Shown here one piece after another: positions 1 to 64,000 of a stretch of DNA of 64,000 nt. The stretch lies in IMG/VR virus record IMGVR_UViG_3300042453_005121, positions 1 to 64,000 of that record; one strand, given 5' to 3'. Within the stretch, counting starts at the first letter, position 1, and the number at the start of each line of letters is the position of its first letter. This DNA comes from a virus. The translations under genes were made by a program, and so were the position numbers. The notes beneath the pieces are model-generated. The model worked only from the letters and a program-made list of their open reading frames with translations. It was not told the DNA's origin and made no database searches.

Positions 1-2
1 TA

Positions 3-2432
3 GAGAGGCTAGACACCACACAGATCACCGGTGCCGGTGTGGTCGTGCCCGATGCCATGCCCGACCTCAGGAGCGACTCTCTCGGCGTGGGCCAGAGCCA
101 GATCAGACTCTATGACAGCAACGACTTCATAGACCTGAGCACGGTCACCAACCGCCAGGCAAGGTACAAGGAATACGAGAGATTGAGGAGCGTCGCCGAG
201 GTAGAGATGGCGATGACCGTCATCAGCGACGAAGCCTGCATACACGGTGACACCAAGGTGGCGACATTGTTCGACGGAATGCGGACCATCAGTTGGTTGA
301 CGGAGAGGTGGAAGAAGGACCAGAGCCCGTTCCTCGTCTACTGCTGGGACTTCGAAAAGGAGGACTACACACTCGGCTGGGCCTACGACCCGAGGATCGT
401 CAAGCAGTCGGAAACCATCAAGGTACTTCTGGACGACGGTTACAGTTTCACAGTCACGCCCGACCACAGGATACTCACGAGGGACCAGGAGTGGGTCCAC
501 GCCGAGGACTTGGATGTGGGCAGCGAACTCATGCCTTTCTACAGGCTTGAGCCCAACAGGCAGATAAACAAACTCAAGACCAGACAGTTCCCGAGGATAT
601 TCACGTTCGACGGCTGGAAGCACGAGCGACAGTTCATAGAGGAATGGCGCGAAGGAAAGGCCAAGTACGAGAAGGTGAGCGAGGCCAGCAGGCTCATAGC
701 GGCCGGAGCGCCGTGCCGCGACGTCGAATCAATAATGAAACACTCCTGGAAGAGCGTTGATTCGTGGATCAAACAGGAAGGCTTCTGCACCAAGGAACTC
801 AAGTGGCTCGGCAAGAGGAAGGACCGGAGAAGAGTGGTCGGAATCATGAAGGGTCCGAAGGTCAACGTGTACGACCTCAGCGTCAAGAAGCACCAGAATT
901 TCTGCACCGACAGTGTCGTGATGCACAACTGCCAGAGGAACGAGGAAGGCAGCATATTCAAGATCAAGGCGGAGAACGAACAGATCAAGAAAGAACTTGA
1001 GTTCCTCTGCTTCAACCGGAAGATGCTCAATCTAAATCGCAAGGCATGGCAGATAGTCAAGAAGCTCTGCATCTTCGGCGACGGCTTTTACGAGTTGATC
1101 ACCGACCCCGACAATCCCAAGGAAGGCGTCCTCAAGATGCAAGAACTTCCCCCGGACAGCATGTACAAGATCGTCACCACCAAGGGCAGGGTCGTAGAAT
1201 TCCAGCAGAGCAAGGAGGGCCCGGACTACGTCGCTCTGACAAGGAGTCAGATTTCGTCGGCCACCGACGCGGAACTCATGCAGAGCACGGCGATCAGGTT
1301 CGCTCCCAGCCAAGTGATACACGTGTACCTCGGAGACGACAGAAGGACTTTCTACCCGTACGGCCAGAGCCTCATGGAGCCAGCGAGGGGACCGGCCCAT
1401 CAACTGCGTCTCATGGAAGACGCGATGCTCGTCTACAGGCTCACGAGAAGCCCGGAACGCAGGGTGTTCTACATAGACGTGGGACAACTTCCGCCATTCA
1501 AGGCGGAGGCGTTCGTGGACAGGATGAAGGACCAGTTCAGAAAGAAGAAGGTGCAGACGGGACGAGGCACCGGAGCGAACGCCGTGGACGAAAGATGGCA
1601 CGCACCCGCCGCCGACGAGGATTATTGGATTCCCATCAGGCCCAATGCGAACACTAGAATAGAAACCTTGCCGGGAGCACAAAACCTCGGAGAGATAGAC
1701 GACGCACTCTACTTCAGGAACAAACTGTTCACCGCCCTCAACTTCCCCAAAAATTACCTCGGCAACGAGGACGTCGGCGCCACGAGAATCACGCTCAGTG
1801 CCCAGGACGCGAGGTTCGCTAGGATGGTGGAAAGAATCCAGGCGAGCGTGGAGGACGCGATACTGGAAGTTTGTGAGCGGCACCTTGAGATGCGCGGATT
1901 CCCCGCCGAGGCGTACGAAGACCTCAAGATAGAAATGACGCCGCCCTCTTCGTGGAAGGAACTGAGCGAGGCCGAGGTGATGACCAACAGGATCAACGTG
2001 GTGACCACGCTCAAGAGCAGCATGCTCATGGGTGACTACGACCTGCTCACCAAGTACATGAAGATACCCGGCGACGAGGCCCAGAGGATAATCAGCAGGA
2101 ACAAGATACAGAAACTGGAGGACCTCAAGATACAGATAATCGGACAAAATCCGCAACTCCTCGGAGTCGGGACGCCAGCGGCCCAGTCCAACGAGCCGGA
2201 AATGGGAACCGAACCGGGAGGACCCGTGGCCAACCTCGAAGACCAAGGAGGAGAACCACCGCAGGAAAACACCGAGGAAGGTCCAGAAGAAAATGAAACA
2301 CCACAAGAAAAGTCTCCAGTCTCCGAACTACCAGACCCAACTGACGAGGACGTGAAGAAATATGACCTCGGAATTCAGGACTACAGCAGGACGATAGACA
2401 GCGAAGAAATAGACTGGAGCGAGGAGGGTTAG
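3..2432 (+). CDS. Portal protein (T4 gp20-like), 5' partial, with in-frame intein
   Basis: The frame is open to the left edge, so the true start lies outside the window; the first internal start is a GTG at 39. The protein forms the head vertex ring for DNA entry and tail joining. After removing the 231-residue intein, about 570 extein residues remain, close to T4 gp20 (524 aa). Typical portal-like features are the RYKEYERL stretch, an FGDGFYELI segment and a long polar C-terminus rich in Glu, Gln and Pro. The position directly upstream of core, protease, scaffold and capsid genes is the T4 gene order. The stop overlaps the GTG start of the next gene (TAGTG). Identity rests on family pattern and context, without alignment. 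Confidence 0.88.
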   Translation, partial: ERLDTTQITGAGVVVPDAMPDLRSDSLGVGQSQIRLYDSNDFIDLSTVTNRQARYKEYERLRSVAEVEMAMTVISDEACIHGDTKVATLFDGMRTISWLTERWKKDQSPFLVYCWDFEKEDYTLGWAYDPRIVKQSETIKVLLDDGYSFTVTPDHRILTRDQEWVHAEDLDVGSELMPFYRLEPNRQINKLKTRQFPRIFTFDGWKHERQFIEEWREGKAKYEKVSEASRLIAAGAPCRDVESIMKHSWKSVDSWIKQEGFCTKELKWLGKRKDRRRVVGIMKGPKVNVYDLSVKKHQNFCTDSVVMHNCQRNEEGSIFKIKAENEQIKKELEFLCFNRKMLNLNRKAWQIVKKLCIFGDGFYELITDPDNPKEGVLKMQELPPDSMYKIVTTKGRVVEFQQSKEGPDYVALTRSQISSATDAELMQSTAIRFAPSQVIHVYLGDDRRTFYPYGQSLMEPARGPAHQLRLMEDAMLVYRLTRSPERRVFYIDVGQLPPFKAEAFVDRMKDQFRKKKVQTGRGTGANAVDERWHAPAADEDYWIPIRPNANTRIETLPGAQNLGEIDDALYFRNKLFTALNFPKNYLGNEDVGATRITLSAQDARFARMVERIQASVEDAILEVCERHLEMRGFPAEAYEDLKIEMTPPSSWKELSEAEVMTNRINVVTTLKSSMLMGDYDLLTKYMKIPGDEAQRIISRNKIQKLEDLKIQIIGQNPQLLGVGTPAAQSNEPEMGTEPGGPVANLEDQGGEPPQENTEEGPEENETPQEKSPVSELPDPTDEDVKKYDLGIQDYSRTIDSEEIDWSEEG
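237..929 (+). other. Intein inserted in the portal gene (231 aa, no LAGLIDADG seen)
   Basis: The segment begins at a Cys codon (CIHGDTKV, block A) and ends in His-Asn immediately before Cys (VVMHN|C, block G), the residues needed for protein splicing. A block B-like stretch (FTVTPDHRIL, with the TxxH pattern) and a block F-like stretch (NVYDLSVKKHQNF) are present. The middle about 100 residues are basic and contain a helix-turn-helix-like run (EASRLIAAGAP...VDSWIKQEGF). No LAGLIDADG or HNH motif was recognised, so it is a mini-intein or one whose nuclease is reduced to a DNA-binding remnant. Splicing would join ISDEA to CQRNEEG. Confidence 0.9.
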
Positions 2433-3196
2433 TGGACGAGTTCAAATTGAAGAACGACATCCATGAGATAAGAAGCTACATAGCATCTGAATGGCCCGGA
2501 ATAGAGGAAAGAAAGCACCTCTACATGAGATTGACTCGCCTGGAAAAGATGCTTAAGGAGGCAAATAAGACGATGGACCTCAATAAGATATTTGAACTGT
2601 ACCCCGGTAAGACAGAGCTGTTTTACAAATGGAGCATTAAACAAGAAGACGCCCAAGTTCTTTTTGATGTGACCAAAGAATTAAATCCAAAAAAAATCGC
2701 AGTCATAGGAGTCTTCAAAGGAGTCTCCTCGCATGTGATAATACAGGCATTGGATTCATTTGACACAATGTACAACATAGATCCTTTTTTTGATGGCTAT
2801 ATCGCTGGGGACAACTATGAACTGTGCTATAGGGACTCAATCAAAGATGTCGCCAAGGGTAAAATTGTAACCTTGAAGGGGTATGCTTCCACAAAAGGGC
2901 CAGAAACCATCACTTTCGCCAATGAAGTGAAGGATGTTCCCGAACACATGATAAGCAACATTTCATGTGATTTAGATTTGTGCTTCATAGATGGAGACCA
3001 TAATTATCCCGTTTGCCTGCATGATTTTCAAGAAGTTTGGCCAAAGATGAGAAAGGGCGGGAAAGTGGTTCTGCATGATACGATTTCTTGGAAACACACG
3101 ATTGATAAATTGCTGGATTACATAAGGAATCTTCCGGATGCAAGTCTTGAATTGCATCCCGGGATAGATGGAGTCGGGGTAGTGACCAAAAAATGA
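2432..3196 (+). CDS. Class I SAM-dependent methyltransferase-like protein
   Basis: 254 aa from a GTG start that overlaps the portal stop. The C-terminal two thirds look like a Methyltransf_24-type Rossmann fold: a motif I-like stretch (KIAVIGVFKGVSS) near residue 88, then CFIDGDHNYP and a GGKVVLHD strand near residues 183-215. The first about 60 residues are helical and charged. The substrate is unknown; this subfamily in phages is often tied to sugar or small-molecule modification. The gene is visibly more A/T-rich than the portal and protease genes, which hints at later acquisition. It overlaps the next gene by ATGA. Confidence 0.7.
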   Translation: MDEFKLKNDIHEIRSYIASEWPGIEERKHLYMRLTRLEKMLKEANKTMDLNKIFELYPGKTELFYKWSIKQEDAQVLFDVTKELNPKKIAVIGVFKGVSSHVIIQALDSFDTMYNIDPFFDGYIAGDNYELCYRDSIKDVAKGKIVTLKGYASTKGPETITFANEVKDVPEHMISNISCDLDLCFIDGDHNYPVCLHDFQEVWPKMRKGGKVVLHDTISWKHTIDKLLDYIRNLPDASLELHPGIDGVGVVTKK

Positions 3197-3645
3197 ATCT
3201 TTTTGAATGGCTGCTTGGGCTACTTAGACCAACCAAGAAGCCACAACAAGCTCCAAGACAAAAAGTCATCATCTACACCGACACCTTCTTCAGAGGATCT
3301 CTGGTCGGCGAAGAAGTCAAAGGAAGAAACCCGAATGCAACTTTCAGGACACAGGAACTGACCGCGTGGGAACACAGCAAATCCATAAAAGACAATCGCG
3401 TGATGAAGTGGGTTGACGAGGTCCTGATTCCTGAATTGAATAAAAAAGGAACGCTCAAGCCGCTGGTCGTGTGGAAGAACGAGCGGAACGGAAAGAACTA
3501 CGTCATAGACGGACACCACAGGCTGATCGCGTACAAGAAGGCCGGATGGAACAAAGAAATTCCGGCAGTGGTGGTCAACAAGGATGAAATAATAATGACG
3601 GACTGGACCCCGGGGAGCGGGAGGCCCCATCCTTTTTCATCCTAA
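3193..3645 (+). CDS. ParB/Srx-fold domain protein
   Basis: 150 aa. Residues about 95-130 carry a ParB N-domain-like signature (WKNERNGKNYVIDGHHRLIA, then YKKAGW), the DGHHRL core seen in ParB-like nucleases and sulfiredoxin-fold proteins. No HTH follows, so it is a single-domain phage type rather than a partition protein. The N-terminus MNLFEWLLGLL weakly resembles the capsid-targeting motif of this window, but no clear (L/I)xE site follows. It is coupled to the upstream methyltransferase by ATGA. The role is unknown. Confidence 0.65.
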   Translation: MNLFEWLLGLLRPTKKPQQAPRQKVIIYTDTFFRGSLVGEEVKGRNPNATFRTQELTAWEHSKSIKDNRVMKWVDEVLIPELNKKGTLKPLVVWKNERNGKNYVIDGHHRLIAYKKAGWNKEIPAVVVNKDEIIMTDWTPGSGRPHPFSS

Positions 3646-3651
3646 TTTAGA

Positions 3652-3658
3652 TATATAA
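3652..3658 (+). promoter_or_regulatory. Candidate late promoter TATATAA, 3 nt before a start codon
   Basis: TATATAA followed by GAC and then the ATG at 3662. There is no Shine-Dalgarno between motif and start. If the motif is a -10/late element, transcription would begin at or in the start codon. Confidence 0.5.
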
Positions 3659-3661
3659 GAC

Positions 3662-4474
3662 ATGCTCCGCTTCAAGGAATGGCTCATCAGTGAGGCCGCC
3701 ATAGGGCCCCAGAACATACAATACGACGCCCAAGGAAGACCCAACTTCAGGATTTACATCCAGAACGAAGGCCAGATCATCGGACTTGAAACACTTCAGG
3801 GTTCAAACTACAAGTACGCAGGCGACATGGTGAGCGACGACTTCGGGGACTCCGCACTCCTCAAGGGCTACAAACTCTACAACTGGCACGCCGACCTGCC
3901 GTCGGGAGCAGGGTACGGCCCTATGTTCTACGATATAGCCTTGGAGATCGCCACGAAGAACGGAGGTTACCTTGCCCCGTCCACGCTGCTGAATAGATTC
4001 AAGAACATATCTACGGCAAAGGACAATAAGGGCACTCTCGGGGGAGACGCAACGGACGCGGCAGAGGGCATCTACAAGTTTCTATACCAAAGACGAAGCG
4101 ACGTTGAGAAGATACAGCCCAACATCGTGCTCCAGAACGAACCCGATCAGGCCGCAAAGCCATGGATGTACGAACTGTACAGGAAGAGTCCGACGGTCCT
4201 GCCGAGGCTCATAGATATGAACGGAAAGGGGCAGCCGGTCCTTGTGTCGGGAACGGGCGTCAATGCTCAACCCATATCTGACATGAACTTCGGAACCTCA
4301 CAGGCCAAACCTCAAATCCAACAAACTCAGCCAGCACAGAGCCAGCAGTTCAAAGGCTTCCAACTCGGCGACCAGAGGACGTGGCAACAGAAACAACAAT
4401 ATCTTAATTCCATCGGAATAGACACGACAGGTTGGCAGAGACAGGAGATAATGAGAGGAGTCAAGACGGCCTGA
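3662..4474 (+). CDS. Hypothetical protein with predicted capsid-targeting N-terminus
   Basis: 270 aa, unrecognised fold. It begins MLRFKEWLISE|AA, a strong match to the F-x-E-W plus IxE| signal shared across this window, so it is predicted to be packaged and trimmed by the prohead protease. The middle has a globular character (residues 20-190). Residues about 205-240 are a Gln/Pro/Ser-rich linker (QIQQTQPAQSQQ), followed by a short C-terminal helix-rich tail. Its stop abuts the stop of the convergent ATPase gene. T4 late head genes behave similarly in placement, but no function can be assigned. Confidence 0.6.
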   Translation: MLRFKEWLISEAAIGPQNIQYDAQGRPNFRIYIQNEGQIIGLETLQGSNYKYAGDMVSDDFGDSALLKGYKLYNWHADLPSGAGYGPMFYDIALEIATKNGGYLAPSTLLNRFKNISTAKDNKGTLGGDATDAAEGIYKFLYQRRSDVEKIQPNIVLQNEPDQAAKPWMYELYRKSPTVLPRLIDMNGKGQPVLVSGTGVNAQPISDMNFGTSQAKPQIQQTQPAQSQQFKGFQLGDQRTWQQKQQYLNSIGIDTTGWQRQEIMRGVKTA

Positions 4475-5599
4475 TTAGAATCCGACCCTCTTCTTGTCCT
4501 CTTCCTTTTCGTGGAAGTTGTCCTCTGGATTGTATATCTCAGCCAAAGTCATCGGCTCTTCCGTGCGTCTGTCGGATCCGATGTCCTCTAATATCAGGTT
4601 GCAGTCTTCGGCGGGAAGGGCCTTGAAATGATGCTCAAGGAGCAACCTTCCCTTCCTCACCAGAGCTGGGTCAATGTTTTCCCTGTCTATGTTGAAAGTG
4701 GCTATCACCATTATGTTCAGACAGTCGCCGAGGATGCCGTCCGTTATGTTCAATATGTTGCTTATTGCCTCGTTGTCCTGAGTTGACCTGCTCCGCAAAA
4801 CCTTCTCGGCGTCCTCCAGAAGCAATATTGAATTCCTGTGCCTCATGATGAAACTGAGGAAATCGGGATTGGTCAACTGCTCGGCCGCACCGCTCGATAT
4901 GTAAATGACCTTCCTGTCGGTCTTGGTCGTGAGATACTTGATGAAGGTGCTCTTGCCGGTGCCCGGATCGCCCGACAAAAGGACCAAGCCGTTCTTGTTT
5001 TTGCCGAGATGCTCAACGATCCGATCAAATTTACCGGAAGCCTCGCTTCCGTAGTTCATATTTACGTCTATGTCCTCGCTCGGAAGCTTTATGTCAAACC
5101 TCTGAAGGCTCAGCATGCCGTCCATGCTGCACAATAGATAAATGTTGCCCTTCTTCTTGTTGTCGGTGTCCCTGTCCACGCACGATTTCAGTTTTTCGAG
5201 CGTCTCGGGACGCTGGTAGGCGATCCTGCACCTGTAGTAGAGGTCCTCGTTGTCCTGGGATTCCTCTTCCTCGTCTTCCTCGTCGCGGACGTATTCCAGC
5301 CTGCTCAGGAGACTCTCCCTCCTGAAAAGGTGGACCAAGGCGTCTTCAAATTCATAACAGGCCTCGGTGCCCTCAACTGTCAATTTATTCAAAATCAACC
5401 GCTCGGAATTGCACTCAAAAGTCCTTTTGGCACCAATTTTGTCCAGATTTTCAAGGGTGGAATTCTTGACGGGGACCGAAAATTCATAGACGTTCGGCTG
5501 GACCTCAAATTTCTCCACGTAGTAGTACAAGAAATTGAAATAAGAGCCGTAATCGTTGGAATGGGTCTTTTTTCCGTACGGATTGAATGAAGTTCTCAT
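4475..5599 (-). CDS. AAA+ ATPase (BCS1-like)
   Basis: 374 aa. The Walker A is GDPGTGKS (residues 210-217), the Walker B ILLLEDAE near residue 260, a sensor-1-like Asn lies in IATFN, and an arginine-finger-like RKGR follows DPALV. This arrangement resembles BCS1-type AAA+ proteins. The N-terminal about 190 residues are phage-specific and contain an acidic patch (EEDEEEES). Several T4-like and jumbo phages carry such an ATPase of unknown remodelling role. It faces the head operon. The start ATG is preceded by an A/T-rich stretch (TTTAATATAATC) that could be its promoter. Confidence 0.8.
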   Translation of the reverse strand: MRTSFNPYGKKTHSNDYGSYFNFLYYYVEKFEVQPNVYEFSVPVKNSTLENLDKIGAKRTFECNSERLILNKLTVEGTEACYEFEDALVHLFRRESLLSRLEYVRDEEDEEEESQDNEDLYYRCRIAYQRPETLEKLKSCVDRDTDNKKKGNIYLLCSMDGMLSLQRFDIKLPSEDIDVNMNYGSEASGKFDRIVEHLGKNKNGLVLLSGDPGTGKSTFIKYLTTKTDRKVIYISSGAAEQLTNPDFLSFIMRHRNSILLLEDAEKVLRSRSTQDNEAISNILNITDGILGDCLNIMVIATFNIDRENIDPALVRKGRLLLEHHFKALPAEDCNLILEDIGSDRRTEEPMTLAEIYNPEDNFHEKEEDKKRVGF

Positions 5600-5726
5600 G
5601 CCTTGATTATATTAAATCCGATCAAAACGGCAAGGGCACAATCCAAATTTGGGTTGATAAGCATACTATACAGTTGGCGTCGCGTTCCATGCGGGCACGG
5701 GACTGCGAAAAAGAGGCCAGCGGGAC

Positions 5727-5733
5727 TATATAG
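5727..5733 (+). promoter_or_regulatory. Candidate promoter TATATAG upstream of the capsid operon
   Basis: TATATAG lies about 55 nt before the start at 5789. A second element, TATAAAT, sits only 4 nt before that ATG, just downstream of an AGGAG Shine-Dalgarno. Either could be the late promoter for the core-protease-scaffold-capsid operon. Confidence 0.4.
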
Positions 5734-5788
5734 TTCCTACTTACCGGTATTGAGAAGGGCCGAAAACGAACTAGGAGTATAAATCAGT

Positions 5789-7585
5789 ATGAAAAGAAAA
5801 CTCATTGAATTTGACGCGTTCCAAAAACTGAAGACGGAATCGCTCACGAACACGCAGCAGGAACTGGCGGCCGCAGCCCCACTGCTTGCTAGGGCACTTG
5901 AAATTGAGGATTTGACCCTTGAGTCCTTCGGTCCCGAAGAGGCCCTTTTTGAGTCGGTGGACGGCGAGTTCGTCCACGCCAAGTACAGCATGAACAACGG
6001 CTACGTGCAGTTTGACAACGTAGAACAGCTCGTTCTCAGCGAGGAAACCGAAGTCGCCAAGACAAAGGACGTCATCTCCAAGATGATCGACAGACTCATC
6101 GAGAGCGACGAGAAGGGCGCCGAAGAGATGTTCTCAGAGTGGCTCGACCTCCCCCGCACCCGCAGGATTTTCAACGAGGTCAAGAAGCTCCGCGTGGTTC
6201 CGATCCGCAAGAAGGTCGGCGGAAAGACCAAAATCGTCGGATACAGGAAGGCCCGCTGGAACGCCACCCCGCACTCGCACGAGAGTTCGGGCAAGACCGC
6301 CCGCCGCATGCGTGGCAAGAAGATCGCCCAGAGGAAGATGCCCATGGGACTCAAGAAGTTCCTCGCCGCCAAGCGCGACAGGGTCAAGAAGACCATCGGC
6401 GAATGGCACGTTATAGCGGAGAACGTCCTCGGATACGTGGACCTCGCCGAGAACGGCCCGGCCCTCGACAGGTGCCAGGTCCTGCGCAACGAGGAAAACG
6501 TCGTCGGCGTCAGGGTCCCGACCATGAAACTCCGCAACGAGGCCAAGCTCCTCAAGTTCAACTGGAAGACCTTGAACACCGACGTGGTGGTCAAGAGGAA
6601 CGGCGGCAAGAAGATCAACGAGAATGCCGATTTCGTCAAGGAAATCGCCGACCTCAGGAAGTTCAACGCCGTCTCGGACGCGAAGGCCGTGGAAGAGTCG
6701 ATCGAAAAGATCGCCACGAATTTCCCCGGAGCCATCTACCTCACCGAGAGCGAACTCGCCCTCCAGATCAAGATGAGCCTCGAGTCCGTCAACGCGTCGA
6801 ACTACGACGACGAGACGTGCCGCTTCCTCGCGGAAGGCATCCTCAGGACCATCCACGAAAACTTCGTCGACCGCGTCGCGAAGATCGTGAAGCTCGCAGG
6901 AGCCGAGATCAACGAGAACGCAGCCGACAAGTACGCTGAATTCAAGAACGTCACCGAAGGCTTTTATGCCAAGGTCGACGAGTCCGCCGCCCACGAGATG
7001 CAGGCATACGTGGACGTGTACGAGGCCCTCAGGCAGGTTCACGAACTCGCCAAGGAAGAGACCAACCAGGAAGTCGCCCTTGAAACAGCGGCCCACCTGG
7101 ACGCCCTCCTGCCCATCGTCTCCGGAAAAGAAGACATGGACACCGAGGTGCTCGGAGAAGCCGCCGAATGGCTCTACGACATCGTGGAGAACACCATGGG
7201 CGACGAGTGGAACGTGAGTGAGCCGGTCGTCAGCGACAACGGTGATCACCCCGAGGTCGTGAAGAAGGGGAAGCAGACCCCATACGACTCGGAGAAGCCA
7301 GGCCATACGCCCGAGGCTCACCACACGAGCGACGGAAAGGACTACAAGGGAGACGCGGCGAAGGAACTCGCCGGAGACGGATGGAGCAATCTCGGCGGCG
7401 AGGGAGTGTATCCCAGCATCGAGAACCCCTACGTCCCAAGCGCAGAAGTGCCAAAGATCGTTGGAGAGAAGGACGTTGACAGCGACTCGGACCAGCTCGC
7501 CCAGTGGGGCAGCACCGACACCTGGCCCAGCCTCCAGAACCCCTACTCAAAGGCCTCGGTGACGCCCGACTCGGTCAAGGAATAA
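5789..7585 (+). CDS. Putative prohead core / head structural protein
   Basis: 598 aa, placed between portal and protease where T4 has gp67/gp68. It is Lys/Arg-rich in residues 140-210 (for example KKIAQRKMPMGLKKF) and Glu-rich and helical elsewhere. The C-terminal about 110 residues are polar and low in hydrophobics, with two similar motifs (YPSIENPYVPS and WPSLQNPYSKAS). Many LxE/IxE tripeptides (LIES, LSEE, LTES) could be cut by the prohead protease, as expected of a core protein. Codon use is strongly G/C-ending, like the capsid gene, suggesting high expression. The assignment rests on context; the sequence family was not recognised. Confidence 0.55.
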   Translation: MKRKLIEFDAFQKLKTESLTNTQQELAAAAPLLARALEIEDLTLESFGPEEALFESVDGEFVHAKYSMNNGYVQFDNVEQLVLSEETEVAKTKDVISKMIDRLIESDEKGAEEMFSEWLDLPRTRRIFNEVKKLRVVPIRKKVGGKTKIVGYRKARWNATPHSHESSGKTARRMRGKKIAQRKMPMGLKKFLAAKRDRVKKTIGEWHVIAENVLGYVDLAENGPALDRCQVLRNEENVVGVRVPTMKLRNEAKLLKFNWKTLNTDVVVKRNGGKKINENADFVKEIADLRKFNAVSDAKAVEESIEKIATNFPGAIYLTESELALQIKMSLESVNASNYDDETCRFLAEGILRTIHENFVDRVAKIVKLAGAEINENAADKYAEFKNVTEGFYAKVDESAAHEMQAYVDVYEALRQVHELAKEETNQEVALETAAHLDALLPIVSGKEDMDTEVLGEAAEWLYDIVENTMGDEWNVSEPVVSDNGDHPEVVKKGKQTPYDSEKPGHTPEAHHTSDGKDYKGDAAKELAGDGWSNLGGEGVYPSIENPYVPSAEVPKIVGEKDVDSDSDQLAQWGSTDTWPSLQNPYSKASVTPDSVKE

Positions 7586-7595
7586 GGAGGAACCG

Positions 7596-8309
7596 ATGAA
7601 TCTACTTTTGGAGCACGACCACACTCCAGGGACGCTGTATGAGAACAGACTCATATTCGGAGACGGCTGCTGCGCAGTCCTCAACGAAATGGACCTGCAC
7701 GAGGCCGCCGGAAGCGCCGGACTCGTCAAGTTCAGAGGCAAGTTCCAGGAGGCCGACGCCATCAACAAGAACAAAAGGACTTACCCCTTCGGCGTACTTG
7801 ACGACAACGTCAAGTCGCTGAGCGAGAGCATCAAGAACGGAGGGCTCATCGGAGAACTAGACCACCCCACCGACAGCATAGTCCATTTCGCCAACGCCAG
7901 CCACAAGATCACAAAGCTGTGGTGGGAGGGAAAGACCCTCATGGGCGAAGGTGTCATACTGAACACACCCCACGGAAAGATTCTCAAGGCGCTCATCAAC
8001 GACGGTGTGCGCGTGGGGATCAGCAGCCGCGGAGTGGGTAACGGAAAGGTGAACGAACAAGGAATCCTCGTCATCGGAGAAAGCTACAAGCTCATAACCT
8101 TTGACGCGGTCGCCGACCCGAGCACCAGCCAAGCCTTCCAGGAGAAAGTGGTCTCCAAGGAAAGCACAATCCCCGTGTCAATCCCGACGGAAGAGCACAG
8201 GGCAGTAAAAAATGAAGCCAGCGGCATACATACCCTAAGCAAGGAACTTGTTATCGCCGCCATAGGCGGAATTGTCCAGAAACAAGCCAAAGAAATAAAG
8301 AGAGGTTGA
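7596..8309 (+). CDS. Prohead core protein protease (gp21-like)
   Basis: 237 aa with Shine-Dalgarno AAGGAGG before the ATG. Hallmarks of the U9/herpes-protease-like phage maturation protease are GELDHP (catalytic His about 90) and VGISSRG (catalytic Ser about 143-144), followed by FDAVADPST. The family cleaves capsid, scaffold and internal proteins after (L/I)xE. It lies between the core-like gene and the scaffold gene, the T4 order. It is the enzyme expected to process the many candidate capsid-targeted proteins in this window. The C-terminal tail is poorly conserved and may be autocleaved. Confidence 0.93.
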   Translation: MNLLLEHDHTPGTLYENRLIFGDGCCAVLNEMDLHEAAGSAGLVKFRGKFQEADAINKNKRTYPFGVLDDNVKSLSESIKNGGLIGELDHPTDSIVHFANASHKITKLWWEGKTLMGEGVILNTPHGKILKALINDGVRVGISSRGVGNGKVNEQGILVIGESYKLITFDAVADPSTSQAFQEKVVSKESTIPVSIPTEEHRAVKNEASGIHTLSKELVIAAIGGIVQKQAKEIKRG

Positions 8310-8313
8310 ACTA

Positions 8314-9228
8314 ATGGAAAAAATTGTTGAGGCCCTTACCAAGTTGCTGCCCGAGGACGCCGTCGCCGAAGTGACGGAGGCCGTCAAGACCGAACTCGAG
8401 GGAGCAAAGCAGGCTTACGAGACCGAGTACTCCTCGAAACTTGAGGAAGCCTACGCCGAACTCTCCGAGGAGCTCAAGAGCGCCGAAGAGACCGCCATCC
8501 AGGGCTACAAGGAGGCCTACGCAATAATCCAAGACCTCCGTGCCCGACTCGAGACCCAGCAGAAGGAATTCGACGTCAGCCTCGAAGAAGGCTACGAAGA
8601 AGCCTACCAGATGCTCCTCGCCGAAAAAGGCAAGAACGAAAACCTCGAGGTCGAGATGTACGAGCAGTTCAACACCAAGCTACAGGAAATGAAGGAATAC
8701 ATGATCGACAAGGTCGACGCCTTCCTCCAGTACAAGGGCTCGGAAATCTACGAGACGGCCAAGAAGGACATCAGCAATGATCCCAGAACCGCCGAACACA
8801 AGGTCGCCCTAGACAAGATCGTCGAGTGCGTGGCCGATTACGTCGACGCCGACGCGTTCAACGCTGCCGCCGAGACCAAGGTCGAAGAGACCAACCGCAA
8901 GATCGAGGAACTCAAGAGCCAGACGAAAATCCTGGAGGCCAGGAACATCAGGCTGAGCGCCGAGAATACCAAACTCACCGAGGCAGTCCGCGAAACCCAG
9001 AAGGTCATCACGGAAAGCGCCAAGGTCGAGAAGAAAGAAAGAACTGAAAAGGCCAAGAATGTGCAGGGGAGAGGACGTGCCGTCAACGATTCGGAAATTG
9101 TCGCCGAATGGAATGGCAACAAGGCCGAAGAAAAGAAGACAAACGTTGACACCACTTTGGTCGAGGCTCTCGATCCTGACCTGCTTCGTCAAATGCAGGT
9201 CCTAGCCGGAACGAAGAACAACGACTGA
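8314..9228 (+). CDS. Prohead scaffold / core protein (gp22-like)
   Basis: 304 aa, extremely Glu/Lys/Ala-rich with long heptad-like coiled-coil stretches (for example SKLEEAYAELSEELKSAEE) through most of the length and few aromatics or Cys. It starts 4 nt after the protease stop and is followed by the capsid gene, as T4 gene 22 is. The family forms the transient prohead core and is cut into small peptides during maturation; many candidate LxE sites are visible. The C-terminus (about 240-304) is less helical. Confidence 0.85.
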   Translation: MEKIVEALTKLLPEDAVAEVTEAVKTELEGAKQAYETEYSSKLEEAYAELSEELKSAEETAIQGYKEAYAIIQDLRARLETQQKEFDVSLEEGYEEAYQMLLAEKGKNENLEVEMYEQFNTKLQEMKEYMIDKVDAFLQYKGSEIYETAKKDISNDPRTAEHKVALDKIVECVADYVDADAFNAAAETKVEETNRKIEELKSQTKILEARNIRLSAENTKLTEAVRETQKVITESAKVEKKERTEKAKNVQGRGRAVNDSEIVAEWNGNKAEEKKTNVDTTLVEALDPDLLRQMQVLAGTKNND

Positions 9229-9265
9229 TTTTACCATTTCTAGTTAAACCAAGGAGAATAACCAA

Positions 9266-10693
9266 ATGCAAGCTAATGCCAAGTTTCTAAACGAGGCGAG
9301 GGAGCTGGAATCTCGTTGGGCGCAGACAGGTTTGCTAGAGAACATCAATGACAAGTACACACGTTCTTGCACTGCCGTTCTCCTCGAAAACCAGCGCCTG
9401 ATCAACGAGTCCTCGACCGACTCGGGCGACGTCGCCCAGTTCAAGAGAATCTCGATCCCGCTCGTTCGTCGTATCTATCCGCAACTGATCGCCAACAAGG
9501 TCGTTTCGGTCCAGCCGTTGCTCGGCCCGACCGGCCTCGTGTACTACCTCCGCTTCCGCTACGGTAGCAACAAGGGTTCGGTCCGCGGCGCCACCAAGAG
9601 TGGCTTCCCCACCGACGACGCCAACTCGCTCCAGCAGCTCGCCAGCGGCGACGCCAACCTGAGCGTGTACTACTCGCACCAGTTCGTTGAGAACGAGTCG
9701 AGTGCAGTCGACGTCGGCGGCACCAGCACCAGCCACACGCTGGAGCACACCCCGGTCCTCGCAGGTACCGTCACCGGTACGGTGTATGACGGAACCGTCG
9801 CCGTCCAGACCTTCGTGGTCTCGGAGAGCGGCTCGTTCACGTTCACCGACATCGGCACCCCCTCGCCCAAGGTCACCAGCGCCACGCTGAACCTGACCAC
9901 CGGCGAGATGGCGTTCACCTGGAACAGCGACCCGGGTGCAAACAAAGTTGTCGTCTCATATGAGTACAACATGGAGTGCAACCAGGACCTCCCCGAAATC
10001 AACCTCGTCGTTGAGTCGGAAGAGATCGCTGCCAAGACCCGCAAGCTGAAGGCCGTCTGGAGCTACGAAGCCCAGCAGGACCTCCGCTCGCAGCACAACC
10101 TCGACGCCGAGGCTGAGCTCACCGCCGTCCTGGCACAGGAGATCAACCTCGAGATCGACCGTGAGGTTCTCTCGGACCTGCGTAACAACGCCGGCACCGT
10201 GGCCTCGTGGGACTTCAACACCGCCCTTGGTGACACCATCAAGGAAAAGTATGAGTCCCTCTACGTCAAGGTCGTCGAGGTCAGCAACGTGGTGCATCGC
10301 AAGACGCTCCGCGGCGGCTGCAACTGGCTCGTGACCAGCCCCGAAGTCGCCTCAATCTTCGAGACGGCCACCGCTGGTTTCGCTCCGGCTCCGTCGGAAG
10401 GCTTCACCTCGTCGCTCGGCATCCAGTATGTCGGCACGGTGAACAACCGCTGGAGGCTCTACAAGGATCCGCTGTTCCCCACGGGACAGATCCTCATGGG
10501 CTATAAGGGCGACTCGTACATGGACAGTGGTTACTTCTACTGCCCGTACGTGCCACTCACCCAGACGCCAGTCGTGCTCGATCCCGAGTCCTTCTGCCCT
10601 CGTAAGGGAATACTCACGAGGTATGGGAAGAAGCTGCTAAGAGAGGGCGCGAAATTCTACGCCAGACTCAGCATAGCAAATTTTGTGATATAG
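9266..10693 (+). CDS. Major capsid protein precursor (gp23-like)
   Basis: 475 aa with Shine-Dalgarno AAGGAG. The HK97-fold phage capsid assignment comes from gp23-like landmarks: IPLVRRIYPQLIANKVVSVQPL near residue 70, a GPTGLVYYLRFRYG block, and a C-terminal YVPLTQTPVVLDPESFCPR motif. An N-terminal propeptide should be removed after RLINE (residue 48, before SSTDSGD), matching the (L/I)xE rule of the gp21 family. Codon bias is strong. It ends the head operon before a strong terminator. Confidence 0.95.
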   Translation: MQANAKFLNEARELESRWAQTGLLENINDKYTRSCTAVLLENQRLINESSTDSGDVAQFKRISIPLVRRIYPQLIANKVVSVQPLLGPTGLVYYLRFRYGSNKGSVRGATKSGFPTDDANSLQQLASGDANLSVYYSHQFVENESSAVDVGGTSTSHTLEHTPVLAGTVTGTVYDGTVAVQTFVVSESGSFTFTDIGTPSPKVTSATLNLTTGEMAFTWNSDPGANKVVVSYEYNMECNQDLPEINLVVESEEIAAKTRKLKAVWSYEAQQDLRSQHNLDAEAELTAVLAQEINLEIDREVLSDLRNNAGTVASWDFNTALGDTIKEKYESLYVKVVEVSNVVHRKTLRGGCNWLVTSPEVASIFETATAGFAPAPSEGFTSSLGIQYVGTVNNRWRLYKDPLFPTGQILMGYKGDSYMDSGYFYCPYVPLTQTPVVLDPESFCPRKGILTRYGKKLLREGAKFYARLSIANFVI

Positions 10694-10721
10694 GCATAAA
10701 CACCTGTTCACTATGAAAACT

Positions 10722-10756
10722 AAACCCGCTTGGGGAAACCCAAGCGGGTTTTTTTA
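10722..10756 (+). terminator. Rho-independent terminator after the capsid gene
   Basis: A perfect 13-bp stem (10722-10734 with 10739-10751), loop GAAA, then a T-run. It closes the head operon. The T-run overlaps the 3' end of the convergent nuclease gene. Confidence 0.92.
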
Positions 10757-11926
10757 TGCCTTTACCTGACACAATTCAACATGTGCAAGCATCTTAAGCT
10801 GCTTCAGGTCTATGCTGTTTGACCTGAGATATTTCTCGTCAATGTATATGAATTCAAATCCGTTCTGCTTGCAGAACTTTTGTCCCGCATCAACTTTATA
10901 CCCAACCTCTTGCTCCCTCATCCTGAAGGCAGGCTTTATCTCGGCCAAGAGGGGGCATTTTGACTTCCTGAATGCGAAGAAGTCTGGTATGTAATTCCTG
11001 ACAACGCCCGGAGCCTTCTCGTACTGTATTGCAAATGGTTCATTCTCGTACCAAACAATATCTTCATCATTGTCAAAAATGTAATGCATCATGAGTTCAA
11101 GACTTGACCTAAAGAAGGCCCTTTCCTTTTTGCATTTAGGACTTGTGAAGTAACCAGTGATGTAGAAGCGTTTATCTTCAGGGTTAAAATCGCCAGACAA
11201 AATCTTCTCTGTCATTCTCTGGCTCTGCTTCTGGTTCCACTCCTCCGGCCTGACGATGCCCTTGGCCCACGGGTTCGCCCAGGACTTGGCCAGCCACTCC
11301 CTGCAGTTCTCACGAAGGTAATCCTTCATCTCCGGCAGTTGGTTGTAGTGCTCCACCCCGTACCGCTGGAGCGTTGTCTGCGCCATCTTGACCCTGACCT
11401 CTGGTGACTGGGCCGCGTTCTCCACCCCATAACGCTCCATATTGGTCTTTCTGGTCTTCTTCTTGACCTCCTCGGACTGCATGGCGTGATCAACACCGTA
11501 CTTCTCCTGTATGGTCTGGCGCTGGCGCTCCTTGGTCTCTTTGAGGTGCATGGGGTGTTCCACCCCATACCTTTCCAAGGAGGTCTGCCTATGCTTCTCC
11601 ACCCACTGCTTCTTGAACTCTTCGTCCTTGAACTTGGCCTTTCTTTCCTCGACCAGTTCCTTCTTGTTCACGGGCATCTCCGTGCCGTACTTCTCAAGGC
11701 AGGTCTTCTTGATCTTCTCTTGGACCTCCTTACTCTTCATCGGATTCTTGTTTTTCATGAAGCATTTTCGGCAAATGTGCTTTCCCCCGTTGTCACCGAA
11801 GTTCTTTTCGGCGTACCGAAGTTTCAGCATTCTCTCTTGTCCGCATGTCTCAAAGCCCCCGTCGCAGTCGTATTTGATCTTGACATCGCGGCTCTTGATG
11901 ACGCCTTCTGTGTTTTCTAGGTACAT
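10754..11926 (-). CDS. YGVE-repeat protein with PD-(D/E)XK-like nuclease domain (putative homing endonuclease)
   Basis: 390 aa. The N-terminus has two Cys pairs (CDGGFETCG, CRKCF) suggesting a zinc site. Residues about 60-200 contain five tandem about 30-residue units of the form E/QRYGVEHPMxxxExxxKxxxT. The C-terminal domain has NYIPDFFAF and LLAEIKP, fitting P-D ... E-x-K of a PD-(D/E)XK or TnsA-like nuclease. The location directly behind the capsid gene is a favoured homing-endonuclease site in T4-like phages. A second protein with the same repeats but a different catalytic module is at 55443-57362. The likely role is selfish DNA. Confidence 0.72.
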   Translation of the reverse strand: MYLENTEGVIKSRDVKIKYDCDGGFETCGQERMLKLRYAEKNFGDNGGKHICRKCFMKNKNPMKSKEVQEKIKKTCLEKYGTEMPVNKKELVEERKAKFKDEEFKKQWVEKHRQTSLERYGVEHPMHLKETKERQRQTIQEKYGVDHAMQSEEVKKKTRKTNMERYGVENAAQSPEVRVKMAQTTLQRYGVEHYNQLPEMKDYLRENCREWLAKSWANPWAKGIVRPEEWNQKQSQRMTEKILSGDFNPEDKRFYITGYFTSPKCKKERAFFRSSLELMMHYIFDNDEDIVWYENEPFAIQYEKAPGVVRNYIPDFFAFRKSKCPLLAEIKPAFRMREQEVGYKVDAGQKFCKQNGFEFIYIDEKYLRSNSIDLKQLKMLAHVELCQVKA

Positions 11927-11955
11927 TTGATTTCCTTGTGTGATTGACTACAATG

Positions 11956-11962
11956 TATATAG
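11956..11962. promoter_or_regulatory. Candidate bidirectional promoter element TATATAG
   Basis: It lies between the divergent nuclease gene (start 11926) and zinc-finger gene (start 11992). On the minus strand it reads CTATATAC, about 30 nt before the ATG, with AGGAA just upstream of that start. Confidence 0.4.
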
Positions 11963-11991
11963 CGATTCTCACATAAAATTGAAAGGTCAAA

Positions 11992-12372
11992 ATGAACCAA
12001 GACGAAAAAAGGCTGGCGGAGAAGAGGGCGGCTTGCAACGAGAGGGTCAAGAAGCACTATGCCGAGAAGATCGCCACCGACAAGGTCTCCGTCTATTGCG
12101 AGTATTGTCAGGCGACCCACGAGGCCCTCCGGTTGACCCACGACAAGAACATAGCCCGCAACGGCCGCTACATCTGCGAGCGGGAGGGCGGCCATATAGC
12201 GGGTAGCAGGCCCAAGAAGAAGAAGGAGAACCCACATGCCGCGGAGGGGAAGAAGGAGTGCAACACATGCAAGTCCGTCCTTCCTTTAGATTCCTTCAGT
12301 TCCGGCAAGAGCATGTGCAAGGGGTGCAGGGCGGCGAGGTACAAGGAGAAATATGTGGGGAAGGCCAAATGA
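11992..12372 (+). CDS. Small zinc-finger protein
   Basis: 126 aa, Lys-rich. Two Cys clusters are visible: CEYCQATHE near residues 36-44, and CNTCKSVLPLDSF with CKGCRAARYKEKY in residues about 87-120, a CxxC...CxxC treble-clef-like arrangement common beside HNH and GIY-YIG endonucleases. It lies within the endonuclease island and has an AAAGG-type ribosome site. It is probably a DNA-binding accessory or remnant of a homing element. No catalytic motif is seen. Confidence 0.6.
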   Translation: MNQDEKRLAEKRAACNERVKKHYAEKIATDKVSVYCEYCQATHEALRLTHDKNIARNGRYICEREGGHIAGSRPKKKKENPHAAEGKKECNTCKSVLPLDSFSSGKSMCKGCRAARYKEKYVGKAK

Positions 12373-12374
12373 AT

Positions 12375-12866
12375 TCATAGCGTTTCGCCTTTAAAATCAA
12401 ACCATTCATTGCCCAAATAAAACTGCCTGCATGCTACGATAAAATTGAGTTCTGTATCTTCTGCCTTTCCGAGTGAGTGGCTCTTTCCTACTGTGGATAC
12501 GCTGTGGGCTTCACAATTGGACATAAGGGTCTTCGGGATCAATGTGCGAAATGCCTTGAACCTTGATTGCAAGGAATTAGTGACGCCGACTTTAAAAAGC
12601 ACTTGATCCATCAAGCAAAATCGCCACAAGTAGACGAAGTTATACCTTTTGTGGAAACGGCTGTCCATGTCTTTCAAATAGTTGATGTCTTTTATTGGGT
12701 CCTCCAGCAAGTTTCTTCCTATGTACTTGATCCAAGTGGATTCCAGTGAACCTTGCCATTCGCAACGCTCGATTTCGTTAGGCCAAGCGTTTCTTTTTTC
12801 GCGCCATTCGATCAGTTCTAAAGCCTGGTTTGATTTCTGGCTCATGTTTGATTCCTTAATTGACAC
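12375..12866 (-). CDS. GIY-YIG-like (T5orf172-type) nuclease domain protein
   Basis: 163 aa. The middle has FVYLWRF...LFKVGVTNSLQSRFKAF, which follows the T5orf172/GIY-YIG core (strand, then KVGVT and an Arg-containing helix). A conserved-looking Glu in DTELNF may be the metal ligand. The N-terminal about 60 residues carry aromatic and charged residues and may bind DNA. It sits between a zinc-finger gene and an HNH gene, consistent with a mobile-endonuclease cluster. The match is by eye and only moderate. Confidence 0.5.
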   Translation of the reverse strand: MSIKESNMSQKSNQALELIEWREKRNAWPNEIERCEWQGSLESTWIKYIGRNLLEDPIKDINYLKDMDSRFHKRYNFVYLWRFCLMDQVLFKVGVTNSLQSRFKAFRTLIPKTLMSNCEAHSVSTVGKSHSLGKAEDTELNFIVACRQFYLGNEWFDFKGETL

Positions 12867-12935
12867 TAGAGTATATCCTTTGAATTGAATGAATCTAGAC
12901 TAGATTTTTTTAGACTCTTGTGTCACAATCTGGAC

Positions 12936-13598
12936 ATGCGGTTGAAGGATGAGATTATAAAATTGAGGGATCAAGGTCTTTCTTATAACCAAATACGAGA
13001 TCGTTTGGGTTGTTCTAAGGGGACCATATCGTACCATTGCGGAGAGGGACAGAAGAGCAAGGTTCTAGATCGAACTAAAAAAAGAAGGCTTTGCCCTTTG
13101 CGTACCAAGATGGAGGCCTTTAAGCATGGCAAGAAGAAGGATGTCCAAAATCCTTTTGTAGAGGTGTGGCAATTTAAAAATCATTGTTTGAGGGACAAAC
13201 TCATACATTTCGCTAGGATTGGGACAAAAGCAAACAGAATGGGCTATAAATTTATGTTCAAACTCAAAGACTTGATTAAAAAGATCGGGGACGACCCAAG
13301 GTGCTACTGGACGGGTCGAAAGATAGACCTAAACAGCAGGAGGTCATACCACCTTGACCACCTCATCCCCAAATCAAGGGGAGGAGATAACTCGCTAGAC
13401 AACTGTGTTCTAGCCTGCCGGGAGGCCAACCAAGGACACAGCGACAGCATGCCCGGTGAGTATATTCATACTTCCTGCGAAGTGGCTGTACACAAGGGCA
13501 AGGACATACTGGCTAAGATGCTTGCTCAAGATAAGGAGTTCCGCAAGCTTCTTATTGAAGAATTAGAACACTCTGCCGATTCTGTGTCTGTTGCGTGA
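12936..13598 (+). CDS. HNH endonuclease with N-terminal HTH
   Basis: 220 aa from ATG 12936, chosen because MRLKDEIIKLRDQGLSYNQI begins a helix-turn-helix (residues 1-35, with RLGCSKGTISYH); an upstream in-frame ATG at 12885 is also possible. The HNH motif is YHLDHLIPKSRGGDNSLDN (about residues 143-161) with CYWTG before it and CVLACREAN after it, a classic beta-beta-alpha-metal fold with one Cys pair. It is likely a free-standing homing endonuclease of the capsid-adjacent island. Confidence 0.85.
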   Translation: MRLKDEIIKLRDQGLSYNQIRDRLGCSKGTISYHCGEGQKSKVLDRTKKRRLCPLRTKMEAFKHGKKKDVQNPFVEVWQFKNHCLRDKLIHFARIGTKANRMGYKFMFKLKDLIKKIGDDPRCYWTGRKIDLNSRRSYHLDHLIPKSRGGDNSLDNCVLACREANQGHSDSMPGEYIHTSCEVAVHKGKDILAKMLAQDKEFRKLLIEELEHSADSVSVA

Positions 13599-13661
13599 CT
13601 GTCGGTCCAAATCCCTTCCGCATTCACATTGAGAGGGACATTTGATTTCATACATAATTGT

Positions 13662-14354
13662 ATGAACTACACAAATCCAATTGAATATCCGGTCGTACTT
13701 ACTCCTAATCTTACCAACATTGCCACCGAGGGCGGGTTGGACACCAGCATCTTGAACGGGGTGTCGTTGCAGAGGACCGTCAACATGGTGATGACGCGCG
13801 ATCAGCAGGGCAACGTCAAGGTTGTCGGAAGCAGGAAGGACGGCGAGTCGTACGACGACGTGGTTTCTTACGTCTCGGGGTGGAAGACTGTCCTAGACAC
13901 GATCTGGCTTTATCCGGTTGCGGACGTGAATTCGGTCTTGGAGATCTTCCGCTTGCCAGCCGCGAAGGCCATAGTCGAGGAGGATGAGAGGATAGTTTTC
14001 GAGGACATTGACCATCTATATTACTTTTACAATGAAGTTTATGAGAGCACGGAGGTAGCCCAGCCCGTGGGTAACGTCGGATATTCATTGGGCGTCGGGA
14101 CTCGTCTGAGGGACCTCGGTATCACCGTTCACTTGGAGTTGGCGAGTGGCCTCAGGATCGTGACCTGGCGGCTTGTGGAGCAGTTGACTTCGCAGTCGGA
14201 TCTTCCTGTAAGTGGCGATTCACCGGACGGAACCATTGGATTTGTCCTCATTTACTGCGACTGGGATCGGAACGGAGTTCAAGACGCTTTGAATTTGAAT
14301 CCGGTCGGACTCGGCTTCTCTAACGCCGATCCCTTGAGGGTGGAGCAGATTTAG
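13662..14354 (+). CDS. Putative virion protein carrying the GLDTS/DGESYDD module
   Basis: 230 aa from ATG 13662. Residues about 17-65 contain GGLDTSILNGVSLQRTVNM, VKVVGSRKDGESYDDVV, the same module found alone at 24730 and at the C-termini of the proteins at 15222 and 30022. The rest is beta-rich with no recognised domain (RLRDLGITVHLELASGLRIV). Its neighbours are virion-surface proteins, so a structural or assembly role is inferred. Confidence 0.5.
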   Translation: MNYTNPIEYPVVLTPNLTNIATEGGLDTSILNGVSLQRTVNMVMTRDQQGNVKVVGSRKDGESYDDVVSYVSGWKTVLDTIWLYPVADVNSVLEIFRLPAAKAIVEEDERIVFEDIDHLYYFYNEVYESTEVAQPVGNVGYSLGVGTRLRDLGITVHLELASGLRIVTWRLVEQLTSQSDLPVSGDSPDGTIGFVLIYCDWDRNGVQDALNLNPVGLGFSNADPLRVEQI

Positions 14355-14367
14355 ATCGCTTTGGCCG

Positions 14368-14463
14368 ACATTCTATGAGATGCTGCCGATGTTGGCCGAG
14401 GCTCGGGCTCCGAGAAAAAATACAGGGGAGACACTAAATAAGCCAAGCGGGGAGGGTGCTTGA
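14368..14463 (+). pseudogene. Relic of a capsid-targeted gene (start codon missing)
   Basis: In this frame the DNA reads TFYEMLPMLAE|ARAP..., closely resembling MKTFYEMLSLMEE of the gene at 23326 at both protein and DNA level. The expected Met-Lys is replaced by Trp-Pro, with no start upstream before a stop. The frame closes at a TGA that overlaps the TTG start of the next tiny gene. It could be translated from the internal ATG at 14380 (27 aa), which would lack the signal. Confidence 0.45.
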
Positions 14464-14549
14464 AAAGTTTTCTGGGATGGTCTGAAAGTGGAAATTGGAC
14501 CATCCTTTGTCGGCCGGCCAAAGGAGAGGCGCATGAAAAGTTTCTATGA
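14460..14549 (+). CDS. Tiny ORF with capsid-targeting-like N-terminus
   Basis: 29 aa from a TTG that overlaps the preceding stop (TTGA). It begins MKSFLGWSE|SG, fitting the shared signal and leaving a 20-residue peptide after cleavage. Its end overlaps the first codons of the next gene, which starts MKSFYEF. Size and TTG start make expression uncertain. Confidence 0.35.
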   Translation: MKSFLGWSESGNWTILCRPAKGEAHEKFL

Positions 14550-14961
14550 GTTTTGGATGATGATGGAGGACTACGACTCGTGGTTGGGGAAGCCCTATCA
14601 GGACGCCGAGGAGGACTATCGTCGCCGCTCAAATTTCTCGAGGTTCTTGGGCGAAGGTGACGAAGAGGCTCCGTTCAGCCTTGAGGTGGATGTGCGTGAT
14701 GGCGAGTGGGAGGCAAGAGGGGGCATATGGGTCAAGGATTACGTGCCTAACGGGTCCGAGAATCCGGCTAGCGAGCCGCAGTTGTTCAAGGCTGGCGACC
14801 AGGGGCACGAGAGCAGCGCCGGAACTTGGTTCAAAAAAGCGGGTCGGGATTTGGAACTTCTTCCTGCGCACATCAGGGCCGAGGCCACGAAGTGGATTGA
14901 TCAGAAAGTTGAAGATGCAATAGCCAATTACGAGCCGGAAGATCCGAGAGACATGTACTAG
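14533..14961 (+). CDS. Hypothetical protein with predicted capsid-targeting N-terminus
   Basis: 142 aa. ATG 14533 has Shine-Dalgarno AAAGGAGAGG, so this start is well supported. It begins MKSFYEFWMMME|DY, matching the shared signal. The rest is acidic and Trp/Tyr-containing (LEVDVRDGEWEARGG near residue 50) with a helical C-terminus. No family was recognised. Predicted to be a head-internal protein. Confidence 0.6.
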   Translation: MKSFYEFWMMMEDYDSWLGKPYQDAEEDYRRRSNFSRFLGEGDEEAPFSLEVDVRDGEWEARGGIWVKDYVPNGSENPASEPQLFKAGDQGHESSAGTWFKKAGRDLELLPAHIRAEATKWIDQKVEDAIANYEPEDPRDMY

Positions 14962-15221
14962 AGAACAGGAGATTGAAGACTCGTATATTGAATGATACTT
15001 GTTTTAGGTTCTACGGGCTACGTTGGTTCCAAGTGTGGTGGGGTTAATCTGATGGAACCCTCTCCCGTCGCAAGGATTGGGAGGGTCTCTTGTTTCAAGA
15101 AACCTTCATTGGCCCGCAATATTATTTATTGTTTTTTTGTTTGAAAATTACAGATTTGTAAAACAATTTTGTTTGACTTCGTGTCATACATAATATCAGA
15201 ACCTTTTAACATGGAGTTCAT
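14962..15221. other. Intergenic region, no gene seen
   Basis: 260 nt before the beta-propeller gene. It contains an imperfect hairpin around ACCCTCTCCC ... GGGAGGGT (about 15058-15087) that may terminate upstream transcription, then an A/T-rich leader with CATACATAATATCAG before the start at 15222. No ORF of note. Confidence 0.4.
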
Positions 15222-17423
15222 ATGGCTGGCATCAATGACATTCTGTCCAATCTCAATTCCGGTTATGAAGAAGTAACCGATCTGATTCCCGACAAGCGCG
15301 TATTCGTAGACGATTTTGATGTTGCAAAAAATGAATACGACGCATCTGTCGGCGGAATCGAACCGCTTGGAAACAGATTCATTGCATTGAGTAGCGGCAA
15401 GTATCTGTGGGTGGGCATTGATGGAGCAGCCAACGACGATGAGGCCAGAAATGTCCGCAGATACAACACTGATTTTACTTTGGATGAAACTTTTAATGCT
15501 CCTGTCTTTTCAGACGACACCGGCGGTTTCGTTGTAGATGTGGTAGAACTATCTGATGGCAAATTGGTTATTGTTGGGAATTTTACAACCGTTAATGGAA
15601 CATCGGTAGGTAGAATTGCAAGATTAAACGCAAATGGATCGTTAGACTCTAGTTTTAATTTTGAAGGTGTTGGATTTGATAATATTGTCTCTGTATTAAA
15701 ACTTCTTTCGGATGGAAGTTTCTTGGCGGGAGGACTATTTAGCACTTGCAATGGTACATCTGTAAACAGATTGGTTAAGTTGAATTCTAATGGGTCTTTG
15801 AACACATCTTTTTCTGATAATGTCACTTTAGATAATGATGTTTTCACAATGCATGTTTTATCGTCTGGCAAGATTTATGTCGGCGGAAATTTCACAAATA
15901 AATTAATCAAACTCAACAGTGACGGAACTACGGATGAGACTTTTGATGTAGGCACTGGATTCAACAACATGGTTACTAGTATCAAAGTAGATTCTAACAA
16001 CAAGGTGATTGTTGGAGGGTCGTTTGATGAGTATGACGGTTCACCTTGCAGTCGTGGAATTGTCAGATTGAATACAAATGGAACCTTAGACTCCGGTTTT
16101 GAGACAGAGGGTGCTGGGTTGAATTATAATAATGGTGGCGTGGTTCAATGTTTGGCCATTCAGTCGGACGGCAAAATAGTTGTTGGCGGTTCGTTTGATC
16201 AATATGATGGCAACAGACAAGGTCTTATTATCAGATTTAATACAGACGGAACTAAAGACTCTACTTTTGTTACTGGGTATGGTTTTGGTGATGATGGACC
16301 GAATGACGGCCAAAGAGTTCTCGACATACTTCTAAACAACAACAAAATCATTTGTGTTGGAGCCTTGTACAATTATGGCGGCAAAGCACTTTATGGGTTT
16401 GCCAAGTTAGGCTTAACAGGATCTTTGGACTCGGAAAGATTATTCAGGTATGTAAGCTTTGGTATAAATGATGGCTTTGATGACATGTATGACGATGGAA
16501 ACTTCATCAACACCAATTTGACTCAACTTTTTGAAGACATATCTGGCTTTGATGGTGATGGCGATAGTCGTGTTGAAGAGCTTTTGAGCGTCCCAAACAC
16601 TCATTCTGCTGCAATAGACGAGGATGATTTGGAAGATGAGGGATCGCCCGTTTACGAACCTGCGATGGACGGCCAAGTGATGTCGGGAAATGGTTATTTC
16701 GGCAATGATAGCAGTTACTTTACTAATTATTATCCCGGAATGTATGTCATGGTTGCAACCAATATTGACATTGAAGAATTTTCAATAACCGGTGATTTGG
16801 GGTCGGATAGCAACACAGAAAACGAATCGACAATGCTCGTTGTTTACGAAGGTGCCACATACACAGTATTTGTAAAAGTCAACAGAGAAGGCGCTGGCGG
16901 AGGAGAAGGATCAGACCCGTCCGTAAACCACATGATAATAGTTCCCGGAGGTTCAGAAGGCTTAACTCAGACAATCAACGATGATGAAGATGACTACGAC
17001 GATCATTGCATCAGGGGGCTAACAGGCAGAAAATCAATTGCATATATTCTTGTTGCAAGATCCACAGGCGAATATCTTGATTATGAAGATGCCGAGACAA
17101 TTGTTGTTAAGTTCTTGGAGGTTACTGGAGGCTTGTCAGGCGTCCAGAGTTATTCTGCCAACGACAATGGCGCTTATGATCTTTCTCCCACACCCGTGAA
17201 GAAGTTTGGCGAGGGTTCGTTGGACACGGCGATCATCATGGTGGAAGGCCAAAGAGTGTCCGTTCAAAGGGATGGATATTATGAGTTGGTTGATTCAAAT
17301 GGGAACAGAAAGATCGTTTTGGTCAGGGACGGAGAAAGCTGGGACGACGCCCCGGCATCTCCCGAGGCGACTAACAACCCCACTGGTCACCCGACCGTTA
17401 GCAGCAGCGGCAGTACCTGCTGA
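15222..17423 (+). CDS. Tail fibre-like protein with delta-60/DUF5122 beta-propeller repeats
   Basis: 733 aa. Residues about 40-400 contain seven or so repeats of the delta-60 type, each with SDGK/N-x-V-GG-x-F ... GT ... RLN-NG-LD-SF (for example LNANGSLDSSFN), a beta-propeller family frequent in secreted and surface proteins. Residues about 430-650 are beta-rich and Asp/Gly-rich. The last about 70 residues (EGSLDTAIIMVEGQRVSVQR ... DGESWDDAP ... NPTGHPTVSSSGST) are the shared module also seen at 13662, 24730 and 30022. It is more A/T-rich than the head genes. The likely role is receptor binding or virion decoration. Confidence 0.7.
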   Translation: MAGINDILSNLNSGYEEVTDLIPDKRVFVDDFDVAKNEYDASVGGIEPLGNRFIALSSGKYLWVGIDGAANDDEARNVRRYNTDFTLDETFNAPVFSDDTGGFVVDVVELSDGKLVIVGNFTTVNGTSVGRIARLNANGSLDSSFNFEGVGFDNIVSVLKLLSDGSFLAGGLFSTCNGTSVNRLVKLNSNGSLNTSFSDNVTLDNDVFTMHVLSSGKIYVGGNFTNKLIKLNSDGTTDETFDVGTGFNNMVTSIKVDSNNKVIVGGSFDEYDGSPCSRGIVRLNTNGTLDSGFETEGAGLNYNNGGVVQCLAIQSDGKIVVGGSFDQYDGNRQGLIIRFNTDGTKDSTFVTGYGFGDDGPNDGQRVLDILLNNNKIICVGALYNYGGKALYGFAKLGLTGSLDSERLFRYVSFGINDGFDDMYDDGNFINTNLTQLFEDISGFDGDGDSRVEELLSVPNTHSAAIDEDDLEDEGSPVYEPAMDGQVMSGNGYFGNDSSYFTNYYPGMYVMVATNIDIEEFSITGDLGSDSNTENESTMLVVYEGATYTVFVKVNREGAGGGEGSDPSVNHMIIVPGGSEGLTQTINDDEDDYDDHCIRGLTGRKSIAYILVARSTGEYLDYEDAETIVVKFLEVTGGLSGVQSYSANDNGAYDLSPTPVKKFGEGSLDTAIIMVEGQRVSVQRDGYYELVDSNGNRKIVLVRDGESWDDAPASPEATNNPTGHPTVSSSGSTC

Positions 17424-17446
17424 GATGATCATTGCCTTGAAGTTAT

Positions 17447-17495
17447 CCACCCCGACCCTAAAGGGACTGGGTTTTCTGGCGGGAGTCGTATAAAC
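17447..17495. repeat. Direct repeat copy 1 with hairpin CCCTAAAGGG
   Basis: It aligns at roughly 80 percent with 17910-17959, sharing CCCTAAAGGGACTGGG, TTTTC/ATTTC, TGGCG and ATAAAC-type blocks. Read on the minus strand it has the look of an IS200/IS605 end hairpin or omegaRNA 3' scaffold. No transposase gene is present. Confidence 0.6.
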
Positions 17496-17504
17496 TACCC
17501 AATC

Positions 17505-17567
17505 CCCCTAAAAGGGGTTGGGTAGTTCACTAAGTGTATAAGTGAACTACCCAACCCCTTTTAGGGG
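17505..17567. terminator. Perfect 27-bp inverted repeat, probable bidirectional terminator or attenuator
   Basis: 17505-17531 is the exact reverse complement of 17541-17567, with a 9-nt loop. A third, similar arm at 17493-17509 can pair with 17512-17527 instead, so two mutually exclusive hairpins are possible. It sits between convergent genes ending at 17423 and 17954. Confidence 0.7.
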
Positions 17568-17634
17568 CTTCTAAGACATTGCTGTATAAAGAGTTCATTC
17601 CAACTCAGCGTTAAGGTCACGAGTTGGCCGAACT

Positions 17635-17912
17635 TCAAAGGTAATTGTAACCGGTATCCTTTGTGATGCCTCCCTTGTGCTGCCTCTGGGTCTTCCAAAC
17701 TACAATGTCTCGGCCATGGGCTTCATGACTATTTGAATCTATTTGATCCACATCAAAAGCATCATCTGGATCTGGTGCGATGCGATAGTCGCCCCTAGAG
17801 GTAAGTACAATCAAATGGGTGACACAGTAGTATCTTTTGCCATTTGTCTTGCTTTTTTAGCAAGAACATTGATTTGATCATGCGACTCATGCAACTTTTT
17901 ACCGCCATTCAT
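17635..17912 (-). pseudogene. Frameshifted small gene of unknown function
   Basis: On the minus strand an ATG at 17912 opens MNGGKKLHESHDQINVLAKK and reaches a stop at 17811. If the frame shifts by -1 at an A6 run (17853-17858) the reading continues to 17635 with protein-like sequence (GKRYYCVTHLIVLTSRGDYR, then GRDIVVWKTQRQHKGG), about 90 aa in all. This is either a pseudogene, a sequencing error in the homopolymer, or a frameshifted gene. It lies between the two direct repeats. Confidence 0.4.
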
Positions 17913-17959
17913 CCCAGCCCCTAAAGGGACTGGGATTTCTTGGCGAGATCATATTAAAC
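17910..17959. repeat. Direct repeat copy 2, overlapping the end of the giant repeat gene
   Basis: It contains a hairpin ATCCCAG ... CTGGGAT around CCCCTAAAGGGA. It overlaps the last codons of the gene ending at 17954 and pairs with the copy at 17447-17495, bracketing about 450 nt. Confidence 0.6.
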
Positions 17960-20900
17960 AACGCCTAATATATTAGAACCATTAATGCCTCCACCATGCT
18001 CGGCAATAACAGATCCACAATTGGCTAGATTATAAGAATTGTCTCTGAACGTCGCAGAACCGGTAATTTGTGCTGTGGCGGTTATATATGAGTTTCCACG
18101 AAATACAACATCTCCAGTAACAACATTATCATTATATGATGAATTATTAAAAATAACATTACCAGTTATGGGACTATTATTATAGGACGAATTATTAAAG
18201 ATGACATTTCCTAATATAGTATTTGTAGAAGTATATGAACTATCATTAAATATGACATTTCCTTGTATGGTACTGCCATTATAACTAGTATCATTAAAAA
18301 TAGGATTTCCAGTTATGTTTGTATTACCATAAAACTCACGACTAGCAGAAGAGTCGTTAAAGATTGGATCACCAACAATAAGTCCATCATTGTATGAAGA
18401 ATCATTAAAAATTGGATTTCCTGTTACATATCCCAGAATGAAAAAACCACCATTGGCAATAAATGATGTATCATTGAATACTGGATTTCCAGTAAACGAG
18501 TCAAAAACATAAGAAGTATCATTAAAGGTGGGTGTTCCGCTCACGCTACCACCGTCAGAGTACGATGTTTGATTGAAGGTAGCATCTCCGGTGATGGTTC
18601 CGCCATCGTTGTATGATGTACCGTTAAAGGTGGGATTGCCTGTAAATGAGCCGGTCAAGTAAGAAGTGTCGTTGAAGGTGGCTGTTCCGCTAACGCTTCC
18701 ACCATCAGAGTATGACGTTTCGTTAAAGGTAGCGTCTCCAGTTATGGTTCCGCCACTATTATATGAGGTATCATTAAAGGTAGGATTGCCAGTAAACGAT
18801 CCGGTTAAGTAAGAAGTGTCGTTGAAGGTGGCTGTTCCGCTAACACTTCCTCCGTCACAGTAAGATGTTTCGTTAAAGGTGGCATCTCCAGTAATAGTTC
18901 CACCATCATTGTACGCTGTGTCGTTAAAGGTTGGATTGCCCGTGAACGAGCCGGTTAAGTAAGAAGTGTCGTTGAAGGTGGCTGTTCCGCTCACACTACC
19001 ACCGTCAGAGTACGATGTTTGATTGAAGGTGGCGTCTCCAGTAATAGTTCCACCGTCATTATATGATGTGTCGTTGAAGGTGGGGTTGCCAGTAAACGAT
19101 CCAGTTAAGTAAGAAGTGTCGTTAAAGGTGGGTGTTCCGCTCACGCTACCACCATCAGAGTACGATGAGTCATTAAATGTAGCATCTCCGGTTATTTCAT
19201 CTTCGTTGTATGTATTATCATTAAAAACAACATTGCCTACAACAGCACCAGAGTTGACTGAAGCATTGCTGAAAATACATTCTCCTTCAATTCTTCCATT
19301 ATTTATTGAATTGTCATTAAATGTACAGTCTGCAAAAACTGTTTCGCTAGGATAAGAATGATTGTTTGTGGAATCATCGTTAAAAATTATAGTTCCATAT
19401 ATTATGTCATAATTAGCAGAACTATCATTGAATGTACAGTTACCGGTTATAATTCCAGTATTATTGTAAGAGTTGTCATTGAAAGTACAATCTCCTACTA
19501 TCTGGGTACTGAGCTGGTAGCCGTTATATGAAGAGTCATTAAAAACTACATTTCCAGTTATACCTGCGTTTGTTCCACCCGCATATAAATTGTATGATGT
19601 GTCATTAAAAGTAACATCTCCTGTTATGACTCCATCATTATATGAAGTGTCATTAAAGGTGGCGTCCCCGGTAATAGTTCCACTGTCATTATACGAACTA
19701 TCATTAAAGGTGGGATTACCTGTGAATATTGCTCCGCCACCAATGCTAGTCTGTAATTTAGAACTATCATTAAAGATAGCTGAACCACTGATGCTACCAC
19801 AATTAGACGAGGAAGTATCATTGAAGGTGGCATCTCCAGTTATGGACCCATTAAAATTATACGAACTATTATTAAAAACCGGGTTGCCAGTAAACGATCC
19901 AATTATATAAGAACTGTCGTTGAAAGTGGCTGTTCCGCTAACGCTACCTCCATCACATTTTGAACCGCTGTTAAAAATAGCATCCCCTGTTATATTTCCG
20001 CCGTTATTAACAGAAAACATATTAAAAACTGGATTACCCGTAAATGATCCGGTTAAGTATGCAGTATTACCACCTGTTAAACTCGGATCGATACCGTTAA
20101 AAATGGTTGATCCGCTAACACTTCCTCCGTCACAGTAAGATGTGTCGTTAAAGGTAGCATCTCCAGTAATAGAGCCACCATCATTATATGAAGATTCATT
20201 AAAGGTGGGATTGCCTGTGAATGTGAACGAGCCAGTTAAATAAGAACTATCATTAAAAGTTGTTGTTCCACTAACACTACCGCCATTGCTATACGATGAA
20301 TCATTGAATATAGCATCTCCAGTAATGGTGGTTCCTCCACTGTTATCATTATATGAACTATCATTAAAAATAGCGTCAGTAACTGTGCCGTAGTTAAACG
20401 AATTATCATTAAAAGTACCATTAGTTACTGCGCCAAACGCATCATTAAACGAATTATCATTAAAAGTAGCATCAGTTACTATGCCATAACTATTTGAACT
20501 ATCATTAAATGTAACATTTCCAACTATAGTTCCAGCATTATAAGATGCGTCAATAAAAGTCCAAGTTGGATTTTCAGTTTCAAAAACCCAATTAGTAGTA
20601 TCTGACGTCCAAGAATCTCCGGTTATGGTAAAAGCTACTGAACTGTTTGAAGAAAATATTATATCACCAGATATGGTGGCACCATTCCATTTTTCCCATT
20701 GATTAGCAGAGCCACTATTATTGATGGTATAACTAGATTTTGTAAATATAGCATCTCCGTCAATAGTTGCACTTCCATTGATTAAACTATCATCATTAAA
20801 AGTAACATTTCCAGCACAAACACCACCAGAACCAATAAAAGAACTATCATTAAAAATCCAGGATGGACCAGCAGTTTCAAATACCCATTTGGAATAATCT

Positions 20901-22132
20901 ATAGCACCACTATAATCATACCACTGATGGTCTCCTTCGCAAGTAAATACCACCGCCGTCTCTGAACTGAAGATGGTATTTCCAATAATAGTTCCTCTCC
21001 ATGGAATAAATTTAGACAAATTATCATTTAAAACATAGGATGATTTAGTAAATATGGCATCTCCGCTCACTGTGCCGTCACTATGATTATAAGAAGAGTC
21101 ATTAAACGTAGCGTCTCCGGTGACGGTGCCGTAGTTGATCGAACTATCATTAAAAGTAGCGTCTCCGGTGACGGTGCCGGAGTTGGATGAAGTGTCGTTA
21201 AAAGTAGCGTCTCCACTGACGGTGCCCTGGTTGTATGAACTGCTATTAAAAGTCCAGTTTTGCCCAGCAGTAGTAAAAGTCCAAGATGAAGAATTTAAAT
21301 CCCAAATGTCCCCGATAGTAAAACTTACGGGGGTTAATGAAGAAAAAGTTATATTGCCGTTGACTGTGCCGATTACAGGTGCCATAGGAAATGATGAGGC
21401 TGAAAAAGTAACGTCGCCATTTACAGTGCCGTTGTTGTACGAACTGTCGTTGAACGTACCGTTGCCGGTTACAGTGACGTTGTTGTACGAACTGTCGTTG
21501 AACGTACCGTTGCCGGTTACAGTGCCGTTGTTGTACGAACTGTCGTTGAACGTACCGTTGCCGGTTACAGTGCCGTTGTTGTACGAACTGTCGTTGAACG
21601 TACCGTTGCCGGTTACAGTGACGTTGTTGTACGAACTGTCGTTGAACGTAGCGTCTACGGTTACGGTGCCCTCGTTGGCCGAACTGTCGTTGAACGTAGC
21701 GTCTCCGGTGACGGTGCCGTAGTTGGTCGAACTATCATTAAAAGTAGCGTCTCCATTTATAGCGCTGCCGTTGTACCCACCATTAAAAGTAGCGTTTCCA
21801 TTGATGATGCCTGCGCCGAAACCCTCGCTAATGGAATTGTTCGAATTATTATTAAAAGTAGCGTTGCCATTGATGGTGCCATGGTTGGCAGAACCATCAT
21901 TAAAAGTCGCCACCCCAGTAACGGTAATTTCTATAGTAATATATCCTGTTAATGTAAAATTTACTATATTAGGCTCACTACCACTATTACTAGTTATGTT
22001 AGATGATGCTATTACGCTATCACTACTAGATGGCAAACTTGTGGCTGATGTTTCAAAAGTAGCATCAGTCCACCAGTTGCCCAGTGTGGCCCAATTTGCA
22101 TCTACCGCACCGTTGAAATATAAAGTTGCCAT
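17954..22132 (-). CDS. Giant repetitive beta-structural protein (putative adhesin/fibre)
   Basis: 1392 aa. After an N-terminal domain beginning MATLYFNGAVDANWATLGNW, the protein consists of about 60 repeats of 16-18 residues with the core G-x-(I/V)-T/S-G-x-A-T-F-N-D-x-S-Y-N, rich in Asn, Ser, Thr and Gly. Such repeats predict a long beta-solenoid fibre. Variants with STTNWVFET and longer inserts occur near residues 270-560. Codon use is A/T-rich, unlike the head genes. It lacks a signal peptide, as phage fibres do. Recent repeat duplication is visible at DNA level (18519-19268 and 21431-21660). Confidence 0.7.
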   Translation of the reverse strand: MATLYFNGAVDANWATLGNWWTDATFETSATSLPSSSDSVIASSNITSNSGSEPNIVNFTLTGYITIEITVTGVATFNDGSANHGTINGNATFNNNSNNSISEGFGAGIINGNATFNGGYNGSAINGDATFNDSSTNYGTVTGDATFNDSSANEGTVTVDATFNDSSYNNVTVTGNGTFNDSSYNNGTVTGNGTFNDSSYNNGTVTGNGTFNDSSYNNVTVTGNGTFNDSSYNNGTVNGDVTFSASSFPMAPVIGTVNGNITFSSLTPVSFTIGDIWDLNSSSWTFTTAGQNWTFNSSSYNQGTVSGDATFNDTSSNSGTVTGDATFNDSSINYGTVTGDATFNDSSYNHSDGTVSGDAIFTKSSYVLNDNLSKFIPWRGTIIGNTIFSSETAVVFTCEGDHQWYDYSGAIDYSKWVFETAGPSWIFNDSSFIGSGGVCAGNVTFNDDSLINGSATIDGDAIFTKSSYTINNSGSANQWEKWNGATISGDIIFSSNSSVAFTITGDSWTSDTTNWVFETENPTWTFIDASYNAGTIVGNVTFNDSSNSYGIVTDATFNDNSFNDAFGAVTNGTFNDNSFNYGTVTDAIFNDSSYNDNSGGTTITGDAIFNDSSYSNGGSVSGTTTFNDSSYLTGSFTFTGNPTFNESSYNDGGSITGDATFNDTSYCDGGSVSGSTIFNGIDPSLTGGNTAYLTGSFTGNPVFNMFSVNNGGNITGDAIFNSGSKCDGGSVSGTATFNDSSYIIGSFTGNPVFNNSSYNFNGSITGDATFNDTSSSNCGSISGSAIFNDSSKLQTSIGGGAIFTGNPTFNDSSYNDSGTITGDATFNDTSYNDGVITGDVTFNDTSYNLYAGGTNAGITGNVVFNDSSYNGYQLSTQIVGDCTFNDNSYNNTGIITGNCTFNDSSANYDIIYGTIIFNDDSTNNHSYPSETVFADCTFNDNSINNGRIEGECIFSNASVNSGAVVGNVVFNDNTYNEDEITGDATFNDSSYSDGGSVSGTPTFNDTSYLTGSFTGNPTFNDTSYNDGGTITGDATFNQTSYSDGGSVSGTATFNDTSYLTGSFTGNPTFNDTAYNDGGTITGDATFNETSYCDGGSVSGTATFNDTSYLTGSFTGNPTFNDTSYNSGGTITGDATFNETSYSDGGSVSGTATFNDTSYLTGSFTGNPTFNGTSYNDGGTITGDATFNQTSYSDGGSVSGTPTFNDTSYVFDSFTGNPVFNDTSFIANGGFFILGYVTGNPIFNDSSYNDGLIVGDPIFNDSSASREFYGNTNITGNPIFNDTSYNGSTIQGNVIFNDSSYTSTNTILGNVIFNNSSYNNSPITGNVIFNNSSYNDNVVTGDVVFRGNSYITATAQITGSATFRDNSYNLANCGSVIAEHGGGINGSNILGVV
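18519..19268. repeat. Five 150-nt tandem super-repeats inside the giant fibre gene
   Basis: Units begin near 18519, 18669, 18819, 18969 and 19119, each encoding three 16-17-aa repeats (50 aa). The copies differ by scattered, mostly synonymous changes. Confidence 0.85.
21431..21660. repeat. 48-nt tandem repeats inside the giant fibre gene
   Basis: Near-identical copies begin at 21431, 21479, 21527, 21575 and 21623, each encoding one 16-aa unit (GTVTGNGTFNDSSYNN). Confidence 0.85.
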
Positions 22133-22317
22133 CTATTGTATTCCTATAATAAGTAAATTAATATCTTGGTACAAAGGCGATAATGTTGGACGAATTTGGA
22201 CAATTAATATTTTTTCTTTTTACGTTGTTCATAATTGTAATATCAGGCTCATTTAGTATTATTGAAATAAAAGTTTTTTTACTCTAGTTCCGCGTTGTTG
22301 TAATAATAGGTGGCCAT
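22133..22317 (-). pseudogene. Frameshifted paralogue of the neighbouring gene at 22341
   Basis: The minus strand from ATG 22317 reads MATYYYNNAELE then stops. In shifted frames it reads KKTFISIILNEPDITIMNN and ILIVQIRP, closely matching KTFSPITLTELDVTIMDN and IVLVQIRP of the intact gene upstream. The two breaks fall at or near T7 (22274-22280) and T6 (22210-22215) runs. The final stop is immediately before the giant gene's ATG. Confidence 0.65.
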
Positions 22318-22340
22318 TTTTCAATCCTTAAAAATTTGAT

Positions 22341-22655
22341 CTATTTGTTTGTAACTTTGCTTGGTGGTGCGAACAATCCTTCTAAAACTTTAGCGGGATC
22401 ATTGCCTAAAATTTCTAGAACGCGAGCTTCAACTTGAGCCTGAGTATAGTCCCCCGCAGCATCATAGGCTTCTTTTTCCCACAATGTTAATGGACGAGGA
22501 ACTGGACGAATTTGGACAAGTACTATTTTTCTTTTTGCATTGTCCATAATTGTGACATCAAGTTCAGTTAATGTAATAGGGCTAAATGTTTTTACTGTTC
22601 CGTCTTTCTTTGTGATTGATGGAGGGGTAATTGTTATTGGACTAGAAAGATTCAT
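22341..22655 (-). CDS. Small hypothetical protein of the fibre region
   Basis: 104 aa. Residues 1-60 are beta-like (ITITPPSITKKDGTVKTFSP, DVTIMDNAKRKIVLVQIRP) and the C-terminal half is helical (EKEAYDAAGDYTQAQVEARV). A Shine-Dalgarno AAAGGAG precedes the ATG. A broken paralogue lies directly downstream. Placement between fibre genes suggests a virion or fibre-assembly role, but no family was recognised. Confidence 0.6.
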   Translation of the reverse strand: MNLSSPITITPPSITKKDGTVKTFSPITLTELDVTIMDNAKRKIVLVQIRPVPRPLTLWEKEAYDAAGDYTQAQVEARVLEILGNDPAKVLEGLFAPPSKVTNK

Positions 22656-22682
22656 AATTTCTCCTTTTTTATTTTTTAAGTA

Positions 22683-23135
22683 CTAGTAACCAGGCACGAA
22701 TGCAATGATGTCCCACTTGTCTCTATCATAGTGATAGGTAGCAGCCAGTATGTCCATTTTGTTGGCCGTTGTGCTCCAAGGAAGTGGACTTGTTGCGCTA
22801 GAAGGCAAGTTGAACTTATTTCCCAGCGATACAGCCCTGCCTCCGGAGGAGTCCTGTTTGATCCTCCATCGGAGAGTCTTGCCGTCCACCGGATTAGTCG
22901 GATTGGCCAAAGTTGCGTTGCCGGCCAAGGTGATGTCAAAAATTTCTCCAGACAATGAATTGGTCTCTATGGTTGAGGCATATGTTGCCGATATAACGGT
23001 GGGCGACTTTGCGAGGTCCGCTATGCTCCCACATGTTAGTTTTTCGGTCGCGTTACCGGCGGCGTTTGTGGCCGGAACCACGGCTTCTCTTGAGGCCGTC
23101 CCTGCGGCGAGCTCAGATATTTTTACATTTGGCAT
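22683..23135 (-). CDS. Tail fibre-like structural protein
   Basis: 150 aa. It begins MPNVKISELAAGTAS, a short N-terminal segment common in phage fibre proteins. The C-terminal domain (FDITLAGNATLANPTNPVDG ... LRWRIKQD ... WDIIAFVPGY) matches the small beta-sandwich seen at the ends of many phage fibres and neck proteins. The start has AAAGGAG, with a TAAATATA-like element about 30 nt upstream on the minus strand (near 23161). Confidence 0.7.
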   Translation of the reverse strand: MPNVKISELAAGTASREAVVPATNAAGNATEKLTCGSIADLAKSPTVISATYASTIETNSLSGEIFDITLAGNATLANPTNPVDGKTLRWRIKQDSSGGRAVSLGNKFNLPSSATSPLPWSTTANKMDILAATYHYDRDKWDIIAFVPGY

Positions 23136-23325
23136 TTTGCACTCCTTTTACGAACTCATGTATATTTAGTTGTCTCTAGTTCAGATTCACTACAATTGTG
23201 TCAAAATTGGATCGACGCAAGAGTCTAAGGCAAATTAGGATAGGGCATTAAGGCAGATTGATTTGGCGGCTAAAATTCACACCAATTGTTACTAGATATT
23301 GTGATTCAAAACAAGGAGAATTTAA

Positions 23326-23682
23326 GTGAAGACTTTTTATGAGATGCTTTCGCTGATGGAAGAAGACCAAGGTGAAGATGTGGCCGCGACGCCTGAAGCC
23401 GGCGGCGAGGGTCTGGGCGACCAGTCGGGCCAAGGGACTGAGACTCAGCCAGAAAGTGACCCCCAGCAAGGCGAGCAGAAGGCGTCGCACTACATGTTCT
23501 TCTCAAACCTCAAGATGATCAAGGAGAAGGCTGAGGCGATGCTCGCCATGGACCAGTCCAAGGTTGACGAGATGCTCGGGGACGGACACGACTGGGCTTC
23601 GGATCACATATCAACGAGCAGGGACGACGTAGAGGAAGTTTATAACTGGCTTTCTGGCGAGCTGGGCGGGCAAGGGTCCTAG
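23326..23682 (+). CDS. Small acidic protein with predicted capsid-targeting N-terminus
   Basis: 118 aa from a GTG start preceded by AAGGAG. It begins MKTFYEMLSLME|ED, very close to T4 MKTYQEF. Residues 15-52 are a disordered Gly/Glu/Gln/Pro stretch. The C-terminal half is helical (SNLKMIKEKAEAMLAMDQSK) with DDVEEVYNWLSGEL at the end. The predicted role is a head-internal protein; no domain was recognised. Confidence 0.6.
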   Translation: MKTFYEMLSLMEEDQGEDVAATPEAGGEGLGDQSGQGTETQPESDPQQGEQKASHYMFFSNLKMIKEKAEAMLAMDQSKVDEMLGDGHDWASDHISTSRDDVEEVYNWLSGELGGQGS

Positions 23683-23757
23683 TGTATTTTTTGATATCGG
23701 GATTAATTTTGATTGAATTATCGGTTATGATTCTGGCTTTTCTTTGGCCTCGGTATG

Positions 23758-24435
23758 TCAGGGGAAGTCAACCAGACTGATCGTGCCTTCGCTGATGGCT
23801 AGGTAGTGACACGGTGACTCGGTCCAACATCCGCTGTTATGGTATTCTATCCCGTCTGTGCTTTGAATCGCCACATGGGTGTGTCCGCAGATAACGACAT
23901 CGGCTCCTTTCTTTTTGGCGTATAACTTCGCTCTTTCCTTTATTTGTTCGGAGCATCTAAGGAATGTCTTGCTGCTTCTTTTGGCTAATCTTGCGAGGTA
24001 GAAGCTCTTGTCTATTTTTTGTATGGTCCTGTACGCGTTGTCTGCAAGTTTGGTCAAAATGGGATATTTGGCTATGAAATTGTCAAATATGTCACCGTGG
24101 AGGACGAGTATGTTTTTGGTGCCGCTCTTGAGTCTGTATTCCTCCACGAAGTCTAAGCCGATGAGGTGGGATATGATCTCTGCGGGGCCGTCGTGGTTTC
24201 CATTGATCCAAACTATGTGTTTGTTCTTGGCCATGCTTCTCAGTTGAGAAAGTATCTTCCAGTGCGATCCTCTGAGTTTTCTGAAGTCCCAACTGTCAAA
24301 CAGGTCGCCGTTGATTATTATCTCGTTGGTCTGTATTTGACCTTGTTCAACTAGAGCAAGGAACTCCCTGACTTTTTTCGCTTGGCACACGTCGCTGCCA
24401 AGGTGTATGTCGCTGATTATTACCGTTTCGGTCAT
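23758..24435 (-). CDS. Calcineurin-like metallophosphoesterase (LpxH-like)
   Basis: 225 aa from the ATG at 24435, which overlaps the upstream stop (ATGA). The metallophosphoesterase signature is complete: SDIHLGS, NGDLFDSW, NGNHDG, LHGDIFD and GHTH in the usual spacing. Overall order resembles UDP-2,3-diacylglucosamine pyrophosphatase (LpxH) and related phosphoesterases. The substrate in the phage is unknown. It is translationally coupled to a small membrane protein. Confidence 0.85.
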   Translation of the reverse strand: MTETVIISDIHLGSDVCQAKKVREFLALVEQGQIQTNEIIINGDLFDSWDFRKLRGSHWKILSQLRSMAKNKHIVWINGNHDGPAEIISHLIGLDFVEEYRLKSGTKNILVLHGDIFDNFIAKYPILTKLADNAYRTIQKIDKSFYLARLAKRSSKTFLRCSEQIKERAKLYAKKKGADVVICGHTHVAIQSTDGIEYHNSGCWTESPCHYLAISEGTISLVDFP

Positions 24436-24683
24436 CCCCTTAGATATGACATCAGAGAAAAGATCAGACAAGCCATGAAGTGTAGGAACATGTAGGCAAG
24501 CATTAATTTGGCTGCGGTCGCCATGGGCTCAACATATGACAATTCGGATATGATTTTTTCCATCTTTTTCTTGTCAATGTTTTCCATGCACATTATGTAA
24601 TTGAACTGTGTTTCGTTGCATTCGCCACGAATATATTTTCTCGCAAGTTCCACTTCTTTTTCCGTATACATAGCGTTTGTCAT
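24432..24683 (-). CDS. Small membrane protein
   Basis: 83 aa from the ATG at 24683. The first about 50 residues are soluble and charged (EKEVELARKYIRGECNETQF), followed by one or two C-terminal hydrophobic helices (AAKLMLAYMFLHFMACLIFSL). It is coupled by ATGA to the phosphoesterase gene. A TATATAT element at 24694-24700 lies upstream. The function is unknown. Confidence 0.55.
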   Translation of the reverse strand: MTNAMYTEKEVELARKYIRGECNETQFNYIMCMENIDKKKMEKIISELSYVEPMATAAKLMLAYMFLHFMACLIFSLMSYLRG

Positions 24684-24693
24684 TTTGTTTTGA

Positions 24694-24700
24694 TATATAT
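24694..24700. promoter_or_regulatory. Candidate divergent promoter TATATAT
   Basis: It lies between the start codons at 24683 (minus) and 24730 (plus). The plus-strand gene also has AAAGGAG; the minus-strand gene has no clear Shine-Dalgarno. Confidence 0.4.
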
Positions 24701-24729
24701 TATTAGAGTCCCATTCAAAGGAGAAAAAA

Positions 24730-25044
24730 ATGGCTACATTTACAGTTGATCTGACCCCCACCGTGGTCATGCAGACTTCCGAAGGCTTTTTGGACACTTC
24801 GGTTGTTGGAGGCCTCTCAAAGCAGAGGACGATGGAAGTTCTTCTCGTGGTCAACGGCAGCAACCGCAAGCAACTCTATGGTCTTGCCGACGGCGAGACC
24901 TATGACGACACCACTTTTGATACCGTCGTCCCGAACGTCGTGGCCGGCAATCCGAACTTCCCTGCCGGAACCCCATCAATCTCGTCCGTAAATGTCACGG
25001 TTGGTCATCCGACCGCCTCGAGCGACACCGGAAGCACGATTTGA
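24730..25044 (+). CDS. Stand-alone copy of the shared DGETYDD module
   Basis: 104 aa with AAAGGAG before the ATG. It reads TSEGFLDTSVVGGLSKQRTM, a middle with ADGETYDDTTFD, and GHPTASSDTGSTI at the end. This is the same module that ends the beta-propeller proteins at 15222 and 30022 and lies within the protein at 13662. Probably a virion protein that mediates a common attachment. After the TGA stop a +1 frame stays open for 41 codons (see next entry). Confidence 0.55.
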   Translation: MATFTVDLTPTVVMQTSEGFLDTSVVGGLSKQRTMEVLLVVNGSNRKQLYGLADGETYDDTTFDTVVPNVVAGNPNFPAGTPSISSVNVTVGHPTASSDTGSTI

Positions 25045-25165
25045 TTTTCGTAATAAGGTCGGCCGTCTTGAGATCAAGGTGTCGGCGGCTCGTGACGGAT
25101 CGGACGACGACCTGACGGTCAACACCAACAGTGCGTACCTCAGGATCACCGAGATCGCCCGCTGA
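25040..25165 (+). pseudogene. Start-less +1 continuation of the preceding gene
   Basis: From ATT TGA T the +1 frame reads FDFRNKVGRLEIKVSAARDG and continues to AYLRITEIAR, then stops. The sequence is protein-like, G/C-biased at third positions and has no good start codon. It is either the remnant 3' end of a structural gene or is reached by +1 frameshifting at the stop. Confidence 0.4.
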
Positions 25166-25183
25166 TTGTAATTTATTAGAATG

Positions 25184-25218
25184 GGGGGGCGGGGCATTGC
25201 CCCGTCCCCTTTTCTTTT
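25184..25218 (+). terminator. Rho-independent terminator
   Basis: A G/C-only stem (GGGGCGGGGC ... GCCCCGTCCCC), loop ATT, followed by TTTTCTTTT. It ends the short plus-strand unit before the convergent Cys-rich gene. Confidence 0.88.
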
Positions 25219-25238
25219 GATGGTGCATTGAATCCAAC

Positions 25239-28200
25239 CTACAGAGACGGACATTCAGAAGGATCGCCCGCCTGGCATTCTTCTTCCGTGGCGTACTGGC
25301 CTGTGTTATCGCACAATCCATAACAAATTCTGTATCCTATTCCCGCTTCGCATTCCCATGACTTGTGTGAGCAAGACGCCTGGCAGTCATTGTAGGAACT
25401 TCCGTTGATGCTCCATCCTGACCATTCGCAACTGCAGTTGTTGCACTGCCAATTCTCCGTGCAATTTGGGTCGCACTCGCCATCATAAGGGTAATCCTGG
25501 TTATACGATTGAATGCAACCATCTTGCATGCAGCCGGTGTTCTTCAAACCACAAGATTCTTTGCAGTCCTGTTCCGTTTCGTATTCTCCCGGATTGAGCG
25601 GAGTGCCGGGCATTCCGTATATTGGTGTGCATCCCGCCCCCTCATCGCATTTCCACGCGTAATTCACGCAATACATTTTGCATTCTTCTTGCGTGTATCC
25701 TTCTTCGTAAGAACCATTCCATCCGCAACCACCGTCGCTGTAGCAGTTGTACCTTGGCTGACATCCTTCCTTGCATTCATTGGCGGTACTGTACTGAGCG
25801 GCATCAACACCAGGTTCTCCAAAAACGGGCCTGCACGGTTCCGTGCCGAAAAGAGGAACTGTTTTTGGAATAGACGAAGGATTGCAATAATATCCCACTA
25901 TGTCGCACTCATCACAGGTGTCAACGACTTTGAAGCTAGGGTGGGTGTATGTCCATTTACTTGGCGAGCCGTAACCCAATAGACTACACCCAGTTGATGT
26001 AGTCCAAAAATTTGGTGGAGAAGGATCGTTACGACATTCAAACCTTTGTATGCAGTCACTCTCGCAAACCGATATGTCATAATAGAACCCATTCGGAAGT
26101 TTGTACCCTGGTTGATTTATAATTTCCAATTCTTCTGGACTGGGAGTGTAGAGGACACATCCGCTGGATTCGTCGCATTTATAAATACAATCTGGTGGTG
26201 TCTCTACAGCGCAGGTTATTTCACCGCAACTTTTGCCTTCCTGGAAGTTCTGGACCTTTTTTGCCCCATCGCCCAGCAACCAATAATCAAAAGTGCCAGA
26301 ATCACAATCGTCCACGTAGAACTTGCCATCACAACCGAACTCGCCGGTGCACCAAGCTCCGCACTTAGGTAGCGTCTCTATGGTGCAGGTTATTTCGTCA
26401 CAAATCTTTCCATTTTGGAAACTCTGAACTTTGTTTGCTGTGTCTCCGATGGTCCACTTTTCAAGAGTGCCAGAATCGCACCCGTTGATGTAGAACTTGC
26501 CATCACAACCGAACTCGCCGGTGCACCACGAACCACAGCAGTCATTTGGCGCTGGGTGTGTCTTTGTATTGAATCCACTCACTGCGATAGGACCATCAGA
26601 GAACAGTATTTTCGTGCAGTCACCATCCACAGAACATGGATCGCCCTTGATCCTGTAGTAGGATGAGTCGCATGAATCAGGATCTTGGACCCATTGATCA
26701 AGGGTCATTTTATTTATTTCATCTTCAAATTCACAGAAGCGATAAGATTCGTCTCCTATCTTTTTCCATTCCCGCTTTGCGCAGTCGTATTCAATCAGCC
26801 AATCATGAACGCAGAACCTGTCCGAATTCGGACACGAACCAGACGAGCATTTTTCGTCCGGCCTGAACGATCCCACGTTGGTTTGAGTGTTGTAAGAATC
26901 TATTGATCCATCAAAACACTTGCCCGTTCTTTTTCCAGAAGAATCCAGTTCGCACCAACTGCCGCAGCAATTGCTGGGGGTTCCGGAGGGTTTGGACTTG
27001 GGTCCTGGGGTGGTTGCACATTCGTAAGATTTACTACAAGTGCTATCTGTTACTATCGTGAATGTTCTCTCGCAATTGAAGAAGGGTTTCTCAATCCATT
27101 CACCTTGCGATTTCGGCAAGTCTTTCTGTGATACGCACGATTGGGTCGGAAAAGACGAATTCTCCCAATCTTGAAGTTCACAGTTATAAGTTGAAGTCCA
27201 TTCCTCAACACACAATTTGCATTCCAAATTTTCAAATGGGGTTATTGATGGTGACTTTCCGCATCCAAATCCCATGTTGTCTTTGACCCACTGCTCCATC
27301 CCGTTAGAATCGCATATCTGCTTCATTTGATCATCAGTCTGGCTGGATCTCCCGGTCTTTAGGCATTCACATATACCATAGGAAAGAAGTGTTACCGCTA
27401 CCGGGTCGTCGTCCCAATTGGGACATCCGAAGTCCCCGTCGGAGTTCTCTTTGCCTGGCTCGTAAATTGTGGGTGGCTTGTTGAATTGATTGAGACACCC
27501 GGCGTTGTCGGGCAAGTCCAACCATTCCTGCGCATTTTCATAAACCTCTCCACTCTGGGGCTCCCATATGAAGGAACCTACGCAACAAGGATCAGGATCT
27601 CCTCCAAGATCAACATAAACCATGTAGTGGGTGCATATGCCAATGACCTTTGCTGTAGCCTTGGGGCAAGTTGCCTTCAATTGATTCTCTATGATTTCCC
27701 TTCCTATTACGGCAAAAGACCTGCAATCAAAACTTGTGTCTGGTTCCTTGTATGTTCTAGGTGGTCCGAATGGGTTTACATTGCTACTGGGAGTTCCGTA
27801 CCCGGCAAAATTGTACAGTCTGTTCGGAGGGGTTGTCATACAATCAAACACCCCGCTGGAAACGCCGAGAACGTTTTGTCCGCGAACAATCGAGGTGTTG
27901 CCGGGAACGAACGAAATATTCAAAGCCGACACTGATCCTTGGTTCTGCGAGCCGACTTCGGACAAAAGTTTCCAGTAGGAGTGAGCAAAAGGATAAAAAA
28001 TCTTGAATGAATTGGGGAATGGCGGTTCAAGAGGGACCAGTGACGAAAGCGTGCCCGCATCCCACGCAGACCAGAAATCAGATATCCACCCTTGTAAGTA
28101 GTTGATGTATTCCTCACTGAGACGTCCGCCGCCGCCGTCCGTCCTGATGGAGAGGATCAAATCCGATGAGTATAGAGTGTTACTTGTGAATTCAAATTTT

Positions 28201-28841
28201 GTTCTTGAAGAAAAAAACTTTTCACTCTCTATGTTTAACCTGAAACTGGCTTTATTCGTTCCGTCCAGCAAATAACCTTCCCCGAGCCTAGCCTCTATCC
28301 TGTTGTTCGCAACCCGCTCCAGAATTATCAAGCCAGGGGCGGATTCACCGTCCAATTCCTCGCCGTATACATACAAATCAAGATTTTCGGGCAGAACCCC
28401 ATCGGGATAAGAACGAATCTCAAGATTTATCTGAAGGACGAATTCTTCAACGTCCGAAGCGAAGACGGGCGCCAAAAGACTAAGCGAGGAACTACTGCTG
28501 GGTTGCGTCAGGTCAAGGTCAATAGAATCATAAAAAACACCTTCGTTGTAGTATTGATTTATCAAGCCAATGTCCTGAGAGTTTGACCTGAAAAACTCAA
28601 GGTTCTCCATAATGATATCTTGACTGGAGCTGCTTGATTCTTGCATGTCTTCCGGACGATAAAAGCCCGCATTGCAAACGGTGGAAACAGGCAACCATGC
28701 TCCAGAAGTTCCGAAGCAATTCGGGTCGTTGGGACTGCATCCTGCATAGACGAACTTCCACCCTCCGCACCTTGATAGATTACAAGACTTATAGTCAGGT
28801 CCGGAAAGATCTACTGTTTTTCCATTTGAATTACATCTCAT
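25239..28841 (-). CDS. 1200-aa cysteine-rich repeat protein
   Basis: An N-terminal segment with Cys motifs, then a beta-rich region (residues about 75-330), then about 800 residues with repeated disulfide- or zinc-like units. One pair is nearly identical: CTGEFGCDGKFYINGCDSGT and CTGEFGCDGKFYVDDCDSGT. The C-terminal third has about 45-residue units ending E-x-x-C-x-x-x-C (for example YTQEECKMYC, TEQDCKESC). There is no signal peptide. Cys-rich modules on a phage virion are unusual; an extended surface fibre or enzyme-like lectin is possible. Function unknown; virion location is inferred from neighbours. Confidence 0.6.
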   Translation of the reverse strand: MRCNSNGKTVDLSGPDYKSCNLSRCGGWKFVYAGCSPNDPNCFGTSGAWLPVSTVCNAGFYRPEDMQESSSSSQDIIMENLEFFRSNSQDIGLINQYYNEGVFYDSIDLDLTQPSSSSSLSLLAPVFASDVEEFVLQINLEIRSYPDGVLPENLDLYVYGEELDGESAPGLIILERVANNRIEARLGEGYLLDGTNKASFRLNIESEKFFSSRTKFEFTSNTLYSSDLILSIRTDGGGGRLSEEYINYLQGWISDFWSAWDAGTLSSLVPLEPPFPNSFKIFYPFAHSYWKLLSEVGSQNQGSVSALNISFVPGNTSIVRGQNVLGVSSGVFDCMTTPPNRLYNFAGYGTPSSNVNPFGPPRTYKEPDTSFDCRSFAVIGREIIENQLKATCPKATAKVIGICTHYMVYVDLGGDPDPCCVGSFIWEPQSGEVYENAQEWLDLPDNAGCLNQFNKPPTIYEPGKENSDGDFGCPNWDDDPVAVTLLSYGICECLKTGRSSQTDDQMKQICDSNGMEQWVKDNMGFGCGKSPSITPFENLECKLCVEEWTSTYNCELQDWENSSFPTQSCVSQKDLPKSQGEWIEKPFFNCERTFTIVTDSTCSKSYECATTPGPKSKPSGTPSNCCGSWCELDSSGKRTGKCFDGSIDSYNTQTNVGSFRPDEKCSSGSCPNSDRFCVHDWLIEYDCAKREWKKIGDESYRFCEFEDEINKMTLDQWVQDPDSCDSSYYRIKGDPCSVDGDCTKILFSDGPIAVSGFNTKTHPAPNDCCGSWCTGEFGCDGKFYINGCDSGTLEKWTIGDTANKVQSFQNGKICDEITCTIETLPKCGAWCTGEFGCDGKFYVDDCDSGTFDYWLLGDGAKKVQNFQEGKSCGEITCAVETPPDCIYKCDESSGCVLYTPSPEELEIINQPGYKLPNGFYYDISVCESDCIQRFECRNDPSPPNFWTTSTGCSLLGYGSPSKWTYTHPSFKVVDTCDECDIVGYYCNPSSIPKTVPLFGTEPCRPVFGEPGVDAAQYSTANECKEGCQPRYNCYSDGGCGWNGSYEEGYTQEECKMYCVNYAWKCDEGAGCTPIYGMPGTPLNPGEYETEQDCKESCGLKNTGCMQDGCIQSYNQDYPYDGECDPNCTENWQCNNCSCEWSGWSINGSSYNDCQASCSHKSWECEAGIGYRICYGLCDNTGQYATEEECQAGDPSECPSL

Positions 28842-28953
28842 TTTGTTTATTTATTACAATTTATTTTCAAGGCCAAAATAAAGGAATTATTTTTTTCCTA
28901 AGTGATGCGACATGTTTACGTTGCATTTCCCTTCCCCTTTTCTTTTTGAATAC

Positions 28954-28960
28954 ATAAATA
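28954..28960 (+). promoter_or_regulatory. T4-type late promoter-like ATAAATA
   Basis: CATAAATAG, 5 nt before the ATG at 28966, close to the T4 late consensus TATAAATA. No Shine-Dalgarno lies between it and the start codon. Confidence 0.5.
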
Positions 28961-28965
28961 GTTAC

Positions 28966-29547
28966 ATGGAAAGACCCGACACGCTGATCATGTTCTCCGG
29001 CGGGCTTGACTCCACTGGGGTTTTCTGGCGGCTTATAAACTCGCAGAAGAAACTCCACATACACCATCTATACCTAGTCAACAAAGAGAACAGGGCGAAG
29101 GCAGAGGATAGGGCCGTCGGCGAGATCGTTGCTTACATGAAGAACATAAGGGACTTCGGATACTCGGAAAGCTACCACGAGTATCCTTCTTACAACGGCA
29201 ATTTCATGTTTGACAGCGATATATTTTCTTTCATGGCTGGTTCTATCTGTCTCAGCATGAGGACCGTGCAAGAGGTCGCCATAGGAATGACAGCATCCGA
29301 CATGAGGTCAGGCTTGTCGGCGAGGGTGGAGAGGGCGAACAGAATATTCGAGTCGTTCGGTGCCAAGGCCAAGAAGGTCTACCCGCTCATGGACATGACG
29401 AAGAAGCAGATATATGAAATGCTCCCTGAGGAACTGCGCACCATGAGTTGGAGCTGCCGCACGCCTTTGTACGAAGGTGAGGACATCAAAATGTGCGGGA
29501 GGTGCAGGACGTGCAGGGAGATTAAGTCAATCAGCCTTCCCAAGTGA
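28966..29547 (+). CDS. queC: QueC-like 7-cyano-7-deazaguanine synthase
   Basis: 193 aa. The PP-loop is MFSGGLDSTG (residues 9-18). The C-terminus has SCRTPLYE and CGRCRTCREIKSI, the Cys4 zinc site of QueC. The family converts CDG to preQ0 using ATP and ammonia, the precursor for queuosine tRNA and for 7-deazaguanine DNA modification in several phages. No QueD, QueE, FolE or DpdA-like gene was recognised in this window, so partners would be elsewhere or from the host. It is shorter than typical bacterial QueC (about 220-230 aa). Confidence 0.82.
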   Translation: MERPDTLIMFSGGLDSTGVFWRLINSQKKLHIHHLYLVNKENRAKAEDRAVGEIVAYMKNIRDFGYSESYHEYPSYNGNFMFDSDIFSFMAGSICLSMRTVQEVAIGMTASDMRSGLSARVERANRIFESFGAKAKKVYPLMDMTKKQIYEMLPEELRTMSWSCRTPLYEGEDIKMCGRCRTCREIKSISLPK

Positions 29548-29977
29548 CGATCACTATGTCGGGCTGTGTCTCGGTTATTTCTTTTGCCCCGGGGAACGAG
29601 GTTGGGAAGTGGGTGGCGTACTTCATTCCCTCGAACTTCCTCTTGAACACCCTGCACACGAGCCTGTCGCACTTCCTGCGGAGGTTGTCTGCCAGGGCTA
29701 GGCCCGACAGGTTTAAAACTCCGTCGCCTATTATGACTTCGGACATAGAGGACAAATCTGCCCAGTCGCGCGCTATCACCGGTTTTTTCTGCACCGTGGG
29801 GTTGAGGTCCACCATGTAGTCACAAATGTGTATGAGTTCCTTGGTCATTCCGAGTAGGCATACGGGACCGAATCCTCGGCATTTCTCCTCGTAGATTTTC
29901 ACTTCGTTTTGGTCGGGGGAAAGCGGGGGGCGGAGGTTCTGCCAGTGCCTGGCGTCTTGGATCAATTTGTCGTCCAT
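29531..29977 (-). CDS. Methyltransferase-like Rossmann protein
   Basis: 148 aa from the ATG at 29977; a second in-frame ATG lies at 29992. It begins with DARHWQNLRPPLSPDQNEVK, then a motif I-like strand VCLLGMTKELIH, an acidic DYMVDLNP strand end, VIARDWADL and VIIGDGVLNL, the pattern of small class I methyltransferases with a degenerate glycine loop. It overlaps the convergent QueC-like gene by 17 nt. The substrate is unknown. Confidence 0.55.
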   Translation of the reverse strand: MDDKLIQDARHWQNLRPPLSPDQNEVKIYEEKCRGFGPVCLLGMTKELIHICDYMVDLNPTVQKKPVIARDWADLSSMSEVIIGDGVLNLSGLALADNLRRKCDRLVCRVFKRKFEGMKYATHFPTSFPGAKEITETQPDIVIVTWEG

Positions 29978-29982
29978 ATCGG

Positions 29983-29989
29983 TATATAC
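29983..29989. promoter_or_regulatory. Palindromic candidate promoter GGTATATACC between divergent genes
   Basis: The 10-nt palindrome 29981-29990 offers TATATAC on both strands. On the minus strand it ends 3-5 nt before ATG 29977. On the plus strand the ATG at 30022 follows AGGAG. Confidence 0.5.
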
Positions 29990-30021
29990 CATGTGAAATC
30001 AATCATTTGCAGGAGAAAGAC

Positions 30022-31632
30022 ATGGGCCTTTATATCGTAGCCAACGCGGATGGCCATGTGATCAGCTCGACCGACGGATTGAATTGGACCGAGCCCTTTG
30101 ACACGGGGATAAGCATAGGCAAGGCGGCGGTCGGGCCGGGCAAGATCGTATACACCAGGTGCGACGTAGAAAAGAAAATGACCCCCCAGCCTGGCCTGTT
30201 CTATGCCTCGGCATGGAACCATACGCCCGCATTGGCGGCCGGCACGGGTCAGTACTACTACAACGAGGTTCATTACCTCGGGGGCAAGTTCGTGGCGGTC
30301 GGATACGAAAACACCTCGCCGATTTCTCCCGCTTTTGCCTACAGCGAAGATGGAGTCAATTGGACGATAGGCGATGTAGACCCCGTTTACATAGCCTTGG
30401 TAGGCAGCGGGAACGACATGCAATTCAATGACGTCGGCTACAACGGCACGGGTTACTTCATAATATCCAAGGTCTCAGGCGAGGGATTGGCGGGCGGTTT
30501 TTACACCGGCGATTTATCCCAAGGTCTATATGAGCAGCAATGGGTAGACATAATTAATTTCCCCGTGGACGCGAACCAGCTTCTGTTCACCGACATATCG
30601 GGTGGCGAAAACTGGGGCGCGTGGTCAGTATTCAGCGACGACAGGAAGACATGGGTTTCAACCTTCAACGAAGACCCGTCGGAACCTTGGAATTCTGTAA
30701 ACCTTGACCTTACGCAGATATTTCAGGAACATACCGGACTTTCAAATCTGGAGATAGCCGAGGCGACCATAGGCGTTATTGACGAGTATGTGACTTGGAT
30801 GGTGAGTACCTCTGACGGCCAGATAATATGGTGGCCACATGTTCCCGCCGGGCCGTTCGTGAGCGTGCCGGAGCCGTACACGGCCTCAGTTGTTTCCGTT
30901 GAAAACCTGAATCCCTTGGAGGTTCATCTGTCGTCCAACGGAGAGGAAGGTCCGGCTCTAAACAACGAGAGGATAACGATTTCTGGGGCTACGGACTCCA
31001 CGCCCGGGGCCAGCCCTGGATTTGAGAATCTTGACGGTTCTTACTTCGTAGAAAGTCTGGGATCGGGAAACTACAGGCTCCACACTGATCGCGACCTGGA
31101 ATCTCCCGTGGACGCGTCCTCGTGGATAGGCTCCTACAACGAGGGCAGTGGAACTGCCTCCATGAGCAGGGGCGTTTTCATAGACGCCCTCGGGTATGGG
31201 GACGGCAATTTCTTCGCCGGAAACGACGCCGAAGAGGTGTTCATGTGTTCCGAAATTGACGGAAATGACCTGGTCTGGACGAAGGTGGAAGACCTCAACA
31301 ACAGTCTAGAGTACTGGAACGACGTGGACTACGGCGACTTCGGGGCCTCTGTTTCTTATACTTACGAGTTTAGCGACGAGAGTCCTGAAACCATGCCCAA
31401 CTACAGGCACGGCGGGCCAGGCAACCTTGACACCACTGTTTATGAGAACGAGGGAGGCGCCAGGGTTTCACGTCAGAGGACCGGATATTTTGAGATCGTG
31501 AACGCCGTTGGCGGCAGGAAGGTCGTGGAGGTCTACGACGGGGAGACAGTGGACGACACTGTGGAAGTTCCTAGCGTTCCCGCCAACCCGACTGGCAATC
31601 CCAATGTCTTGGATTCGGGAAGCACTTTCTAG
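30022..31632 (+). CDS. Tail fibre-like beta-propeller protein with shared C-terminal module
   Basis: 536 aa; start ATG 30022 has AGGAG 11 nt upstream. The N-terminal 300 residues contain BNR/propeller-like units (VISSTDGLNWT, GGKFVAVGYENTS, AYSEDGVNWT, VFSDDRKTWVST) typical of sialidase-like blades. Residues about 300-380 resemble a beta-sandwich insertion. The C-terminal about 70 residues (GNLDTTVYENEGG, SRQRTGYFEIVN, GGRKVVEVYDGETVDDT, NPTGNP) are the shared module. It is probably a virion-surface adhesin. Confidence 0.65.
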   Translation: MGLYIVANADGHVISSTDGLNWTEPFDTGISIGKAAVGPGKIVYTRCDVEKKMTPQPGLFYASAWNHTPALAAGTGQYYYNEVHYLGGKFVAVGYENTSPISPAFAYSEDGVNWTIGDVDPVYIALVGSGNDMQFNDVGYNGTGYFIISKVSGEGLAGGFYTGDLSQGLYEQQWVDIINFPVDANQLLFTDISGGENWGAWSVFSDDRKTWVSTFNEDPSEPWNSVNLDLTQIFQEHTGLSNLEIAEATIGVIDEYVTWMVSTSDGQIIWWPHVPAGPFVSVPEPYTASVVSVENLNPLEVHLSSNGEEGPALNNERITISGATDSTPGASPGFENLDGSYFVESLGSGNYRLHTDRDLESPVDASSWIGSYNEGSGTASMSRGVFIDALGYGDGNFFAGNDAEEVFMCSEIDGNDLVWTKVEDLNNSLEYWNDVDYGDFGASVSYTYEFSDESPETMPNYRHGGPGNLDTTVYENEGGARVSRQRTGYFEIVNAVGGRKVVEVYDGETVDDTVEVPSVPANPTGNPNVLDSGSTF

Positions 31633-31664
31633 GAACTAATTTATATCAGGAACTAATTTATATC
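31631..31664 (+). repeat. 17-nt tandem duplication before a start codon
   Basis: AGGAACTAATTTATATC is present twice, back to back, ending at the ATG at 31665. Each copy carries an AGGA and a TTATAT motif. Confidence 0.85.
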
Positions 31665-32045
31665 ATGTTGTCATTACAAGAATATAAGCAGTCAAAGGGC
31701 ACGAAGGGACTCGTCCAGAAGATGTTTGAGGCGAGGCAGGTCGCCCACAACCTGCATCTCAAGAGCAAGAGTTTTTCGGAGCACAAGGCTCTTAACTCGT
31801 TCTACGATGACCTTCTGGGATTCACGGACGATTTCGTAGAGACCTATCAAGGTCAGTACGGACTTCTAGGTGATTTTGAACTTAATGTTGAGGCGGTATC
31901 AAACGCCACGGAGTACCTTGAGGACTGTGCGAAGTTGTTTGCGGTCGGCAGGGACTCGCTGAAGGATTCTCACCTTCAGAACATTATGGACGAGGTTATA
32001 GCCCTTACCTACAAGACCATCTACAAACTCAAATTCCTGAAATGA
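31665..32045 (+). CDS. Conserved phage helical protein (DUF5856-like)
   Basis: 126 aa, nearly all alpha-helical, with KMFEARQVAHNLHLKSKSFS and HKALNSFYDDLLGFTDDFVE, a ferritin/Dps-like helical pattern seen in T4-like phage proteins of the DUF5856 type. The N-terminus MLSLQEYKQSKG weakly resembles the capsid-targeting signal but lacks a clear (L/I)xE site. It ends at a strong bidirectional terminator. Confidence 0.6.
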   Translation: MLSLQEYKQSKGTKGLVQKMFEARQVAHNLHLKSKSFSEHKALNSFYDDLLGFTDDFVETYQGQYGLLGDFELNVEAVSNATEYLEDCAKLFAVGRDSLKDSHLQNIMDEVIALTYKTIYKLKFLK

Positions 32046-32047
32046 AA

Positions 32048-32085
32048 CAAAAAACCCCGCAGGTTGCCCTGCGGGGTTTCTGTTT
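32048..32085. terminator. Bidirectional rho-independent terminator
   Basis: A 12-bp stem (32052-32063 with 32068-32079) flanked by an A-run on the left and T-rich sequence on the right. It separates convergent genes ending at 32045 and 32104. Confidence 0.9.
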
Positions 32086-32103
32086 TGCTGCCTCAAACAA
32101 AAC

Positions 32104-32442
32104 TCAGTTGCAGCAGTTGCAAGCCGGACGGCTCTTGGTCAGAACGAGTGCCTTGGTGCGGCAATCCTTCTTGGAAGGACAATCGCAGTTGCAACAGTCG
32201 CGGGCGTCACGGGCCTCCTGGCGGTCGGCCTGGCGGCTGAGACGACGAGACTGCCAAGCGGTGAGCCTTACCTCCTTGGCAGTTTCGCAGCAAGCCGGGG
32301 CGGCCGCAACAACGACGGTCTGGGTCGTGGGGGCGGAAGCGAGAACACTGACGGTGTTGTCGGCGGGGGTCGGAACGCCCTCGGCGGCGAAAGCCGCACA
32401 GGCAAAGACGCAGAAGGCAACGGTCAAAACAGTCTTAATCAT
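32104..32442 (-). CDS. Secreted cysteine-rich protein (moron-like)
   Basis: 112 aa. There is a clear signal peptide (MIKTVLTVAFCVFACAAFAA, cleavage near residue 20), then an Ala/Thr/Val-rich linker, then a C-terminal Cys-rich tail (CCNCDCPSKKDC ... CNCCN, nine Cys). It has its own sigma70-like promoter and shares a terminator, an isolated transcription unit typical of a moron. It would be exported to the host periplasm or surface, or bind metal there. No family was recognised. Confidence 0.65.
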   Translation of the reverse strand: MIKTVLTVAFCVFACAAFAAEGVPTPADNTVSVLASAPTTQTVVVAAAPACCETAKEVRLTAWQSRRLSRQADRQEARDARDCCNCDCPSKKDCRTKALVLTKSRPACNCCN

Positions 32443-32490
32443 GAAAACTCCTATTGTTTATGTCCAGCGAACCATTCGGGGGACTCGTTC

Positions 32491-32518
32491 ATTATAGTGC
32501 AAAAGAGCACGATGTAAA
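32491..32518 (-). promoter_or_regulatory. Sigma70-like promoter
   Basis: On the minus strand TTTACA (32513-32518) and TATAAT (32491-32496) are separated by 16 nt, about 50 nt upstream of the ATG at 32442, which has AGGAG. This is the best host-type promoter seen in the window. Confidence 0.75.
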
Positions 32519-32555
32519 GCCGATTTATTTGACAAGCTGGGGCATTTAGAGACGA

Positions 32556-33059
32556 TCAGGGAATGTTCGCGGAAACATGACTCGTGATAGGACCCGCTTG
32601 AATATCCACACAAACTTCTTTCTTTTTTGGATCAAAACTCGTTATTGACCATGGTTTTAATATGTTCTCAAAAAATCTTCTTTGAGGAGTCGGACTGGCC
32701 GGTTCTTTCACGGATGTGGCCAAACTCACGACGGCGGACAGGGCGTTGTACCTCTTCCTGAAAACCGAGGGGGCTATGCCGAGGGAGGCGGCCGCAAGCA
32801 TCACGTTTGAATTGTTTTCCTCAAGTACCTTTTTAAGTTCTTCTAATTTTTCTTCGTCTCTGAACACCAGTCCGTTTGGAGGCGTGTATTTTTCGGCTCC
32901 TATCATGGATAGGAAGGCTTTTTTGTTCAGTCTGTCAAGACCCGAACATGCTCCGTTTCTGTTTTTTTGCGAGTACGATTGTTCGGGCCTATTTCTGAGC
33001 ACGAGGTTCATGCGTGCGAGGACGCATTCTTTGTATGTTTTGTTGGGGCAGTTTTGCAC
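32556..33059 (-). CDS. Putative HTH DNA-binding protein
   Basis: 167 aa from a GTG start at 33059; an ATG at 33011 is an alternative. Residues about 70-110 (EELKKVLEENNSNVMLAAAS, LGIAPSVFRKRYNAL) look like a Fis/HTH_8-type helix-turn-helix. The N-terminal half is basic with Asn and Arg; the C-terminal tail is beta-like and has no recognised domain. It is divergent from the gene at 33073, across a TTCTATATAGAA palindrome. Possibly a regulator. Confidence 0.5.
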   Translation of the reverse strand: MQNCPNKTYKECVLARMNLVLRNRPEQSYSQKNRNGACSGLDRLNKKAFLSMIGAEKYTPPNGLVFRDEEKLEELKKVLEENNSNVMLAAASLGIAPSVFRKRYNALSAVVSLATSVKEPASPTPQRRFFENILKPWSITSFDPKKKEVCVDIQAGPITSHVSANIP

Positions 33060-33061
33060 AA

Positions 33062-33073
33062 TTCTATATAGAA
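33062..33073. promoter_or_regulatory. Palindrome TTCTATATAGAA between divergent starts 13 nt apart
   Basis: On the plus strand TATATAG is followed by A and then ATG (33073). On the minus strand it is followed by AATT and then GTG (33059). No Shine-Dalgarno fits on either side. Confidence 0.5.
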
Positions 33074-33363
33074 TGGATCAAAATGGTTTGGTTAATTCCT
33101 TTCAAATGGCCAAAATTGTACTATTTTATAACATGGCGTCCATCATACAGCAGGACAGTTATTGGTATTTGGACGGCGAGAACGAAGAAGCCGTCATGAA
33201 CGCCCTGTGTTCCATCTGTGCCAAGAAACAGAAAAAGGGATGGCGGTGGGAAGGTCGGCTCGGATACGGAGATTACGACCTTTTTTGTGAGTCCTGCGGA
33301 AATGCAATCCATTTACGGGGTGAAAATGAAGTCGAGGCTGAAGCCGGTAATAAAAGTAAGTGA
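33073..33363 (+). CDS. Small zinc-ribbon-like protein
   Basis: 96 aa from ATG 33073, or 76 aa from ATG 33133. It contains CSICAKK near residue 47 and CESCGNAIH near residue 75, a CxxC ... CxxC ribbon. Trp/Tyr-rich stretches (DSYWYLDGE, GWRWEGRLGYGDYDL) surround it. The C-terminus overlaps the start of the methylase gene. Function unknown. Confidence 0.5.
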   Translation: MDQNGLVNSFQMAKIVLFYNMASIIQQDSYWYLDGENEEAVMNALCSICAKKQKKGWRWEGRLGYGDYDLFCESCGNAIHLRGENEVEAEAGNKSK

Positions 33364-34057
33364 CAGCAGAAGTCTTGTTTCGGATTGGATAGTTGAAAAA
33401 TTCCCGGAGAACTACAGGGAATTGACATATCTGGAGCCCTTCGTTGGAGGAGGCTCAGTGCTTCTGCACAAAGATCCTTCCGCTGAAGAGATCGTGAACG
33501 ACTCGGATTCGGATCTTGTGGACGCATGGAGGTCCCTGCGGGACGAACACAAGTTGTTTCTGTCCAAGGTGAGGCGCATAGAGCACAAAGAAGCGATATT
33601 TAAAAGGTACCAGAAGAAACAGGAGACGGACTACCTCAACGTCGGAGTGAGGGACTTTGTTCTGAGGCACATGAGTAAAAGCGGGCTCAAGAAGACCTAT
33701 CTCCCCAAGGAAAGGAACGTTAGGTGCGGAGATTGCTGGTGCGACATATTGGAGGTTGTTCCGGACGTGAGCGAGAGGATAAAGGACGTGTTCATGCTCA
33801 ACAGGGATGCTTTGGGCGTGATCAAGGCTTTCAGCCACAAGGACTCGCTCGTCTACTGCGATCCTCCGGCGGCTCAGGGCAAGGACTCGGAGATGGACGT
33901 TGACAAACACGTGGAACTCAGTGAAATGCTCAAGGATTTTAGGGGCAAAGTGATAATAAGTGCTGCGAATTCGGCCCTTTATCGGCGGCTTTACGCGGGC
34001 TGGACGAGGAAGGGTTTCCCGGGCAGCTCCAAGGATTCGATTTGGTTGAATTTTTGA
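33326..34057 (+). CDS. D12-class adenine-specific DNA methyltransferase with altered DPPA motif
   Basis: 243 aa. Motif I is YLEPFVGGGSVLL (residues 35-47). The catalytic motif IV appears as YCDPPAAQGKD where Dam-type enzymes have DPPY. VIISAANSALYRRLYAGW matches the downstream D12 region (usually LSN). The enzyme family methylates adenine N6, often GATC, protecting phage DNA. The Tyr-to-Ala change in DPPY is unexpected and may reduce activity. The start overlaps the previous gene. Confidence 0.8.
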   Translation: MKSRLKPVIKVSDSRSLVSDWIVEKFPENYRELTYLEPFVGGGSVLLHKDPSAEEIVNDSDSDLVDAWRSLRDEHKLFLSKVRRIEHKEAIFKRYQKKQETDYLNVGVRDFVLRHMSKSGLKKTYLPKERNVRCGDCWCDILEVVPDVSERIKDVFMLNRDALGVIKAFSHKDSLVYCDPPAAQGKDSEMDVDKHVELSEMLKDFRGKVIISAANSALYRRLYAGWTRKGFPGSSKDSIWLNF

Positions 34058-34067
34058 ATTCAACAAC

Positions 34068-34073
34068 TAAATA
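34068..34073 (+). promoter_or_regulatory. Candidate late promoter CTAAATAC
   Basis: TAAATA, 5 nt before the ATG at 34079, with no Shine-Dalgarno between. It heads the small-gene run at 34079-35322. Confidence 0.4.
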
Positions 34074-34078
34074 CATCC

Positions 34079-34366
34079 ATGTTGACATTCAGGGAATTCA
34101 GGGACTCAGAGTCCTCCAAGGAAGAGGAAAAAGCTCAGGAAGTGGTCAGGAAGGGAATGAACCTTCAGGGCGACAGCGATTTCTGGGATGATTTTTTGAG
34201 CCTGTGCGCGAACGCCTCAGGCATGGCCGCCCTTTTGGACGTGTCGGTGGAAAAGGTGACGGCCTTGGGGGGCAGGATAGGAAAAATGAGAAAGGCGATC
34301 GGCGAGAAGGACGGCCACGACGCCAAAAAGAACTCCAAATTGATAAAAACCGGAGACAAGACGTGA
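34079..34366 (+). CDS. Small protein with predicted capsid-targeting N-terminus
   Basis: 95 aa, starting MLTFREFRDSE|SS. The body is helical and charged (EEEKAQEVVRKGMNL; a Lys-rich C-terminus KKNSKLIKT). It is the first of four tightly packed small genes. It overlaps the next gene (GTGA). Predicted head-internal protein; no domain was recognised. Confidence 0.55.
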   Translation: MLTFREFRDSESSKEEEKAQEVVRKGMNLQGDSDFWDDFLSLCANASGMAALLDVSVEKVTALGGRIGKMRKAIGEKDGHDAKKNSKLIKTGDKT

Positions 34367-34704
34367 AGAAGTTCAGCGAATGGCGTGATTCCATTGACGA
34401 AAACATGAATGCCTCGGCCCTGCGCGGCACCATCGGGGGCGGTGCTGTGAGTGTGGATCCAATTTTGAGAAGCAAATTGCGATCAAAAATACTTGACATA
34501 GTCAAAGAATTTCCTGACAAAAATCCAGCCGAACTTTTTCAGGAAATAATGGCCGTGGTGGGTCAGCTTCTGACAAAGGGGGGAGGGGCGACCACGTCCT
34601 CCAATAAAATGTACAACCAGTTGAATCAACAGTCGGTACAGAATCCCGTTCAGAAGAATCAACAGGCGCAGGCCCAACAGAACCAACAAGTCCAAAACCA
34701 GTGA
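34363..34704 (+). CDS. Small head-internal-type protein, paralogue A
   Basis: 113 aa from a GTG start overlapping the upstream stop. It starts MKKFSEWRDSIDE|NM. Residues about 35-90 (LRSKLRSKILDIVKEFPDKN, PAELFQEIMAVV, TTSSNKMYNQLNQ) align with the next gene's product. The C-terminus is a Gln/Asn-rich tail. Predicted packaged protein. Confidence 0.55.
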   Translation: MKKFSEWRDSIDENMNASALRGTIGGGAVSVDPILRSKLRSKILDIVKEFPDKNPAELFQEIMAVVGQLLTKGGGATTSSNKMYNQLNQQSVQNPVQKNQQAQAQQNQQVQNQ

Positions 34705-34711
34705 GGAAAAA

Positions 34712-35026
34712 ATGAAATCAATAAGAGAGTGGATGACGGAAAAGGGAATGATCAGCGAGGAAGTCAGGGGAGTTGACCTAGCCAGATTGCTCGGCGGCAC
34801 CAGTTTCCAGATCAATCGCAAATTGGCGGTGAAGCTGAATCCGAAGCTAGATCAGGTTCTGAAGTCAGAGGAGTTCGAAGGCGAGAGTCCCGAGGAAATG
34901 CTTCGTCAGATCATCGCCATCGCCGCAGAGAAACTCGGCGGTGTCGAAGGAACCACCGTGTCGGCAAACAAGTTGGCCGGGGGACTCAACCAGGCAGAGG
35001 ACCCCATCGCTCAGGAAGTCAGATGA
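34712..35026 (+). CDS. Small head-internal-type protein, paralogue B
   Basis: 104 aa with AGGAAAA before the ATG. It starts MKSIREWMTEKGMISE|E. LNPKLDQVLKSEEFEG, SPEEMLRQIIAIAAEKLGG and TTVSANKLAGGLNQ parallel paralogue A. It overlaps the next gene by ATGA. Local duplication followed by divergence is likely. Confidence 0.55.
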   Translation: MKSIREWMTEKGMISEEVRGVDLARLLGGTSFQINRKLAVKLNPKLDQVLKSEEFEGESPEEMLRQIIAIAAEKLGGVEGTTVSANKLAGGLNQAEDPIAQEVR

Positions 35027-35322
35027 AGTCCTTTCTGGTCTGGTTGGAAGGCGAGGAGAGTCCAGCCCTTTCCGAGCCCCAGCACAAGCAGGGCGAAGCG
35101 AACATGGGCTTGGATTCCATCGTCGAAAGGCGAATGAAGCAGATCATAATGGAATTGGAAGGTTCCGGGAAAGGAACTCAGCAGGAGATACTCGCATCGG
35201 TCCAGAAATACCTCAAGGCGAAAGGAGTGCAGGCCGAGAAACCTGCGTCACAACCTCCTCAGGACGACGCTCAAGGTGCCCAACAGGACGGAATGCAGAT
35301 GCAGCCCGCGATGGCCAATTAG
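35023..35322 (+). CDS. Small head-internal-type protein
   Basis: 99 aa. It starts MKSFLVWLEGEE|SP, fitting the shared signal. A helical middle (VERRMKQIIMELEG, EILASVQKYLKAKG) is reminiscent of the two upstream paralogues, and a Gln/Pro/Ala-rich tail ends the protein. Its 3' end overlaps the convergent gene by 4 nt. Confidence 0.55.
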   Translation: MKSFLVWLEGEESPALSEPQHKQGEANMGLDSIVERRMKQIIMELEGSGKGTQQEILASVQKYLKAKGVQAEKPASQPPQDDAQGAQQDGMQMQPAMAN

Positions 35323-35636
35323 ACATATTTCTCCCTGAACAAGTTCATCTTTATCGTCTCGACGTAGTCGTAAAGACACGTGTCTCCTTCGGACTTTATC
35401 TCCCTGAGCCTGTACACTGCCACCTTCTGACTGCCGTCTATCTGGTCATTGGTGAGGTATTCTATGAGTTTCTCGCCGAGTGTCTCGCGGGATATCTCGT
35501 TTCCGTCCACAATGCGCTTGAGTATTAGAGGCGGCTCCTCACCGTTTATCTCTATGACCCTGTCGAGGCATCCGTCCGCAGGGCCTCCGATGAGAAGGGC
35601 GTCCCATTCATATCCGTATCCTTCTTCCTTTTTCAT
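35319..35636 (-). CDS. Hypothetical protein
   Basis: 105 aa, not recognised. The start YGYEWDALLIGGPADGCLDR followed by VIEINGEEPPL suggests a small alpha/beta fold. It ends KMNLFREKYV. It is coupled by ATGA to the gene upstream on the minus strand. T4-like phages often carry similar about 100-aa proteins of unknown role. Confidence 0.55.
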   Translation of the reverse strand: MKKEEGYGYEWDALLIGGPADGCLDRVIEINGEEPPLILKRIVDGNEISRETLGEKLIEYLTNDQIDGSQKVAVYRLREIKSEGDTCLYDYVETIKMNLFREKYV

Positions 35637-35956
35637 ATCCAGCCCTCTATCGTTGCCCTCTTTATTTCGTCTACAGCGACTCTCCTGCCAAGTGCTTCGC
35701 TTACTGCCTTGACAAATTCCTTCTCTATTTTTTGTTGTTCTTGGATGAGGTAATTGACGCCTTTTTGTTTGGCCTCCAGAAATCTGACCACATCTATCTT
35801 GAAGTCCAGTTTTCTGCCATCCAAGAAAACGGCTTTCTCCACGCCGTCTTTTTTGGGGTCTGGTCCCAAGGGACGCATTTTGACCTCAAATTTGTGCTTG
35901 AAATTACCGTCTCGGCCAATGGGCGGGACATCTGTTTGTATTTCTCTGTTGGTCAT
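35633..35956 (-). CDS. Hypothetical protein
   Basis: 107 aa, not recognised. The N-terminal half is beta-like (KHKFEVKMRPLGPDP, VFLDGRKLDFKIDVVRF) and the C-terminal half helical (QEQQKIEKEFVKAVSEALG). It forms a two-gene unit with the following minus-strand gene. A TATATA element lies between it and the divergent gene at 35994. Confidence 0.55.
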   Translation of the reverse strand: MTNREIQTDVPPIGRDGNFKHKFEVKMRPLGPDPKKDGVEKAVFLDGRKLDFKIDVVRFLEAKQKGVNYLIQEQQKIEKEFVKAVSEALGRRVAVDEIKRATIEGWI

Positions 35957-35982
35957 AGAATAAAAGAGTTAAATACGCTCGG

Positions 35983-35989
35983 TATATAG
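35983..35989 (+). promoter_or_regulatory. Candidate late promoter TATATAG
   Basis: 4 nt before the ATG at 35994, no Shine-Dalgarno between. Confidence 0.5.
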
Positions 35990-35993
35990 TCTC

Positions 35994-36521
35994 ATGCAAG
36001 GATTATGGCTTGAGACTTCTATTTCCGAACTTTACACCAACTCCCGGAAGGCATTCCCCGGAACGAGCAAAAGGGAGAACTCCACCGACACGGTGAGGGT
36101 GGAGCACCTTGATTGGGTGCCTTTTGAAGGCGTCCGGACTCTTTTCGTGAAGGCGACCGTGAACAACGAAGGAAGGAAAAATGAATCAATAATACTTTTC
36201 AAGGGAGTCAACTACGGAAAGGCCGAAGGCAAGGGCTTCGTGCCACTGATGTCGTCATCGGGACGAAAGGTTTTCGTGGAGAGGCTCTCGGTCTCCGACG
36301 ACGAAGTGCTGGTGAGATGCACATGTGGAGACTTCTTCTGGCGTTTCAACTACTACAACTCCGTGGACAAGTCGCTCTTTGGAAGAAAAAGATCCAAGTA
36401 CGAGGGTCAGAACCTTTGGAAGGCCAACCCCACGGAGAGTTCCGGGATGTGCAAACACCTCATGAAATTGGCTAAAATCCTGCGGGAGGCCGATTTATTA
36501 ATCGCCGGCCGGAATATATAG
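35994..36521 (+). CDS. SWIM-type zinc-finger-like protein
   Basis: 175 aa. The C-terminal half has RCTCGDFFWRF and GMCKHLMKLAKIL about 45 residues apart, the CxC ... CxH pattern of a SWIM-like zinc site. The N-terminal 100 residues are beta-rich (GVRTLFVKATVNNEG, ESIILFKGVNYG). SWIM domains bind DNA or proteins. Proteins of this look are common in large phages with no known role. Confidence 0.55.
   Translation: MQGLWLETSISELYTNSRKAFPGTSKRENSTDTVRVEHLDWVPFEGVRTLFVKATVNNEGRKNESIILFKGVNYGKAEGKGFVPLMSSSGRKVFVERLSVSDDEVLVRCTCGDFFWRFNYYNSVDKSLFGRKRSKYEGQNLWKANPTESSGMCKHLMKLAKILREADLLIAGRNI
36515..36521 (+). promoter_or_regulatory. Candidate promoter TATATAG
   Basis: 6 nt before the ATG at 36528, overlapping the upstream stop codon. 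Confidence 0.4.
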
Positions 36522-36527
36522 ATCAGT

Positions 36528-37091
36528 ATGACACACATGATCAATCCTAAAATAACCCAGGGCCAAAGGTTCCTGATAATAGGAACCATACTGGGCGGCA
36601 GCTCAATAATAAAGCCGAAGAAGGGCAAAAACTGCTACCTCTCCATGAGGGACAAGGACCTTTCGTGGCTCAAGTTCAAGGCCGATCAACTGAAGGAACT
36701 CACTTCTCAGTCGCCCTTGACCATAGAAAAGACCAACAGGTGGCATTCCGTCTGTTATCCTCTTTTCAACGAGTATTACGAGATGTTCTACAATGGAAAG
36801 AACAGGTCCCTCAAGGCCGAAAGTCTCAATCTTCTGCACGATTCAAGCATTGCGATATGGTTCGGCGATGCCGGGAAGTGCAAGAACGACAACGTCGTTC
36901 TGAACACGAACATATGGGGCAAGAAAGGCACCGAGACCATTGTTGAATATTTTGACAGCCTTGATTGGAAGGCTGGGATATTCATGGAGAGGAAGAACTA
37001 CAGGGTAAGGATGGACGAGGAGTCATCCAAGGACTTCCTGAAACTGGTCGGGCCTTACCTTCCCAAGAACAGAAAGTGTGGAAGGGACTGA
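36528..37091 (+). CDS. LAGLIDADG-type homing endonuclease-like protein
   Basis: 187 aa. Two half-site motifs are visible: FLIIGTILGGSSI (residues 16-28) and SSIAIWFGDAGK (residues about 105-116), in the positions of the two LAGLIDADG helices of the PF03161 type. NNYR/LSMRD-like and KNYRVRMDEES strands fit the fold. The first motif has Gly where the catalytic Asp is expected (GGS rather than GDG), so activity is doubtful. Free-standing. Confidence 0.6.
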   Translation: MTHMINPKITQGQRFLIIGTILGGSSIIKPKKGKNCYLSMRDKDLSWLKFKADQLKELTSQSPLTIEKTNRWHSVCYPLFNEYYEMFYNGKNRSLKAESLNLLHDSSIAIWFGDAGKCKNDNVVLNTNIWGKKGTETIVEYFDSLDWKAGIFMERKNYRVRMDEESSKDFLKLVGPYLPKNRKCGRD

Positions 37092-37092
37092 T

Positions 37093-37515
37093 ATGGCGGG
37101 CGCCGGTATATTCTTCACCGACGGAAAGAAGGTGCTTCTTCTGAAGCGCGGAGGCGAAGAACGCAACAAGGGAACGTGGGGACTTCCCGGCGGTGGTGTG
37201 GAAGAAGGAGAATCTGCCATTCAGGCGGCTCGCAGGGAGTCCGTGGAGGAATGCGGCCGTGTACAGGGCAGGCGATTCGGCAGCCTCGTGGAAAAGGACG
37301 ACGACCACGAGTGGACGACATTCTTCTTCAGAATCAAAAAGCCATTCAAGTGTAAACTGAGCGACGAACACACCGATTGGAAATGGTTTGATCTAGACGA
37401 TCTTCATAATTTGAATCTGCACCCTAAGTTCAAAAAGAATATGGAGAGGCACCTTTCTTTTCTCAAGAAAAGAAAGTCTTTCAGCGAGTGGCTGGAGATC
37501 CGGGAATCTTGTTGA
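37093..37515 (+). CDS. Nudix hydrolase with C-terminal capsid-targeting-like sequence
   Basis: 140 aa from ATG 37093. The Nudix box is complete: GGGVEEGESAIQAARRES followed by VEECG. The family hydrolyses nucleoside-diphosphate compounds. The last 15 residues (RKSFSEWLEIRE|SC) reproduce the F-x-E-W plus IxE signal seen at the N-terminus of other proteins here, but at the C-terminus. That stretch overlaps the 3' end of the convergent nucleotidyltransferase gene (37481-37515). It overlaps no other gene upstream. Confidence 0.85.
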   Translation: MAGAGIFFTDGKKVLLLKRGGEERNKGTWGLPGGGVEEGESAIQAARRESVEECGRVQGRRFGSLVEKDDDHEWTTFFFRIKKPFKCKLSDEHTDWKWFDLDDLHNLNLHPKFKKNMERHLSFLKKRKSFSEWLEIRESC

Positions 37516-38242
37516 TCATATATCCATTTTCAATAACGAAATCTTGGGTGCGTCGTATGCTCTGTGGAGTGCCCATGTCGCTCCAGAATCCCTTGACCAC
37601 GGATACGTCCATTGATTTTGACTCGCAGTAATGCTGGTTGACGTCCGTGATTTCAAGTTCTCCGCGCTTTGAAGGAATTAATTTTTCGGCTATATCGTAG
37701 ACCTTTGGGTGATACAAATAAAGGCCGGTGACTGCCATGTTGCTTTTGGGATTCTTCGGCTTTTCTTCTATCTCGCCCTCGTGGTACACGCCGAACCGCT
37801 CGGGATCATCAACTTCCTTGAGGAATATACGCGCGCTGTTGGGACATGAACCTTTGAAGAAGGTCATTTCGTCCGAGAAGGAATCCTCGTAGAAGTTGTC
37901 GCCCAATATGACCGCGAACGGATCATCGCCCGTGAAGCCTTGAGCAAGCTTGAGTGCCGATGCTATGCCGAGTTCCACCCGCATGACGTCTTGTATCTTG
38001 TAGGTGAATCTGGCTCCGAAGGCGTGTCCGTCGCCGAGATTGTGTATTATGGGTCCCGAGTGGTCACGCGAAGATATGATGAGTATTTCTTCTATCCCGC
38101 TGCTGACGAGCGTGTTTATAGGATAGAAGATCATGGGCAACGCTCCCTGATCCGTGTATATCGGCAACAGGTGCTTGTTGGTCACGAAGGTGGCGGGTTT
38201 CATCCTGCTGCCGGTGCCACCGGCGAGTATAACGCCCTTCAT
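37481..38242 (-). CDS. Sugar-nucleotide nucleotidyltransferase (RmlA-like)
   Basis: 253 aa. The N-terminus MKGVILAGGTGSRMKPAT is the signature of glucose-1-phosphate thymidylyltransferase-type enzymes, with NKHLLPIY, PMIFYPINTL, VILGDNFYED and ERFGVYHEG in the RmlA order. It would make an NDP-sugar from a sugar-1-phosphate. No other sugar-pathway gene was recognised nearby. It may feed host surface or phage glycan modification. Confidence 0.88.
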   Translation of the reverse strand: MKGVILAGGTGSRMKPATFVTNKHLLPIYTDQGALPMIFYPINTLVSSGIEEILIISSRDHSGPIIHNLGDGHAFGARFTYKIQDVMRVELGIASALKLAQGFTGDDPFAVILGDNFYEDSFSDEMTFFKGSCPNSARIFLKEVDDPERFGVYHEGEIEEKPKNPKSNMAVTGLYLYHPKVYDIAEKLIPSKRGELEITDVNQHYCESKSMDVSVVKGFWSDMGTPQSIRRTQDFVIENGYMINKIPGSPATR

Positions 38243-38255
38243 GCACGCCCCCTGC

Positions 38256-38705
38256 TCAGTCCCTGATGATCGTGATTCCCGCCATCGGATCTTCCGTGAA
38301 CAATTTTTCCTTGTCTTCCGTCTCGTCGCTCGGCCCCGTCTCGTTCAAGGGCAGGTCTTCGCGCACCACGGAGTGTTCCACCTTTCCCGAACGGGTAATC
38401 TGCTCGGGCTGGTCTAGTATCAGTTTCTCTGGCATTTTTTGCTCCTTGTTATCCGGGGCGGTGAGGGCCTCAACCAACACGGCCTCCTTTGGAACCATGG
38501 AGAGGAAATAACTGTCGCCCTCCCAAGTTCCATTGGGACCCACCCACCTTTTGCCGTCCCTTGAGGGCTTCGGCAATTCTAGGGAGGCCACAGAGCTTCT
38601 GTTTCTGAACCTGTAGAGCCCCGTTCCTTCCTGGTGGTATTCGAGTATCCTCTTGTTTTGTTCGGCCCTCTCGTACCTGTTGGCTTTTTTCCCCGCCTTC
38701 TTCAT
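38256..38705 (-). CDS. Hypothetical basic protein
   Basis: 149 aa, not recognised. The N-terminus is Lys/Arg-rich (MKKAGKKANRYERAEQNKR), followed by a Trp/Gly block (GKRWVGPNGTWEGDSYFLSM) and an acidic C-terminal tail (ETEDKEKLFTEDP). It is upstream of and possibly co-transcribed with the nucleotidyltransferase. Function unknown. Confidence 0.55.
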   Translation of the reverse strand: MKKAGKKANRYERAEQNKRILEYHQEGTGLYRFRNRSSVASLELPKPSRDGKRWVGPNGTWEGDSYFLSMVPKEAVLVEALTAPDNKEQKMPEKLILDQPEQITRSGKVEHSVVREDLPLNETGPSDETEDKEKLFTEDPMAGITIIRD

Positions 38706-38762
38706 GCCTTGGCCTTTCTTTGGGAATGCATTCTATATTAAACAGAGTATCTAGGTCTCAAT

Positions 38763-39107
38763 ATGTCAAAAATTAAACCAAAAAAGTGGACCGATGTGTA
38801 TCCGGCGGGGTCGGAGGAGGGCGACGAGGAATCAAGGTTCTTCAAGAGCCTTGCGAGGCACCCCAAGTATGAATGGAAGAGTACGGCTGCCTTGGCCAAG
38901 GAAAGCGGACTCACTCAGAAGAGGGTGGAGGAGATAATGGCCAAGTACATCAAGTTGAACATGGTGTTCCAGAATCCAAACAACGAGGAACACTGGGGCT
39001 ACTGGGAGCGTGTGCCTCACATGCTCCCCGACTCCTACGTGAGCGTTTCCGACGAGGATAAACAAAAAAGGATATCTCGGGCTTCCGGCAAGTCGGGATC
39101 AGAGTGA
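38763..39107 (+). CDS. Winged-helix-like DNA-binding protein
   Basis: 114 aa. Residues about 35-85 (KYEWKSTAALAKESGLTQKR, VEEIMAKYIKLNMVFQ, HWGYWERV) have the helix-turn-helix plus wing pattern. TATATTA at about 38741 lies upstream. It overlaps the convergent gene by 9 nt. Possible regulator. Confidence 0.55.
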   Translation: MSKIKPKKWTDVYPAGSEEGDEESRFFKSLARHPKYEWKSTAALAKESGLTQKRVEEIMAKYIKLNMVFQNPNNEEHWGYWERVPHMLPDSYVSVSDEDKQKRISRASGKSGSE

Positions 39108-41426
39108 CATCGGCGTTTTTTTGAGGTGATCGCAAACGAACTTGAGCCCGTCGTTCAGCCACTGCCAAGTCGTAGAGGTACTTATTTCTCCTCCTCCCTG
39201 ATCTGGATTGCCCGGTCCGTACATCTTCGTCGTGATGGACTTTATGATGTCGTGCATTTGTTTCAAACTGACCTCTCTGTCGCTGATTGAACTGAGGTAT
39301 TGAAAGCACTTGTCGCCTCTGTTCCTTGTTGACATCCCAAAGAACCTTTCCAATGACTCATCGCTTATTTCTCCGGAATTCATGATGGCAGTTCCAGTGT
39401 TTGCGTCGTATGGAAGTTGCAGCTTCACGCAAACTGCCAAGGCCTGCCACAATGGTGCTGGCCTGCCTCCTGGTCCTGGTTTTTTTCTCATCCCCATTTG
39501 AGAGCCCTTAGCATTCAAGGCTCTGATTGCGTCGTAGATATATCTCATCATCTGCCTTTTTCTTTCCTTGTCCAACGCTATGGCCGTGGGTGTCGTGCTC
39601 GTGCTCGCTCCCGAGAAAATTCCTGGTCTTTCCTGGACATCGTCGTCTGACCTGGCCTTGGCCAGCGCGTCCAATCCCTGACTGAGGTCGTCCCCGCCGG
39701 ATTCCTTGTCGCCGGACTGACCTGCGAACAAAAGTTTGGCTCGACCCTTGCTGGCGTAGTGGTCCCTGTACGTCTCGAGGGTTTGGATTATGTCATTCGG
39801 ATTTAACGTTATACCTATCTGGGGAGCGGCCTTGATCACGACCTGCTTCATGAGTTCAAGTCTGTATTTGTCTTCTCCGGAGGCCGTGATGCCTTCCTCT
39901 GTGCCCTTGCGCACCGCGTCCAGATATTTCATATGAAATCTGAGCGACGAGTACGGGTCGGCGATCATGCGCTTCAATTCATTCTCGTCAACCTTCATCA
40001 TTTCGGCCACTTCAGACTCGGGTCGTCCTCTTTCCAACATTGATTTGGCGTAGAGTGCTCGCTTGGCCGCGTTTATGTCCTTGTTCATCCTGCTGTTGAC
40101 TTCGTTTCTTCGATTGACTTCGTCCCTTCTGTGAGCGGTGGGAGATCTTAGTTCTTGGGCGGCCGTTCTTGCGAGGCCGAATATTCTTTGTCTCCAAGAC
40201 TTGAGCATGGATTCCGAGTCATCGTCTATAGCCCCCCATGATTTGGCCTTGCCTTCCAGCGTCACCTTTCTTCCGGCGAGCATCTGCAGCATTCGGGTCG
40301 TGAATTCATTCGCGACTTCCTCGGGATCGGAGAAATACATGTGTCCTTGCACTCCCTTCTTGGCTCCCCTGAAGGAAGAGGTGTTATTCGCAACCACGCT
40401 GCGGAAGGCTCCTCTGAAGGTGTCCGGTGCTGATTCTTCCAGGCCAGATAAATCCTTTATCAGTTTTTCCTTGGCAGAATCCACCTTTTCGGAGGGTCTC
40501 ATCTTGGTTCTTCCCCAACGATCAACAATTGCATTGCCTTCTTTGTCCGTTACGGGCACGATTAGATCGGCGGATTTTATGTCGGATGGAATGTCGTTGT
40601 CTTGCTCTTTCAGAGCGTTGTTGATGGCCTTTATGGTTTCCGATTCCCTTTTTTCGTCCTTCTTGATTCTTGCTAGATTTTCCGGCCTGAGGTAGCCGAG
40701 ACGGACCAATATCTCTTCCGCCTCCTCTAGTATTTTCTTCTTTTTTTCGTCGTCTTCTTCGTCGTCGTCGTACGAAAGGAAGGACTCGGAAACTGGGCTG
40801 ATCTTTTTGTAGTCGGACAAGAGTTCTTTGAGCCTATCTATTTCCCTCTTGCGGTCCATCATCGCGTGCCAACGCACCCAGAGGGCGTTGTTCTTCAGTC
40901 TCGTGGCGAATTCTCTTTGCGAATCGGACATGCGGTATTCGCCTTTCTTCTTGCGCTCCTCTTCTTCTTCCGCTGCGGCGCGGGCCTTTTCGGCATCTTC
41001 CTTTTCCTTCTGTATGGCTTCGTCGTCTATTTCGGTAGGCTTGGCATCTTCATCCCCGCCGGCGAACGGGTCGGGCATCTCCACGACCTCGGCCTTGCCG
41101 CACTTGGGACACACGTTCTGGTCGTCCTTCTCGTCAAATTTTCCGACGTAGGGGCAGTGCTCGCATTCCCTTATGTCGGCGTCCGATACTTTTTCCTGGC
41201 ACTGGGGGCATTCCAGGCCCTCCCGTTCCTTGTCCTCGAATCGTCCGTGGTAGCCGCACTTGTGGCAATCAAGTTCGTGGTCCTTGTAGTAGTTTTCACC
41301 CACGGCCTCGCAGAATTGCCTGAAAAATTCCTCAAGCACGACCTCGGCGTTCATCTGGGTCTGGACGGGCCTAATTATGTCGTTTATTACGCTCTCAATT
41401 ATCAGCCATTCCTTGAAACTGCTCAT
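39099..41426 (-). CDS. Large zinc-ribbon protein with predicted capsid-targeting N-terminus
   Basis: 775 aa from the ATG at 41426, which has AGGAG and a TATATA element (41457-41462) upstream. It starts MSSFKEWLIIE|SV. Residues about 45-110 hold tandem Cys4 ribbons (CHKCGYHG ... CPQC; CEHCPYVGKF ... CPKCG). Then come a long Glu/Lys/Ala-rich coiled region and a helical core with an HTH-like stretch (YAKSMLERGRPESEVAEMMK). The arrangement is faintly reminiscent of transcription or sigma-like factors, but no family was recognised. Predicted to be packaged and to enter the host with DNA. Confidence 0.6.
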   Translation of the reverse strand: MSSFKEWLIIESVINDIIRPVQTQMNAEVVLEEFFRQFCEAVGENYYKDHELDCHKCGYHGRFEDKEREGLECPQCQEKVSDADIRECEHCPYVGKFDEKDDQNVCPKCGKAEVVEMPDPFAGGDEDAKPTEIDDEAIQKEKEDAEKARAAAEEEEERKKKGEYRMSDSQREFATRLKNNALWVRWHAMMDRKREIDRLKELLSDYKKISPVSESFLSYDDDEEDDEKKKKILEEAEEILVRLGYLRPENLARIKKDEKRESETIKAINNALKEQDNDIPSDIKSADLIVPVTDKEGNAIVDRWGRTKMRPSEKVDSAKEKLIKDLSGLEESAPDTFRGAFRSVVANNTSSFRGAKKGVQGHMYFSDPEEVANEFTTRMLQMLAGRKVTLEGKAKSWGAIDDDSESMLKSWRQRIFGLARTAAQELRSPTAHRRDEVNRRNEVNSRMNKDINAAKRALYAKSMLERGRPESEVAEMMKVDENELKRMIADPYSSLRFHMKYLDAVRKGTEEGITASGEDKYRLELMKQVVIKAAPQIGITLNPNDIIQTLETYRDHYASKGRAKLLFAGQSGDKESGGDDLSQGLDALAKARSDDDVQERPGIFSGASTSTTPTAIALDKERKRQMMRYIYDAIRALNAKGSQMGMRKKPGPGGRPAPLWQALAVCVKLQLPYDANTGTAIMNSGEISDESLERFFGMSTRNRGDKCFQYLSSISDREVSLKQMHDIIKSITTKMYGPGNPDQGGGEISTSTTWQWLNDGLKFVCDHLKKTPMSL

Positions 41427-41489
41427 CAAATTAACTCCTGTATTGCGGCACAAGGCTATATATGGCGACGAAAATTATTATGCGGATGC

Positions 41490-41496
41490 TATATAA
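41490..41496 (+). promoter_or_regulatory. Candidate late promoter TATATAA
   Basis: 27 nt before the ATG at 41524, with GGAGAAAG as ribosome site between. The minus-strand partner TATATA at 41457-41462 drives the divergent gene in the same geometry. Confidence 0.55.
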
Positions 41497-41523
41497 GACG
41501 AGGTCTCATTTTTGGAGAAAGAT

Positions 41524-41751
41524 ATGAAGTCATTTTTGAACTGGGTTAAGGAAGAGAAACTTGAGCTTCCCGTGATCGACGCGCCGGAGGCCGAGAAGAC
41601 CGTTGAAGAGAAGACCAAGAGGACGGGGCTGAGTGCGAATTATCCGCCAGCCTATGTCTCGAGTCAGTATCCTCACAAGTACTTTAATCCGAGCAAGGCG
41701 ACCGCCGACCTTGACATACAGAACATCAAGAAGAAGGACGTGAATTCCTGA
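41524..41751 (+). CDS. Small protein with predicted capsid-targeting N-terminus
   Basis: 75 aa with GGAGAAAG upstream. It starts MKSFLNWVKEEKLE, a variant of the shared signal. The middle is acidic (APEAEKTVEEKTKRTG), with a conserved-looking NYPPAYVSSQYPHKYFNPSK. It precedes the MGCGCGG protein by 1 nt. Function unknown. Confidence 0.5.
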   Translation: MKSFLNWVKEEKLELPVIDAPEAEKTVEEKTKRTGLSANYPPAYVSSQYPHKYFNPSKATADLDIQNIKKKDVNS

Positions 41752-41752
41752 T

Positions 41753-41992
41753 ATGGGGTGCGGGTGCGGCGGAGGAAGGAGGAACGTAGGATCTAGGGCT
41801 GCATCTGCTCAGCCGCAGCCGCAGACCCAGCCCGGATCGACCAGGGTCGTTCAGAACCAGGCCGCTAGGCAGGCCCTCGTGCAACAGGCCAAGGAAAGGC
41901 TCATGCAGAATGCACCGCAGAATAACAATGAGGCCGAACGGAAGCGCAGGATTCAGGTCTCGCTCAGAAAAAGAAACCAGGGAAAGAGTTAA
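41753..41992 (+). CDS. Small MGCGCGG protein
   Basis: 79 aa. It starts MGCGCGGGRRN, a short Cys/Gly motif seen at the N-terminus of small proteins in T4-like aquatic phages. The rest is Gln/Ala/Arg-rich (QPQPQTQPGSTR, ARQALVQQAKERL) and basic at the C-terminus. It overlaps the convergent gene by 4 nt. Role unknown. Confidence 0.55.
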   Translation: MGCGCGGGRRNVGSRAASAQPQPQTQPGSTRVVQNQAARQALVQQAKERLMQNAPQNNNEAERKRRIQVSLRKRNQGKS

Positions 41993-42720
41993 AAGTTTTC
42001 CAGGTTCACTCTGGAAAGTTCCGTGGGAATGGACGTATCGGGAACGACTCCGCTGTTTATGATGATGTCTCCCATCGATATGGTCGCCGAAATTCCCTCG
42101 TCGTGCCATGTTATTCTGATTTTAGACGGAAGCGTGAATTCCCGATGTTTTTGGAATTCCTCTACCTTCATCGTCGCCACGAGTTTGTTTCCGACGCGAA
42201 ATTGCTGACGAACGATAAGCCCGTTGTGCAGTTCAATCTCGCGATTGAATCCGTCCTCTTCGGTCGCAATCCTGCGTCCGTCCGGCGTGTCTATCACCGT
42301 TGATTTCTCAATCTCGTCCACACAGAACATCGCGGCCGCCAAGCAAGGATGAAATGCAGGCTTGAGTCTGGTTTCATTTATCCTGCTCCGGTCGCAGTAA
42401 TAGACGGAACTTCGGTCAAACGAACGACACCAGAACCAGAATGTGTTCCGGTCGGCCGCCGCCTTCATCTCGGTTCTGCCCCCGAGGCTTGAATCCAAGC
42501 GGATCGCCGTCTTCTTCTTGTATTCCACGCTTGTTTTCAAAGGTCCGTGGACCACGTTCGGGGCACGAAGGTCCTTTATGTCCGAAACCATGGAATTAAA
42601 ACGGTCCATTTCGGACGAAATGTCGCCGACTTGAGGTTCCGGAGACCCCGTATTAAGGAATAAGGCCACGACGGTCAGAAGCAGCAGGAACAGAGACAAT
42701 ATCCGATAAAATTGATTCAC
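41989..42720 (-). CDS. Membrane-anchored LolA-like protein (tentative)
   Basis: 243 aa from a GTG start. The N-terminal signal anchor is YRILSLFLLLLTVVALFL. The exported part has antiparallel-beta character (NTFWFWCRSFDRSSVYYCD, VIDTPDGRRIA, GDIIINSG), reminiscent of LolA/LppX-type lipoprotein folds of bacteria. It could be host-derived and act at the host envelope. The assignment is a weak pattern match. Confidence 0.4.
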   Translation of the reverse strand: MNQFYRILSLFLLLLTVVALFLNTGSPEPQVGDISSEMDRFNSMVSDIKDLRAPNVVHGPLKTSVEYKKKTAIRLDSSLGGRTEMKAAADRNTFWFWCRSFDRSSVYYCDRSRINETRLKPAFHPCLAAAMFCVDEIEKSTVIDTPDGRRIATEEDGFNREIELHNGLIVRQQFRVGNKLVATMKVEEFQKHREFTLPSKIRITWHDEGISATISMGDIIINSGVVPDTSIPTELSRVNLENF

Positions 42721-42726
42721 GCTTCA

Positions 42727-42733
42727 TATATAT
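42727..42733 (+). promoter_or_regulatory. Candidate late promoter TATATAT
   Basis: About 32 nt before the ATG at 42765, with ACGGAG between. It lies in the 44-nt gap between divergent starts. Confidence 0.5.
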
Positions 42734-42764
42734 CTGGTCATCTTAACAAACAACGGAGTTGTCC

Positions 42765-44051
<1,287 letters not shown>

Positions 44052-44056
44052 ATCAA

Positions 44057-44209
44057 ATGATTAAGGAACAAGTCCTCATACTCAAAGTCCTCTACGACGA
44101 CGATAAGGACAAGGCTCCACACACATGGAATTGGACCGAGATCGTTGATAAAGACTACGAGATTGAGGTCATGAACCACGGTGTAGCCGAGCCTTCAAAA
44201 TCAAATTGA
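44057..44209 (+). CDS. Small hypothetical protein
   Basis: 50 aa, ATG 44057 to TGA 44209: starts MIKEQVLILKVLYDDDKDK, contains HTWNWTEIVDKDYEIEVMNH. It is protein-like in composition and fills the gap between two genes. There is no strong Shine-Dalgarno. Function unknown. Confidence 0.45.
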   Translation: MIKEQVLILKVLYDDDKDKAPHTWNWTEIVDKDYEIEVMNHGVAEPSKSN

Positions 44210-44222
44210 ACATCTGAACTGA

Positions 44223-44229
44223 TATATAA
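44223..44229 (+). promoter_or_regulatory. Candidate late promoter TATATAA
   Basis: About 27 nt before the ATG at 44256, followed by a strong AAGGAGG ribosome site. Confidence 0.55.
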
Positions 44230-44255
44230 GATGGGTAAGCAACAAGGAGGTTGTG

Positions 44256-44726
44256 ATGTTCAAGGAGTATGCCAATCCGGTGGGAGAACCGCACAGGATT
44301 GAGGAGGTAGAGAACAAGGTTCAATTCTATTGCCGTCTTTGGGACTCAAGAAAAGACCACAAGTCAATGTGGCTTCCCAAGGTGAGCATGTCGGCCGTGA
44401 CCAACTTCCTGCTCATGGCCCTTGATGATTTCGTGGTCGCCGTGAGCGCGGTGGTCATATCGGGGCCTGACAAGAAGGCGACGGTACTGGACGCCATAAG
44501 CAGGCTTTACGACTACACGGTGGCCGAGGCGATTCCAATCTGGCTTAAGCCTTTCGCTGCTCCTCTAAAGAATTACATAGTCTACGTCCTCGTCTCAAAC
44601 GCCATTGACTGGATGGTGGCCAAGTACAGGAACGGCAGTTGGAAATATGGCCAGAGTGCCATGGAGAGGGTTCTCATGCTCGCAGACTTGAGGATGTCCG
44701 TTTGCAATGCAAGGAGGCAAAAATGA
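44256..44726 (+). CDS. Hypothetical helical protein
   Basis: 156 aa (an alternative GTG start one codon upstream). It is largely helical and hydrophobic in the middle (VTNFLLMALDDFVVAVSAVV; AAPLKNYIVYVLVSNAIDWM) but without a clean transmembrane assignment. The N-terminus MFKEYANPVGE weakly resembles the capsid signal. It overlaps the protease start by ATGA. Confidence 0.5.
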   Translation: MFKEYANPVGEPHRIEEVENKVQFYCRLWDSRKDHKSMWLPKVSMSAVTNFLLMALDDFVVAVSAVVISGPDKKATVLDAISRLYDYTVAEAIPIWLKPFAAPLKNYIVYVLVSNAIDWMVAKYRNGSWKYGQSAMERVLMLADLRMSVCNARRQK

Positions 44727-45664
44727 AGAAAATAAACAAGAGATGCAGTCTTTTCCCGTATGAAAGGGAAGAAGTCCTGTCCATACAGGACGCCATTCAA
44801 AAATACGGCTGGAGCATAAACGCGTTTGATCTTCCGGGCGCGTGGAGTAAAAGCAAGGGCGAGGGAGTCAGGGTCGCCGTTCTTGATACCGGCGTGGACC
44901 TTGATCATCCGGACTTGGCGAAGAACATACTTCCGGGATTCAATTTTATAGACCCGAAGAATCAGCCTTGGGACGACAATCACCATGGAACTCACGTTGC
45001 CGGGATCATAGCTGCCGCCAACAACGAGATCGGAATGGTCGGAGTCGCTCCGGAGGCGAAGATCGTTCCGGTCAAAGTCCTGAACAAGAGCGGAAGCGGA
45101 AATCTCGTGGATGTAGCCAAGGGAATCAGGTGGGCTGTGGATGAGGGGAAGGTTGATTTGATCTGCATGTCACTCGGTTCTCCCAACCCGGTTCAGGAGG
45201 TGAGAAAGGCCGTGCAGTACGCCCTGTCCAAGAAGGTCGTGTGTTTCGTCGCCGCAGGCAATTCGGGAGTGACCAAGGAAGTCTTTTATCCGGCGAATTA
45301 TCCGGAGACCATAGCGATAGGGTCCATAGATGAGAACCTGTCGAGGTCCGGCTTCAGCAACACCGGGGAGAATCTTGACTTCATGGCTCCGGGAGGAAGG
45401 ATATTCTCCACGGTGCCAGACAACTGGTACGCAGTGCTGAGCGGCACCAGCATGGCGGCTCCGTTCGCCGCCGGTGTCGCGGCCTTGGTGTTGTCCTATG
45501 TAAGGAACAACGGCAAGAACATCAAGCTTGAAACGAACACTGATTACATAGAAATGTTCAAGAAGCACACTGTGCCGGTTACGAACAAGGACCTCAAGAA
45601 CAAGCAATTCTACCAGGGATTTGGAATACTAGAGCCGAAGAAGGTTCTAGAGGCCCTCGGCTGA
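44723..45664 (+). CDS. Subtilisin-like serine protease (S8)
   Basis: 313 aa with AAGGAGG upstream. The catalytic triad is intact: Asp-55 (VAVLDTGVDL), His-91 (HHGTHVAG) and Ser-243 (SGTSMAAP), with the oxyanion Asn-180 (AAGNSG). There is no signal peptide or prodomain, so it is an intracellular-type subtilase. Phage subtilases are known but rare. It could process virion or host proteins. It is coupled to the upstream gene by ATGA and overlaps the convergent gene by 18 nt. Confidence 0.92.
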   Translation: MKKINKRCSLFPYEREEVLSIQDAIQKYGWSINAFDLPGAWSKSKGEGVRVAVLDTGVDLDHPDLAKNILPGFNFIDPKNQPWDDNHHGTHVAGIIAAANNEIGMVGVAPEAKIVPVKVLNKSGSGNLVDVAKGIRWAVDEGKVDLICMSLGSPNPVQEVRKAVQYALSKKVVCFVAAGNSGVTKEVFYPANYPETIAIGSIDENLSRSGFSNTGENLDFMAPGGRIFSTVPDNWYAVLSGTSMAAPFAAGVAALVLSYVRNNGKNIKLETNTDYIEMFKKHTVPVTNKDLKNKQFYQGFGILEPKKVLEALG

Positions 45665-46207
45665 TTCGGCTTCCCTGTATATGAAGATGAGATCGGCGAG
45701 CTCTTGTCGCAAGACAAGGGCTCGTTCTCCATTTGCTTCGTGGTATTCCGACAACTTGACCATGAACGAATCCAATAATGATTTGAATTTGGCGGCGGTT
45801 TTATAGTCCTCGTTCTTTTTCGCAATCTTCATCTTCTGACTGAGTTCGGTGGCAAAAGAGACCGGGTCGGCTTGGTCGGCCTGTTGTCTGCGCCACGACT
45901 CGGGTGACCGTCCAGTGTGAGATTCCGTGGTGGCCTGAACTGACGAGATAATGTACTGCATGGAGTGCTTGAAGTTGTCGTAGCAATTAGCACAACCGAC
46001 CCTGCTGTCCTTGACTATTTCTCCTAGAGTCTTGTTGCACGTGGAGCATTTGCTTTCTTCTTGTATTATTTCCACGTTGGTCTTAGAGGCATTGAGATAA
46101 AGGCAGTCCTCGCAGACCTGAGAGGTGTTTAGTTTGTCGCCGTGCTTCTCGGTTATATAGAAGCCTTTATACTTTGAACAGGGCTTGCCACTGATTGGGC
46201 AGTTCAT
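45647..46207 (-). CDS. McsA/UVR-domain-like zinc protein
   Basis: 186 aa from the ATG at 46207, chosen because it overlaps the upstream stop (ATGA). Two Cys4 sites are visible: CPISGKPC ... CEDCLY and CSTCNKTLGEIVKDSRVGCA followed by NCYD. The second matches the McsA pattern (CxxC...GCxxCY). A UVR-like helical hairpin (AKKNEDYKTAAKFKSLLDSF) follows. In bacteria McsA assists McsB/ClpC in protein quality control; in a phage it could redirect host Clp. No McsB kinase was seen. Confidence 0.7.
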   Translation of the reverse strand: MNCPISGKPCSKYKGFYITEKHGDKLNTSQVCEDCLYLNASKTNVEIIQEESKCSTCNKTLGEIVKDSRVGCANCYDNFKHSMQYIISSVQATTESHTGRSPESWRRQQADQADPVSFATELSQKMKIAKKNEDYKTAAKFKSLLDSFMVKLSEYHEANGERALVLRQELADLIFIYREAESAEGL

Positions 46208-46704
46208 ATGAATGGTTTTCCGGTTATCTTTAGGACGAAATTGTCCAGTTCTTTGAAATCTGTCTCGGGCGAGGTCGTCCTTCTTATCCACACCGGAACG
46301 ATTGATTCGGGGCCGACGTCGCCCAAGATTATTCTTGAGCCGGAACTGGTCTCTTCAAATGTGACGTCATAAGGAGCCAGTGTGTCAACCGCGATGGACG
46401 GAGCCGTGGTGTCCACGGGGGTGGGCGAGGTTCCTATCTCTATGGTTGAGCCACCGGAAGACTGCGAGTAGACGTATATTCCGGCGTCGTACAGCGAGTC
46501 GGACACGCTTATGTTTTTGATGTACACGCACCTGTAGTCGGTGCGACCCGACGAGGCCTGCTCGGTAGTGATATCAGAAAAGATGTTGTTCAGCGTCCCT
46601 AGGACGGGAGTATTTGATATTTCTCCTCCCAAGGAAAGATTCGGATTTGAATTGCTTGAACCACCCGAAAGAAAAAATTGTATTTGGTTTGACGTTATTG
46701 TCAT
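46204..46704 (-). CDS. Putative virion structural protein
   Basis: 166 aa from the ATG at 46704. It is beta-rich throughout, with TDYRCVYIKNISVSDSLYDA, GIYVYSQSSGGSTIEIG and PVWIRRTTSPETDF, a beta-sandwich pattern frequent in phage head or neck decoration proteins. It is coupled by ATGA to the McsA-like gene. Specific role unknown. Confidence 0.55.
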   Translation of the reverse strand: MTITSNQIQFFLSGGSSNSNPNLSLGGEISNTPVLGTLNNIFSDITTEQASSGRTDYRCVYIKNISVSDSLYDAGIYVYSQSSGGSTIEIGTSPTPVDTTAPSIAVDTLAPYDVTFEETSSGSRIILGDVGPESIVPVWIRRTTSPETDFKELDNFVLKITGKPFI

Positions 46705-46773
46705 GTTGGTATCTATTGATCTGCTTGATTTTTGGACAAAATGGAATAAACTACGGCGACACGAGGCCAAGCC

Positions 46774-47748
46774 ATGGAATTCACATTTGGAACGGACCCT
46801 GAGTTTATCCTTTCCGACGAAAAAGGCAAGTTGAAAAGTGCTATAGGCGTGGTGCCAGGTGACAAAAACAATAAATTTGAATGCGACGGCGATTTATTCT
46901 TTCATGACAATGTGCTGGCGGAGTGCGTGGTCCGGCCGGGATCTGATCCGGGAGAGTTGGTGTGCAACCTCGGGGATTCGCTCCGTTCCTTGGCAAAAAT
47001 CGTCGCTCCTCTGAAAATAACGAACCTTGCCGCCGGTAATTTTGAAGAAGACGAGATGAGGGACGAAGAGGCGAGGAAGGCGGGGTGCGCCGTGGAAATG
47101 TGTGCTTACGAAATGAGGACAATACCCCCCGGAAAGATAAAGAAACTCTTCAAGAAGGAGAATTTCAGGACTGCTGGTGGTCATGTCCACTTGGGGACCG
47201 GACTCGGAAAGGATCACGAGAAGTGTTTGATGCTGGTCCGGATGCTTGATCTTTTCCTTGGGGTGCCGATGCTCGTGATTGACGATTCCCCCATGACGAT
47301 TGAAAGAAGAAAAATCTATGGACGGGCCGGAAGATACAGGCAGCCGGACCACGGGATTGAATATAGAACGCCCGGCAATTTCTGGATTTCAAGCCCCAGA
47401 ATAGTGTGTCTTTTCTTTGAAATATGCAGAGAAGTAGTGAAACTTACGGAAGAGCGAGTGTATGACGACTTCTGGAAAGTGGATCACGACACTCTGAATT
47501 CCGACGATTTCTGGAACGAATGCGGCGATCCTTCAAAGTGCCACGAGTGTCACGGCTACGATGTGAAATTGTTGAGGGACGCCTTCGGCATGGAGCGGTC
47601 CGAGATGAAATCAAAGACCAAAAAAATTCTGGATGTTGTCTTCAGATATCTGCCGAAAAAAATCAGGAACGAGGTTATGAGTCTGGAGGGTTCCAAGTTT
47701 GACATCTATGAGGAATGGAATCTTACTTCGGGCCGCGCTTCATCTTGA
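46774..47748 (+). CDS. COOH-NH2 ligase-type 2 (phiEco32-like amidoligase)
   Basis: 324 aa. It begins FTFGTDPEFIL and contains AECVVRPG, TAGGHVHLGTG, ERRKIYGRAGRYRQP and GIEYRTPGNFWI in the order of the phiEco32-type amidoligase family, a glutamine-synthetase-like ATP-dependent enzyme that joins carboxyl and amino groups. Phage members are predicted to modify peptides or cell wall. A CHECHGYD motif near residue 265 may bind metal. It overlaps the convergent gene by 26 nt. Confidence 0.85.
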   Translation: MEFTFGTDPEFILSDEKGKLKSAIGVVPGDKNNKFECDGDLFFHDNVLAECVVRPGSDPGELVCNLGDSLRSLAKIVAPLKITNLAAGNFEEDEMRDEEARKAGCAVEMCAYEMRTIPPGKIKKLFKKENFRTAGGHVHLGTGLGKDHEKCLMLVRMLDLFLGVPMLVIDDSPMTIERRKIYGRAGRYRQPDHGIEYRTPGNFWISSPRIVCLFFEICREVVKLTEERVYDDFWKVDHDTLNSDDFWNECGDPSKCHECHGYDVKLLRDAFGMERSEMKSKTKKILDVVFRYLPKKIRNEVMSLEGSKFDIYEEWNLTSGRASS

Positions 47749-48181
47749 CCGGCTTGAGCTTCTCTTGGTGCCTGTCCGGCTCGTCCTTCAAACGGTGCAT
47801 CATGTTCATCAATTCCTTGACCATCTCAGAAGGGGTGTCGTTCTTGCACTTCTCAGACCTCTGAACGGCTATGCTCTTGCGGTCCTTGTTATAGAAGCCG
47901 TTTGATATTATGAAACAACCGCCGTCCTCCCGGCCGCTGTAACTCACCATCCCGACCCACTCGCCGTCGTCCCAGTTCCTGGACGAGGCCATGATTCTGA
48001 TGGGTCCGTTGTCAAATACCTGCTTCACGTGGTAGCCGCGTTTCTTGACGGCCGCGCTCACGTAACCGAGGGCTATGCGGGCGAAACCTTCAAGGACCTC
48101 CTTTGTCTTGGTCCTGTAGTTTACTTCCACGCTGTAGCGGTGGTCTCCCTCGTTCAGTTTCATCCAGTCGTGGAACCTCAT
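47723..48181 (-). CDS. Hypothetical protein with predicted capsid-targeting N-terminus
   Basis: 152 aa. It starts MRFHDWMKLNE|GD. The body is alpha/beta (DHRYSVEVNYRTKTKEVLEG, IRIMASSRNWDDGEWVGMVS) with a Lys-rich C-terminal tail (EKLKPVKMKRGPK). On the minus strand TATATA (48187-48192) is followed by GTGGT and then this ATG, with no Shine-Dalgarno. Predicted packaged protein. Confidence 0.55.
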   Translation of the reverse strand: MRFHDWMKLNEGDHRYSVEVNYRTKTKEVLEGFARIALGYVSAAVKKRGYHVKQVFDNGPIRIMASSRNWDDGEWVGMVSYSGREDGGCFIISNGFYNKDRKSIAVQRSEKCKNDTPSEMVKELMNMMHRLKDEPDRHQEKLKPVKMKRGPK

Positions 48182-48186
48182 ACCAC

Positions 48187-48192
48187 TATATA
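48187..48192 (-). promoter_or_regulatory. Candidate late promoter TATATA
   Basis: 5 nt before the minus-strand ATG at 48181, no Shine-Dalgarno between. Confidence 0.45.
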
Positions 48193-48200
48193 TGAATGAA

Positions 48201-48323
48201 TCAGGCCTTCTTCACCGGCTTTTTATCGGTCTTCTTTCCGAAAATACGCTCCCAATTTCTGGCCCAGATATCTTCGTTCACCGTCTTCTTTCTGGGCGTA
48301 TCGCCCTTCCCGTTCTGGCTCAT
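48201..48323 (-). CDS. Small basic protein
   Basis: 40 aa, ATG at 48323, TGA at 48201. It starts MSQNGKGDTPRKKTVNEDIW and has ARNWERIFGKK, a compact motif resembling other tiny phage proteins. It is very basic. Located just upstream of the 48181 gene on the same strand. Confidence 0.5.
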   Translation of the reverse strand: MSQNGKGDTPRKKTVNEDIWARNWERIFGKKTDKKPVKKA

Positions 48324-48362
48324 GCGATATTAGAGCGAACCAAAAAAAATTTAGATCGTACT

Positions 48363-48369
48363 TATATAT
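48363..48369 (+). promoter_or_regulatory. Candidate promoter TATATAT for the Hsp20 gene
   Basis: About 105 nt before the ATG at 48474, leaving a long leader that contains hairpins (CCCCTTGGGG near 48380-48390; GACCC-GAGAA-GGGTC near 48438-48453) and an AAGGAG ribosome site. Confidence 0.45.
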
Positions 48370-48473
48370 CGCGAACAGTCCCCTTGGGGATGTCCTCCGG
48401 AGCCGCCTCGTGGCGGGCCGGATGGTGGATTTTGGTTAGACCCGAGAAGGGTCGTAATGACAAGGAGAATGAT

Positions 48474-48956
48474 ATGAGCGGTTTAATTTCTAGGAACGGT
48501 TTTGCTCCTCGCAGGGTTGATCTTTTCTCTGAGGTGAGCAAAGAGTTGGACCACATGTTCAACGAGGTTTTTTCCCCGCAGTTCTTCGCGGGAAAGAAGG
48601 GTCGGGGTTACCCATTGCTGGACGCCGTGAGATCCAACAATTCATTGACCCTGCAGTACACTGTCCCGGGCGTGAAATTGGAAGACATGGACGTGGAGGT
48701 GACTCGGGACGACCAAGGAAGACTATTGACCGTGTCCGGCAGGCTATCGCAGGATTACCTGCACAGCGAGGGCGACTACCACATCAGGGAGTTGTCCAGC
48801 AAGGAGTTCCGCAGGGTGATACGGCTTCCCGAGGACATAACCGAGGAAGAGCCGGAGGCAGTGCTCAGGGACGGGGTCTTGAAGTTGACCTTCAAGACCA
48901 GTTCGCGGGAACAGGAACTCGTACAGACTAAGAAACTGAAGATCAAGTCAGAATGA
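48474..48956 (+). CDS. Small heat-shock protein (Hsp20/alpha-crystallin)
   Basis: 160 aa with CAAGGAGAATG upstream. The alpha-crystallin domain spans residues about 50-140: NSLTLQYTVPGVKLEDMDVE, LLTVSGRLSQD, FRRVIRLPEDITEEEPEAVL and GVLKLTF (the usual GVL motif). It ends with a basic KLKIKSE rather than an IxI tail. T4-like phages of aquatic bacteria often carry Hsp20 and may use it for head assembly. It is followed by a strong terminator. Confidence 0.9.
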   Translation: MSGLISRNGFAPRRVDLFSEVSKELDHMFNEVFSPQFFAGKKGRGYPLLDAVRSNNSLTLQYTVPGVKLEDMDVEVTRDDQGRLLTVSGRLSQDYLHSEGDYHIRELSSKEFRRVIRLPEDITEEEPEAVLRDGVLKLTFKTSSREQELVQTKKLKIKSE

Positions 48957-48982
48957 ATTCGGTAGATTCGCTCTTTTGAGCG

Positions 48983-49024
48983 GGCCGGGCCCACGGGTTA
49001 AACTCCCGGGGTCCGGCCTTTTTT
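48983..49024 (+). terminator. Rho-independent terminator after Hsp20
   Basis: A G/C-rich stem of about 14 pairs (GGCCGGGCCC-A-CGGG with CCCGGGGTCCGGCC), loop TTAAACT, then TTTTTT. It also faces the convergent methylase gene. Confidence 0.9.
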
Positions 49025-49029
49025 GTATT

Positions 49030-50121
49030 TCACTGGTGGGTTTGACCGGTTATCTCCGACAACAGAGTCTTGAACGCCTTCTCCGCCACGGCGGGCACGA
49101 CGCCGTTGCCGAGCATCCTCAACTCGTCCTGCCTGTTGTCGAGGGAGATGTACAACTCGGCATCGTCCATCCCACGGGCAGCCCCATCAGTGCTTCCACC
49201 CAGCGGGGATTGAGCAGCCCCCCGGTGACGTTCTGGTTTCCTGATGGTTCTGGGGGGTTCCCACCAGAACTGGCTTCTTCCCGGTCCTTCTGGCCAAGCA
49301 TGTACACCAACCTTGGTAGCAGGTCCGTCCTGTCCCTGTGCGATCCGTCCGGATTCTTGGAGGACATTGACATTCCCGGGCTGTCCTTCCAGTCCCTGGA
49401 TGTGGCCGTCGGCCACATCCTTACCGAGGAACTCAGTCTTAGGTCTCCTTTTCCTCCCTTTTGATTCGGACCTCCCTTGCTTCCGTCCGTTGCCAAGGGC
49501 GTGGGCCACGTCGCGACAACGGTCTGTAGATTCGGTCCTCCATCCCTCCCCTGTTGTCCCGGTCCGGTGAAACAGTTCGTGTGGGGAGTCGGCCAGCCAT
49601 TCTTTCCTTCCGGCGAGGATAAAGACCCGTTTTCGTTGATGTGGAGCGCCAACTTCAGACGCACTGAATATTCCCCACGACACCTTGTAACCCAGTTCTT
49701 CCAAGTCGCTGACGACCGTAGAGAGTCCCAGCGAGATATGTCCTTCGACGTTCTCAAAGAAGCAGATTTTTGGTCCGCAGGCTTTGATTCCTTCTGCAAT
49801 CCATGGCCAGAGGTGACGGGGGTCGTCTTTTCCTTTTCGCTTTCCTGCGGCAGAGAATCCTTGACATGGATAACCGCCAGAGATGATATCCACCAGTCCG
49901 TGAAATTCTTTGAATGGGAAGGTCTTAAGATTTGTCCATATCGGGGCAGTGTCAATTTGCCCGTTTTCCATGCGCGACGCCAGGACCGAGCAGGCGAACT
50001 CTTCGATCTCCGAGTAAGCGACCGTTCGCAGATTTGGAATGCATCCTCGGAGTCCCAATTGTATACCGGCATATCCGGCGCAGAGCTCAATAGCTTTAAA
50101 GCATTTGGAATTATCCAGCAT
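49030..50121 (-). CDS. C5 cytosine DNA methyltransferase (Dcm-like)
   Basis: 363 aa. Motif I is AIELCAGYAGIQLGLRG (residues 10-26), motif IV GGYPCQGFSAAGK with the catalytic Cys, motif VI ENVEGH, motif VIII QRKRVFIL, and motif IX/X LRMLGNGVVPAVAEKAF. The target-recognition region (about residues 175-315) is Gly/Arg/Asp-rich. In the -1 frame the same DNA encodes a second conserved-looking methylase C-terminal type (WPTP motifs; LNPRWVEALMGLPVGWT). The enzyme should modify phage or host DNA. The target is unknown. Confidence 0.88.
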   Translation of the reverse strand: MLDNSKCFKAIELCAGYAGIQLGLRGCIPNLRTVAYSEIEEFACSVLASRMENGQIDTAPIWTNLKTFPFKEFHGLVDIISGGYPCQGFSAAGKRKGKDDPRHLWPWIAEGIKACGPKICFFENVEGHISLGLSTVVSDLEELGYKVSWGIFSASEVGAPHQRKRVFILAGRKEWLADSPHELFHRTGTTGEGWRTESTDRCRDVAHALGNGRKQGRSESKGRKRRPKTEFLGKDVADGHIQGLEGQPGNVNVLQESGRIAQGQDGPATKVGVHAWPEGPGRSQFWWEPPRTIRKPERHRGAAQSPLGGSTDGAARGMDDAELYISLDNRQDELRMLGNGVVPAVAEKAFKTLLSEITGQTHQ

Positions 50122-50190
50122 CCGTTTTGTTCCATCGTTTTTCTCAATTGATAATTTTAGATTAAATTTTTCATGTTGGCAATATCAAAA

Positions 50191-50225
50191 AAAACGGCCC
50201 CGAGTTTCCCCGGGGCCGTCCTTTT
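50191..50225. terminator. Rho-independent terminator (bidirectional)
   Basis: Stem ACGGCCCCG ... CGGGGCCGT, with an A8 run on the left and CCTTTT on the right. It is oriented to stop the minus-strand gene ending at 50248 and possibly plus-strand reads. Confidence 0.88.
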
Positions 50226-50247
50226 AAAAGTCATTCAAAATTGGAAA

Positions 50248-50676
50248 TCAGGCAAAAGCCACCACTATGTACTTCTTGCCGCTAGTCACGGTTGCCACAA
50301 CGTTGGTAGTCGTATGTGTTCCTTCGGAAACAACATAGACGCCCTCCGTGGCGACGCTGGTGTCGGTCGGGTAGACCATCACGAGTCCCGGGACCACACC
50401 CAGACCGTGCGCTATGTTCTGGGCAGAGCCGCTGCCGGTCTGCTCGGCGGACTTGAACACCTTCATCTTGGAGACAGTCACCGCCTGATCGGCAATCTTG
50501 ACGTTGGTGACAGCAGCGTCATTTAGCTTTTCCGTGGTGACGGCAGAGTTCGCCACGTCGGCAGTGATGACCGTGCTCGGGTCAATATTCTCGGTTCTGA
50601 CGACGCCGTTGAAAATTCTGGGTCTGACGTTTTCTACCGACCCGTTGCCCGTTCCTTCCGTAGTTGTAGCAGCCAT
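50248..50676 (-). CDS. Putative virion/tail-fibre structural protein
   Basis: 142 aa with AAGGAGG before the ATG. The N-terminal half has tandem VITADVANSAVTTEKLNDAA and VTNVKIADQAVTVSKMKVF segments, the triple-stranded fibre-shaft style repeats of phage fibres. The C-terminal half is a beta domain (NIAHGLGVVPGLVMVYPTD, GKKYIVVAFA) like the H-type knob or GLGxVP domains in fibre proteins. Alone in its unit between terminator and helicase gene. Confidence 0.65.
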   Translation of the reverse strand: MAATTTEGTGNGSVENVRPRIFNGVVRTENIDPSTVITADVANSAVTTEKLNDAAVTNVKIADQAVTVSKMKVFKSAEQTGSGSAQNIAHGLGVVPGLVMVYPTDTSVATEGVYVVSEGTHTTTNVVATVTSGKKYIVVAFA

Positions 50677-50754
50677 TTTAACCTCCTTTGTTATTTGGTC
50701 GCTATAAATATGTATGAATTGAAAAGATGATCAACTTGGGTGTTTGTTTGAAAT

Positions 50755-53598
50755 TCACACCGGCCAGTACTCCTCCACCACCGCCAGATAATCCTTGAAC
50801 GATTCTGACATAGCTTCTTCCGCTCCGGGAATTTGCGCAGCCACTGCCGCCTGCATTTCCTTGTCTATCTTCTTGATTTCCTTCTGGGCGTCTACGATCT
50901 TCTTGAGTGCCTCGGGATCGTGTTCGGCATCGTGATAATGCTTCCTGTATCTTTGTATTATCGCGGCGATCTCTCTTTTCTTCTGAACCCTGTCAAACAA
51001 ATCCCTGTCCAAGCCAGAGCCCACGATGTACTGTATGTTGACGGGATGGTTCGTGTTGATCCTGTATATCCTGCCTTCGCTCTGCTCGGCTGACTCCGGC
51101 GTCCAATCAAAGTCGTTGATGACCATGTGTTGGGCCGCGTTCGGGAAGTCTATGCCCGTTCCGCCCATCTTCATGCTCATGACCAGAACCTTGGCGTCGG
51201 GATCGTTTGTGAATCTGGACTTGACCTTTTCCCTGTCGGCCTTCTTTGTGTCGGACAGGTAAGTGAGAACGTGGAACTTCGGGTCTATCTTTTTGAGTGC
51301 CGCATCGATCTTCTCGGCCAGTTGACGGCCCGCCGCGATGAAATTGCTGAACACGACTGTCTTGCTGGCTGCGGGTGGTTTGTCCTTTCCCTCGTTGACG
51401 ATCCTTATGACCTCTGCGGTCGTCTTGTCGGTTTTTAATTGCGCCACGGCTTCCCTTGCCGCTATGAGACGGGATATGGGAAGACTCGGGTCTTTGTATC
51501 CCGATATCCTGTCGGAGAATATGCCTTGGAACTTGTCTTGATCTATGGAGGCTCCTTGATTTGAAACCGACAAGTTCGGCATGTCCCTGATGTCTTCCTT
51601 GCTTCTTCTCACGTATACGCCCGAAAGGTTGAGCCACTTGTTGAGCCTTTCTGCGGCGCGTATCTCATCCTCGTCGCTGTCGCTCTTCTGCAGCGATCCT
51701 CCGTATCCGCCTCCCACCATGCCTGCAAAGTCCCTCTTGAACTTGGCCTCGCTGACCCTTCCGAGGTGATGGCCTGTCATGGCGAGTTGATTCCTGACGT
51801 CCATGGGCTTGTTGGACGATACGGTGGCGGAGGCTCCCCACTTGGTCGGTATTTTCTCAACGACCTTGGCGATGTTCTGGCTTCTCTTGCTCTTGCTGTG
51901 CTTCACCTTGTGCAGTTCGTCGAAGATCACGATTCCGAATCCGGTGCCGGAAAGCTTGGAGACGACTTGGTCCAGGTTCTTTCCGCTGGAGAAGTTTTCG
52001 TAGTACAAGACCGTCCATTTGCCGGGATTGAGCGGGTCCGTGGAGATTTTGGATTTTTCTTCATCTCCTACGACGTTCGTTATTTCTTCCACCCACTGCT
52101 TCTGGGTGGCTTTGAGTGTGACGACGAGAACGGGCTTGCCGTCCCTCTGCATCCTGAGAGCAGCGGCGCTGACAAGTTGGATCGTCTTGCCCACGCCAGT
52201 TGCGTCACCGAGTATCGCGTGGTCGCGTCCGTAGAGGAAGGCTATGCCCTTCTTCTGCGCGTCGTACAATTCAAATTTGCTTTCAGGAAGTTTGTCCTCG
52301 ATCTTGGACGCGAATTCTTCGTCGTCGTCGTGCTTTCCTTCCCACACGGATTCCTGAAGTCTTCCGTCCTTGAGCTTAGCCCGGACTATGTCTCTCAACT
52401 CGGACACCTCGTATCCGAACCTCTTGAGCAGTCTTCCGAAATTGACGTACTGCTTGTAGTTTCCCGAAACCGTGTAGTAGAAATCCGCCCTGTTCCATTC
52501 GTAGTCCGGGAATGTGTATTGTATTGACTCCTTGATGAATTCCTTCCTTCCCTGATCCAAGGCCCTGTAGTTGACCCTTATCCTCAACTTGTCCCCGCTG
52601 TCGTCGGTGAATTTGATCACGTCGGAGGTGGATCGCGGGGTTTCGGTGGGCGTGGTCTTTTCTCTGGCGAATTTCTCAAGCGATGTCGTGTCGTATCCTT
52701 GGCGGATGAGTTCGTCGGCCACGGACCGGAAATTGGCCGAGTCGGTGTCTATGAGGAACCTTGAAGGCCCCGGCTTATAGGATATTCCCTTGGGAGAAAG
52801 ACCCTTGCTCTTCATTGCTTCAAAAGTGGCCTTGCTTCGTTCGTACGGAACGTTGAACCTGATGGCTATCTTTGTGCCGAAGTCTGTCTTCTCCTCACCT
52901 ATGATTTCTATTTCATCAGCTTTGGAGGGAGTCGCCTGCTGCGAAGCCGGGAGAGATGGTTCGGAACCAGATTCGTACTCCACATCCATGCCTTTTGATT
53001 TGATGACCTGTGCGATTTGGGGGAGTATGCCCTTGTGCACCCTGTAGGTGTGCATGCCGGTCCTGTCCTGGGAGAATTTCTTGAACCGAGGGAGTTTCAT
53101 GTTGCCATAGGCGTCCTGCGAACGTTCGGCACCCTCGGCCTCGAGAGCGGCGTCCACGATCCTGTTTATCTGGATCGTCATGGACCTGTCCACCCCGTGG
53201 GGGATGTAGACCTTCACCTTGCCGTACTCAAGCGGCTGTTTGTCGTACACAACGGCCTTGTCGCCGGACGAACCCGCACGAACGGCCTCCATGTCCTTGG
53301 CAACCAGAGAACTGATCTGCTGGTAATTGGGGACTTGGGTATTGCGGTAGTGGGACAGCATCCGGAGCATGAGGTCGGCAGCCCTTACGGGTACCGATAT
53401 GCTGTCGATGTGTCCGTTGGCGAGAAGGGATTGGTAGGAGGTCCAGTCCCCCTTGTTGAATCCGTAATCGTTGAATTCCTTGGGGACTCCCCTAGAGGCC
53501 ATGTCCCTCATCGCGGCCTGAAGGGCCTTGATGCCCGGCCCGGTGACCGTGGACTCAACCGACTCCCTTATCCCCATCCAATCAGAAAAACCCATCAT
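50755..53598 (-). CDS. SNF2-family helicase with predicted capsid-targeting N-terminus
   Basis: 947 aa from the ATG at 53598. It starts MMGFSDWMGIRE|SV, so it is predicted to be packaged. Residues about 100-430 hold three similar about 80-residue alpha/beta units of unknown type (for example KVYIPHGVDRSMTIQINRIV; IRFNVPYERSKATFEAMKSK). The ATPase core follows: GDATGVGKT (motif I), VIFDELHK (II), ATVSSNKP (III), VLVMSMKMGGTGIDFPNA (V) and EQSEGRIYRI (VI). The tail is helical. SNF2 proteins translocate on dsDNA; T4 has no such packaged enzyme. Possible roles are DNA entry, remodelling host proteins from phage DNA, or anti-restriction. Confidence 0.87.
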   Translation of the reverse strand: MMGFSDWMGIRESVESTVTGPGIKALQAAMRDMASRGVPKEFNDYGFNKGDWTSYQSLLANGHIDSISVPVRAADLMLRMLSHYRNTQVPNYQQISSLVAKDMEAVRAGSSGDKAVVYDKQPLEYGKVKVYIPHGVDRSMTIQINRIVDAALEAEGAERSQDAYGNMKLPRFKKFSQDRTGMHTYRVHKGILPQIAQVIKSKGMDVEYESGSEPSLPASQQATPSKADEIEIIGEEKTDFGTKIAIRFNVPYERSKATFEAMKSKGLSPKGISYKPGPSRFLIDTDSANFRSVADELIRQGYDTTSLEKFAREKTTPTETPRSTSDVIKFTDDSGDKLRIRVNYRALDQGRKEFIKESIQYTFPDYEWNRADFYYTVSGNYKQYVNFGRLLKRFGYEVSELRDIVRAKLKDGRLQESVWEGKHDDDEEFASKIEDKLPESKFELYDAQKKGIAFLYGRDHAILGDATGVGKTIQLVSAAALRMQRDGKPVLVVTLKATQKQWVEEITNVVGDEEKSKISTDPLNPGKWTVLYYENFSSGKNLDQVVSKLSGTGFGIVIFDELHKVKHSKSKRSQNIAKVVEKIPTKWGASATVSSNKPMDVRNQLAMTGHHLGRVSEAKFKRDFAGMVGGGYGGSLQKSDSDEDEIRAAERLNKWLNLSGVYVRRSKEDIRDMPNLSVSNQGASIDQDKFQGIFSDRISGYKDPSLPISRLIAAREAVAQLKTDKTTAEVIRIVNEGKDKPPAASKTVVFSNFIAAGRQLAEKIDAALKKIDPKFHVLTYLSDTKKADREKVKSRFTNDPDAKVLVMSMKMGGTGIDFPNAAQHMVINDFDWTPESAEQSEGRIYRINTNHPVNIQYIVGSGLDRDLFDRVQKKREIAAIIQRYRKHYHDAEHDPEALKKIVDAQKEIKKIDKEMQAAVAAQIPGAEEAMSESFKDYLAVVEEYWPV

Positions 53599-53655
53599 GT
53601 TTCTATCTAGCAAAACTGACACTCATTTGCGCGTTCTAAAACCATCACATTTTGA

Positions 53656-53662
53656 TATATAT
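53656..53662 (+). promoter_or_regulatory. Candidate late promoter TATATAT
   Basis: 4 nt before the ATG at 53667, no Shine-Dalgarno between. It lies between the divergent SNF2 and DnaJ-domain genes. Confidence 0.45.
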
Positions 53663-53666
53663 CAAC

Positions 53667-54923
53667 ATGATGAATTTCAGAAAATGGTTGAACGAGGCCG
53701 CGATGTTGATGAGTCCCGCCGAGGCCGTGCGCGAACTTGGACTGGCACCCGAGGGAACTCTGGAGAGGGAGACGCTGAATGCAGTCTACAGGAAGATCGC
53801 TCTGGAGACGCACCCGGACAGGAATCCCGACCCCGAGGCGGCGGCAAGGTTCAAAAGGGCGGCAGAAGCCTACGAGGTGCTTCTTCCTTTCGTGGGAGGA
53901 CCCGTGCCGGGCGAGGGTTCCGTGCCTCCGGAAAGAAAATACGAATACGACCCAGAAAATGACGCCAGAAACGAATTCTACAAACAATGGGCAAGGCATT
54001 TGGCTCCAACTGGACAATACTCCATGGGAGAGTTTGACGAATGGATCAGGCAGATCGTTGAAAACCAATTCTTTCAGGTGAAGGTAAGACAGACGGTCGG
54101 CTACGTTACGTGGGGCATGAAGATCGGAAAGGACGAGCACACGATGCCCCTCGGTAGCGTCAACAGGACCTTCAGGGTGACAGGATACGCAAAAAAAGGC
54201 ACGGGCGTCCAGAAATCGCCGATGGACTCAATCAAGGAACTCTTCGCCCCATACATGTCAAGGCTTCCGGAGTTCATAGTGGACATGAAGATAAAAAACA
54301 GCGCTAATTGGCGGGAGGCGTGGATAACCATGGAACTCCCGAGCGGCAAATACCAATCGGTCAGTTTCTTCCCGGTGGAGAAGAAGGAGAAGAAGGCTCC
54401 AGGCGTGGGTATGAAGAAGGACGAAGTTTCGGAACACTTGCGATCTTCGGGCTTGACGTTCGCGGGGAGTTACACGGCCGGTGACAACTACGGCGTGTCC
54501 GAATCGCCAATGGGTTACTTCGTTCAACTCGGGCCGAAGGTCATAAGGATAATAAGGAGATACAGGGGAGACTACCACGGGAAGAAGACGATAGAGACCG
54601 TGAACGTTGCGTCCGAGCACTACGGAAACATGACAAAGGAACTTCTTGACAAGTACGTTGCGACCGTACGGAGGAGGTCGCAGCAAAACGAGGCGTTCGT
54701 TCACAGTAGCGATATGAACCCTAACTTCGCCATGGCCGTATATTCAATAATGCACAACAAGGCCTCGGCTGCAGACTGGAATCTTATTGACAGCATCCCG
54801 AAGGACAAAGCCCTAGGAATGATCAGAGGGATTCTGGAGGACAACGGCGTGGAGGGCGAAGAACTGGATCGTGAGATGGAGTGGTGGGGAAAACAAATAG
54901 CCTCAACCGGGAAGTGGAACTGA
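53667..54923 (+). CDS. DnaJ-domain protein with predicted capsid-targeting N-terminus
   Basis: 418 aa. It starts MMNFRKWLNE|AA (a second ATG follows immediately). Residues about 15-70 form a J-domain with the HPD motif (ALETHPDRNPDPEAAARF, KRAAEAYEVL). The remainder is unrecognised, with beta-rich blocks (FRVTGYAKKGTGVQ; YHGKKTIETVNVASEHYGNM) and a helical C-terminus. A packaged J-protein could recruit the host Hsp70. It is divergent from the SNF2 gene with a short shared control region. Confidence 0.8.
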   Translation: MMNFRKWLNEAAMLMSPAEAVRELGLAPEGTLERETLNAVYRKIALETHPDRNPDPEAAARFKRAAEAYEVLLPFVGGPVPGEGSVPPERKYEYDPENDARNEFYKQWARHLAPTGQYSMGEFDEWIRQIVENQFFQVKVRQTVGYVTWGMKIGKDEHTMPLGSVNRTFRVTGYAKKGTGVQKSPMDSIKELFAPYMSRLPEFIVDMKIKNSANWREAWITMELPSGKYQSVSFFPVEKKEKKAPGVGMKKDEVSEHLRSSGLTFAGSYTAGDNYGVSESPMGYFVQLGPKVIRIIRRYRGDYHGKKTIETVNVASEHYGNMTKELLDKYVATVRRRSQQNEAFVHSSDMNPNFAMAVYSIMHNKASAADWNLIDSIPKDKALGMIRGILEDNGVEGEELDREMEWWGKQIASTGKWN

Positions 54924-54939
54924 TCGGTCTTTTGTGCAA

Positions 54940-55446
54940 TCAACCCACCTTCCCGGGTTGGTTGTACGTTATTTCGTACTCGCGCTTGGCGATCCTGTAG
55001 TATTTGCCGTCTTCCTCGCGAACGAGGTAATCTCCCGGCTTCAAAACCATGCTTTCTCCCCAAGGCGCCAAAAAATTAACCACGGCATTGCCCGTGTAAG
55101 CGGCGACGTTCCTCGGACTCTGCTCCGGGTGCACAGGGTCTCCCATCTGGCCAACGTACATCTTCTGGAACTTGGCGGGCTTGATCGCATATTTCTCTCT
55201 GCTCGGGCCGCTAATGATGATATCGTTCTGTTCGGCCACGTTCTGCGTCTCCTTACCGTCGCTGGTCATTGTGGTCACGGTCATTCGTTCGGGAGCGACC
55301 GCATAACTCATTGCCGGCATGTCGGTACTGTATTGGACGAAGTTGTAAACTAGTTTTTTCTTTGTGGTGGGCAGGAAATTAAGACCGGCGGCGATCTGGT
55401 TGATGTCAATCTGGTTCTCAAGCATCCATTCGTTGAATTTTTTCAT
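54940..55446 (-). CDS. Hypothetical protein with predicted capsid-targeting N-terminus
   Basis: 168 aa from the ATG at 55446, which overlaps the upstream stop (ATGA). It starts MKKFNEWMLENQ, a variant of the signal. The C-terminal half contains MVLKPGDYLVREEDGKYYRI and AKREYEITYN, a PGDYL-type beta-barrel motif seen in several phage and bacterial proteins. Predicted packaged protein; function unknown. Confidence 0.55.
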   Translation of the reverse strand: MKKFNEWMLENQIDINQIAAGLNFLPTTKKKLVYNFVQYSTDMPAMSYAVAPERMTVTTMTSDGKETQNVAEQNDIIISGPSREKYAIKPAKFQKMYVGQMGDPVHPEQSPRNVAAYTGNAVVNFLAPWGESMVLKPGDYLVREEDGKYYRIAKREYEITYNQPGKVG

Positions 55447-57362
55447 GTTTTGATCTCCCATCGTGTCTTGCCGCAGTCCCATATGCGGGACAAACCGCGC
55501 TGGTTGGCCCACTCAAGTTCGGTCATGCCCTGCGGGCATTCGGAGTTCTTCTTGCTCTGGCTCTGCTTGCTGATTCTGCGCTTAGGATTCTTCATGTTCA
55601 CATAGTAATAATCGGGAGGCAGGTCCTCGGTCCTCTTGAAGCCGAGATTCTCGTACACCTTTCCGTCGCTGTACCTGTTATCGCTCCATGATACGACGTT
55701 TTTGATATCGTTTTCACGACACCACTCTAGGCACCTCTTGAACAGCTTGCCAGATCCTCCCACTATCTGAAGACCTTTTTTGAAGCAAAGCCTTGTGAGT
55801 ACGACCGAATACTTGTCCTTCTTCCTGTGGTGTCTGCCGAGGTCCACCACTCCCACCAATTCCTCCCCGTGGAAGAGGCCGAAGCAGACGCGGCTGAGTT
55901 TGTTTCCCCCTTGAAGGTGGTGAAGGTCGCAGAATTCACTCATTTCCTTCTTGGTGATTTCCCTAACCTCGCACTTCCTAGCTTGGATTCTTTGCGAGAA
56001 TATGCCAAGCTTGGAAAGGATGAGGCTCTTGCATACTTCTTGCTTCTGGTTCCACTCGTCGTCAAATATGGTAATGAGTTGTATTTCCTTCTCCCTGCAT
56101 TTTTTCCATTTGTCGTGATGGTAAGAACGAGTCCGTGGTTGAGGCGAGTTCTCATTGTGCCAGTAGAGGCCGCAGTATTCTAATGCTAATTTTTGATCTT
56201 GATCGTACAGATCAAGTTCTTTTCCCTCAAGAACTGAGACGTCTGGATTGAAATTAAACCCAGAGGAATTGAGCCATGATTTAATTTTACTCTGAGTCTT
56301 GCCATATTTCCATGCTGGGTATGGCGTGCCATATTTTTCTATCTTTGTTTCTATTGACTTTTTTCTTATGTCTTCGGAAGAAAAAGTATGTTCATGTCCG
56401 TATCTTTCAAGATTAGTTCGCCTTATCTTTTCTTGAATTTCAGGACTTTTAAGAGTGCATTCAACTCCATATTTCTTTAGATTGGTTATTTTTATTTTTT
56501 CTTTGGTCTCAGGTAGCGACAGATTGCATTCAACTCCGTACCTATCCACATTTGTTTTTATGGCCTTTTGTCTAACCAAAGGACTTTTTGAAGGATTTTC
56601 ATATCCATATTTTTTGAGGTTTGTTTTTTTTGTTTTTTCTTTGATGACTATAGACTTGCTTGGATGTTCAACTCCGTACCTATCAACATTTGTAGATTTA
56701 ATTTTTTCCTTTACATGTTCTGATTTGAACAAATTATCAACACCGTATTTTTGAAGAACTGTGCGATTAATTTTTTCTCTAATTTGCTTAGAAGATGCCG
56801 CTTGTTCTGATCCATATTTGTCAAGATTTGTTCTTTTTATTCTTTGCTTGACTTCTTGAGATGATAGAAAATCTTCTACACCATACCTTTCAATATTTGT
56901 ATTTCTTACTTTTTTCTTGAACTTATCAAGTTGTATTGGGAATGAAGACCCATGTCTTTTAAGGCTCGTGTCTTGAGCCTTTTTGAGTATCAATTTGTTT
57001 TGGAGTGCATGTTCTACTCCATGATTCTTAATGCACGTGGCTCTGCTTTTGGCTCTTATTTCAGAATTTTGTTGAGCGTATTCAACGCCATATTTTTCAA
57101 GGTTTGAATTCTTAATTTTTTTCTTAACATCTTCTCTTTGAAATGGATTTTCAACTCCATATTTAAGCAAATTTATTTCTGCAAGTTTTTTCTTGGAACA
57201 AACATCTTTAGAGCAAGAATCTTTTTGTATTGTTTTTCTACTTTTCTGTATTTTGCTTTTGAGTTTTTGAACTTCTTGTCCACAATAATCGCATTTCACG
57301 GGAACGCGGGCTTTCCACTTTATCTTTTCGTACGGTACATCCAATTTTTCGTGCAGTATCAT
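55443..57362 (-). CDS. YGVE-repeat homing-endonuclease-like protein with Vsr-like and GNAT-like domains
   Basis: 639 aa. An N-terminal Cys4 site (CDYCGQEV ... CSKDVC) is followed by about eleven 31-residue units (LEKYGVEYAQQNSEIRAKSR type, residues 60-380). Then there is a Vsr/PD-(D/E)XK-like region (GKELDLYDQDQKLALEYCGL, YHHDKWKKCREKEIQLITIF) and a GNAT-like C-terminal region (RVCFGLFHGEELVGVVDLGR, GGSGKLFKRCLEWCREN, VYENLGFKR). It shares its repeats with the protein at 10754 but has a different catalytic end. Codon use is A/T-rich in the repeat part. Likely a homing element; domain identities are by eye. Confidence 0.65.
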   Translation of the reverse strand: MILHEKLDVPYEKIKWKARVPVKCDYCGQEVQKLKSKIQKSRKTIQKDSCSKDVCSKKKLAEINLLKYGVENPFQREDVKKKIKNSNLEKYGVEYAQQNSEIRAKSRATCIKNHGVEHALQNKLILKKAQDTSLKRHGSSFPIQLDKFKKKVRNTNIERYGVEDFLSSQEVKQRIKRTNLDKYGSEQAASSKQIREKINRTVLQKYGVDNLFKSEHVKEKIKSTNVDRYGVEHPSKSIVIKEKTKKTNLKKYGYENPSKSPLVRQKAIKTNVDRYGVECNLSLPETKEKIKITNLKKYGVECTLKSPEIQEKIRRTNLERYGHEHTFSSEDIRKKSIETKIEKYGTPYPAWKYGKTQSKIKSWLNSSGFNFNPDVSVLEGKELDLYDQDQKLALEYCGLYWHNENSPQPRTRSYHHDKWKKCREKEIQLITIFDDEWNQKQEVCKSLILSKLGIFSQRIQARKCEVREITKKEMSEFCDLHHLQGGNKLSRVCFGLFHGEELVGVVDLGRHHRKKDKYSVVLTRLCFKKGLQIVGGSGKLFKRCLEWCRENDIKNVVSWSDNRYSDGKVYENLGFKRTEDLPPDYYYVNMKNPKRRISKQSQSKKNSECPQGMTELEWANQRGLSRIWDCGKTRWEIKT

Positions 57363-57389
57363 GAGACAATTATACCAAATACAAAGTTT

Positions 57390-58283
57390 TCAATCAAGAC
57401 TGATGTAGGGTAGATCACCAAACTTGTAAATCAAGTCCTCAAACCATTTTTGCCTGTCTTCTCTGGCCTCTTGAAGAAGCGTTGATCCGTCAAGAGCCAC
57501 AGAGCCACCAGCTCCTGGCACGCTCTGGTATTTGCTTCTTATTCTGCCCAAAATTTCTTTCGCATACGTAAGCGAACCCTCTTGAATTGCTTGGGTAACT
57601 TCACCCCAGTCCTTATTTCTCTGCAAATAATGAACCATGACTTTTTGTATCCTGTAGGGAACGGGATAGAGTTTGATTGAATTAAGTCCGCCTAGGAACT
57701 CCCAACCGCCCAAAGCCGAACTCATTCTACTGTACATTTGTTCATACTGCTTGTAAAGGGTCCATTCTCCTGCGCGGCCCCATATCGGCTGAATCGGATC
57801 TATTAATCCACCTTGAATTGAATTATAGGAACCACCTGGGTAAAAATATTCTATGGGGATGCTACCTCCAAGATCGCTAGCCTGGAATGCGTAACTTCCT
57901 ACTTCTTTGTAGAACACATTTCTTATTATTCCAACTTCATCCGGCATCTGATACACGCTCTTTCCGGGGACCGAGTCAAACACGTAGTACTGGAAGTATT
58001 CCCTGCCAGCATAGTCCTCAAATATCTTCATTGCCTGGTCTACGGCGAAGTCCAGGTTCTGGGCATCCAGTTCCAATTTGACCACTGGGGCTCCGAGCAT
58101 GTGGAGGCAGTAGTCCTTTATTTGTTCCCTTACCTTTTCTCTTTGCCTTCTGGGACCCAGTTTGCTTTTATTGAGGGGGTCTGCGTGTCCAAGTTCGCTG
58201 CATGTGCTGTTGCACTGCACGCTCGCCATGTTGGTCATGCTTGGTCTGTTGACCGCCAAGGTATTGTTTCCGTTACAACTCAT
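57390..58283 (-). CDS. Neck/head-completion-like structural protein
   Basis: 297 aa with AAGGAGG and TATATA upstream. Residues about 45-130 (EKVREQIKDYCLHMLGAPVV, KLELDAQNLDFAVDQAMKIF, FDSVPGKSVYQMPDEVG) have the pattern of phage head-closure or neck proteins whose N-terminal helix-rich domain is followed by a beta domain. It resembles the gp13-type neck proteins of T4-like phages in style, but identity is by pattern only. Confidence 0.6.
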   Translation of the reverse strand: MSCNGNNTLAVNRPSMTNMASVQCNSTCSELGHADPLNKSKLGPRRQREKVREQIKDYCLHMLGAPVVKLELDAQNLDFAVDQAMKIFEDYAGREYFQYYVFDSVPGKSVYQMPDEVGIIRNVFYKEVGSYAFQASDLGGSIPIEYFYPGGSYNSIQGGLIDPIQPIWGRAGEWTLYKQYEQMYSRMSSALGGWEFLGGLNSIKLYPVPYRIQKVMVHYLQRNKDWGEVTQAIQEGSLTYAKEILGRIRSKYQSVPGAGGSVALDGSTLLQEAREDRQKWFEDLIYKFGDLPYISLD

Positions 58284-58300
58284 TTGTATTCCTCCTTGTG

Positions 58301-58307
58301 TATATAT
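58301..58307 (-). promoter_or_regulatory. Candidate late promoter TATATA
   Basis: On the minus strand ATATATA is followed by CACAAGGAGGAATACAA and the ATG at 58283, a regular promoter plus ribosome site. Confidence 0.5.
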
Positions 58308-58341
58308 GGCGAGTGCGATAGCTAATCAAAAAGGACCAAAA

Positions 58342-58746
58342 ATGACGAAGCAGGACGATCCCATGCCGCTCGGCGAGTTGTCGGGATACATCAAGTCGGC
58401 GAGGGAGAGCGGCCAGGGCGACTACGTTCCAGTGGTGGAGATGGGGAGTATCGTGGACGACAGGCCGCGTAGGTCTTGGATGAGGCCGCTGGCTTTGGCC
58501 TCAGCGGCCTGTCTTTTATTGGCCGTAGCAGGCGTATATGTTTCCACGAGGGAAATCACTATCGTCTCGGGAGCGGGAATTCAGGCCGTCTCGGAAATCG
58601 TGGCCGGAGACGGAGGAAGGGTGATGTCCGTAAGAACGGAAGAAGACGGATCCTACAGGGTCAGGGTTTTTACTTTCGGAGGGATGAAATCTCTCATTGA
58701 GAAACTGCGAGATAACAAGGAATTTGACAGCGTGGGAGTGAATTAA
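58342..58746 (+). CDS. Single-pass membrane protein
   Basis: 134 aa. The N-terminal about 45 residues are cytoplasmic-type and charged, then one transmembrane helix (PLALASAACLLLAVAGVYV), then a small exported domain with ITIVSGAGIQAVSEIVAGDG and VRVFTFGGMKSLIEKLRDNK. A Shine-Dalgarno-like AAAGGA precedes. Not recognised; a membrane or envelope role in the host is inferred. Confidence 0.55.
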   Translation: MTKQDDPMPLGELSGYIKSARESGQGDYVPVVEMGSIVDDRPRRSWMRPLALASAACLLLAVAGVYVSTREITIVSGAGIQAVSEIVAGDGGRVMSVRTEEDGSYRVRVFTFGGMKSLIEKLRDNKEFDSVGVN

Positions 58747-58753
58747 GGTGGAA

Positions 58754-59155
58754 ATGAAGCATCTTGAAGAAGTGAACATGAGTTACGCAGGTCACTTGGG
58801 GCTCGCCATGTTGAATTCATTGCGGCTGCTTGTTTCCTCCGTGGCTCTTTTTATCCATGCATTATTTCCATTTTTATTCACTCACACGGCCTCCGGTCTT
58901 ATGGAGGATGTTCGGAACTCATTTCCCAAGGTTGGTAATGACAGGATACTGGTGAGATTCAACACCAAGTGGAAAGAAGACCCGGAGAAGAGGCAATGGA
59001 GGGTTTTGGTAAACGGCGTGGAGACTTTGGCTAATGATGTCTTTATAAAAAATGGCTCCGAGACAGTGGAGGAAGAAATATCTGGGGAGAAGAAGTTTCA
59101 TTTCTTGTGTTTTGGCAAAGTCACATGGCAAGATGGTTCGGCAACTATAACATGA
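58754..59155 (+). CDS. DUF6356-like membrane domain fused to a phage beta domain
   Basis: 133 aa with AAGGTGG 6-7 nt before the ATG. Residues about 10-50 (GLAMLNSLRLLVSSVALFIH, ALFPFLFTHTASGLM) resemble the DUF6356 hydrophobic hairpin. The rest (RILVRFNTKWKEDPEKRQWR, VLVNGVETLANDVFIKNG) is a beta domain common in small T4-like phage proteins. It overlaps the next gene by ATGA. Role unknown. Confidence 0.55.
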   Translation: MKHLEEVNMSYAGHLGLAMLNSLRLLVSSVALFIHALFPFLFTHTASGLMEDVRNSFPKVGNDRILVRFNTKWKEDPEKRQWRVLVNGVETLANDVFIKNGSETVEEEISGEKKFHFLCFGKVTWQDGSATIT

Positions 59156-60126
59156 ACAAAATCAACTTCAGAAAATGGTTTGAGTCCTCCGGCCTTGACG
59201 CCCTCTTGTCGGTGATTAGCGACAAGCACCCGGGATTGAAGATATATGCCTATGAGGGCAGGGAAAAGATTGAACTCATGGAGATAAAGGTCCCCGAGGA
59301 ATCTAGGGGCAAGGGAGTCGGCACCGAGGTCATCAAGATGATTCAGGACTACGCCCGTTCGGTCGGAAAGCCAATAGTCCTGAGGCCCGAGGCTGATAGG
59401 GGGAGGAAGGGCGACCTAGAGAGGTTCTACAGGGGCTTGGGATTTGTTCACAACAGGGGGAAGAACACGGACTTCGTTCTTTCTTCTCCCACGAGCAGGA
59501 CCATGTACTGGAGGCCTAGCGTGGACGAGTCTGTTCGCGTGACGGACACGTGGCCCATTAACAAATTGTTTTATGACATGGACAATCCCAAGGAAAGAAG
59601 GCAGTACGAGAAGGATTTGCAGGACCGTTTAGAAAGACTTAAAAAGCCCGAAAAGAAGATCGTTTCAGAAAAGTTGATGAGGGAGCCGTACACCATAACG
59701 TGCTGGCGTGGGTTTGACATGAGATCATTTGAGAGGGATGTATCGCTAGATTCCGGGGCACTGCGAATCAAGGGCGACAGGGCGATGGAGGGAATGCTTT
59801 GGTTCACTCACTCGCTCCAGCCGCGTCATGAATTTGACCCGAAGGAATATGCGATCGGACATGCGCGAGGAGACGGCTATTTGCTCACGTATCCATTGGT
59901 GTGCGAGAGAAGATACAAACTGATAACGTACGACGACGGTTCTACGTCAACGGATGGCCCAGATGAGCGTGTGAATCAGACGGAATTGAGCGACAAGGGA
60001 TTTTTCTGGGGTTCTCTTTACGACCTTCCTCCCGGGTGGTTCTTCACATGGCAGGTTCAAAAGCACATTGGATTCAAGGGATTATTGAAAATTGACATGG
60101 GCATGCTTGAGAGGATAGAGGAATGA
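59152..60126 (+). CDS. GNAT acetyltransferase fused to an ADP-ribosyltransferase-like domain, predicted capsid-targeted
   Basis: 324 aa. It starts MNKINFRKWFE|SS. Residues about 30-110 are a GNAT domain with the acetyl-CoA loop ESRGKGVGTEVI (residues 50-61) and FYRGLGFV. The C-terminal half (from about residue 180) has TCWRGFDMRSFE and GMLWFTHSL, compatible with the Arg and the STS-like strand of an R-S-E-type ADP-ribosyltransferase, the class of T4 Alt, which is packaged by the same type of signal. The ART call is tentative. It is coupled by ATGA on both sides. Confidence 0.6.
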   Translation: MNKINFRKWFESSGLDALLSVISDKHPGLKIYAYEGREKIELMEIKVPEESRGKGVGTEVIKMIQDYARSVGKPIVLRPEADRGRKGDLERFYRGLGFVHNRGKNTDFVLSSPTSRTMYWRPSVDESVRVTDTWPINKLFYDMDNPKERRQYEKDLQDRLERLKKPEKKIVSEKLMREPYTITCWRGFDMRSFERDVSLDSGALRIKGDRAMEGMLWFTHSLQPRHEFDPKEYAIGHARGDGYLLTYPLVCERRYKLITYDDGSTSTDGPDERVNQTELSDKGFFWGSLYDLPPGWFFTWQVQKHIGFKGLLKIDMGMLERIEE

Positions 60127-61004
60127 TGGGATTTTCGGAGTGGTTTTTGAGCGAGGCTCGGACTCCAAAGGTCATCATGTACCACGGAACGGCGTTCAGG
60201 AACTTGAGGCCGATAATGTCGCACGGACTTCTTCCCAATCCAAAGGGAAGGGCGTGGCAGGAAGATCCCGACTCGTCGTTCCACAGCGCCAGCAGGGCTT
60301 CTCTAGATGGCATATATCTCACCCGAAATCTGATGACTGCTCTTTCTGCTGCCAGCAACGGGGCCAATAGGAAATACATCAAAGAGGGCGATCTTTTGGT
60401 TGCGGTGGAGATGCAGCCGAAGACCGCGTTTGCCGACGAGGATGACCTCAACTTCATGGCTACCGTATCCAACATGGAGATGAGGGTGGCCGATTTGTAT
60501 TATTCATTGGAGAAGGGCGGTCCGGAAGGTCATTTGGAGGCTGCCAAGAACGAGTACAAGGATAGGTTCTTCTCCAGGGTGGGTTCGGAGGTTTCCTTGA
60601 ATCCCCTCGTCAAGGAACGTCTTGATTCAATGGTGGACTCTGTATTTGAGGCCGCGCTGAGGAGGCAGGCCGCCTATGTGGGCTACTACATGAAAAACTA
60701 TTTCAAAGACATCGGTATTCCCGACAAGAACGAAGCCGAAAGAAATTTCATGATGGCGAGGGAGGCATTGACGAGGACGCTCAAGTCGCTCGCAAATCCA
60801 TTCAACTACAAAAACGAGCCGTTCAATCTCACGGCAAGGGTGGAGGAGCCCATAGGATTCAGGGGATCAAACAGGATAGTTTGCATTTTGCACGTGCCGT
60901 TTGATTACAAGGAAAAGCCGAGGCTCGTGTACGGAACGGTCCCAGAAGATTTGATCAAGCAATGGGGGGAACGAAAGGGCGAGTGGAAGGGCGCTACCAC
61001 CTGA
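60123..61004 (+). CDS. ADP-ribosyltransferase-like protein with predicted capsid-targeting N-terminus
   Basis: 293 aa. It starts MMGFSEWFLSE|AR, an excellent match to the signal. Residues 18-100 have an H-Y-E style ART core: YHGTAF (His-21), SHGLLP, GIYLTRNL (Tyr-65) and LLVAVEM (Glu-96). The rest is helical and unrecognised. T4 injects ART Alt by a similar signal to modify host RNA polymerase, so the same strategy is inferred. It overlaps the convergent gene by 11 nt. Confidence 0.6.
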   Translation: MMGFSEWFLSEARTPKVIMYHGTAFRNLRPIMSHGLLPNPKGRAWQEDPDSSFHSASRASLDGIYLTRNLMTALSAASNGANRKYIKEGDLLVAVEMQPKTAFADEDDLNFMATVSNMEMRVADLYYSLEKGGPEGHLEAAKNEYKDRFFSRVGSEVSLNPLVKERLDSMVDSVFEAALRRQAAYVGYYMKNYFKDIGIPDKNEAERNFMMAREALTRTLKSLANPFNYKNEPFNLTARVEEPIGFRGSNRIVCILHVPFDYKEKPRLVYGTVPEDLIKQWGERKGEWKGATT

Positions 61005-61329
61005 GGTCGTCGGGCAGCCTTTCGTATATCTTGTCGCACTCCTCCTCGTGTCGGAGTGCTTCTCCCATGTTTCCCTTGATTCTTTCTTCCATGGCGTGCA
61101 TTTTGTTTGTTGCGTAGACGGCTAGCAGTTTGGTGGCCTCCATGGCCATTTCCGGCTCGCTGATTCCGGTGAGGTGGACGGATTCGTCTGGCCTTGGGTT
61201 TCTGTACATGAGCACGAAGCTCTTGAGTTGATCTGCGGTCATGGCGTCCAGATTCGGCACATTGGTCTCGGCGTACTGGCTTTCGCTGATTATTCCGGCG
61301 AGTAGCATTTCATATTTTGTCTTCTTCAT
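60994..61329 (-). CDS. Hypothetical helical protein with signal-like N-terminus
   Basis: 111 aa from the ATG at 61329. It starts MKKTKYEMLLAGIISE|SQ, a weaker variant of the capsid signal. It is helical (EMAMEATKLLAVYATNKMHA, MEERIKGNMGEALRHEEECD). It is divergent from the PQ-loop gene, with 16 nt between start codons and TATATAT between. Function unknown. Confidence 0.5.
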   Translation of the reverse strand: MKKTKYEMLLAGIISESQYAETNVPNLDAMTADQLKSFVLMYRNPRPDESVHLTGISEPEMAMEATKLLAVYATNKMHAMEERIKGNMGEALRHEEECDKIYERLPDDLRW

Positions 61330-61334
61330 GCAAC

Positions 61335-61341
61335 TATATAT
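61335..61341. promoter_or_regulatory. TATATAT between divergent start codons 16 nt apart
   Basis: It lies 4 nt from the plus-strand ATG (61346) and 5 nt from the minus-strand ATG (61329). No Shine-Dalgarno fits. Confidence 0.45.
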
Positions 61342-61345
61342 CCCC

Positions 61346-61609
61346 ATGGATTCCAACCTTGTTGAAATTTCCGGTTGGGTTGGTTCGGTGCTGCTCGCCT
61401 TCTGCGGCCTTCCTCAGGCATTGGAGTCATGGAGGACTGGGTCTTCTTCTGGCGTGACGTGGGGGCTTCTATTGATGTGGGGGGTCGGAGAGGTCTTGAC
61501 TCTGGTCTATGTGTTGCCGAAGATGGAGATTCCCTTGCTTTTCAATTATGCGGCCAACATCGTCTTCCTTTTGGTCATAACCTATTTCAAGGTCTGGCCG
61601 AGGTCTTGA
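61346..61609 (+). CDS. PQ-loop / SemiSWEET-like three-helix membrane protein
   Basis: 87 aa. It has three hydrophobic helices with the PQ-loop motif in GWVGSVLLAFCGLPQALES, then GVTWGLLLMWGVGEVLTLVY and LLFNYAANIVFLLVITYF. One triple-helix bundle is the SemiSWEET size; such proteins dimerise to move small sugars. Its role in a phage is unknown. It overlaps the convergent gene by 28 nt. Confidence 0.7.
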   Translation: MDSNLVEISGWVGSVLLAFCGLPQALESWRTGSSSGVTWGLLLMWGVGEVLTLVYVLPKMEIPLLFNYAANIVFLLVITYFKVWPRS

Positions 61610-61947
61610 TTTTTGATTAGTAGTTCTCCGACGACCTCCATGCGTCCGAGAAGTTCTTGAAATCCTTTCATGTCTGTTTTTTCTATCTTGTCCATCATGG
61701 AGTGCAGTTGTGAGCAGAGATCAACGTATTCTTTCTTGAGTTTTTCGGGGTTAAATTTGCCTTCTTTCGCTTGCTTGTAATATGGCAATTTGACCCTGAA
61801 ATGGTCGCGAGTAAGAAGTGCTGCTCCTCCTTTTTCTTCTGCTGCGTCCGCAATCTTCTTGGCGCCGTCAAACCTTTTGCCGGAGAATTCTTTTAATTCT
61901 GATTCTGATGATTCGTTGATTCCTGACAGTACAATCCAATCGTTCAT
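61582..61947 (-). CDS. Hypothetical helical protein with signal-like N-terminus
   Basis: 121 aa. It starts MNDWIVLSGINE|SS, a divergent form of the signal that keeps Trp and INE|S. The body is helical and charged (GAKKIADAAEEKGGAALLTR; EYVDLCSQLHSMMDKIEKTD). It has a GGAGAGAATTC ribosome site. Function unknown. Confidence 0.5.
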   Translation of the reverse strand: MNDWIVLSGINESSESELKEFSGKRFDGAKKIADAAEEKGGAALLTRDHFRVKLPYYKQAKEGKFNPEKLKKEYVDLCSQLHSMMDKIEKTDMKGFQELLGRMEVVGELLIKNQDLGQTLK

Positions 61948-61972
61948 GTGAATTCTCTCCCCTTATTATGGT

Positions 61973-63133
61973 TCATCCAGTCTTGAACTTTTCCTTTCTC
62001 AAGTCATCCATCAGGTCGCGATCGGACATGATTTCCTGCGAGTCCTTGAGCGACGCTGTTATGTAGTGCACAGTTCCCCCGTACCCTCCTTTTTCCGAGT
62101 ACTTCTTTGCGTCGCCGAAATCTGCATCGGGGCGTCTCAGTCTCACCAGTTCCTTGAGTTTATAAAAGTTGTCCTCCAAGTCGTCGGGATATGTGCTGCT
62201 GATCGTGACGGATGATCTGGAGAATCTCACGACGCCCCTAGATGTTTTCTTTGGTTCGGGTTTGAATTCGTTGGGCTTTGCATCCAAGCTCTTGTCTTCT
62301 TCTATGTCGTCGAATGCCTCTCCGAAGAGTCTTTCCATTGCTCTCTTGTCGGCGAAGTGGAATCCAGGCTTGTTGTGGGCCTTCAATGCGGCGATTACGT
62401 CGTGGAGTCTGGATTCGGAAAGGCCGTATTTCTTCGCATTCTTTTCCATCCATTCCGAAAGGTTTTGATTATCAGAAGGGTTGGCCGAATGTCCTTGGCC
62501 GAACTTCTTGAGTGAAGATATCTTGTCCACCATTCTCTGTATGTTCGGCGGAAGTGGAACGGATCTACCGAGCGGGAATCTTCTCGCCGGGTGATACTTT
62601 CCTGAGGTGAACGCGTCGTGCTTGTCCTTTATGACTAGGTCTTGCTGGTCTTGTGGAGTGGTGGGGTGGAACTGAGCACTTGTGATGTCTATGTAATGTC
62701 CCTCGGCCTCCACCCACCAGTGTTGTTGGGGGCTCTTCATGTTGTGGCCCTTTGGTGGGTTGGCGTCGTTGAGTCCGATCGCATACCCGGCGTGGTATCC
62801 CGGCTCTGGGGTTCCGTACCATCCGGCAACCTTTCTTGCCTTGAACCCTTTTTCCCTCAGGAATTTTGCTAGGTCGTCCGCCGCGTTAACGCACGTGAAG
62901 GATAGCGGATGGTGCTTGAATGGAACCACTCCCAAACTCTTGTCGTAATCCGTTCCGAGTTCGTCCTCAACGTGTTTTGGATTGTTTGGATCAAAGTGCA
63001 TGTTCTTTGGGCGCGTGATGTAATAGCACTTTTGGGCTCCGGGCTTTTTGACGAGATATTCTTTTACTGCGGCTTCAAGACGTTCCTTCATGCTCGGGGA
63101 AGGGTCGGCGAGCCACTCCATGAATGTCTTCAT
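61973..63133 (-). CDS. Transglutaminase/papain-like protein with predicted capsid-targeting N-terminus
   Basis: 386 aa. It starts MKTFMEWLADPS, matching MKTYQEF in form although no clear (L/I)xE follows at once. Residues 75-155 have a Cys-His-Asp arrangement: FTCVNAADDLAKFLREKGF (Cys-81), HWWVEAEGHYIDITSAQF (His-138, Asp-149), typical of transglutaminase-like or NlpC-type enzymes. The C-terminal half is unrecognised. It is coupled by ATGA to the upstream gene. Possible role: injected cross-linking or deamidating enzyme. Confidence 0.6.
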   Translation of the reverse strand: MKTFMEWLADPSPSMKERLEAAVKEYLVKKPGAQKCYYITRPKNMHFDPNNPKHVEDELGTDYDKSLGVVPFKHHPLSFTCVNAADDLAKFLREKGFKARKVAGWYGTPEPGYHAGYAIGLNDANPPKGHNMKSPQQHWWVEAEGHYIDITSAQFHPTTPQDQQDLVIKDKHDAFTSGKYHPARRFPLGRSVPLPPNIQRMVDKISSLKKFGQGHSANPSDNQNLSEWMEKNAKKYGLSESRLHDVIAALKAHNKPGFHFADKRAMERLFGEAFDDIEEDKSLDAKPNEFKPEPKKTSRGVVRFSRSSVTISSTYPDDLEDNFYKLKELVRLRRPDADFGDAKKYSEKGGYGGTVHYITASLKDSQEIMSDRDLMDDLRKEKFKTG

Positions 63134-63990
63134 TTCTCACCTACTTCACTCTTGAGTGATACCTTGGCATTGTCCAGGAACATCTCCTTGTCAAAGCCGG
63201 AAAACCCTCCGTATGGGGATTCAAACTTGAAGCTTTCCTTGTTTTGTAAATAGTCCTCCAAATCCAACTCCTCGGTCTTGGATATGAAGTCCGAAAGGTC
63301 CTGGCTGTGAATCTGGAGTCTGTACGGGTGGTTCTCCATGTCCACCCAGAATCCATTTTCATCGCTGCTGTCCATGGCCTTCTTGAACGATTCCCACGCG
63401 TCCTTCTCGGAGCCGGATACGTACGCGTCTTTGTATGCCGACGAAAGGGCTTCGCGCACCGAATTACTCGCATCCCAAGCAGCCTCTGCGTCATCTACCT
63501 CGTGGCCCTCCTCCTTGGCGACCCTGATCATCGTATCTTCCAGTTCATCATCGGCTTTATGGGACATGTCGTTCCAACTTATGTCCCAACTTATGTTATC
63601 GGCAAAGTCCATGTCGCCGCCGAACCAGTGACCGAAACCTCCCATGCCTTCCTTGTCGTCTGTAGAAACTATGTTCCCCAAATCCTCAAGGTCGTACTGC
63701 TTCAGCGTCACCGTGTCTCCTTCAAGGCTCATGTCTTTCGGGACGAGGCTTAGATGGCTGGCTATCTCATATTTTCTGCCTGTTTGCAGCATGTGCTTTA
63801 CCATATTGCCTATGTTTGGCTTTATCGCCTCTATGATCTTGCGGTCGGTTTCTTGGAGGTCTTTGAGGCTGAAGTTCCTTTCCGGGGCATATCCTCCTCC
63901 CTTGATCACGTGTATGGACGGGTGCTTTAGAAGCTCCATGATCGCCGGATGGTATCTCTTGGATGGCTTGCTGTTGCCTCTGCCCTTCAT
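63130..63990 (-). CDS. Hypothetical protein, possibly 5' partial
   Basis: 286 aa from the ATG at 63990, but the frame is open to the window edge (LGE precedes the Met), so the true start may lie outside. The N-terminus is basic (GRGNSKPSKRYHPAIMELLK) and the rest acidic and Trp/Asp-rich (FGGDMDFADNISWDISWNDM; DENGFWVDMENHPYRLQI). Not recognised. It is in an operon with the transglutaminase-like gene. Confidence 0.55.
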   Translation of the reverse strand: MKGRGNSKPSKRYHPAIMELLKHPSIHVIKGGGYAPERNFSLKDLQETDRKIIEAIKPNIGNMVKHMLQTGRKYEIASHLSLVPKDMSLEGDTVTLKQYDLEDLGNIVSTDDKEGMGGFGHWFGGDMDFADNISWDISWNDMSHKADDELEDTMIRVAKEEGHEVDDAEAAWDASNSVREALSSAYKDAYVSGSEKDAWESFKKAMDSSDENGFWVDMENHPYRLQIHSQDLSDFISKTEELDLEDYLQNKESFKFESPYGGFSGFDKEMFLDNAKVSLKSEVGEK

Positions 63991-64000
63991 TTCGCCGAGA

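Follow-up and report, generated by a model that had tools for sequence, protein, structure and literature searches.

A small conserved module of large T4-like phages, a candidate virion docking unit for exchangeable heads

The window analyzed here is a stretch of 64,000 nucleotides, positions 1 to 64,000 of the viral record IMGVR_UViG_3300042453_005121, which is 150,762 bp long in its entirety. It carries T4-type head genes and four genes encoding proteins that we call A, B, C and D, each of which contains the same small module (Table 1). The head of B, like those of many relatives, is a clear member of the DUF5122 (delta-60) propeller family (PF17164), with an E-value of 6.5e-60 and 199.5 bits against a cut-off of 27, over six stretches, but the attached module is not part of PF17164. 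The head of D gave no match to Pfam. Orthologues of A were found in five relatives (L012, L013, L018, L019, L077) and orthologues of C in seven (L009, L010, L011, L014, L028, L070, L071).

Table 1. Positions of the module genes, head genes and associated features in the window.
Feature	Position	Strand	Basis
gp20-type portal gene	39-2432		Pfam
gp21-like protease	7596-8309	+	Pfam (PF03420, PF07230 cited for head genes)
Putative scaffold	8314-9228	+	by position
gp23 major capsid protein	9266-10693	+	PF07068, E 1.1e-84
CATACATA, T4-late-promoter-like element upstream of A	13649-13656	+	pattern search
Protein A, 230 aa: N-terminal module, then conserved ~155-aa domain	13662-14354	+	alignment, profile match
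Module core in A	about 13677-13874	+	alignment, profile match
CATACATA, T4-late-promoter-like element upstream of B	15185-15192	+	pattern search
Protein B, 733 aa: DUF5122 beta-propeller, conserved ~250-aa domain, C-terminal module	15222-17423	+	Pfam, profile match, linker-domain alignment
Module in B, C-terminus	17166-17417	+	profile match
TATACATA, T4-late-promoter-like element upstream of C	24665-24672	+	pattern search
Protein C, 104 aa: module alone, doubled G(N/H)P end, SGST-like C-terminal tip	24730-25044	+	alignment, profile match
Upstream flank common to window and L010, 73% DNA identity	28934-29976	.	blastn
Protein D, 536 aa: sialidase-like propeller head (predicted), C-terminal module	30022-31632	+	profile match, structure model, Foldseek
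Sialidase-like propeller head of D (predicted)	30022-about 31347	+	structure model, Foldseek
Module in D, C-terminus	31354-31626	+	profile match
DNA similarity to L010 resumes (75%) at head/module boundary	31354-31724	+	blastn

A preliminary description of the window had proposed that one module is common to four virion-region proteins, and this was borne out by leave-one-out profiles, in which three copies retrieved the fourth with E-values of 6.3e-9 (A), 2.8e-15 (B), 1.3e-11 (C) and 3e-10 (D), while the best other ORF among the 839 of the window gave E >= 1. All four copies lie in open frames, and their pairwise Smith-Waterman z-scores ranged between 4.6 (A-D) and 30.5 (B-D). These sequence comparisons confirm that A-D share one homologous module, and a profile of the family, searched against the entire record, matched the loci of A, B, C and D only. 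The module indeed stands alone in C, but in A, where it had been placed inside the protein, it is N-terminal (residues ~6-71 of 230). Of the motif that had been given, the core is homologous in all four copies and the details are not uniform: the letter after LDT is S in A and C, A in B and T in D; B reads QRD where QRT was given; A/C and B/D are spaced differently, by 1-2 residues, ahead of DGE; and B and D have the NPTG(H/N)P...SGST end, which C carries in a doubled, diverged form and A lacks. The consensus of 47 distinct copies is P...E-G-x-(L/M)-D-T...G-x-S-x-Q-R-T...K...D-G, in which D, S, Q, R and D never vary. The conserved core spans ~60 residues, and a Pro/Gly-rich end of 20-40 residues is often present. 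Cleavage by the prohead protease at the E-G of the module was considered and rejected on inspection, as the third residue ahead of the cut is not I/L and, in protein D, P stands in place of E.

Structure prediction of the stand-alone protein C, as a monomer, gave a pLDDT of 53.5, and in the model of D the module core (about residues 471-520) reached 71-85, with short strands and a beta-hairpin. A Foldseek search with the stand-alone module returned E > 1 only, which is uninformative given the poor model. Part of the D head was modelled at pLDDT 65-86; its best Foldseek matches in the PDB were to phage K1F endosialidase (E 2.3e-6, with TM-scores of ~0.2 and a whole-model mean pLDDT of 53), and in BFVD to a collagen-repeat phage protein (26% identity, E 4e-17). 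These matches support, short of proof, a propeller as the predicted fold of the D head. The earlier statement that the module ends two different propeller proteins is compatible with our data, one head being DUF5122 and the other a low-confidence model resembling the K1F endosialidase.

A search of 30 module sequences against Pfam and PHROGs gave chance-level matches only (best E 0.018). The module profile had three matches in the PDB, all at E >= 0.2 and none to Hoc or a capsid protein; the best of them, a fungal prion domain (E 0.2), was dismissed as chance level. No module match was found in the 50,697 phage records of INPHARED, and in two non-exhaustive scans of 84,980 prokaryote species genomes short-pattern matches occurred, none of them encoding a module relative. 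The widespread unrelated cytoplasmic proteins that the preliminary description had named as a contrary outcome were therefore not encountered, the profile being without matches in the cellular genomes sampled and in known phages. IMG/VR contigs were the sole source of relatives; they come mostly from T4-like phages with a gp23 capsid gene and carry one to four module copies per record. The huge phage LR756511 has no module, although its gp23 is 79% identical to that of the window. Judged from sequence, the module appears to be a previously undescribed unit of 60-100 residues of a group of large T4-like phages.

The relatives present the module in several arrangements. As a free-standing gene it encodes 72-115 aa and occurs in most records. 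At the N-terminus, it precedes an A-type domain, a SPRY/Neuralized-like domain, a STIG1-like Cys-rich domain or an unnamed domain, and in internal position an F5/8 type C or GLEYA domain. At the C-terminus, it follows three types of heads: type I, the DUF5122 propeller with the conserved ~250-aa domain; type II, the sialidase-like propeller; and type III, a domain of 210 aa for which neither a sequence family nor a solved structure was found, and which also occurs combined as III plus I. In one contig (L024), the same tail is joined to heads I, II and III in the products of three genes, those for II and III being neighbours. Thus, the suggestion of an anchor-like tag common to unrelated heads is strengthened by several more fused domain types and by the exchange of heads described below, while its description as a tail holds for B and D and not for the relatives in which the module is N-terminal, internal or alone.

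The D locus offers a direct comparison of two heads on one tail. The upstream homology between the window and L010 stops some 45 nt short of the start codon in each phage; the heads that follow, II in the window and III in L010, have no similarity to each other; and the two tails share 83% aa identity. At the same position, L009 has a III-plus-I protein. In a tree of 17 tails, the tail of the window II protein pairs with that of the L010 III protein (99/99), and the AU test rejected the placing of all II tails in one clade (p 3.9e-5) as well as that of all III tails (p 1.2e-4). The tree and the swap together indicate that heads and tails were re-assorted, or that tails were homogenised within lineages, and under either account the tail is retained as a unit of its own, independently of the head. 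The tandem II and III heads of L024 make loss after duplication possible; differential loss was nevertheless rejected as a full account, because homology that extends to 45 nt before both start codons in the window and L010 implies one or more joins on the 5' side.

T4 late promoters have the sequence TATAAATA, the first base of which varies in relatives (PMC1524935). Similar elements precede A, B and C, and upstream of D there is a near match only. Of the 38 module genes, 32 have the pattern ATA[ACT]ATA in the 80 nt upstream, most often between -30 and -48. Dinucleotide shuffling of these upstream sequences, repeated for 1000 sets, gave 4.5 +/- 1.8 and at most 12, a comparison that overstates independence since the pattern was picked after inspection of these regions and the genes are related. 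The fixed 7-mer ATACATA was discarded as the promoter, with only 2 of 37 in relatives. Also, in the seven records longer than 80 kb with gp23, 15 of the 19 module copies are no farther than 25 kb from that gene (5.6 expected), and the nearest copy is closer to it than random (P 0.0027, related records not being independent). The tail sheath gene is located at 71.4 kb of the record, about 40 kb from D. Stand-alone copies of 72-84 aa in G007, G008, G018 and G019 are found between RecA-like and helicase genes (functions assigned by eye), and similar promoter-like elements precede them. With T4-type gp20, gp21 and gp23 and the late-promoter-like element present, the module genes may be expressed late.

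Other features were observed in the window and in relatives. The portal gene holds an intein (PF14890). Genes at 14512, 23326, 31665, 34079, 34712, 35023 and 42765 (+) and one ending at 61973 (-) encode N-termini such as MKSFYEF, MKTFYEM, MLSLQEY, MLTFREF, MKSIREW and MKTFMEW, which are reminiscent of the sequence that targets T4 internal head proteins to the capsid; these proteins, the DUF5856 protein at 31665 included, may be packaged inside the head. The gene at 17954-22132 (-) encodes a 1392-aa protein of TFNDSSYN-type repeats with a bactofilin-like match, and that at 25239-28841 (-), between C and the QueC-like gene, a cysteine-rich repetitive protein of 1200 aa without family match, which has no counterpart at that place in L009 and L010. 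A QueC-like gene recurrently adjoins module genes in relatives, the window neighbours being 28957-29544 (+) and 29531-29992 (-); in the distant L087 (9527+, 11002-), the QueC-like gene and the 153-aa ORF both appear, by eye, to lie on either side of the module gene. In L086, a 381-kb phage record, several otherwise different proteins near a module gene begin with another common tag, DGPIYS(M/V)L(S/N)GK, which may likewise serve for docking (genes 86-628, 662-1123, 1949-2914 (-) and 3017-3598 (+)).

We consider it fairly probable that the module is a late-made docking unit of the virion, most likely of the capsid, which occurs alone or carries exchangeable heads. This reading is suggested by a constant part with variable cargo, a free-standing version, attachment at either terminus, the late-promoter-like element and the neighbourhood of head genes. 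The small and mostly beta module of T4-like and huge phages would be made late in infection and would bind a recurring virion site, with the capsid as the likeliest place. Protein C would decorate this site alone, and A, B and D would bring a functional domain onto it, the heads being propellers and other domains of surface- or sugar-binding type. Recombination at the head/module boundary would exchange heads and keep the module, and with it the docking site. That the proteins belong to the virion, and to its capsid rather than its tail, is what we infer here, as are ligand binding by the heads and the oligomeric state. A gp23-family gene was not found in G019 (381 kb), G021 and G022, so the docking partner need not be gp23. 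Counting against docking are the stand-alone copies next to replication genes, the lack of a module in LR756511 and the poor monomer fold. A more specific proposal, which we make tentatively, is a position-independent capsid plug serving both free decoration and many adhesin fusions; the virion would then be a mosaic on which several adhesins compete for the same sites and heads are swapped at a fixed joint.

The nearest working analogue would be the capsid-binding domain of T4 Hoc, likewise a small conserved domain of phages with gp23-type capsids, which carries variable displayed domains at either end, with two Hoc-like proteins possible per phage; in phage PG7, it is N-terminal with a lipase-type cargo (PMC10385173). 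However, the module has no sequence match to Hoc in Pfam, PHROGs or the PDB, the headless stand-alone copy is common for the module, and the Hoc domain is a four-stranded sheet with a three-helix bundle whereas the predicted module is hairpin-like and without helices. Hoc binds the middle of gp23 hexamers, and for the module the analysis covered proximity to gp23. Hoc displays Ig repeats; no Ig-domain match to Pfam was found in A-D or ten relatives, which carry propellers and other domains (DUF5122, F5/8C, GLEYA, STIG1, SPRY-type) instead. By these comparisons, the module is not a recognisable Hoc homologue. Short anchors also dock different displayed proteins at capsomer centres in crassvirus gp21/gp29 and T5 pb10 (PMC10172136, PMC5292684), 38-58 residues being sufficient in the crassvirus head fibres (PMC10172136). 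No sequence relation of the module to these anchors was found. The crassvirus anchors are N-terminal only, unlike the module, whose position varies, and the two crassvirus fibres bind different hexon environments.

The same features can be read otherwise. A tag that trimerises fibre proteins, or a chaperone that folds them, required for adhesin assembly but not itself the point of attachment, would account for the C-terminal module of B and D, for the resemblance of the D head model to the trimeric K1F endosialidase and for the collagen-repeat protein with a similar head; the core hairpin, moderate in D and poor alone, is also as for an obligate oligomer. The fibritin foldon and Peptidase_S74 are such small modules, often C-terminal on otherwise unrelated phage fibre proteins. 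The present module, in contrast, is free-standing in most records and N-terminal in other proteins, and it matched neither of them in Pfam nor any PDB sequence at E <= 0.1, hence no solved foldon chain. We regard this explanation as unlikely, although the module may trimerise, and may hold different adhesins at one virion site, as the preliminary description had proposed.

Docking on the tail or baseplate, the proteins being exchangeable receptor-binding proteins of tail-fibre type, strikes us as improbable: propeller heads are known on phage tail spikes, and two ORFs of the window that share the promoter-like element have matches among tail-fibre and connector PHROGs, but the module genes cluster with gp20-gp23 and not with the tail sheath, and the anchor position varies here, whereas the tail-spike anchors known to us are N-terminal. 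A late sorting or modification tag, for display on the host surface or as substrate of the QueC-like enzyme, and thus no part of the virion, is very improbable. The recurrent QueC-like neighbour, with the second neighbour kept in L087, and the D, S, Q, R, D and G residues, invariant or nearly so, speak in its favour; against it, inspection of the N-termini by eye showed no evident signal peptides, the surroundings of the distant stand-alone copies revealed no QueC-like gene, and the heads look like adhesins rather than enzyme substrates.

If the module is indeed a docking unit, these phages would possess a natural means of surface display that has no sequence relationship to Hoc, with an anchor of 60-100 residues which is tolerated at either protein end and fits cargo from STIG1-like repeats to multi-propeller proteins of 1,000 residues. 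A family would thereby be named where Pfam and PHROGs gave no match, and scattered unannotated genes of huge phages would be linked to one function. The module would also provide a marker for the surface adhesins of metagenomic phages without isolates.
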